A stretch of 25,110 bases of DNA from a virus. The position numbers and the translations under genes are program-made. Location: the IMG/VR virus record IMGVR_UViG_3300035701_000270, positions 1 through 25,110 of that record; one strand, written 5' to 3'. The notes below the pieces were generated by a model, which saw only the letters and a program-made list of their open reading frames with translations, was not told where the DNA came from and did not search any database. How positions within the stretch are numbered: position 1 is the first letter of the stretch; each line of letters begins with the position of its first letter. Positions 1 to 25,110 of this stretch are shown piece after piece.

Positions 1-1377
1 AATATGAGTGCTTTGACTTATATCTATTTTGATGTTAATAAATCAAAAGTTGCTTTACAGGTAACTACTACAGCTACTACGGCTATGGGCGTTGGAAAGA
101 TTATTATAGGGGTAGCGCAGAATAATGCTGCTGCCGGCAAGGACGCTACCTATCAGGTGTTTGGTGGTGCAGGAGGAGTCGGTACATATATCAGTGGTGC
201 AGATATGATAGCAGCCAATATTATTACGGCTAACGAGATGAATGTGAACTCGTTATCCGCCATTACTACTACTACAGGAACTTTAATAGTAGATTCTGCA
301 GGTTATTTAAGAGGAGGACAAACAGCTTATAATACAGGAGCAGGATTCTTTCTCGGATATTCAACTAGTGCTTATAAATTTTCAATAGGTGATGGAACAT
401 TAGATAATAGTGTTACTTGGGATGGAACAGATTTATATATTAAAGGTTCGTTATTTGCGCAACAAGATATATTCGGAGATGGTTCTGATAGTGATGTAAC
501 TATTAGTGTAGATACAAATTTAACAGTAGATAAATTTTATAATAATTTAACAATAAATTCAGGAAAGACACTTAATCCTTCAGGATTCAGAATATTTGTA
601 AAAGGAACTCTAACAAATAACGGAACTATAGCGAGGAATGGAATTGCAGGTTCAGGGACAACAGGTGGAGATGTCTTAGCATCAGGTTCTCTTTATGGGG
701 CATTAGTAGGGGCAAATGGAGGTGCAGGAGGTGAACATTGGGGAAATTATACTGGTCAGATAGGTTTTACTGGAGCTTCACTTGCTAAAGGATTAGGAAG
801 TAATGGAAGTTCAGGCGGTGCGGGAGGAGCAGGGGCTTGGGCAGCTGGAGGAGCAGGAGTTGGAGGAAGTGTAACTGGAACAGTTTATAACTACCCAAGA
901 AACTCTGTCGCTGCTTATATGCTTTATGACGGTCTCCCAGCAGGCGATATAATAAAATCAAATGCTGCAGCTGGTGGAGGTGGAGGAGGTGGACACGGCA
1001 ATGGAGGTGGACACGGAGGAAACGGAGGAGGTGCAGGTTCAGGAGGTGGAATAGTAGAAATCTTTGCCAGAACTCTGGTAAATAATGGTTCAATAGAAGC
1101 AAAAGGAGGTGCAGGAGCTGATGGAACAGTTGGGGAGAATTATTCTTCATTAGGAAATCACGGAGGGTCAGGTGGAGGTGGAGGCGGTGGCGGTGGAAAT
1201 GGGGGAATCATTATTCTTATTTACGCTTCTAAAACAGGAGCTGGGACTACCGATATTACTGCAGGAGCTAAAGGGATTGGAGGAATTGGAGGTCAGGATT
1301 ATTACGGAGATTACGGAGCAACAGGAAGCGATGGAGTCATTGGTACTGTTGGCAAATTAATTGAATTAAATGTATGA
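1..1377 (+). CDS. Tail fibre / tail-tip protein, C-terminal part, glycine-rich
   Basis: The frame is open at base 1, so this is probably the C-terminal part of a longer gene. The ATG at 4 need not be its start. Residues about 60-150 resemble the distal part of phage tail-tip or host-specificity proteins: an ADMIAANIITANEM stretch, then a G-F-F-L-G-Y..Y-K-F-S-I-G-D block and a W-D-G-T-D-L-Y-I-K-G block. From about residue 195 to the end the protein is dominated by poly-glycine runs (for example GGGGGGGG near residue 325 and again near 395) separated by short hydrophobic strands such as GGIIILIYAS. Glycine-rich polyglycine-helix domains of this style are known in some phage adhesins, for example the S16 gp38 type. 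I infer a receptor-binding role; the exact family is not certain. The stop overlaps the next start as ATGA. Confidence 0.75.
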   Translation, partial: NMSALTYIYFDVNKSKVALQVTTTATTAMGVGKIIIGVAQNNAAAGKDATYQVFGGAGGVGTYISGADMIAANIITANEMNVNSLSAITTTTGTLIVDSAGYLRGGQTAYNTGAGFFLGYSTSAYKFSIGDGTLDNSVTWDGTDLYIKGSLFAQQDIFGDGSDSDVTISVDTNLTVDKFYNNLTINSGKTLNPSGFRIFVKGTLTNNGTIARNGIAGSGTTGGDVLASGSLYGALVGANGGAGGEHWGNYTGQIGFTGASLAKGLGSNGSSGGAGGAGAWAAGGAGVGGSVTGTVYNYPRNSVAAYMLYDGLPAGDIIKSNAAAGGGGGGGHGNGGGHGGNGGGAGSGGGIVEIFARTLVNNGSIEAKGGAGADGTVGENYSSLGNHGGSGGGGGGGGGNGGIIILIYASKTGAGTTDITAGAKGIGGIGGQDYYGDYGATGSDGVIGTVGKLIELNV

Positions 1378-1574
1378 CATACATATTTAGAGTTAGTTTT
1401 AATTTACATACATCAGGACATTTGTATATTCCAGGATTAGATAAAGTAATATTTGAAATTGATAATGAATTAACTTTAATACAACAAGAGCAATTAAAAA
1501 CAAAAATATCCCAATGGTTTACAAATAAACTGGGATTAATAACAGAAATTAACTTGGAACAAATTATAAAATAA
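1374..1574 (+). CDS. Small protein coupled to tail fibre gene
   Basis: A 66-residue protein that begins MTYIFRVSFNLHTS. Its ATG overlaps the TGA of the tail-fibre gene as ATGA, so translational coupling is likely. It has no signal peptide, membrane helix or recognised motif. It looks like a small mixed alpha/beta protein with a Gln/Lys-rich helix in the middle. By position it could be a tail-fibre assembly helper or a minor structural protein, but nothing in the sequence proves this. Confidence 0.6.
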   Translation: MTYIFRVSFNLHTSGHLYIPGLDKVIFEIDNELTLIQQEQLKTKISQWFTNKLGLITEINLEQIIK

Positions 1575-1587
1575 ATTAAATAACAAT

Positions 1588-3318
1588 ATGGCATTAACAG
1601 CGGCTCAACAAGCATTAGTTTCACAAGCAATATCCCAATCAGTCGCGAGAGGAGGGATTACTTCAAGCCAGGCGGCATTAGCAGGACAAGCGTTGTCAGG
1701 TTCAGTTGCGGCTTCAGCTGCAGCTCCAGCGGCAGCAGCTCCGGCAGCAGTATCAGCTGCACCTTCTTCGGGTTTAGGTTCTGCAGCATATACCCAGCAA
1801 CTTATAACTCAAGGCAATACTCTCGGAGCAGCAGCCTCGCAGCAGACAGGTATTCCTTATACTCCTGTTTCAGTTGGAACTCCAGCAACTTCAGCTATAG
1901 GGGCAGGACAGACCTATCTTACAGCACATCCGGGGATGACAGAATTACAGGTTAAAGACTTGTACCGAACGCAGGGTTTAGATACAAAACTAAGAGAATG
2001 GAGGGGAACGGCAGAACAATGGAAAGCGATGTCCACTTTTGAAGAGATAGCCGCAGGAGTTGCGAAAGCGACACAACAGACAGCACAAATTGCTCCTCAA
2101 GTTCAGACCTTACAAATGGCAAAGGATGCGGGTATGCCCGTTACTGGTACAACTTCTGTTGAATCAGCAGCTACTTATCTAAGAGAGCAAGGCATAACTC
2201 CTCCAAAACTTATTACTGATGAAACCAAAGAGATACCTACCATTGAGGATACAACAACAAAACTTACCCCCGATACCGAGAATGTCCAGATGGATTCTAC
2301 TGATATTACGGATATTATAAATGAGATTACCTCCGGAGAATTTACAACTCCGGGTCTGGAATTATCAGAAGAAGCGGCAGCAGCAGGCAAGGCAGATATT
2401 GAAAGAAATGCAGCAGAAGCTCTAAAGACTTTGCAACAGAACCTAGCAAAGAGGGGAATGACTTTCTCCGGCATCAGGACAGAAGCAGAAAAAGGTCTGG
2501 CAGCAGAATCCCTATCAAAGATGTCAGGAATAAGCCGTGCTCTAGCTGGAGCAATTATTAACGCTGCCACACAGGAACAGAAGAGAAGAGAATCAGCAAT
2601 CGCTGCCCAACAAAAAGCCCAAAGCGAAGCATTAAAAGCAATGGGATATGTGGTGAATCCTTACACTGGCAAGATGGAGAAGACAATGGAAAGAGAGAAG
2701 ATGGAACAGCCGGACTACCAAACAGTCAGTTCTGGTGGAAATATATTTGAATATGATAAAGGTACTGGTGCTCTACGCCTTATGTATGAAGCACCGCAGG
2801 AAGAGAAAGATGCTGATATTAAGTTCTTTGAAGATGCTTATGGCAATATTACAAAGGTGGTTTCTGATCCAGTATCTGGAGCTGAATTCTACAGAGAAAA
2901 TCTAGGAGCTATAGGAAAAGGATTTAAGGATACAGAAGGTAAGATTACCTCTGCAGATAGAATGGATCTAGTTGACACATTTATCCAAGGTAGGACAGGA
3001 GATGACGGTTTAATATCTGCTGGGACATATGTGGAATCATTAAGAACGTGGATAGCTAATGAGGGAAATGAAAGTGAATTTAAAGCTGCTTATCCGCCGG
3101 AAGCGTTTATGGGTTCTTGGGAAATAGCAAAACTGCCGGCTAATCTAAAGGTTAAGACTCCGGATGTAAGTGATACCGAACAATACCGCAAAGACTTTAA
3201 TAAGAAAGCAGCTGAAGTAAATGCAGGAAAGAATAAAAAACAAGCTATCAAAGAACTGCAGGCAAAATACCCTGACAGGTATGACGAGATTAAAGAAGCA
3301 ATGGAAGCTATCTTTTAA
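1588..3318 (+). CDS. Ala-rich putative internal virion / tail-associated protein
   Basis: A 576-residue protein with no Shine-Dalgarno site before the ATG. The first ~60 residues are Ala/Ser/Pro/Gln-rich low complexity. Residues ~235-335 form a long Ala/Glu/Lys/Gln-rich helical or coiled-coil segment containing the phrase LAKRGMTFSG, which resembles a motif I associate with phage internal or tail proteins of this size. The C-terminus is a Lys-rich helical tail with K-K-Q-A-I-K-E-L-Q. It lies between the tail fibre gene and the 881-residue protein with a 25-nt gap. I infer a virion protein that is packaged or ejected with the DNA; the family name is not certain. Confidence 0.6.
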   Translation: MALTAAQQALVSQAISQSVARGGITSSQAALAGQALSGSVAASAAAPAAAAPAAVSAAPSSGLGSAAYTQQLITQGNTLGAAASQQTGIPYTPVSVGTPATSAIGAGQTYLTAHPGMTELQVKDLYRTQGLDTKLREWRGTAEQWKAMSTFEEIAAGVAKATQQTAQIAPQVQTLQMAKDAGMPVTGTTSVESAATYLREQGITPPKLITDETKEIPTIEDTTTKLTPDTENVQMDSTDITDIINEITSGEFTTPGLELSEEAAAAGKADIERNAAEALKTLQQNLAKRGMTFSGIRTEAEKGLAAESLSKMSGISRALAGAIINAATQEQKRRESAIAAQQKAQSEALKAMGYVVNPYTGKMEKTMEREKMEQPDYQTVSSGGNIFEYDKGTGALRLMYEAPQEEKDADIKFFEDAYGNITKVVSDPVSGAEFYRENLGAIGKGFKDTEGKITSADRMDLVDTFIQGRTGDDGLISAGTYVESLRTWIANEGNESEFKAAYPPEAFMGSWEIAKLPANLKVKTPDVSDTEQYRKDFNKKAAEVNAGKNKKQAIKELQAKYPDRYDEIKEAMEAIF

Positions 3319-3343
3319 TTAAAACTAATAGGATTAAAAAACT

Positions 3344-5989
3344 ATGGCTAATTTCGACAAAGCGCTCGAACTTAATTATGCGCCTGAAATTACCGGCTAC
3401 GGAGATACCGGTCTTATTGATATTGAGTTCAAGCCACAAAAAACAACAGGAGAAAAAATAAAAGGGGTTGGCAAATCCATCTTTGAATCCATTATTGAAG
3501 CTCCGAAAGGGGTAGCGATGGCTGGCTTTCGTTTAACTCCAGCTTATAGAGAAGCTGTCCGGTCGGAAGAAACGATGTTGGCTACCGAAAAGCGTTTGCG
3601 TGCTTCTCTTGATAAGATGCCCGTTAGTGATCCCTTGCGTATTCAATATGAAAACTTTGATAAAGAGGAAGTACCGACAATTTCAGTTGTTATGCCTCCT
3701 CGTAATGCTCGTCAAGTTGCCGGTGATATAGCAGAAACTGTTTTATTGGCAGCACCGATACCTATTATCAGGGGTTTAAAAGGATTGCCTTGGTTAGCGA
3801 AAGCTGCTCGAGGTATTCTTATCGGAGGAGCATTTGGCGGAGCGACTGCTATGCGCCAAGACGAGTGGGATTGGAATAATGCCGTAACCTCTGTCGGACT
3901 TGGGGCAGTAATAGGGGCAGGAGCTGAATTTGCTATCCCTGCGGTGGGAAAAGGCGCGGGTTTTATATTAAAAAGAGTAGGAAAGAAAGTTGCACAAGCT
4001 GGACAAAGATTAGGCGAGACGTCGATCGGAAAAACTATGATTAGTGTAAGGTCTCGTTTGGAAACCCACTATGGTCAGGAGGGCAAGGATATTATAAATA
4101 AATTCTTATTAGCAGATGAAGAGAAACTTTTACGAACCGGTCAGGTTTTAAATACGCTTGAAGATACCGGCTTTTATAAATTAACAAAAAGAGAAAGCGA
4201 TAATGTTGTTGACTTACTAGAGGGACGGGCAAAGACTGCTGTTACTAACGAAGCAAAAACATCTTTTGACTTTATTGATAAATTAAGAAAGGGATTTGCA
4301 CAAGAAGCTTCGGAAACTAAATTACAGATTCGTCTGGCAAAAGGACAAAAAGTCCCTTTTACCCCCAAGGAAAATTATTATCCCCGTGATGTATTTCAGC
4401 CTGCGGTTCTAAAGAAAGGAGCTATTAGGCAAGAAATACTTGAAGGGTCTGTTCGTATAGGCCGTTTTAAAGATACAGAAGAAGCGGGAAAAGTTCTTGA
4501 TGGTTGGATTCAAATAGTTGAATTAAATGGAAGGAAAACAGCAACTAATACTTTCGTAGACAATATGATTAAGACGGGACAAGCAAAGACAAAAGATGAA
4601 GCGTGGGGAAAAGTCATAAGGTATTTTAAGAGATCCCTTTTCTCAAAGTTCGGACATTTAGAATATGCCCGTGAGTTTGATTTTCCTTTCTATGACACTA
4701 ATCCTCAGAGAGCTATAACTAAATGGGTTCTTGGTTCTATAGATAGACTGGAAACGGTTAAAACTTTTGGAATAAGTGGAGAAGAAATAGCTACACGGAT
4801 AGGCACTATAAGAAGAAAGATGGGAGAAGATACGGCAAAAGAGGTAGGCGAGTTGGTGAATATCTTGACTAAAGAAGCACAACATACTACCGGCTTTGGG
4901 CGTGCCTCTCTAATTATCCGTACTCTCCAAACTCCTAAACTTGCCTTTACTCAAATTATTAACCTAGGACAGAATGTTAATACCTTATTGGCTACCGACC
5001 TTCCTTCTTTCGCAAAAGGAATATCATCCGTCTTTACAAAAATGGGTAGGTCTACCGCTGTTAAATCAGGAGCTACTATAGATAGTGTAATCCAACAGAC
5101 CATTGAATTGGGAGTTGGAGGTGAACAGCGCTTCGCTCGTTTATTCCTTAAATATAGCGGTTTTCAATTAACAGAAAGAGTTAATAGAATCGTGGCTTCT
5201 AATGCCGGTATCGCATATACCCAAAAGAGTTTTAAGATGTTATTAAAGAAACCGGATAGCCGAGTGTTAAAGCAAAGGCTTACAGAAGTGGGCATTAATG
5301 CCGAAGAAGCTATGAGTAGGGGTTATCTGACGGAATTAGAACTATTAAGGGCAGGACAGAAAGTATCCAACTTTACCCAATTTAGATATAGACCGGCAGA
5401 TTTCCCAGCTTTCTACAACTCTGACTTTGGAAGATTGGCTTTCCAATTTAAAAGTTTTGCCTATAACCAGACCCTATTCCTTAAGAACCAAATATCCCGT
5501 GATATAGCTACCGGAGATCCGACTAAGATGTTTCGTACTCTAATGGTTCTAGGTTTAATATTTCCAATGACGGGAGAAATTACCCGCGATATCCGTAGTT
5601 TAATTACCCAAGAGAAGCGACCTACAAAATTTTTAGACAGATACTTAGAAGATATAATGTCGGTAGGTGGAGCTGGTATCTTAACTGACCTATATCAGAG
5701 TGCTAAATATGACAGGCTGGCAGAGTCTTTAATCGGGCCAGCTCTTGGTTCAGCTACTCAAGCTGTTACTGCTATAACAAAAAGCTTAGGGGAAGGCAAA
5801 ATTACGCCAAGTAGGGCGCGTCAGATGCTTAGCCTAGTCGGCCCCCTAGCTACATATCCACATAAATGGTTATTCCCTTCTAAATACGAGGAAACGCAGG
5901 AAGAACAGAGTGTTCTTGAGACTCTACAAGAGAAGAAAGAAGATCTGGATTGGAAGAAGGGAGGGATGAAACTGGAACTTGAACAATGA
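3344..5989 (+). CDS. Large putative internal virion (ejection) protein
   Basis: An 881-residue protein. Residues ~125-200 contain several hydrophobic Gly/Ala-rich segments (AETVLLAAPIPII, GILIGGAFGGATA, SVGLGAVIGAGAEFAIPAVG) that could insert into a membrane. The middle is charged and helical. Residues ~690-720 carry an aromatic motif, FGRLAFQFKSFAYNQTLFLKNQ, similar in style to the large polyvalent or internal proteins encoded beside phage tail genes. The C-terminus is Glu/Lys-rich. Together with the preceding Ala-rich protein this resembles the ejected internal protein pairs of podovirus-like phages. No lytic transglycosylase motif was seen. The stop overlaps the next ATG as ATGA. The coding call is secure and the function is inferred. 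Confidence 0.65.
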   Translation: MANFDKALELNYAPEITGYGDTGLIDIEFKPQKTTGEKIKGVGKSIFESIIEAPKGVAMAGFRLTPAYREAVRSEETMLATEKRLRASLDKMPVSDPLRIQYENFDKEEVPTISVVMPPRNARQVAGDIAETVLLAAPIPIIRGLKGLPWLAKAARGILIGGAFGGATAMRQDEWDWNNAVTSVGLGAVIGAGAEFAIPAVGKGAGFILKRVGKKVAQAGQRLGETSIGKTMISVRSRLETHYGQEGKDIINKFLLADEEKLLRTGQVLNTLEDTGFYKLTKRESDNVVDLLEGRAKTAVTNEAKTSFDFIDKLRKGFAQEASETKLQIRLAKGQKVPFTPKENYYPRDVFQPAVLKKGAIRQEILEGSVRIGRFKDTEEAGKVLDGWIQIVELNGRKTATNTFVDNMIKTGQAKTKDEAWGKVIRYFKRSLFSKFGHLEYAREFDFPFYDTNPQRAITKWVLGSIDRLETVKTFGISGEEIATRIGTIRRKMGEDTAKEVGELVNILTKEAQHTTGFGRASLIIRTLQTPKLAFTQIINLGQNVNTLLATDLPSFAKGISSVFTKMGRSTAVKSGATIDSVIQQTIELGVGGEQRFARLFLKYSGFQLTERVNRIVASNAGIAYTQKSFKMLLKKPDSRVLKQRLTEVGINAEEAMSRGYLTELELLRAGQKVSNFTQFRYRPADFPAFYNSDFGRLAFQFKSFAYNQTLFLKNQISRDIATGDPTKMFRTLMVLGLIFPMTGEITRDIRSLITQEKRPTKFLDRYLEDIMSVGGAGILTDLYQSAKYDRLAESLIGPALGSATQAVTAITKSLGEGKITPSRARQMLSLVGPLATYPHKWLFPSKYEETQEEQSVLETLQEKKEDLDWKKGGMKLELEQ

Positions 5990-6165
5990 AACCAATCATA
6001 GATACTGAATTAGAAGTAGCTGCACTTGGAATTTTGGGTGTTCTTATCTTGGAAATTGTCGCCTTACTCAAAGGAGTTGATGGAATAATGTTTGGTGCAG
6101 CGATGGTAGCAATAGGAACTATTATCGGCTGGGTATTTAAAACCTATCGTGTGAAATCAAAATAG
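5986..6165 (+). CDS. Small two-helix membrane protein
   Basis: A 59-residue protein starting MKPIIDTELEVAALG whose ATG overlaps the previous stop as ATGA. It has two hydrophobic segments (about residues 11-28 and 34-51) separated by a short K-G-V-D-G turn, and a basic C-terminus. Two short helices with a charged tail fit a small holin, an antiholin or a virion membrane protein. The lysis genes lie 3-4 kb downstream, so its role is open. Confidence 0.6.
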   Translation: MKPIIDTELEVAALGILGVLILEIVALLKGVDGIMFGAAMVAIGTIIGWVFKTYRVKSK

Positions 6166-6168
6166 CCC

Positions 6169-6198
6169 TTGACAACCCTCTTTCTTTATTGGTAAAAT
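6169..6198 (+). promoter_or_regulatory. Sigma-70 promoter
   Basis: TTGACA (6169-6174), an 18-nt spacer and TAAAAT (6193-6198), preceded by TGG, an extended -10 element. It lies just after the stop of the membrane protein. Predicted transcription starts near 6205, only a few bases before the ATG at 6210. It should drive the DUF1599-like and phosphoesterase cluster. Confidence 0.75.
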
Positions 6199-6209
6199 GG
6201 GGTAATAAG

Positions 6210-6317
6210 ATGAAAAAGAAAGACATAAACGCAAAGTATTTTGCACAAAGAACCACAATGGTGATTCTTATTTATATTCTTAGCGCTTTTATTCTTTTAT
6301 ACATATTAAAAAAATGA
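6210..6317 (+). CDS. Tiny single-helix membrane protein
   Basis: A 35-residue frame (MKKKDINAKYFAQRTTM, then a 16-residue hydrophobic helix ending LLYILKK) directly downstream of the consensus promoter. Its TGA overlaps the next ATG as ATGA. The charge pattern (Lys at both ends of one helix) fits a small inner-membrane protein. The nearly leaderless position and the precise overlap support its being real. Function unknown. Confidence 0.55.
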   Translation: MKKKDINAKYFAQRTTMVILIYILSAFILLYILKK

Positions 6318-6643
6318 AACAAACGGGTCATCCCTATTTTTATAAACTCTTACGGGAGATAGAAGATCTCCACAATAGGAAGAACGCGGACTATCGCACA
6401 GTTAAAGATCCTCTCGGAAACTTTAAGATGTGCGAACAAATGGGAGTTAGTCCCTTTGTGGGTTGTTGCGTCCGTATCTCTGATAAATATGCTCGCTTAT
6501 CAAATTTAATGTCAAAGGGGTATGCAGAGGTTAAGGAGGAAACCGTTGAGGATACCCTTAAAGATCTGGCTGTTTATTCCTTGATAGCCATATGCTTATT
6601 AAAGGAAAAAAATGGCAAGCAAGTGGACAAAAAGGGAAGATAA
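6314..6643 (+). CDS. DUF1599 / Nmad1-like nucleotide-modification associated protein
   Basis: A 109-residue protein. The pattern KNADYRTVKDPLGNFK, then VRISDKYARLSNL, then E-E-T-V-E-D-T-L-K-D-L-A-V-Y-S, matches my memory of the DUF1599 (nucleotide modification associated domain 1) family common in phages. Acidic and Asn residues in an all-helical fold suggest a metal and nucleotide binding site. It starts inside the ATGA overlap with the 35-residue gene and overlaps the phosphoesterase gene by 32 nt, so the three are co-translated. The reaction is not established; the family is linked to modified nucleotide metabolism by context. Confidence 0.6.
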   Translation: MKQTGHPYFYKLLREIEDLHNRKNADYRTVKDPLGNFKMCEQMGVSPFVGCCVRISDKYARLSNLMSKGYAEVKEETVEDTLKDLAVYSLIAICLLKEKNGKQVDKKGR

Positions 6644-7652
6644 AATATTAGAAGAGGATTACTCTACTAATACTAATAGGGATTTGGCATCAATGCCCGA
6701 ATTGGAGAGGCATACTCTCCGGTCTATAGAACAGAGGGCACGGATGCTCAACTTACATAAAGATAGTTCTTTTATAAGCAAGACAGTATCCCGGACAAAC
6801 CGGGAAAGAAAGGAGGTTGACCCGATGGATCTCGCCAAGACCAACACGCAGGAACTGTTGGAGGAACTCTCAAGGAGAGGGTTCATATCAAGCCAGAGGG
6901 AAGTCGGTATCAACCTGCGATACAAGTTCCCTCGTTCATTGAAGCCCTTCAAGCTGGGCATAGTGTCAGACACCCATTTGGGTTCTGTCCACCAGCAGAG
7001 GACGCTTCTGCACGAAGCCTACGCCATATTCAAGGCGGAAGGCATAAGGGACGTTCTCCACGCGGGAGACCTTGTTGAGGGAAACGGACACCTCTACAGG
7101 GGACAGCAGTTCGAGATGTTCGTTCACGGGGCAGACGCTATGGTGGAATACGCCGTAGAGAACTACCCCAAAGTGGAAGGAATCACCACTCACATCATCG
7201 GTGGTTCACACGACTATTCCTTCTATAAGTCAGAGGGATATGATGTTCTGGCCGCCATAGCAGACAGGCGGAAGGACATAAAGCATCTCGGCATATCGGG
7301 AGCGTGGCTGACCTTTGGCCGGATACTCGTGTATTTGATGCACGGAGACCAAGGCAACGCATACGCCCGATCCTACCGGATGCAGAAGATTATCGAGCAG
7401 TTCCCTGCCGGGGAAAAGCCCAACCTCTTGCTGTTAGGACACTATCACGTGTCCTGTGAACTGCCGTCTTACCGCAGCGTGGCTGGTTTCCAGCTTCCCT
7501 GCTTCCAGACGCAGACGCAGTATATGAGGGCGAAAGGACTCTCACCCGACATCGGCTTCTTGATACTCACTATCTTCCCTGACGTGAAGGGGATAGCCCA
7601 CTTCCAGCCCGACTGGCGGTTCTTCTACGTCCCGGTAAAAGGAGACTTCTGA
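6612..7652 (+). CDS. Calcineurin-like metallophosphoesterase with N-terminal SANT/Myb-like segment
   Basis: A 346-residue protein. The N-terminal ~48 residues (KWTKREDKILEEDY.. RSIEQRARMLNL) look like a SANT/Myb-type helix-turn-helix. The C-terminal domain has the full phosphoesterase metal site: D120-x-H122, G-D153, GGSHD at 197-201 (a variant of GNHD), HGD at 244-246 and GHYH at 276-279. It probably hydrolyses a phosphodiester or phosphomonoester, perhaps on nucleic acid. Base composition rises sharply inside the gene near 6800, from about 40% to above 55% GC. An in-frame ATG at 6825 with a strong Shine-Dalgarno site marks the same junction, so a shorter 275-residue product (residues 72-346) may also be made. 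Confidence 0.85.
   Translation: MASKWTKREDKILEEDYSTNTNRDLASMPELERHTLRSIEQRARMLNLHKDSSFISKTVSRTNRERKEVDPMDLAKTNTQELLEELSRRGFISSQREVGINLRYKFPRSLKPFKLGIVSDTHLGSVHQQRTLLHEAYAIFKAEGIRDVLHAGDLVEGNGHLYRGQQFEMFVHGADAMVEYAVENYPKVEGITTHIIGGSHDYSFYKSEGYDVLAAIADRRKDIKHLGISGAWLTFGRILVYLMHGDQGNAYARSYRMQKIIEQFPAGEKPNLLLLGHYHVSCELPSYRSVAGFQLPCFQTQTQYMRAKGLSPDIGFLILTIFPDVKGIAHFQPDWRFFYVPVKGDF
6811..6827 (+). promoter_or_regulatory. Internal ribosome binding site inside the phosphoesterase gene
   Basis: AGGAGGT at 6811-6817, then an 8-nt spacer from AGGAGG to an in-frame ATG at 6825 (MDLAKTNTQ). This is one of the best ribosome binding sites in the window. It sits at the point where GC content jumps, suggesting it was the original start of the imported phosphoesterase gene. 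Confidence 0.6.
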
Positions 7653-7882
7653 TGGAGAGCATATGGTTGCTACCGGCAAGAGGATGTACCGAGGTTATAG
7701 TGCTTGAACTCGAAGAGGATCTCGCCATAGAGACCACCAAGAAGATAATGCGGTTCAAGCATTTCCAGCCTGACTGCCAGATGGTCATAGCCGTGCAAAA
7801 GACCGGAGAAAGAGAGGTGGAATTCCACTTCGTAGATGCGTGGGTCAACCTTGATGGGAAGGCTATAGGGAGGAGGCCTTGA
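7652..7882 (+). CDS. Small acidic/amphipathic hypothetical protein
   Basis: A 76-residue protein starting MESIWLLPARGCTEVIVLE. It overlaps the phosphoesterase stop (TGATG) and has a good AAAGGAG site 7 nt upstream. It alternates beta-like strands (VIVLELEEDL, CQMVIAVQ, REVEFHFVDAWVN) with one helix, suggesting a small alpha/beta fold. Its GC-rich codons match the phosphoesterase, so the two probably arrived together. No family recognised. Confidence 0.65.
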   Translation: MESIWLLPARGCTEVIVLELEEDLAIETTKKIMRFKHFQPDCQMVIAVQKTGEREVEFHFVDAWVNLDGKAIGRRP

Positions 7883-8043
7883 AAAAGAGACGACACCACG
7901 AGAAGGTATGGTATTGCCTTAAGAAGCGGAACTATCCGTCCCGCAAGAAGGTCAATACCTACTGCACTAAGGTCGGGTGCAAACACCTGACAGCAAAAAA
8001 GGGGGGGCGGAGGAGTAAAACCGCCCCCCCACAAAACTTATGA
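7879..8043 (+). CDS. Small basic Cys/His protein, TTG start
   Basis: A 54-residue frame too short for a default ORF cut-off. It starts at TTG 7879, which overlaps the previous TGA as TTGA, behind an AGGGAGGAGG site. The product is very basic (KKRRHHEKV..., KKRNYPSRKK) with Cys at 13, 29 and 34 and His at 36, a possible small zinc site. The last third is encoded by a perfect GC-rich hairpin (8001-8030) that forces a Gly-Gly-Arg-Arg...Ala-Pro-Pro ending. The composition again matches the GC-rich island. It could bind nucleic acid; no family recognised. Confidence 0.45.
   Translation: MKKRRHHEKVWYCLKKRNYPSRKKVNTYCTKVGCKHLTAKKGGRRSKTAPPQNL
7969..7975 (+). promoter_or_regulatory. AAGGTCG box (7-mer variant)
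   Basis: AAGGTCG preceded by T instead of A. It lies 64 nt before the ATG at 8040, with a 30-nt hairpin (8001-8030) in between. Confidence 0.3.
8001..8030. other. Perfect 10-bp GC-rich hairpin
   Basis: GGGGGGGCGG (8001-8010), loop AGGAGTAAAA, CCGCCCCCCC (8021-8030). A run of six A precedes it, so on the minus strand it reads as a hairpin plus T6, an intrinsic-terminator shape. On the plus strand no T-run follows. It marks the right edge of the GC-rich island. Confidence 0.7.
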
Positions 8044-8132
8044 AAGAAAAAAAAGAAGAACCAACAGAATTAGAAAAGGCCGAATGGGAAAAAGAGGTAA
8101 AAAGGATGGAAGCTAATGACCCTTTTAATTAA
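8040..8132 (+). CDS. Tiny charged protein
   Basis: A 30-residue frame, MKEKKEEPTELEKAEWEKEV and ten more residues, that overlaps the previous TGA as ATGA. It is almost entirely Glu/Lys, probably one helix. Short, so the call rests on the overlap and on the AAGGTCG-hairpin leader. Confidence 0.35.
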   Translation: MKEKKEEPTELEKAEWEKEVKRMEANDPFN

Positions 8133-8165
8133 ATCTATACAAATGAAACCTAAATCTATACAACC

Positions 8166-8207
8166 ACTAAAAAAAAATGATAGAAGATAACAAAATTTAC
8201 TATGGCT
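8166..8207 (+). repeat. Gly-X cassette leader repeat, copy 1
   Basis: 42 bp identical to 8833-8874: an A9 tract, the ATG and the first ten codons (MIEDNKIYYG). Begins the first Gly-X cassette. Confidence 0.9.
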
Positions 8208-8407
8208 CTGGCTATGGCTCTGGCTCTGGCTATGGCTATGGCTCTGGCTCTGGCGATGGCTATGGCTTTGGCTTTGGCTATGGCTATGGCGATGGCTCTG
8301 GCTATGGCTCTGGCTCTGGCTATGGCTATGGCTCTGGCTCTGGCTATGGCGATGGCTTTGGCTCTGGCTTTGGCTATGGCGATGGCTATGGCTTTGGCTA
8401 TGGATAA
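8177..8407 (+). CDS. (Gly-X)n low-complexity protein, copy 1
   Basis: A 76-residue protein: MIEDNKIYY followed by an unbroken Gly-X series in which X is Tyr, Ser, Phe or Asp. Glycine is always GGC except the last codon, and X is always an NNT codon. No Shine-Dalgarno; an A9 tract precedes the ATG. This frame is preferred over the other open frames because start, MIEDNKIYY leader and stop are conserved exactly with copy 2 (8844-9068). Such Gly/Tyr/Ser/Phe repeats behave as flexible, sticky, possibly phase-separating or adhesive segments in known proteins; a virion or cell-surface role is only an inference. Confidence 0.65.
   Translation: MIEDNKIYYGSGYGSGSGYGYGSGSGDGYGFGFGYGYGDGSGYGSGSGYGYGSGSGYGDGFGSGFGYGDGYGFGYG
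8204..8404 (+). repeat. GGCNNT hexamer tandem array, copy 1
   Basis: About 33 hexamers of form GGC + NNT, where NNT is TAT, TCT, TTT or GAT. The other two plus frames and two minus frames stay open only because of this periodicity. Confidence 0.95.
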
Positions 8408-8433
8408 CAACTAATAAAATCTCTAACCAATAA
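8378..8433 (+). repeat. Gly-X cassette trailer repeat, copy 1
   Basis: 56 bp identical to 9039-9094, covering the last codons, stop and 3' flank. Identity ends inside the AAAGGTCG box of this copy; copy 2 continues AAGATATG and has no box. Confidence 0.9.
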
Positions 8434-8439
8434 AGGTCG
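8432..8439 (+). promoter_or_regulatory. AAAGGTCG box
   Basis: Followed by GATAATAATAAATAAAC; 29 nt before the ATG of the DUF6948-like gene, which lacks a Shine-Dalgarno site. Confidence 0.55.
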
Positions 8440-8468
8440 GATAATAATAAATAAACAATAAAAATTTT

Positions 8469-8837
8469 ATGAAAGATTCACCAAAAATAATAAAAATAGA
8501 CAATGAGGAGTATATTAAAAAAGATGATTTTACACCAGCAAAAAAAGTAAATGGGTTGGATTATGTAGTAGTCCGCACTTATTCTGCTGGAGTATTCGCT
8601 GGCTATCTTAAAAGCCGTGACGGTAAAGAGGTTAAACTTTTAAATGCCCGAAGAATATGGCAATGGTATGGTGCGGCTTCCTTGTCCCAATTAGCAATGG
8701 AAGGGACAAAAGAACCAGGTAATTGTAAGTTCGCTATGCCCGTCAACGAAATTGACTTAACCGAGGTAATAGAAATAATTTATGCTTCCGAAGAAGCACG
8801 AGGAAATATAGAAAGTGTGCCTATTTGGAAGAACTAA
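8469..8837 (+). CDS. DUF6948-like conserved phage protein
   Basis: A 122-residue protein with the pattern YVVVRTYSAGVFAGYL, then EVKLLNARRIWQWYGAASLSQL, then a C-terminal LTEVIEIIYAS. This matches conserved phage proteins I remember as DUF6948 (RTYSAGV...NARRIW). The fold appears to be a small beta-rich domain; function is unknown. No Shine-Dalgarno; an AAAGGTCG box lies 29 nt upstream. It is sandwiched between the two copies of the Gly-X cassette, and its stop codon is part of the second cassette's leader repeat. Confidence 0.65.
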   Translation: MKDSPKIIKIDNEEYIKKDDFTPAKKVNGLDYVVVRTYSAGVFAGYLKSRDGKEVKLLNARRIWQWYGAASLSQLAMEGTKEPGNCKFAMPVNEIDLTEVIEIIYASEEARGNIESVPIWKN

Positions 8838-8874
8838 AAAAAAATGATAGAAGATAACAAAATTTACTATGGCT
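8833..8874 (+). repeat. Gly-X cassette leader repeat, copy 2
   Basis: Identical to 8166-8207. It includes the stop codon of the DUF6948-like gene, so the duplication boundary falls exactly at the end of that gene. Confidence 0.9.
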
Positions 8875-9068
8875 ATGGCGATGGCTCTGGCGATGGCTAT
8901 GGCTTTGGCTATGGCGATGGCTATGGCTTTGGCTATGGCTATGGCTCTGGCTATGGCTATGGCTATGGCGATGGCTCTGGCTTTGGCTCTAGCTATGGCT
9001 ATGGCGATGGCTCTGGCAATGGCTCTGGCTATGGCTCTGGCGATGGCTATGGCTTTGGCTATGGATAA
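8844..9068 (+). CDS. (Gly-X)n low-complexity protein, copy 2
   Basis: A 74-residue paralogue of the 8177-8407 product: same MIEDNKIYY leader and same ending, one hexamer shorter, with a different order of X residues (Tyr, Asp, Ser, Phe and one Asn). One glycine codon is changed to AGC, giving a Ser-Ser pair. The repeat orders of the two copies cannot be aligned throughout, while the flanks are identical, so the array changes much faster than the flanks. It lies directly upstream of the M23 peptidase. Confidence 0.65.
   Translation: MIEDNKIYYGYGDGSGDGYGFGYGDGYGFGYGYGSGYGYGYGDGSGFGSSYGYGDGSGNGSGYGSGDGYGFGYG
8871..9065 (+). repeat. GGCNNT hexamer tandem array, copy 2
   Basis: About 32 GGCNNT hexamers with NNT being TAT, TCT, TTT, GAT or AAT. 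Same architecture as copy 1 with a different order. Confidence 0.95.
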
Positions 9069-9094
9069 CAACTAATAAAATCTCTAACCAATAA
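9039..9094 (+). repeat. Gly-X cassette trailer repeat, copy 2
   Basis: 56 bp identical to 8378-8433. Its end forms the leader of the M23 peptidase gene, without an AAAGGTCG box. Confidence 0.9.
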
Positions 9095-9097
9095 GAT

Positions 9098-9658
9098 ATG
9101 AAATTTACAAAACCATATAAATCAGCAAATAAAAACCAAATATCCTGTCCTTTCGGGGCAATAGATTTAGCCCATAAAGTGGGACATACGGGAACAGATT
9201 TTTATTCTTCTTACGGGACTTTTTTAGTAGCCCCAGAAGATGTTTTAATAGAGAATATTGTTGACGGCAAAACCATTACCACCACCTATGACGAACTGCG
9301 GAAGGGCTACGGGATTTGTATGATTTCACAGGAAAGTTCGGGCGTTATGCATTTATTCTGGCACTGCCTGCCAGTATTTCCAGTAAAAATCGGGCAGATA
9401 GTAAGACGGGGGGAAATTGTGGCACAGATGGGTAATTCAGGATTAGTCTATTCTGGCGGTGCATTTGTTCCATTAGAAGAAAGGACTAAAACAAAAAAGG
9501 GAACACATCTGCACTGGGAAGTATTCAAGGTTAATTCAAAGGGTACAAGGGATTATTTTGATTGCGTGCCTTGGATAGATTGGAACTTGCCAGTTAATTA
9601 CAATATTATCACGGCAATTAGGAATATACTTTTAACAATGAAGAATATATTTAAATAA
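9098..9658 (+). CDS. M23-family metallopeptidase (endolysin-type)
   Basis: A 186-residue protein. It has the M23 (LytM/lysostaphin-like) zinc site: H30-x3-D34 in GHTGTDFYS, and H137-x-H139 in GTHLHWEVF, with the usual VRRGEIVAQMGNSG turn at ~102-115. It should cleave peptide cross-bridges or stem peptides in peptidoglycan. There is no signal peptide, so export would need a holin or virion delivery. The C-terminal ~25 residues (NYNIITAIRNILLTMKNIFK) form a basic amphipathic helix that might bind membrane. It begins the lysis cluster that also holds a holin-like gene and a lysozyme-like gene. Confidence 0.85.
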   Translation: MKFTKPYKSANKNQISCPFGAIDLAHKVGHTGTDFYSSYGTFLVAPEDVLIENIVDGKTITTTYDELRKGYGICMISQESSGVMHLFWHCLPVFPVKIGQIVRRGEIVAQMGNSGLVYSGGAFVPLEERTKTKKGTHLHWEVFKVNSKGTRDYFDCVPWIDWNLPVNYNIITAIRNILLTMKNIFK

Positions 9659-9662
9659 AAAT

Positions 9663-9833
9663 ATGACAAAAACACAGTGCGATAAATGTAAAAAAGAAAC
9701 AGATAATTATATCCGATATGAAGGGGCGGAATTATGCAAAGATTGTGAAAAAGAATTTCGGGATAGATTAAGCAAGATTAGAATCGAAACAGACAAGAAA
9801 GAAAAAGAACTTCAAAAAGAGTTCGGATTATAA
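9663..9833 (+). CDS. Small zinc-ribbon protein
   Basis: A 56-residue protein: C6-x2-C9 in CDKCKK and C25-x2-C28 in LCKDCEK form a treble-clef or ribbon-type zinc knuckle. A Lys/Glu-rich helix follows, ending FGL. It begins 4 nt after the M23 stop. Likely a small DNA- or protein-binding factor; not assigned to a family. Confidence 0.6.
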   Translation: MTKTQCDKCKKETDNYIRYEGAELCKDCEKEFRDRLSKIRIETDKKEKELQKEFGL

Positions 9834-9849
9834 CATTGCTATCCGACTA

Positions 9850-9989
9850 TCCTGTGGAACTTCCACTCGGCGAAACAGGGCAACTACGGATTAGCTGACA
9901 GGCGATTATCCTAACCTGCCAAAAAGTCCCATTGTAGGGCACAGAGTGGCAGGGGAGGAACAAACGGCAGGATAAGTCGTCCTCCCCTG
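9850..9989. other. Structured non-coding stretch in the lysis region
   Basis: No gene fits 9834-10081. Pairings seen: CCACTC (9863-9868) with GAGTGG (9944-9949) as a closing stem; CAGG/CCTG (9899-9902 with 9915-9918); CCC/GGG around 9928-9939; and CAGGGGAGGA (9950-9959) with TCCTCCCCTG (9980-9989), a perfect 10-bp stem. A local GTGGA/TCCAC hairpin (9854-9866) competes with the closing stem. This suggests a folded RNA, perhaps a leader element or small RNA. No known class recognised. Confidence 0.45.
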
Positions 9990-10007
9990 ACTATGGAAAT
10001 AATGATT

Positions 10008-10015
10008 AAAGGTCG
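10008..10015 (+). promoter_or_regulatory. AAAGGTCG box
   Basis: 66 nt before the holin-like ATG at 10082; an 11-bp hairpin (10033-10071) intervenes, leaving 27 unpaired nt. Confidence 0.5.
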
Positions 10016-10032
10016 CAGTAAATAACGATAAC

Positions 10033-10071
10033 TTGAACTGAAGTACCCATTAAGCGATACCTTCAGTTCAA
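10033..10071 (+). other. 11-bp hairpin in leader
   Basis: TTGAACTGAAG (10033-10043) pairs perfectly with CTTCAGTTCAA (10061-10071); 17-nt loop. It lies between the AAAGGTCG box and the start of the holin-like gene. Confidence 0.8.
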
Positions 10072-10081
10072 AGAGCGATAA

Positions 10082-10252
10082 ATGACAAAATTAACTTTTC
10101 TAACATCAACTCGTTTCTGGGCATTGGTAGCCATAGCTTTAGTTAAGTTATTAGAATCTGAGGCTGTATTAACCCCCGAAGTTTCTAATTCATTGGTAGT
10201 AATCCTTGGTGGCTTCACTGTCATAAGAACAGTTGATAAATTCGTAAAGTAA
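10082..10252 (+). CDS. Putative holin (small membrane protein)
   Basis: A 56-residue protein starting MTKLTFLTSTRFWALVAIALVK, with a first hydrophobic helix at ~11-24, a short polar stretch (ESEAVLTPEVSN) and a second helix at ~37-49, then a Lys-containing end (VDKFVK). Two helices, small size and location between the M23 peptidase and the lysozyme-like enzyme fit a class II-like holin. An AAAGGTCG box and hairpin form its leader. Family not confirmed. Confidence 0.6.
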   Translation: MTKLTFLTSTRFWALVAIALVKLLESEAVLTPEVSNSLVVILGGFTVIRTVDKFVK

Positions 10253-10254
10253 AA

Positions 10255-10667
10255 ATGGGAAAAGAATAGGCTACGCGGTTATACTCCCAGTTATTTTCCT
10301 TGTGCTCTTACTGGGTAATTCCCTGACCGCCAAAGCCCCACAACCTTCAGTTAGCGTGAATTATAATGAGTTATTCCTGAAAGCTGAATATGTACCACCT
10401 ATTGGCGATTTTATGGAGCTGGCTGAAGGCAAATACCCTGAATATGCGAAACTACTCTATTGTATGTGTAAATATGAAAGCAACTTTAATCCTTATGCGA
10501 CAGGAGACCACGGCTTAGCGATTGGTTGGTTTCAGATACACATAGTTGCGCATTATATGTCATATAATTGTGCAACAGACTTGGAATGTTCTATGGCATA
10601 TACTGTAAAGCAGATTAAATCGGGAAATGGTCACTTATGGAGCACATATTATAAATGTTTAAATTAA
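10255..10667 (+). CDS. Lysozyme-like / lytic transglycosylase, start requires -1 shift
   Basis: The C-terminal ~95 residues contain C-K-Y-E-S-N-F-N-P-Y-A and G-W-F-Q-I-H, the catalytic Glu region and the GxxQI motif of the SLT/lysozyme-like fold, with several Cys that may pair outside the cytoplasm. A textbook signal peptide (GKRIGYAVILPVIFLVLLLG, then TAKA) precedes it in the same frame but has no in-frame ATG. ATG 10255 reads M-G-K-E-stop. A -1 shift at GGGAAAA (10257-10263) would join M-G-K to the signal peptide. Otherwise the first usable start is GTG 10302, which truncates the signal peptide. A missing G in the assembly would also explain it. Confidence 0.7.
10257..10263 (+). promoter_or_regulatory. 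Candidate -1 frameshift heptamer GGGAAAA
   Basis: In the frame of ATG 10255 the heptamer reads G GGA AAA, the canonical X XXY YYZ arrangement, similar to GGGAAAG in lambda G-GT. A zero-frame TAG follows two codons later at 10267-10269. The -1 frame continues as the signal peptide and enzyme. Confidence 0.4.
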
Positions 10668-10671
10668 TATT

Positions 10672-10782
10672 ATGCCAAAAACAGCAACTCCGGTCTTAGA
10701 TCCGGAGGAAAAAACAGAAGAGGAGGAAGATGAGGAGGAGGATGAGAGTGAGGGTTTCGATCCCTCTCCTGACGATTGGTAG
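10672..10782 (+). CDS. Tiny acidic protein
   Basis: A 36-residue frame, MPKTATPVLDPEEKTEEEED and 16 more residues, ending in PDDW. It is extremely acidic from residue 11 on. It begins 4 nt after the lysozyme-like stop and is the last plus-strand gene before the convergent terminator. Acidic phage mini-proteins can be DNA mimics or inhibitors; here that is only a possibility. Confidence 0.45.
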   Translation: MPKTATPVLDPEEKTEEEEDEEEDESEGFDPSPDDW

Positions 10783-10965
10783 TCTTTTTCTGGGCTATAC
10801 CTGACCCCTAGGGAACTATATTTTTTACGGGTAGTCTTCTTATAAAAGACCCGGAACATTCTTTTTAGGCTCTATTGCCACAAATTTCCCTATACGGTTA
10901 TGGGTAATCTGGATAACACAAAACCCCCGTTTTATCGAGGGTTTTTGTGTTTGGGAAAGCAGGTT
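10783..10965. other. Convergent intergenic region
   Basis: No gene seen. It holds a weak hairpin (GTCTT..AAGAC near 10835-10851) and the bidirectional terminator at 10916-10953, between plus-strand lysis genes and the minus-strand operon. Confidence 0.6.
10916..10953. terminator. Bidirectional intrinsic terminator
   Basis: ACACAAAACCC (10916-10926) pairs with GGGTTTTTGTGT (10939-10950), one bulged base. It is T-rich on the 3' side of both strands. It sits between the ends of converging operons, as expected for a shared terminator. Confidence 0.75.
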
Positions 10966-11298
10966 TTATAACTGCATTATCTCTATCTTAATATTATTCT
11001 CCTTGCCTAATACTTTCTGCGCCTGCAATAAATAAACCCTTCTGTCATCATAGATATACCCTTTCTTGGTAATAATATCCAGTATCGGCTTGATGAAGTT
11101 GTCTAAGTCGCAGTTATTCGGCTTCTGCAGGGCAAAGGTTAGATTGACAGCAACCTGTCCGTCTATTCTCTTTTTCTTGGGCAGGCGCAGGAGCATCTCC
11201 TGCTCAAATACCTTATACGCTCCGGTCTTGAAACGGCGACCCTGCCAAATTTGATTTACGGATAAGGGTTTAATATCTACTTTTACATTTATATTCAT
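10966..11298 (-). CDS. RusA-family Holliday junction resolvase
   Basis: A 110-residue protein. The start KPLSVNQIWQGRRFKT is the typical N-terminal strand and loop. The acidic catalytic set is D64-x-D66-N-F-I-K70 with D74, and D84-D85 in IYDDRRV, matching RusA endonucleases (DxDN..K..D and DD). Length is close to the family norm of about 120. It should resolve branched DNA during phage replication or packaging as a dimer. It is the last gene of the minus-strand operon, next to the shared terminator. Confidence 0.85.
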   Translation of the reverse strand: MNINVKVDIKPLSVNQIWQGRRFKTGAYKVFEQEMLLRLPKKKRIDGQVAVNLTFALQKPNNCDLDNFIKPILDIITKKGYIYDDRRVYLLQAQKVLGKENNIKIEIMQL

Positions 11299-11315
11299 AC
11301 GCTTTACAATTTACT

Positions 11316-11525
11316 TTACAATTCTTTCTTATCACTTGCTGATTCCTTTTCTTTCTTCTCGGTTATTATAATCAGCTTTCCTTCTTCCGTGTTAATCGAT
11401 TCAAAGTTATATCTCTCCTGATTCCAGATATTGTTATTGGCACGGAAAGGCATTATAACCTCAAATTTCTCCCTCTTGAAGACATTTTCCATATCTTCTG
11501 GTCTTGTATGGTTATTGTTATTCAT
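11316..11525 (-). CDS. Small hydrophilic protein
   Basis: A 69-residue protein starting MNNNNHTRPEDMENVFKREK and ending in a Lys/Glu-rich tail (EKKEKESASDKKEL). The ATG overlaps the nuclease stop as ATGA. The middle (FEVIMPFRANNNIWNQERYNFE) looks beta-rich. No family recognised. Conservation of the overlap supports it as a real gene. Confidence 0.6.
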   Translation of the reverse strand: MNNNNHTRPEDMENVFKREKFEVIMPFRANNNIWNQERYNFESINTEEGKLIIITEKKEKESASDKKEL

Positions 11526-12052
11526 AATTTCTTAAGTTCCCGATGGAACTTCCTTAATTCTCTTTGAATTATTTCCCATAACATAGGGCAGGGTCTGTAT
11601 TCATAGAACAAGGGATTATTCCATTCTTTTACATACCCCACATACACGGGTTTATTAAATAGACGATGCTGGGCTTCCAGTTGCGGTCTGTGCCATTCCT
11701 TAATACTACCCGGCAATATCATAGGTGCTTTCAGTTCCAATATGCGATCTTCTAAGGAGAAATCAGCTATGGCTACAAGAACGAAATCGTCTATCTTAAG
11801 CTCTTTCTTCTCCTGATATTCATACTTAATTTCGTTGTAATCAAGAATTTTCTTAAGAGTGTCCTCCTTTTCAATGCCTCTCTGGATATGAGAACAAGAT
11901 AGCAGGTTTTTCTTTGCGTCCTTAAGGAAATTCTCGGGGAGTAATTCTCCCGTCATTATTGCCCATAAATCAGAGACCCAATAACGCCCTACTTCTCTTT
12001 TATGCGCACTTTCCCGATTTACATATTTTTTTAGCAGTTCCTTGAGGTTCAT
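11522..12052 (-). CDS. PD-(D/E)XK nuclease (Cas4/RecB-like)
   Basis: A 176-residue protein. The core pattern is an early G-I-E-K-E-D (residues 59-64), then A-I-A-D97-F-S-L, E106-L-K108-A-P, and W-H-R-P-Q-L-E-A-Q128, matching motifs of RecB/Cas4-type PD-(D/E)XK exonucleases (D..ExK followed by a Q-containing helix). No four-Cys iron-sulfur set was seen, unlike true Cas4. A DNA end-processing role in phage recombination or replication is likely, next to RusA. The first 53 nt overlap the end of the upstream gene. Confidence 0.75.
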   Translation of the reverse strand: MNLKELLKKYVNRESAHKREVGRYWVSDLWAIMTGELLPENFLKDAKKNLLSCSHIQRGIEKEDTLKKILDYNEIKYEYQEKKELKIDDFVLVAIADFSLEDRILELKAPMILPGSIKEWHRPQLEAQHRLFNKPVYVGYVKEWNNPLFYEYRPCPMLWEIIQRELRKFHRELKKL

Positions 12053-12194
12053 TTTCTTTTTTTCCCTTAATATGGTCTATCAGCTCTTTTACGCTATCCA
12101 GACTTAACTCATTTTCTTGTTTGAAGCGTATGCTCAATATTTCACACTCTATTTCGTTTAATATGCAATATATCTTTAGTTTATATGTTATCAT
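12000..12194 (-). CDS. Small protein, MITYKLKIYC start
   Basis: I place the start at 12194 (64 residues) because the longer form from 12224 would overlap the upstream gene further. The chosen ATG overlaps it by only 14 nt. Residues 1-25 look like a strand and helix (TYKLKIYCILNEIECEILSIRF), followed by a helix and a basic tail with two Cys (KKICKSGKCA). Function unknown. Confidence 0.5.
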   Translation of the reverse strand: MITYKLKIYCILNEIECEILSIRFKQENELSLDSVKELIDHIKGKKENEPQGTAKKICKSGKCA

Positions 12195-12423
12195 CTTTAT
12201 TGTCGTTTTTATTTCCCTTCGCATTGGGGAAATTAAACTCGGTTGCCTGTTCTTCTACTTCCGGTGGAGCATAACTAAAGGCGTAGTCTATTGCTTTTTT
12301 GCATACCTTCAACACCTCTTCTATGATCGGGTCTTTCTCAGCTCCGCACTTTATAATATAACTATTAACGCACTTGCAGAATAATTCTCTTTTCTCCTTA
12401 AGATTCCAATTTTGATCTTTCAT
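12181..12423 (-). CDS. Small helical protein with Cys residues
   Basis: An 80-residue protein, MKDQNWNLKEKRELFCKCVN onward, with an N-terminal helix carrying C-x-C, a second helix (IIEEVLKVCKKAIDYAFSYA) and an Asn/Lys/Asp-rich tail. It overlaps genes on both sides by short distances. No recognised domain. Confidence 0.55.
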   Translation of the reverse strand: MKDQNWNLKEKRELFCKCVNSYIIKCGAEKDPIIEEVLKVCKKAIDYAFSYAPPEVEEQATEFNFPNAKGNKNDNKDDNI

Positions 12424-12580
12424 TTGTTTTTATTTTATTTTTTTTAATATCTTCTTCCCACTCCCTACAATCTCTACATCTCCACGAGGGCTTATTTTCT
12501 TTGCTATAATTCCAAGTCCTCATTTCTTTTATCCAATAATGCTTATGGGGTGGTTGTGGTTTAGGTTTATTCCAGAACAT
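12398..12580 (-). CDS. Small zinc-knuckle-like protein
   Basis: A 60-residue protein starting MFWNKPKPQPPHKHYWIKEM. H12/H14 and C36-x2-C39 (WRCRDCREW) could ligate one zinc ion. It is basic and Trp-rich. The ATG is 39 nt past an AAAGGTCG box that lies inside the end of the upstream gene. It overlaps the next gene by 26 nt. Function unknown. Confidence 0.55.
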   Translation of the reverse strand: MFWNKPKPQPPHKHYWIKEMRTWNYSKENKPSWRCRDCREWEEDIKKNKIKTNERSKLES

Positions 12581-12581
12581 A

Positions 12582-13151
12582 TTAGAATTTCTTTTCTATT
12601 TCTTCAGCTTTGTTTATTTCGACCTTTGGAATTCTATGCCTCGATTGGCAGACCTTGCATATTGCCCAGAATTCTATGATATGGGTGCACTCCTGCAGGT
12701 CTGACAGAGGCATATCTCTGACTCTTAACATCTTTTTAAACTCTGAATCAGAAGGAGCGGAACGCGCCATACCTACCAGCTCATCCACCTTCTTCCTGTC
12801 TTTTACATCACCCCCTTTTAATAGTGGAACTGCAAGGGCTAAGCGCGAGTAGTGTATGTCCTCTAATTCTGAAGTCTTGTATTTGTAGTATTGGATAAAT
12901 ATATGGTAGAGGTCGATATAACGCTCTGCTGTTCTCCGAGATCCGTAGAACTCCCTTGCCCACAATTCCCAAGTATAAGTGCCATCCGTATCTTTATAAT
13001 AATAGAGTTTCCTATCTTTAATCTGTCCTAATAGAGAGCCAATTCGCCAATGGTTCTTAATCTCTTCGCGGTGATATGAGCGTAATCGCTCTTCTAAGTC
13101 GTGCAATTCCTCCGCTTTACGCTGTAATTTCTGCTGTTGTAGGTCTGCCAT
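12582..13151 (-). CDS. Putative DNA-binding protein with C-terminal Cys/His cluster
   Basis: I choose ATG 13151 (189 residues, MADLQQQKLQRKAEELHDLE) over the longer open frame because GGAGG lies 9 nt upstream and the extra N-terminus would overlap the preceding gene. The order is a coiled-coil N-terminus, then a helical region with HWRIGSLLGQI and GSRRTAERYIDLYHIF that resembles the helix-turn-helix style of phage DUF3102/ParB-like proteins, and near the C-terminus C-x-H (ECTH) and C-x2-C-x3-H (CKVCQSRH), a possible zinc finger. The last codons contain an AAAGGTCG box that appears to serve the next gene. Confidence 0.55.
   Translation of the reverse strand: MADLQQQKLQRKAEELHDLEERLRSYHREEIKNHWRIGSLLGQIKDRKLYYYKDTDGTYTWELWAREFYGSRRTAERYIDLYHIFIQYYKYKTSELEDIHYSRLALAVPLLKGGDVKDRKKVDELVGMARSAPSDSEFKKMLRVRDMPLSDLQECTHIIEFWAICKVCQSRHRIPKVEINKAEEIEKKF
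12620..12627 (-). promoter_or_regulatory. AAAGGTCG box inside coding sequence
   Basis: Minus-strand AAAGGTCGAAATAAACAAAG, encoding Lys-Val-Glu near the end of its host gene, 39 nt before the ATG at 12580. Confidence 0.45.
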
Positions 13152-13497
13152 ATGTTTTATCCTCCATATTATGGGCATTAACGCCCCTTTGCTTATAATA
13201 CCTTTTGACATTGTCTCCCATAGCACACTTCGGACAGGGTTTCCATCCTTCTGTAAAATGGTTGACTCCCGTGTCCTCACACTCATTGCACTTATATCCT
13301 TGGTGTTCTGTAATATAATCTTCCCTCCAGTTTCCCACATCCGCCACTTTTACAAGCAAGGTAGCTCCGGTTGCAATACCAGCCAAGGTTTTCTTCCGCC
13401 ATATAGGAATATAACCTAACTGGAATCTATACCATTCCTCCCACTCTCTTTTGGTGACATTGATCACAATAAACCTTATTTTAACTGGGTTCTCCAT
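13117..13497 (-). CDS. Zinc-ribbon protein
   Basis: A 126-residue protein starting MENPVKIRFIVINVTKREWE. Residues ~72-94 hold C-N-E-C-E-D-T-G...C-P-K-C, a two-knuckle zinc ribbon of the DnaJ or rubredoxin style. The N-terminal ~60 residues look like mixed beta/alpha. Overlaps of 17 nt and 35 nt with its neighbours show a packed operon. Function unknown; nucleic acid or protein binding is plausible. Confidence 0.6.
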   Translation of the reverse strand: MENPVKIRFIVINVTKREWEEWYRFQLGYIPIWRKKTLAGIATGATLLVKVADVGNWREDYITEHQGYKCNECEDTGVNHFTEGWKPCPKCAMGDNVKRYYKQRGVNAHNMEDKTYGRPTTAEITA

Positions 13498-13711
13498 ATT
13501 TTCCCTTGAATAAGTTATTTAATTCTACGAGTATAGAAGCCATTTCACCTTGAGGGAAAGCGTGCATTATTGCTTCTGCGATAAGTTCATATGGCATAGC
13601 CGGTTTCTCTCTTAGGGCTCTTAGATAGCCCACTATACCGACATATTGTGCATTTCTCTTTCTCATAAGAGTTTCCCTCTCCTGTAAATACCCTCTTTGT
13701 AATCTTGGCAT
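13481..13711 (-). CDS. Small basic helical protein
   Basis: A 76-residue frame from ATG 13711 (MPRLQRGYLQERETLMRKRN). An in-frame ATG at residue 16 follows a purine-rich AGGAGAGGG and is an alternative start. The rest is helical (YVGIVGYLRALREK, YELIAEAIMHAF, MASILVELNNLF). It is first in its sub-operon, after the structured intergenic region. No family recognised. Confidence 0.55.
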   Translation of the reverse strand: MPRLQRGYLQERETLMRKRNAQYVGIVGYLRALREKPAMPYELIAEAIMHAFPQGEMASILVELNNLFKGKYGEPS

Positions 13712-13745
13712 ATATGTATTATAATTATATATTTTATTTGTATAT

Positions 13746-13858
13746 ATATATTACCCTTAGAGCCCTAATAACAGTTCCCCCTACCCCAAAGAGATATTAG
13801 TCTTTAAGGTAGGGAACTGGGTAGGCTCTATAGGGATATATTACCCTTGTCGCCCTAC
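13746..13858. repeat. Direct repeat flanking nested stem-loop
   Basis: 13746-13768 and 13836-13858 share ATATATTACCCTT, three differing bases, then GCCCTA. The structured element lies mostly between them. Confidence 0.75.
13758..13830. other. Nested three-segment stem-loop
   Basis: Outer TAGAGCC (13758-13764) with GGCTCTA (13824-13830). Middle AGTTCCC-CC-TACC (13773-13785, two bulged C) with GGTAGGGAACT (13808-13818). Inner AAAGA (13788-13792) with TCTTT (13801-13805), separated by a CC/AA internal loop and capped by 8 nt. 23 base pairs in total, all Watson-Crick. Confidence 0.7.
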
Positions 13859-13986
13859 TCCCTTTTTAGGTGCGGGAGAACCCCAGCGAGTAGCAACTTA
13901 AACTATTATATAGTCGCCGGATTGCACGGTCTTTTAAATCGTAAGCTACTTCTTATACCCCCAACGATACGGGCATTAAAGCCCCG

Positions 13987-14355
13987 CTATAACTCATCAC
14001 TCTCTTCTTCTATAACCGGTATCTTAACATCCTGATCCATTGGAACTAAAGTGAGGACATCTGTTTTCTTGCCAAAGGCGAGCATTTCAATAATGGTAGC
14101 CCTTAAAGGTATATTCATCCATTCTCTGCTATCTGTGCCAAGGCTCTCGCTTAGAGTGCGAATAGTGGTGTTATTCATAGTATATGTCTTGATTTCCTTA
14201 TTCGGTAGCCTCATCTCAAATTGTAGAACTTTTTTAGTCTTTCCGTCAACTCCCTTGATTTCTTTCCACTCTCCTTCTGTTATCAGGTCAACTATATCTC
14301 CATCTTTAACATTGACTCCGGCCTTGCAAAATGACGAGGGAATAATTATCTCCAT
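13987..14355 (-). CDS. Hypothetical protein, possible OB-like beta fold
   Basis: A 122-residue protein starting MEIIIPSSFCKAGVNVKDGD. It is beta-rich: GDIVDLITEGEWKEI, KKVLQFEMRLPNKEIKTYTM, PLRATIIEMLAFGKKTDVLTLVP, with an acidic tail (EEESDEL) like those of single-stranded DNA-binding proteins. That and its place in a replication/recombination operon make an OB-fold or DNA-associated role possible but unproven. An AAAGGTCG box lies 30 nt before the ATG, and there is no Shine-Dalgarno. A conserved hairpin follows the stop. Confidence 0.6.
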   Translation of the reverse strand: MEIIIPSSFCKAGVNVKDGDIVDLITEGEWKEIKGVDGKTKKVLQFEMRLPNKEIKTYTMNNTTIRTLSESLGTDSREWMNIPLRATIIEMLAFGKKTDVLTLVPMDQDVKIPVIEEESDEL

Positions 14356-14356
14356 T

Positions 14357-14548
14357 TTATTTATTTTTATTATTTGTATTATCTACGACCTTTGGCTTTT
14401 TAAATAAACCTTCCTTCTTTGCTATCTGTTGCACTCTCTGCCGTGAGATAGAATAAAACTCTCCAATTTCCTTAAAGGTTCTATTCCTTTTTACTGCCTC
14501 TATAATTGTTTTGTTTCTTTCGGGCTTTGCCCAAGGATATCTATTCAT
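14357..14548 (-). CDS. Mini protein with sigma-70 region 4-like helix-turn-helix
   Basis: A 63-residue protein. Residues ~22-47 (NRTFKEIGEFYSISRQRVQQ, then IAKKEGL) match the region 4.2 helix-turn-helix of sigma-70 factors (T..EIg..f.vsr.RVrQI). No region 2 is present, so it cannot be a full sigma factor. It could be a small transcription regulator or a factor acting on host RNA polymerase. It has its own near-consensus promoter at 14575-14602 and sits one base from the next gene. Its C-terminal codons carry the AAAGGTCG box used by that gene. Confidence 0.65.
   Translation of the reverse strand: MNRYPWAKPERNKTIIEAVKRNRTFKEIGEFYSISRQRVQQIAKKEGLFKKPKVVDNTNNKNK
14386..14393 (-). promoter_or_regulatory. 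AAAGGTCG box inside coding sequence
   Basis: Followed on the minus strand by TAGATAATACAAATAATAA; 30 nt before the ATG at 14355, which lacks a Shine-Dalgarno site. Confidence 0.5.
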
Positions 14549-14574
14549 AAGAGTATGATTTAGCTTTTACTTTC

Positions 14575-14602
14575 ATTATACATAAACAAGAGGTTGAGTC
14601 AA
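14575..14602 (-). promoter_or_regulatory. Sigma-70 promoter
   Basis: Minus strand TTGACT (14602-14597), 16-nt spacer, TATAAT (14580-14575). Predicted start near 14568, about 20 nt before the ATG at 14548. Confidence 0.7.
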
Positions 14603-14609
14603 CAGTGCA

Positions 14610-14813
14610 TTAATGCCCATTTTTTAAAATAGCAAAGATATTATTTTGATTATGCTCTTTAAAATTAATATACCATTGAGGCAAAACTTCTTTCCAGTCT
14701 ACCATTCCACCCTTGACCATTAATTTTACTCTCGGTGGTAGAGAGTCAAAAAAGGTTTGGAATTCCCTTTCATTCATTTCCATTAAAATCTTTAATGCTT
14801 TTTCTGTGTCCAT
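14610..14813 (-). CDS. Small helical protein
   Basis: A 67-residue protein starting MDTEKALKILMEMNEREFQT. Two to three amphipathic helices, then a Trp-containing segment (VDWKEVLPQWYINFKEH) and a short tail ending NGH. The stop codon is part of a TGGGCATTAATGCAC palindrome. Starts one base after the preceding stop. Function unknown. Confidence 0.6.
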   Translation of the reverse strand: MDTEKALKILMEMNEREFQTFFDSLPPRVKLMVKGGMVDWKEVLPQWYINFKEHNQNNIFAILKNGH

Positions 14814-14814
14814 T

Positions 14815-15096
14815 TTATTCTTGATAGAAGTTAGGCGCGTCTTTTGGCGACATTATTTCTATCATTTTATTTTCTTCGGTAAAGTCTATTGGCTCTTCAG
14901 CTTCTCTTTGGGAGTTTAGCTCGTCTATCATAGCTTCTTCCGCCTGTGCTTTATCTCTGCATTGAGGACAGAGCCATATTGCTCTTTCCTCTCCGTTTCT
15001 CTCTCTATCACCGACAAGCCACTCTCTTCCGCAATCAACACAAGGAATCCTCAATTTACTATTTTTTAAATTGGCTATAAATTTATCTATTGTCAT
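14815..15096 (-). CDS. Zinc-ribbon protein, first gene of the minus operon
   Basis: A 93-residue protein. C-V-D-C-G (residues ~19-23) and C-P-Q-C (~43-46) make a classical zinc ribbon, followed by a long acidic helix (KAQAEEAMIDELNSQREAEE). It resembles small phage or archaeal transcription-related zinc ribbons but is not assignable. It is the first gene of the minus-strand transcript from the promoter at 15302-15329, with a leader of about 200 nt and an AAAGGTCG box 30 nt before its start. Confidence 0.65.
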   Translation of the reverse strand: MTIDKFIANLKNSKLRIPCVDCGREWLVGDRERNGEERAIWLCPQCRDKAQAEEAMIDELNSQREAEEPIDFTEENKMIEIMSPKDAPNFYQE

Positions 15097-15126
15097 ATTA
15101 TTATTATTTATGTTATTATTTAACTA

Positions 15127-15134
15127 CGACCTTT
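15127..15134 (-). promoter_or_regulatory. AAAGGTCG box
   Basis: Minus strand, followed by TAGTTAAATAATAACAT; 30 nt before the ATG at 15096. It lies about 165 nt inside the transcript from the 15302-15329 promoter. Confidence 0.6.
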
Positions 15135-15301
15135 TAGTTATTTAATTATCTTTTAGCCAGTTCTTCATTATCTTGTGAGAGCTGGCAAGAGCAAGGGTTT
15201 AACACCGGATCTATTCGTATTATTAGGGAGGCAGTTTATCCAAGCGATACTGCCAAACGCTGTGTTATTGCTGACCGAGCATTAAAGCCCTGTCTGCTTT
15301 G

Positions 15302-15329
15302 AGTATAGCTCGTCAATAAGGGCTGTCAA
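15302..15329 (-). promoter_or_regulatory. Sigma-70 promoter for the minus operon
   Basis: Minus strand TTGACA (15329-15324), 16-nt spacer, TATACT (15307-15302). Predicted start near 15295, where a GGGCTTTAATGCTC hairpin would be the first structure of the RNA. Confidence 0.7.
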
Positions 15330-15390
15330 TAGAGAGAGGTGCAAAACTCCTGTGGAAGGAAATGTCAATGGCTACGCCATACATCCCGCA

Positions 15391-15415
15391 ATAATCGCGC
15401 ATATAATCGCGCATA
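15391..15415. repeat. 13-bp direct repeat ATAATCGCGCATA
   Basis: Two exact copies sharing one base (15391-15403 and 15403-15415), with a 12-bp period. Confidence 0.85.
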
Positions 15416-15566
15416 GTATATTATAATAATAGTAGTAGTAATAATAATAATAATAATAATACTGTTATAATACATAATAAAATATAACAGGTATAACATA
15501 CAATGGTAGTATTGTAATACTAATAAAATATAACTAATACTAATACTATAACAGATACCTCAACAC

Positions 15567-15654
15567 TATGCATATACACTACACTACACTACACTACCTA
15601 TGCTATACTACACTACACTACACTATGCTATACTACTGTGTTGGTATGCATATG
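15567..15654. repeat. Iteron-like cluster: ACACT pentamers and TATGC motifs
   Basis: ACACT x4 (15576-15595) and x3 (15610-15624). TATGCTATACTAC occurs twice (15599-15611, 15624-15636). TATGCATATAC (15567) and TATGCATATG (15645) flank the cluster. Confidence 0.8.
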
Positions 15655-15813
15655 GGGTGCAGAGCTATTGCCGGCTATCGTGCAGGGCTTGACTCATTCC
15701 CAAAAAAATGCTATGTAGGAAATAAAGGCGCATATTGTCCGTTTCCTTATTAATAGACCCCCCTATGCCGTATTTATTTATTAGTGATTATACTAATTAC
15801 CCTTCCCCAATAT

Positions 15814-16002
15814 ATGATATTTTTTTCAATCCTAAACTTTCTTGACAGAATATACAAAGCATTGTTTGGTATTAAAGTAAAAGGGGAAGAAGCAACATAT
15901 ACTTATATTAAAACTTCCCTGTCTGTCTGGGACACGAACGAAACACATCTGTTGAGTTCGCAGAAGAAACAGGCAGAAGAGGCTCTACAAGAAAATGGAT
16001 AA
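15814..16002 (+). CDS. Small membrane-anchored protein
   Basis: From ATG 15814 (62 residues, MIFFSILNFLDRIYKALFG); a GTG at 15784 would add ten residues. One N-terminal hydrophobic helix is followed by a soluble Thr/Ser/Glu-rich part (EEATYTYIKTSLSVWDTNET) and a C-terminal helix. It overlaps the next small gene by 8 nt. First gene of the rightward packaging operon. No family recognised. Confidence 0.45.
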   Translation: MIFFSILNFLDRIYKALFGIKVKGEEATYTYIKTSLSVWDTNETHLLSSQKKQAEEALQENG

Positions 16003-16099
16003 CGTAACTTGTTTAGGTCTTATGGCGATTGCCCCAATAGTGATACTGGGTTCTTTCGCATTGTGGGACTTCTTATTCAATAGAACAAATGGCAGGTAG
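15995..16099 (+). CDS. Tiny single-helix membrane protein
   Basis: A 34-residue frame, MDNVTCLGLMAIAPIVILGS followed by FALWDFLFNRTNGR. One hydrophobic helix and a basic end. It overlaps both neighbours (8 nt upstream, 11 nt into the small terminase), the pattern of a translated small gene. Function unknown. Confidence 0.45.
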   Translation: MDNVTCLGLMAIAPIVILGSFALWDFLFNRTNGR

Positions 16100-16601
16100 A
16101 AAGAAACTAAGTCTGAAGCAAAAGAAGTGGGCGCAGGAGTTTGTCGTAAATAATGGGAACGCTACTCAAGCAGCAGTCGCCGCGTATCCGGATTCAAAGA
16201 GCCGTGGTATGGCAGCCGTCCTCGGATTTAAAAATGCGCATAATCCGGAAGTTATACAGGAAGTTGAGAAACTGATGGAAGAACAGAATATAACGGATGC
16301 GTATATGATGCGCAGATTAAAAGAAGGACTGGATGCGAATGTTGTTGCTTCCCACAAAGGCGAAGTTGTCCTGACGAAGATTCCGGATCTGATGGCCCGT
16401 TTCAAATACTGGGAAGCCGGGGCAAAAATCAAAAACTACTTTCCCGCTCAACAGACAGAATCAAGAAATTTGAATATTGACGTGCAATTAGAAAATATGC
16501 CAAAGGCCGAATTCGTACAAATGCTCAAAGAGTATTTAAAAGAAGTTAATCAAGATCTACAAAATGTCGATGTTAATAAAAAACCTATCGCTGGTGAATA
16601 A
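16089..16601 (+). CDS. Terminase small subunit
   Basis: A 170-residue protein. The N-terminus (LSLKQKKWAQEFVVNNGNAT, then QAAVAAYPDS) is the helix-turn-helix signature of Terminase_2-type small subunits: L..KQ..F...Y...NGNATQAA..AY. The rest is helical, with a Glu/Lys-rich C-terminus for oligomerisation. It should bind the packaging site and regulate the large subunit. Large terminase follows two genes downstream, as usual. Confidence 0.85.
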   Translation: MAGRKKLSLKQKKWAQEFVVNNGNATQAAVAAYPDSKSRGMAAVLGFKNAHNPEVIQEVEKLMEEQNITDAYMMRRLKEGLDANVVASHKGEVVLTKIPDLMARFKYWEAGAKIKNYFPAQQTESRNLNIDVQLENMPKAEFVQMLKEYLKEVNQDLQNVDVNKKPIAGE

Positions 16602-16848
16602 AGATGAGAGGAAGAAATACCTCAGAGATTTCGAGGGGGAACTCAAAAAACAACTCACTTGGACAGACTTCCTCCTCCGGCATTTGGAGAGGGTCAAACT
16701 CACAGCAGGAGAACAGAAGTTGCTCGAAATCCAGAAGGGCGTTGACGCCCAGACGGGCCAGAAAGAGTGGCTCGAAGGGCAGTTGATGACCATAGTTGAT
16801 GATATAAAAGATCTGGAGGAAGATTCAAAGAATAAGAAAACAAAATGA
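16564..16848 (+). CDS. Small coiled-coil protein between terminase subunits
   Basis: A 94-residue protein overlapping the small terminase by 38 nt and the large terminase by ATGA. It is highly charged and helical (DERKKYLRDFEGELKKQL, HLERVKLTAGEQKLLEIQKG), ending in a Lys-rich tail. Possibly a packaging accessory protein; no family recognised. An in-frame ATG at 16570 is an alternative start. Confidence 0.65.
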   Translation: MSMLIKNLSLVNKDERKKYLRDFEGELKKQLTWTDFLLRHLERVKLTAGEQKLLEIQKGVDAQTGQKEWLEGQLMTIVDDIKDLEEDSKNKKTK

Positions 16849-18368
16849 ATTCGATCCTCGCCTCTGCTCTATTCCGAAAACAAAGAAGGGACAAGGCAAG
16901 AGGTAGTCTCGAATTTTTTGCTGGCTACTACCTACCGCATATCCTAGAAGATGCTACCCCGTATTTCCACAAGGAGATTTATAATCTCCTCGGAACAGAA
17001 AATAGACTGTGTATTGCAGCTCCCCGTGGTTTTGCGAAGTCAACCATCACCCAGTTGATCTACGGACTGCACTGTTTGCTATATCAAGAGAACGCGGACA
17101 TACTGACGATTTCTCAGAGTTCCTCTCTCGCAGAAGACTGGGTCAGGAAAATAAAATTCGAACTTGAGTCTAATGACCGAATCAAATCCGACTTTGGTGC
17201 TATACTGCAGTGGGGAGATAAAGACTCAAAGAGATGGACGGCCAATCATCTAATAATCCAGAAGGGGGAAAGGACATACTCTCAGATTCGGGCAAGAGGT
17301 AGGGGATGCCAAGTCCGTGGTTTGCGTCCGAGTATAGTTATCTGTGATGATCTGGAAGACGAAGAGATGGTTCGTTCGGAAGACCAGCGCAAATTCTTAA
17401 AAGAGTGGTTCTTGGGAGCGTTACTGAATGTCTTGAAACCAGATCAACAACTGATTGTTATAGGCACAATGCTCCATCCTTTAGCTCTACTGGGAGAGAT
17501 TATTAATAAGAAAGAGCAATTCGGAGGATGGACTACCAGAAAGTATGTGGCTCTGACAGATGGCAAGAGTTTGTGGGAGGCACGTTATTCAGCCAAGGCG
17601 TTGCTACAGAGGAAACTGGAGATAGGCACATATGCCTTTGAATCTGAATTTCAGAATAATCCCATATCGTCTGATATATGTCTATGGAGACCGGACTGGG
17701 TTCTCAGATATGAAACCTTGCCGGAGATTAAGATTAAGTTTGCAGCTCTAGACCCCGCAGCATCAATTAAAGAGAGAGCAGATTATTCATCAATGACCTG
17801 TATGGGAGTCGGTACTGATGAAAAGATATATGAGATTGAAACATTAAAAGGGCGCTGGGGAACGTGGGATTTAATTGATAGAATAATCAAGTTCTACCTT
17901 AAACATAAACCCATTCGTTTCGGAATAGAGGAAATTGCCTTCCAGTCAATTATACGCCAAGTCTTATTAAGAGAAGCTAGAAACCAAGGTGTTGTTATTC
18001 CCGTAGAACCAATTACTCTCGGAAAGTACACCGGTAAAGAAAAGCAGAGAAGGTCGCCAAAAGACAAATACACCCGTGCTTTGTCTGTTATTCATTACTG
18101 GGAACAAGGTTTGGTCTACCTAAAGACCCCCGATCTGATTGACGAGTTATCTTTGTTCCCGACAGGAAGCCACGATGATTCTGTTGATTCCTGTGTCTGG
18201 TGTATGATGATGATTAAAAAATATGCACCATTGAGGGTGATGATAGAAAGTCCGAAACTACCACAGGAGATCCGGGGCTTTGAAGTTAAAGACAATACGA
18301 TGCCCTGTTTAGCATCCATTGAGGAATTGTTTGCCGATCGGGGAACTGATTGGCGGATAGGACAATGA
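16845..18368 (+). CDS. terL: Terminase large subunit
   Basis: A 507-residue packaging ATPase-nuclease. Walker A is APRGFAKST (residues 59-67), Walker B is IVICDD (164-169) followed by L-E-D-E, and a coupling-motif-like VIGTMLH is at ~205-211. The RNase H-like nuclease domain begins at FAALDPA (299-304, catalytic D303), with the third acidic cluster in GSHDDSVDS near 445. Length is normal for the family. It cuts concatemeric DNA and drives it into the prohead through the portal. It overlaps neighbours by ATGA on both sides. Confidence 0.95.
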   Translation: MNSILASALFRKQRRDKARGSLEFFAGYYLPHILEDATPYFHKEIYNLLGTENRLCIAAPRGFAKSTITQLIYGLHCLLYQENADILTISQSSSLAEDWVRKIKFELESNDRIKSDFGAILQWGDKDSKRWTANHLIIQKGERTYSQIRARGRGCQVRGLRPSIVICDDLEDEEMVRSEDQRKFLKEWFLGALLNVLKPDQQLIVIGTMLHPLALLGEIINKKEQFGGWTTRKYVALTDGKSLWEARYSAKALLQRKLEIGTYAFESEFQNNPISSDICLWRPDWVLRYETLPEIKIKFAALDPAASIKERADYSSMTCMGVGTDEKIYEIETLKGRWGTWDLIDRIIKFYLKHKPIRFGIEEIAFQSIIRQVLLREARNQGVVIPVEPITLGKYTGKEKQRRSPKDKYTRALSVIHYWEQGLVYLKTPDLIDELSLFPTGSHDDSVDSCVWCMMMIKKYAPLRVMIESPKLPQEIRGFEVKDNTMPCLASIEELFADRGTDWRIGQ

Positions 18369-18760
18369 AAAAGAAAACAAAGGTCATAGGCAAATTTAAC
18401 GGAAAAGTTAAGATGCAATGTCCTAATTGCGAGGAGAGTTTAATTGTCTTTCGCGGGTCAAACAGATGGTGTACTTGGTTTCGCGGAGAGTGTTTTACCT
18501 GCGGATACGAGTTTAAATTGAAAGATTTTGAATTCGACTTAGTGCAACCCGATTCTCCTTTCTTCGGATTGATTTATAAATATGATCCGGATAAACTGAC
18601 GGCTGAGAAGAAAAAAGAATATGAGAAAATGGAACAAAGGAAAAAGGGAGAATTGGAGAAGAAATATTGGTTGGAACGATTCGATCCAACTCAAAAACAT
18701 ATAAGATCTGGGGCTGCCGAAAGGCGGACAATAGAAAGGGAGGTTTTAAGGGGGGATTAA
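18365..18760 (+). CDS. Zinc-ribbon protein after large terminase
   Basis: The start is set at ATG 18365 (131 residues, MKKKTKVIGKFNGKVKMQCP), which overlaps the terminase stop as ATGA; the frame also opens at 18350. C-P-N-C and C-F-T-C (about residues 19-50) form a zinc ribbon. A Lys/Glu-rich helix follows (EKKKEYEKMEQRKKGELEKK). It may bind DNA or the packaging machine. No family recognised. Confidence 0.65.
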   Translation: MKKKTKVIGKFNGKVKMQCPNCEESLIVFRGSNRWCTWFRGECFTCGYEFKLKDFEFDLVQPDSPFFGLIYKYDPDKLTAEKKKEYEKMEQRKKGELEKKYWLERFDPTQKHIRSGAAERRTIEREVLRGD

Positions 18761-18862
18761 CTATTTAAAGGTTGGACAAAATATCCAAAACTAAGATTTA
18801 ATATTGATAATGGTATTTCTCTTTGTAAGGATTGTCATAATTTAACTAAAATAAAAAAATGA
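18761..18862 (+). pseudogene. Remnant of an HNH endonuclease (C-terminal end only)
   Basis: A short open stretch with no start codon reads [13 protein letters not shown], then [20 protein letters not shown] and a stop. The W..YP.LRF..DNGI.LC..CH pattern is the typical C-terminus of phage HNH homing endonucleases (H-N-H second half). An in-frame stop directly precedes it (18758-18760), so the catalytic first half is missing. Its TGA overlaps the portal ATG as ATGA. It is a different subfamily from the intact HNH gene at 24665. Confidence 0.75.
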
Positions 18863-20544
18863 GTGCAGAATTTATACACGAGGATTTTCCAAAAGCATAT
18901 AAAGCTCCGACTATGGATACTCCGGATGCCAATTTGATTTCCATAGCTTCGGCTTGGTTTCAAGAAAGTAAAAGGTATCATACTGAGCTTGAAAGAATCT
19001 GGAAACAGAATGAAGATTATTATAAAGGCAAACAGACCTTTATGGAACGAGTACCTGCCGATATGTCCAATACTGTTCAGAACCAGATATTTATGGGAAT
19101 TGAAACTATAGTTCCCATTATAACTGCCAATCCTCCGCAGTTTATTGCAGAACCTCCGGAAGAATCCGATACTTCGGTTGAATATGCCGATGCACTTCAG
19201 AAAGTTCTTGGGATACACTACGAGACAAAAGATGTCAGGACTAACGGGGAAATGCTTGTCAGGCATATGCTTATTTATAGGTATGGTTGCTGGAAGGTTT
19301 ATTGGGACGAAAGGGAAGACGATGTAGGTTTAAAAACTATCAGACCCCAGAGATTATATTTCCCGAAGGTTGCGACAGAATTACCATATATAATGGAACA
19401 GATGGATATTACTTCCGAGGAATTTAAAGAGATATGGGGAGAAGAAAAATTTAAAGAGTTTCTTACTCACGGAGGTCAGGAGTTTGACCCCAATCTACTG
19501 GAGAAAGTTGCAGGCATCTGGACTATCTGGGAAGTGTGGACGAAAGATATGGTCTTCTGGAAGTACGGTTCAATAATAATTGACAAGCAGGAAAACCCGC
19601 ATTACGATTTTAATAATAAGAAAAAGAATCATTTTATGTATCCGAAGATTCCGTATATTATAGCTTCCGTTTTTAGACTCGGAAATTCGGTAGTCGGGGA
19701 AACAGACTTAATACAACAAACAATTCCCATTCAGGATACAATCAATGTTTCTGCCCGTTTAGTAATAAATAATGCAAATAAAACTGGAAATGCCCAATGG
19801 TTTGTAGACAATCAGATCGGTTTGTCCGAAGAGGAGGTCAGGACGAAAATCACCAATGCTCCGGGACTCTTAATATATGGGTCAGGAGTGGCCAACCCCA
19901 ACCTTTTGAGGCGCGATCCTCCGCCTCCTCTTCCGGCATATATCCAAGAATTAAAGTTAATGGCAGAAAACGCCTTTGATAATATCTTTGGGACGCACTC
20001 AACTACACGGGGAGAAAGACAGTCGCAGGAAACTCTTGGTGGAAGATTATTACTCAAACAGGCAGACCTTGGCAGAATTGACCTTATCGTACGGGAATTT
20101 GAAAGATGTGTTGCGGAACTTGGAAACTGGTTCACCCAGTTGATGAAATTAAATTATGCATCCAAGAGAACCTTCAGGGCTTATGGAGAAACCGGTATTA
20201 CCTTCGTCAAACTGATGAAAGATATGATTGAGGAGGGTATCAAGGTTATTATAAAATCTGGAACTACTCTTCCTACAGATGAACTTTCAAAGAGAAGAGA
20301 AGCTGTGGAATTATGGGGAATGGGAGCTTTAGATCCCGTAACTCTATTTGAGAGACTCAAATTTTCCAATCCGGAAGAGGCAGCCCAGAGACTACAAGCT
20401 TGGAGAATGAATCAATTAAAAATGGAGGCCCAAATACAGGGTACAGTTGGTCAGCAACCAACGGGAGGACAAGGTCGGCAGACACAACCACTACCTTCCC
20501 CACAGAGGGAGGTAGGTAAAATGGAGGGTAAAATAACAAAATGA
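18859..20544 (+). CDS. Portal protein
   Basis: A 561-residue protein right after the terminase block. The N-terminal half ([40 protein letters not shown], then [17 protein letters not shown]) is characteristic of P22/phage head-to-tail portal proteins. The centre has a long helical wing/stem and the C-terminus is Gln/Pro-rich. It forms the dodecameric DNA channel at one capsid vertex. The last 75 nt include an AAGGTCG box and a hairpin that seem to belong to the leader of the following gene. Confidence 0.85.
20471..20477 (+). promoter_or_regulatory. AAGGTCG box (7-mer) in portal 3' end
   Basis: 63 nt before the ATG at 20541. A hairpin (20491-20515) lies between and would leave 38 unpaired nt. 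Confidence 0.3.
20491..20515 (+). other. Hairpin in portal 3' end
   Basis: CTACCTTCCC (20491-20500) with GGGAGGTAG (20507-20515), one bulged T, 6-nt loop; within coding sequence. Confidence 0.6.
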
Positions 20545-20882
20545 TTTACTCATTACCTAAAAGATTTAAATTATTACAGGCTAAACAGGAATCATTAAAG
20601 GCGGGAGCAAAGGCAAAATATACGTCTAGTTTTGGTGGGATGACAAAAGCATTTCTTGGAGAATTGCCATCAGCTACAAAACAAGTCTTTAGTGCACCAT
20701 TTAAGGCAGCCAAAGTTACTGGTGGAGTGATAGGTGCAGCTTTAAGTAAGAATGTCAATTTTGATAATTCAGATAAAAACGAACTTAGGTTTAGAGCTGA
20801 GAATTTAAGAAAAATAAGAGATGCATCTCAGAAGTACCAAGAAAGCCATCCGGGTTTTAAAGTACCGAGAGAGATGCGATAA
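20541..20882 (+). CDS. Small basic head-region protein
   Basis: A 113-residue protein whose ATG overlaps the portal stop as ATGA. It is Lys/Ala-rich with short hydrophobic stretches (AKVTGGVIGAALSKNV) and a C-terminal helix (ENLRKIRDASQKYQESHPGF). It may be a minor virion protein. No family recognised. The gap to the next gene is only 4 nt. Confidence 0.6.
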   Translation: MIYSLPKRFKLLQAKQESLKAGAKAKYTSSFGGMTKAFLGELPSATKQVFSAPFKAAKVTGGVIGAALSKNVNFDNSDKNELRFRAENLRKIRDASQKYQESHPGFKVPREMR

Positions 20883-20886
20883 AACA

Positions 20887-21030
20887 ATGCCGGCACAATT
20901 TGAAGCGTGCGTAAAATCAGGAGGAAGGGTTCGCACTATTAAACCCAAGAAAGGGACTTATATTCACGTTTGTTATAAGGGTGGAAAATCGTATTCTGGG
21001 GAGGTTCACCATAATCCAAAGAAGAAATAA
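20887..21030 (+). CDS. Small conserved Gly/Lys-rich protein
   Basis: I start at ATG 20887 (47 residues, MPAQFEACVKSGGRVRTIKP) because the longer frame overlaps the preceding gene heavily. The pattern F..CVKSGGRVRT...Y.HVCYKGGKSY.GEV resembles short proteins that recur in phages and archaea; I cannot name the family. It has two Cys and a beta-hairpin look, and a TAATG overlap with the methyltransferase. Confidence 0.55.
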   Translation: MPAQFEACVKSGGRVRTIKPKKGTYIHVCYKGGKSYSGEVHHNPKKK

Positions 21031-21563
21031 TGTCAAATGTAAGGCAACAACTGGAGGATTGGTTGCGTAAGATAGATGTATCTGGAACTGTTCTAGATGT
21101 GGGAGGTGCGGGACGACTGGTAACCGACAGGACGAAGAGCTGGCAGGTTTCCGATTATAAGGTTCTGGATATTCAGAACGATGCTGATTATATCAGGGAT
21201 ATAAATTATCCGGTAAATGATGTCCCACAATTTGGAACTATCTTCTGTCTTGAGGTAATGGAATATATCTGGAATCCGGTACAGACCTTGAGGAATATGA
21301 GGAAATGGCTTAAAGATGACGGACTTTTATACATTTCTTTCCATTTCTTATTTCCGCATCATTCACCAAAAGACAAAGATTATTTAAGATATACATCAAA
21401 GGGAATCAGGAAACTGATGGAAGAAACAGGATTCCGTATTTTAGAGATAACTCCCCGTATGGCCAAAGATTTACAGCACCTAAAACAGTGGTGCGATGAG
21501 GAAAGCAAGGTTGTGAACTATGGGGGAGAAATAGGATATTTGATAAAAGTAAAAAAGAAATGA
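21030..21563 (+). CDS. Class I SAM-dependent methyltransferase
   Basis: A 177-residue protein. V-L-D-V-G-G-A-G (about residues 21-28) is the SAM-binding motif I, V-L-D-I-Q-N-D at ~45-51 is the acidic motif II, and IFCLEVMEYIWNPVQTLRNM plus WLKDDGLLYISF match Methyltransferase type 11 proteins. Such phage enzymes often modify small molecules, lipids, sugars or RNA; no DNA-methylase NPPY motif is present here. It is embedded in the head cluster between portal and scaffold and coupled to the next gene, itself a methylase. Confidence 0.75.
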   Translation: MSNVRQQLEDWLRKIDVSGTVLDVGGAGRLVTDRTKSWQVSDYKVLDIQNDADYIRDINYPVNDVPQFGTIFCLEVMEYIWNPVQTLRNMRKWLKDDGLLYISFHFLFPHHSPKDKDYLRYTSKGIRKLMEETGFRILEITPRMAKDLQHLKQWCDEESKVVNYGGEIGYLIKVKKK

Positions 21564-21946
21564 AAGATATCAAGGTGATGTTTTCAAGCCAAAGATTGGA
21601 TTGGAAAACTCCTAAATATCTTTACGAGGAATTAAACAAGGAATTTAATTTTGATTTTGATCCCTGTCCTCCCAATCCGCCTTTCAATGGTTTGGAAATT
21701 GAATGGGGTAAAAGAAACTTTGTTAATCCTCCTTATGGTAGAGAAATCGGAAAATGGATTAAAAAGGGATTTGAAGAATGGTTAAAAGGTAAATTGGTGG
21801 TGTTTCTTATCCCTTCAAGGACAGATACAATCTGGTGGCACGATTATGTAATGAAAGCAAAAGAAGTCAGATTTATTAGAGGAAGATTAAAATTTAATGA
21901 TCAGAAAAATTCAGCACCATTTCCAAGTTGTATAGCAATTTTTTAA
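21560..21946 (+). CDS. Phage DNA N-6-adenine methyltransferase (Dam-type, PF05869-like)
   Basis: A 128-residue protein. W-K-T-P near the start, F-D-P-C-P at 33-37, and F-V-N-P-P-Y-G at 54-60 (the catalytic NPPY) followed by FLIPSRTDTIWWHDYV and EVRFIRGRLKF are the signature of the small phage Dam family. It should methylate adenine N6 in phage DNA, likely to evade restriction. Coupled by ATGA to the preceding methyltransferase. Confidence 0.85.
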   Translation: MKDIKVMFSSQRLDWKTPKYLYEELNKEFNFDFDPCPPNPPFNGLEIEWGKRNFVNPPYGREIGKWIKKGFEEWLKGKLVVFLIPSRTDTIWWHDYVMKAKEVRFIRGRLKFNDQKNSAPFPSCIAIF

Positions 21947-21953
21947 AAATGAT

Positions 21954-21961
21954 AAAGGTCG
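21954..21961 (+). promoter_or_regulatory. AAAGGTCG box
   Basis: Seven bases after the Dam stop; 65 nt before the chosen scaffold ATG (22027). The hairpin at 21988-22015 intervenes, leaving about 37 nt. Confidence 0.5.
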
Positions 21962-21987
21962 TTTAAATAATAAGAGTAAATCCAAAC

Positions 21988-22015
21988 CCGAAACGGGCAT
22001 CAATGCTCGTATCGG
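21988..22015 (+). other. Leader hairpin of the scaffold gene
   Basis: CCGA (21988-21991) with TCGG (22012-22015) and ACGGGCAT (21993-22000) with ATGCTCGT (22003-22010, one G-U). A competing CCCG-AAA-CGGG hairpin (21987-21997) is possible. Confidence 0.6.
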
Positions 22016-22026
22016 ACGGTATCAAA

Positions 22027-22578
22027 ATGGAAAACGAACAACAAGACCAAACCTCCGAAGAGACCCCATCAAAGGAAACCTCCGAAGAGACGGCACCAGT
22101 GGAGGAAACGATTACAATTCCCAAAGCAAAATGGCAGGCTTCCCAAGAGGAAGGAATCCGTCTAGCTAAAGAATTGGAATCAAGGGAGAAAGCGAAAGAG
22201 GCAGAAATTCCTGAAGAGGAAAAGAAATTGCGGGAAGTGATATCTAGGTATGAGAAGGAACGGGAGTCTTCCGCGATGAAATTATTGCGGGAAGAAGCAA
22301 GGAAGCTCGATGAGCTAGAACAAATCCACGGATCCTTTAAACGTGATGAGTTCAAAAAATTCCTTGACGATTATCCCACCTTCGATATTGAAGGTAATAT
22401 AGACTATCACAAGGCTTATCAACTCTATGAAAGAGTCCAGTCTGCACCCGCAATTCCAAAGAAAAAAACACCTTCTTCTGCAAGGACTGGAGATGTTCCA
22501 CGTAAAGAAACCTACAATGTGCAGGATAAAAATATGTGGGATATTCTTAATGATGCAAAAAAGGAAATTCAGGACTAA
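22027..22578 (+). CDS. Capsid scaffolding protein
   Basis: A 183-residue protein from ATG 22027 (MENEQQDQTSEETPSKETSE). The frame also opens at 22003, but that ATG lies inside the leader hairpin. Highly acidic Glu/Thr/Ser N-terminus, then a Glu/Lys-rich coiled coil (residues ~50-105), and a C-terminus with Lys/Pro. This composition and the position directly before the major capsid protein are typical of scaffolds. It shapes the prohead and then leaves. Confidence 0.8.
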   Translation: MENEQQDQTSEETPSKETSEETAPVEETITIPKAKWQASQEEGIRLAKELESREKAKEAEIPEEEKKLREVISRYEKERESSAMKLLREEARKLDELEQIHGSFKRDEFKKFLDDYPTFDIEGNIDYHKAYQLYERVQSAPAIPKKKTPSSARTGDVPRKETYNVQDKNMWDILNDAKKEIQD

Positions 22579-22586
22579 CCTCTAGG

Positions 22587-22594
22587 AAAGGTCG
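22587..22594 (+). promoter_or_regulatory. AAAGGTCG box
   Basis: 25 nt before the major capsid ATG. Here a GGAGG Shine-Dalgarno site (22608-22612) is also present. Confidence 0.55.
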
Positions 22595-22619
22595 GAATTA
22601 AGATTTCGGAGGTAATAAA

Positions 22620-23636
22620 ATGGCATTTAGTGCGTTTGTAACGACAATCACGCAGGATAAGTTCGTACCGAAAGTCGTTGACAATATTTTGAGAGGGAAC
22701 GTACTTTGTATGAGGTTCTTGGGGCAAAACTCAAGACCTTGGGGTTCAGGACACGTCTTGAATGTCCCAATCAAGTACCAATCATCTACTTCTGGAGGTT
22801 CATATGCCGGTTTTGACACACTGTCAACAACCCAGATGAATACCAGAGTGTTAGCCCAATTTAGTCCAACGCAGAACTACTTTTCAGTTGTTATTTCGGG
22901 AATACAACAGGCCGTCAATAAAGGCGATGCTGCTGTCCTCGATTTATTAGCAACAGAAATGTCATCTGTAGCAGACGATATGGCTAATGGATTAGGTACT
23001 CAATTATACTCAGACGGTTCAGGAAATAGCTCAAAAGACATTACTGGATTAGACGCAGCCGTTGATGATGGTAATACTACAGCATCTTGGGGCGGATTGA
23101 ACGGGTCTACAACCTACACCACGTGGGTTTCGACTCTGACATCCAACACGGGTGCAATTAGTGTAGCCAATCTAGCTAGCGCTTACAATTCAGCAAAAGT
23201 CGGGAGTGATATTCCAACCTTGATTATAATGACAAAGGCTATCTGGAACACTTACGAAGGTCTCTTACAAGCAACCATTAACTATCATACGCAGGTACAA
23301 GGATACCCGAAGATGACCGCTTTCGGCATTAACAGAAATGGCGGAACGGGTCAGACAGGAGATATAGGGTTTGATACTCTATTCTTTAGGGGAGTTCCTA
23401 TAGTTGCGGATGAAAAGTGTACAGCAGGTAGAGTTTATCTGTTGAACGAAAAGCACTTATGGTTTGCTCGTTTAGATCATCCTAAGTATCCAGCAGGCGG
23501 AAACCAATTCGGTTTCGCTTGGACAGGTTTGAAAGAACCTACCAATCAGGACGCTTCGGTCGGACAATTCTTGCTCTATGGACAACTAGTCGGCGATTCT
23601 CGCCGAACACACGCCTATATGACTGGTAAATCCTAA
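22620..23636 (+). CDS. Major capsid protein
   Basis: A 338-residue protein after the scaffold. It begins MAFSAFVTTITQDKFVPKVV and has an N-arm with LNVPIKYQSSTSGGSYAGFD, then QNYFSVVISGIQQAVNKGDA and MSSVADDMANGLGTQLYSDG, then the A-domain-like FRGVPIVADEKCTAGRVYLL and HLWFARLDHPKYPAGG. This matches HK97-fold coat proteins of environmental phages. It assembles the icosahedral head. A good Shine-Dalgarno and an AAAGGTCG box precede it. Confidence 0.85.
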   Translation: MAFSAFVTTITQDKFVPKVVDNILRGNVLCMRFLGQNSRPWGSGHVLNVPIKYQSSTSGGSYAGFDTLSTTQMNTRVLAQFSPTQNYFSVVISGIQQAVNKGDAAVLDLLATEMSSVADDMANGLGTQLYSDGSGNSSKDITGLDAAVDDGNTTASWGGLNGSTTYTTWVSTLTSNTGAISVANLASAYNSAKVGSDIPTLIIMTKAIWNTYEGLLQATINYHTQVQGYPKMTAFGINRNGGTGQTGDIGFDTLFFRGVPIVADEKCTAGRVYLLNEKHLWFARLDHPKYPAGGNQFGFAWTGLKEPTNQDASVGQFLLYGQLVGDSRRTHAYMTGKS

Positions 23637-23640
23637 TACT

Positions 23641-24108
23641 ATGGCAACTTTATCTGGAAGATCACAAATCTTCGCTGGAGATACATCTTTAATAGATACT
23701 ACCGCCCAACACAAATTAGGCACACGAGCCTTTGATGTGGATGGAAATGAGTATATCTATTTAGCAGGTGTAGCCTCTGTTGCTGCAGGTACTTGGGTTA
23801 GTTTCGATGAAGCTTTAGCAACCACTCGTTTAACCACCAACTGTGTTGGTAGAGTGGCTATTGCTATGGCTGCTATCGTTGCCAGTTCATACGGTTGGTT
23901 TCAGATATACGGCAAAAATGAAATAGCCGTTGTAGCTGATATCGAGGCGGATGTAGCCCTATTCACCACTGGTACTGCAGGAACAGCAGATGATGCTGAT
24001 ACTGCTAACGAGATGATTATAGGTGCATTTTCGCGAAGTGTGGACGCTGCAGGTATTGCAACAGTGGAACTTAATTATCCATTTGTTTGCAACGTAGCAA
24101 TAGACTAG
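23641..24108 (+). CDS. Capsid cement/decoration-like protein
   Basis: A 155-residue protein 4 nt after the coat gene. Gly/Ala/Thr-rich beta sheet: LGTRAFDVDGNEYIYLAGVA, SSYGWFQIYGKNEIAVVADI, FTTGTAGTADDADTANEMII, ending VELNYPFVCNVAID. This pattern is common in small proteins directly downstream of phage coat genes annotated as head decoration or cement. I infer it stabilises the capsid surface. Downstream lies a long hairpin. Confidence 0.6.
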   Translation: MATLSGRSQIFAGDTSLIDTTAQHKLGTRAFDVDGNEYIYLAGVASVAAGTWVSFDEALATTRLTTNCVGRVAIAMAAIVASSYGWFQIYGKNEIAVVADIEADVALFTTGTAGTADDADTANEMIIGAFSRSVDAAGIATVELNYPFVCNVAID

Positions 24109-24117
24109 CGTTGATTC

Positions 24118-24170
24118 CAAACTTGATCTCCCTTTCGCTTGTGGCTGGAGGAGAAGGGGAGATAGGTTTG
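24118..24170 (+). other. Long hairpin downstream of decoration gene
   Basis: CAAAC (24118-24122) with GTTTG (24166-24170) and ATCTCCC (24126-24132) with GGGAGAT (24157-24163), separated by a small internal loop; loop of 24 nt. No T-run follows, so a partial terminator, processing site or RNA stabiliser is more likely than a full intrinsic terminator. Confidence 0.65.
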
Positions 24171-24182
24171 CAATTAAAAATA

Positions 24183-24190
24183 AAAGGTCG
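24183..24190 (+). promoter_or_regulatory. AAAGGTCG box
   Basis: 25 nt before ATG 24216; followed by GAGGATTTAAATAATAA. Confidence 0.55.
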
Positions 24191-24215
24191 GAGGATTTAA
24201 ATAATAAAAAAGAAT

Positions 24216-24539
24216 ATGAATTTCTACGAATTAAAAGCGGTCTATAATCCTCTAAGTGAGGATGTAATAATTACTTGTTCATCTCCTGCAGATAATGAGG
24301 GAGAAGAATATGTAATTGAAGCAAAAGGAATAATTCTATTGCCAGCAACAATCGCCAAAGCTGCTGCCTTGAGTGTTGCAAGGGAGGTCTTGCAAAAGCA
24401 CGGCAAGGAATTTGACGATCCTAGCAGACAGGAATTAGAGGAGGAAATTTTATCTCATCAGTTTGAGATTATAGATTCAACGAGGGGGGTTGGGACAATT
24501 AAGGAGGAAGTCCCAATAAAAAAAGGAGGAAAGAAATAA
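24216..24539 (+). CDS. Hypothetical head-region protein
   Basis: A 107-residue protein starting MNFYELKAVYNPLSEDVIIT. N-terminal beta-like half (VIITCSSPADNEGEEYVIEA), a helix with AKAAALSVAREVLQKHG, an acidic segment and a Lys-rich end (KEEVPIKKGGKK). It follows the decoration gene and may be a head-completion or minor structural protein. No family recognised. Its leader carries the AAAGGTCG box and no Shine-Dalgarno. Confidence 0.6.
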   Translation: MNFYELKAVYNPLSEDVIITCSSPADNEGEEYVIEAKGIILLPATIAKAAALSVAREVLQKHGKEFDDPSRQELEEEILSHQFEIIDSTRGVGTIKEEVPIKKGGKK

Positions 24540-24541
24540 AT

Positions 24542-24549
24542 AAAGGTCG
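24542..24549 (+). promoter_or_regulatory. AAAGGTCG box
   Basis: Directly after the previous stop; 115 nt before the HNH ATG. Two hairpins (24560-24583, 24586-24632) fill 71 nt of that, leaving 44 nt. Confidence 0.5.
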
Positions 24550-24559
24550 ATTTATCTTG

Positions 24560-24632
24560 CTCAGGCTTCAATCGAAGTCTGAGTTGGGAAACATAGAGAG
24601 GCCAATTCCTCCTAGGCTAAACTAGGTTTCCC
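24560..24632 (+). other. Two-hairpin structured leader of the HNH gene
   Basis: CTCAGGCTTC (24560-24569) with GAAGTCTGAG (24574-24583): 10 bp with one G-U, loop AATC. Then GGGAAAC (24586-24592) with GTTTCCC (24626-24632) enclosing GAGG/CCTC and CTAG/CTAG mini-stems, a possible three-way junction. Confidence 0.7.
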
Positions 24633-24664
24633 TATTGAGATTTTGATTGGAATTTTAATTCTTA

Positions 24665-25108
24665 ATGAGAAATAAATTAGGTCAGTTCAAAAAGGGATGT
24701 AAGTGGACTTCTGAAGTGAGAGAAAAAATTCTACAAATTCGGAAACGAAAAGGAATAATATTACCAAGCAGGAAGGGGATAAAATGGTCAGAAAAATGGA
24801 AGAGAGAAAACGGTAAAAAAATAAGAAATTTTTATTTAAGAAAGGGGTATAAAAGCAGAACGGGATGTAGAGCGTATATTCTTGAGCGAGATAATTATAT
24901 TTGTCAGGTTTGTAAATTTAGAGAACCAGACATAATGGATGTCGACCATATAAAACCAGTAAGTCTTTTTCCTGAATTACAATATGACCTTGATAATTTA
25001 ACGACCCTATGTCCTAATTGTCATCGTAGAAAAACTTTAGAAGACCAAAGAGAGGTTTTACGAATAAGAGGTCATTGGAAAAAAAATAAATTAAAGGTCG
25101 AAAGATAA
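24665..25108 (+). CDS. HNH homing-type endonuclease
   Basis: A 147-residue protein. The N-terminal 55 residues are basic and contain KGIKWSEKWKRENGKKIRNF, similar to NUMOD3 DNA-binding modules of homing endonucleases. The HNH core follows: C80-x2-C83, D94-H95 in DVDHIKPVS, N111 in DLDNLTTLC, and C116-x2-C119-H120. All key residues are present. It likely cuts DNA at a specific site and is a self-mobile passenger in the head cluster. The leader is the two-hairpin element; the last codons contain another AAAGGTCG box that would serve the next gene outside the window. Confidence 0.85.
   Translation: MRNKLGQFKKGCKWTSEVREKILQIRKRKGIILPSRKGIKWSEKWKRENGKKIRNFYLRKGYKSRTGCRAYILERDNYICQVCKFREPDIMDVDHIKPVSLFPELQYDLDNLTTLCPNCHRRKTLEDQREVLRIRGHWKKNKLKVER
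25093..25100 (+). promoter_or_regulatory. AAAGGTCG box at window edge
   Basis: Lies in the last codons of the HNH gene (Leu-Lys-Val-Glu-Arg-stop). The next gene start is beyond the window. Confidence 0.4.
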
Positions 25109-25110
25109 CA

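What the first reader, a model, noticed from the sequence alone, without database searches (positions are those of the whole stretch)
8432..25100. Recurrent AAAGGTCG box in gene leaders
The exact 8-mer occurs ten times: plus strand 8432, 10008, 21954, 22587, 24183, 24542, 25093; minus strand 12620, 14386, 15127. All ten are in the sense of the downstream gene, and none is antisense. By my hand estimate fewer than one copy is expected by chance on both strands. It is usually followed by an AT-rich TAATAA-like stretch, and most of the genes served lack a Shine-Dalgarno site. In four cases it lies in the last codons of the preceding gene. One copy (15127) is ~165 nt inside the transcript of a clear sigma-70 promoter, so a role in translation initiation, RNA processing or RNA-protein recognition fits better than a promoter. 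I do not know a described element with this sequence.
Basis: partly seen in the sequence, partly recalled or inferred. Interest (0 to 1): 0.8.

Follow-up and report, generated by a model that had tools for sequence, protein, structure and literature searches.

The report
Leader box shared by ultrasmall-bacteria phages
An exact eight-letter signal, AAAGGTCG, sits about 35 letters before the start of selected genes in this phage, in other phages and in ultrasmall Patescibacteria, and it looks like an undescribed RNA signal that helps ribosomes start on those genes.

Summary
In detail: ten exact AAAGGTCG copies, all sense, against 0.56 expected. The window is a 25-kb virus record. Relatives found by protein similarity carry the box before many of the same genes. 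Two other viral contigs carry 8 and 6 copies. The box also occurs natively in Parcubacteria-type genomes: in 495 kb of one, it is the most enriched 8-mer upstream of genes (12 against 0.55 expected), serving HU, pilins, MscL, peroxiredoxin and S13. Over 35 genomes of that class, sense beats antisense 151 to 71; eight unrelated bacteria give 59 to 62. The box-to-ATG distance is mostly 32-47 nt with an unfolded spacer; 9 of 12 longer leader spacers fold unusually well, one fold with covariation. Promoter -10 boxes lie upstream at variable distance. Best reading: a 5'-leader RNA element promoting translation of selected genes, distinct from Shine-Dalgarno. Its reader is unknown; promoter or mRNA-stability roles are not excluded. 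My literature searches listed no description.

The parts
8432..8439 (+). box AAAGGTCG, 37 nt before the ATG of the 122-aa gene 8469-8837
   Evidence: also in G001
10008..10015 (+). box, 74 nt before the ATG at 10082; spacer holds a stable hairpin
   Evidence: spacer -12.8 kcal/mol, 0 of 200 shuffles as low
12620..12627 (-). box about 13 codons from the end of the 252-aa gene, 47 nt before the ATG of the gene 12398-12580
14386..14393 (-). box in the last codons of the 63-aa gene, 38 nt before the ATG of the gene 13987-14355; same arrangement in relative G003
15127..15134 (-). box 38 nt before the ATG of the gene 14815-15096, about 160 nt inside the likely transcript of a sigma-70-like promoter
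21954..21961 (+). box before the scaffold-like gene 22003-22578 (its start could also be the ATG further in); also before the gene at that place in G002, G003 and L024
22587..22594 (+). box 33 nt before the major capsid gene 22620-23636; also in G003 and L024, absent in G002
   Evidence: PHROG major head protein
24183..24190 (+). box 33 nt before the gene 24216-24539; also before the gene at that place in G002 and L024, not in G003
24542..24549 (+). box before a structured leader; the same arrangement in G002, G003 and L024
24550..24664 (+). structured spacer between box 24542 and the next start
   Evidence: -38.6 kcal/mol, 0 of 200 shuffles as low; 16 of 32 pairs of the 4-sequence consensus have a compensatory change
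25093..25100 (+). box in the last codons of the HNH ORF 24665-25108, before a gene seen in G001
15302..15329 (-). sigma-70-like promoter TTGACA-16-TATACT upstream of box 15134

Best explanation
AAAGGUCG is a cis-acting element of the 5' leader RNA that promotes translation initiation of selected, probably highly expressed genes in a lineage of Patescibacteria (Parcubacteria-type) and in phages that presumably infect it. It works at about 33-47 nt upstream of the start codon, separated by an A/U-rich unfolded spacer, or by a hairpin that shortens a longer spacer. Shown: the exact word, its strand and position, the spacing pattern, and its presence in phage and cell genomes. Inferred: that it acts as RNA, that it acts on translation rather than stability, that the served genes are highly expressed, and that this window's phage infects such a host. 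A dedicated protein or a ribosomal component is the likely reader, because no full complement was found in the two 16S genes examined.
For: Leader enrichment: 31 sense, 0 antisense, 0.34 expected in 189 leaders of 8 viral contigs (two of them picked for their boxes); 10 sense, 0 antisense, 0.24 expected in 492 leaders of the host genome G004; single-mismatch forms are few (3 and 5). Top 8-mer of 468 host leaders. Kept before several of the same genes at about 64-73% DNA identity over matched pieces. 42 short spacers have median 37.5 nt (10-90%: 32-47) and median folding energy 0; 9 of 12 longer leader spacers fold so that at most 8 of 200 shuffles are as stable (four of the nine are one orthologous leader). 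Covariation in that leader. In 36 host leaders -10-like boxes lie upstream 20 times, downstream 8 times, the upstream ones 3-42 nt from the box, which would put the box within, or at the start of, those transcripts. Boxes also occur inside operons and in the ends of preceding genes. Served host genes include S13, HU, a T4SS pilin, an N-methylated pilin, MscL, an MscS-like channel, a peroxiredoxin.
Against: Only about 3% of G004 genes have it (14 of 492), so it is not a general start signal. No trans-acting factor was identified. Neither 16S examined holds a full 8-pair complement, and the 7-of-8 sites (wobble allowed) are at different places in the two. The G002 capsid gene lacks the box. Three of 12 long leader spacers (G004 12157 and 46089, L027 9828) are not unusually stable, and one in-gene site (G002 33458) is. 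In the class survey the tool's other control, the pattern read backwards, gives 136 for the same 35 genomes, close to the 151 sense matches. Exact TATAAT in phage leaders is barely more frequent upstream than downstream (6 to 4), and 6 of 16 host sites have no clear -10 box. No expression data exist here. Some boxes directly follow terminator-like hairpins, which a promoter reading would also predict.
Confidence: 0.58

Rival explanations
1. The box is a DNA promoter element, read by an alternative or phage-modified RNA polymerase, with transcription starting just downstream.
For: Fixed word, fixed orientation, A/T-rich sequence after it, several late genes each with a copy as in phages with per-gene late promoters (recalled), and several copies directly after terminator-like hairpins.
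Against: No polymerase or sigma factor was noticed among the ORFs read by eye (one search shows only the first 60 residues, and not all were scanned against families). Sigma-70-like promoters stand upstream of several boxes at variable distance. A promoter does not by itself predict that most long spacers fold unusually well, although 5' hairpins can also protect a message.
Confidence: 0.2
2. The box is an mRNA processing or 5'-stability element: a ribonuclease cuts at it or a protein bound to it protects the message.
For: Near the likely 5' end in many host genes; hairpins follow it in some leaders; copies inside polycistronic phage operons.
Against: A stability element near the 5' end need not keep a fixed distance to the start codon, yet short spacers cluster at 32-47 nt.
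Confidence: 0.13
3. The box is the target of a regulator (RNA-binding protein or small RNA) that represses or switches a regulon, and phages use it to come under that control.
For: Few genes per host genome; very strict word; the conserved leader at 24550-24664 could form alternative hairpins (sequence).
Against: Served genes are mixed (ribosomal protein, chromatin protein, pilins, channels). Phage capsid genes are an unlikely target for repression.
Confidence: 0.08

Closest known systems
Shine-Dalgarno ribosome binding site
   Same: Short purine-rich word upstream of the start, same strand, limited spacing; AAAGG could pair with the last CCUUU of a canonical 16S tail.
   Different: About 33-47 nt from the ATG rather than 5-10 (recalled), the remaining UCG does not fit, and a few served genes carry a separate GGAG site as well (4 genes in the window, G003 and L024).
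A/U-rich translational enhancers and ribosome standby sites (recalled; search listing only)
   Same: Lies upstream of the start region, followed by an A/U-rich unfolded stretch that could hold S1 or the 30S subunit.
   Different: Those have no fixed word (recalled); here an exact 8-mer is kept across phages and cells.
Phage late promoters with one short box before each gene (recalled)
   Same: One strict short box before each of several structural genes, A/T-rich flank.
   Different: Upstream sigma-70-like promoters at variable distance, presence in cellular genes, folded long spacers.

Membership tests
Shine-Dalgarno site | Complementary to the 3' tail of 16S rRNA | tested here: not met
   Only AAAGG matches CCUUU in a canonical tail; the tails read for G006 and G004 lack CCUCC although both genomes have box-led genes
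Shine-Dalgarno site | Within about 4-12 nt of the start codon (recalled) | tested here: not met
   Median 37.5 nt over 42 short-spacer sites
Sequence-specific translation enhancer in the 5' leader | Located in the transcribed leader upstream of the start | tested here: inconclusive
   -10-like boxes upstream in many host leaders; no mapped 5' ends
Sequence-specific translation enhancer in the 5' leader | Spacing to the start codon constrained at RNA level | tested here: met
   Clustered short spacers; 9 of 12 long leader spacers with unusually stable folding; one leader with covariation
Sequence-specific translation enhancer in the 5' leader | Raises protein output per mRNA | not testable with these tools
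   Needs reporter or ribosome profiling
Phage late promoter | Dedicated phage polymerase or sigma factor | tested here: inconclusive
   None noticed in the ORF lists; only part of the proteins was scanned
Phage late promoter | Restricted to the phage | tested here: not met
   Present in leaders of cellular genes

The most novel reading that the evidence does not exclude
Parcubacteria-type Patescibacteria possess a second, sequence-specific ribosome-recruitment code: AAAGGUCG about 35 nt upstream of the start, read by a ribosomal component or a bound factor, independent of the anti-Shine-Dalgarno, working with a single-stranded or hairpin-shortened spacer, used for highly expressed genes and adopted by their phages. 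It persists in lineages whose 16S tail has lost CCUCC.
Probability: 0.3. Interest if true: 0.92.

Novelty: new variant of a known kind. Interest (0 to 1): 0.77.

Why it matters
Patescibacteria are a large, mostly uncultured part of bacteria with reduced ribosomes, and the genome examined here has very few Shine-Dalgarno sites (20 of 492 genes), so how they choose start codons is open. A strict word shared by cells and phages gives a direct handle on that question, a possible marker for linking metagenomic phages to these hosts, and a leader to try in expression tools.

Tried and rejected
Shine-Dalgarno variant: rejected on spacing and poor complementarity. Pairing of all eight letters with rRNA: no full complement in the two 16S scanned; in G006 the three exact-word sites on the 16S contig C1 are all on the strand of the 16S gene, so that contig holds no full complement on the rRNA strand. 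Known RNA family: none at the gathering score in the window or in L024. Box tied to loss of the anti-Shine-Dalgarno: rejected, since genomes with a canonical tail such as G018, G019 and G193 have 9, 7 and 13 sense matches. Prophage route to the host: the capsid profile matched 0 of 188 genomes of the class (the tool notes that an empty answer without a positive control shows nothing). Total genome counts as a measure: uninformative, since the reversed word is as frequent or more so.

Selection to bear in mind: L074 and L046 were found by the motif itself and picked for high counts (80 of 112 stretches were listed and counted). G004 was reached through a motif match, is one of the 35 genomes of the survey (11 sense, 1 antisense), and G088 was picked for its high count; 30 of its 53 sites were read. 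G006/G007 stretches were chosen around known sites. The eight unrelated bacteria also came from motif matches. G001, G002, G003, L024, L025, L027 and L028 were found by protein similarity; L025 has no box. Rows dropped: I set six sites aside as in-gene. A recheck shows that five lie in an ORF but L027 9828 does not, so I count it, as a miss (9 of 12 instead of 9 of 11); one of the five, G004 137096, lies 42 nt before the end of a 278-codon ORF and 29 nt before the next ATG, and may be a real leader.
Full report
OBSERVATION. The ten copies of AAAGGTCG are at the stated places and all face the next gene. Dinucleotide shuffles give 0.56 copies on average and none of 100 reaches ten. The word is strict: allowing one mismatch raises the count to 29 while 18.4 are expected. 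The record is a 25,110-base virus contig.

THE PHAGE. The window encodes a terminase, a P22/SU10-type portal, a major capsid protein and other phage proteins. In the phage collection its capsid and portal are most like those of a phage assigned to candidate division TM7, at 31% and 27% identity; that phage has no copy of the box. Record G001 is the same virus at 99-100% identity; its two ends fall at window 13,038 and 15,582, so that 2.5-kb stretch is outside its contig, and it extends beyond the window end. G002 and G003 are relatives at about 64-73% DNA identity over matched pieces, and L024 has a capsid 79% identical over its matched part.

CONSERVATION. G002 has 7 copies, G003 has 4, L024 has 4, and the more distant L027 and L028 have 3 each; L025, a 4.9-kb fragment, has none. 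The scaffold-like gene has the box in the window, G002, G003 and L024; the capsid gene in the window, G003 and L024 but not G002; the 24216 gene in the window, G002 and L024 but not at that place in G003; the structured leader in all four. Orthology of the small genes is by position and by eye. One G002 copy (27340) is not before a gene and another (33458) lies inside a short ORF.

OTHER VIRAL CONTIGS. A scan of viral contigs for the box followed by TTAAATAAT returned 112 stretches, 80 of them listed. Most of the 80 have one copy and are probably chance. L074 has 8 copies in 7.1 kb (0.09 expected) and L046 has 6 in 11 kb (0.14 expected), each set on one strand. L074 shares one detectable gene with the window (36% identity, the 176-aa gene) and L046 shares none. 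In L074 two copies stand 5 and 19 nt after TTGACA...TATAAT promoters.

HOST GENOMES. Six titles are of Parcubacteria-type organisms (Nomurabacteria twice, Wolfebacteria, Staskawiczbacteria, Parcubacteria, Paceibacterota). NCBI lists Candidatus Paceibacterota as Minisyncoccota; that the others belong to the same radiation is recalled. In three of these six, and in 11 of 74 others, the hit lies 25-59 nt before an ATG ORF of at least 60 codons. I read 495 kb of the Paceibacterota genome G004. Of its 22 boxes, 13 lie 27-73 nt before a called gene start in sense, two of these inside an overlapping ORF. AAAGGTCG is the most enriched 8-mer at -80 to -20 of 468 genes, 12 against 0.55 expected, and no permutation of its letters other than its own shifts exceeds 3. 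Served genes include S13, HU, a T4SS pilin, an N-methylated pilin, MscL, an MscS-like channel and a peroxiredoxin. In G088 about half of the 30 sites read, of 53, look like leaders by eye, including before a GroES-like and an MscS-like protein (read by eye).

SPECIFICITY. With the box 15-45 nt before WWWATG, 35 genomes of the class give 151 sense and 71 antisense matches; 22 genomes have more sense, 8 more antisense. These 35 are the genomes searched both ways, out of 285 searched in sense; G004 is among them. The tool's own control, the whole pattern read backwards, gives 136 in the same 35; I give the antisense control more weight because it keeps the word itself. Eight unrelated bacteria give 59 sense and 62 antisense. 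The element therefore seems to be used by part of the class, not by all of it.

ANATOMY. Among 42 sites with a spacer up to 53 nt the median distance is 37.5 nt, and the spacer is unfolded (median energy 0; three fold at -3 kcal/mol or lower). Of 12 leader sites with 56-124 nt, nine fold so that at most 8 of 200 shuffles are as stable; G004 12157 and 46089 and L027 9828 do not. Four of the nine are the orthologous leader at window 24550-24664, where 16 of 32 consensus pairs show a compensatory change among four sequences. Five in-gene sites were set aside; one of them (G002 33458) also folds unusually well. In 36 host leaders, -10-like boxes occur 20 times upstream and 8 times downstream, the upstream ones 3 to 42 nt from the box; in 30 phage leaders 6 and 5 times. 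In G004, 10 of 16 box sites against 146 of 454 other starts have one in the same window. Shine-Dalgarno-type sites are rare in the window (2 of 38) and in G004 (20 of 492).

MECHANISM. The distance to the start codon is better kept than the distance to the promoter, and long distances are mostly folded. This argues for a signal read in the RNA in connection with the start codon. Since the served genes include capsid protein, pilins, HU and S13, I take it to raise translation of abundant proteins; abundance is an inference. What reads it is unknown. The two 16S genes scanned hold no full complement. That the window's phage infects this lineage rests on the shared box and on distant similarity to a TM7 phage; no prophage or other direct link was found.

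PRINT. AAAGGUCG appears in 8 held papers and AAAGGTCG in 388, of which 20 were listed; no listed title concerns such an element (listings only). Searches joining Patescibacteria, Parcubacteria or Candidate Phyla Radiation with Shine-Dalgarno, anti-Shine-Dalgarno, translation initiation, leaderless or ribosome binding site gave no description among the papers listed, which for searches were 10-12 of 75 to 259. From PMC10582724, PMC9723584 and PMC12641178 I saw passages only. Most subscription papers are not held.

VERDICT. A real, strict leader element of certain Patescibacteria and of phages that presumably infect them, apparently undescribed. An RNA role in translation initiation is the best-supported reading but is not proven.

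Noticed in passing
L328 (genome G006, Wolfebacteria) 16S 3' end; L331 (genome G004) 16S 3' end: The 16S tail lacks the CCUCC anti-Shine-Dalgarno: G006 continues GGATCATTTAAATT and G004 GTGAAACTTTTC, while G008 has GGATCACCTCC. The G004 16S match is partial and both are metagenome bins. 56 of 285 genomes of the class matched a canonical-tail pattern; a miss may mean no 16S in the bin, since only 3 of 6 genomes had a 16S match.
   Followed up: partly
window 24542-25108: An HNH endonuclease ORF sits between the structured leader and the gene that follows it directly in G002, G003 and L024; in the window's virus that gene has its own box at 25093.
   Followed up: partly
L024 4983-6678: The capsid ORF leaves the family sequence after residue 315 (NQDASVG) and an HNH ORF overlaps its end, suggesting an intron or similar insertion; Rfam found no family there at its gathering score.
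   Followed up: partly
window 8177-8407 and 8844-9068: Two copies of a small Gly/Tyr/Ser-repeat protein, both starting MIEDNKIYYG, flank the gene served by box 8432.
   Followed up: no
window 13038-15582: The contig ends of the near-identical record G001 fall at both edges of this 2.5-kb stretch, one in short TAGTG-type repeats; an assembly gap is likelier than a deletion.
   Followed up: no
L017 (G001 20001-40000): A run of ORFs that look like glycosyltransferases, methyltransferases and sugar-nucleotide enzymes (read by eye).
   Followed up: no
L019 4718-7858: G002 carries a VWA-domain-like protein beside a MoxR-like ATPase (read by eye).
   Followed up: no
window 24550-24664: The 5' half could form a local hairpin (CTCAGGC...GTCTGAG) that competes with the long-range pairing of the consensus fold, so a switch is possible.
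   Followed up: no
L272 and L277 (genomes G009 and G005, Nomurabacteria): AAAGGTCG also occurs in the sense strand of what looks like the 5' part of the 16S gene (by eye); probably coincidence.
   Followed up: no
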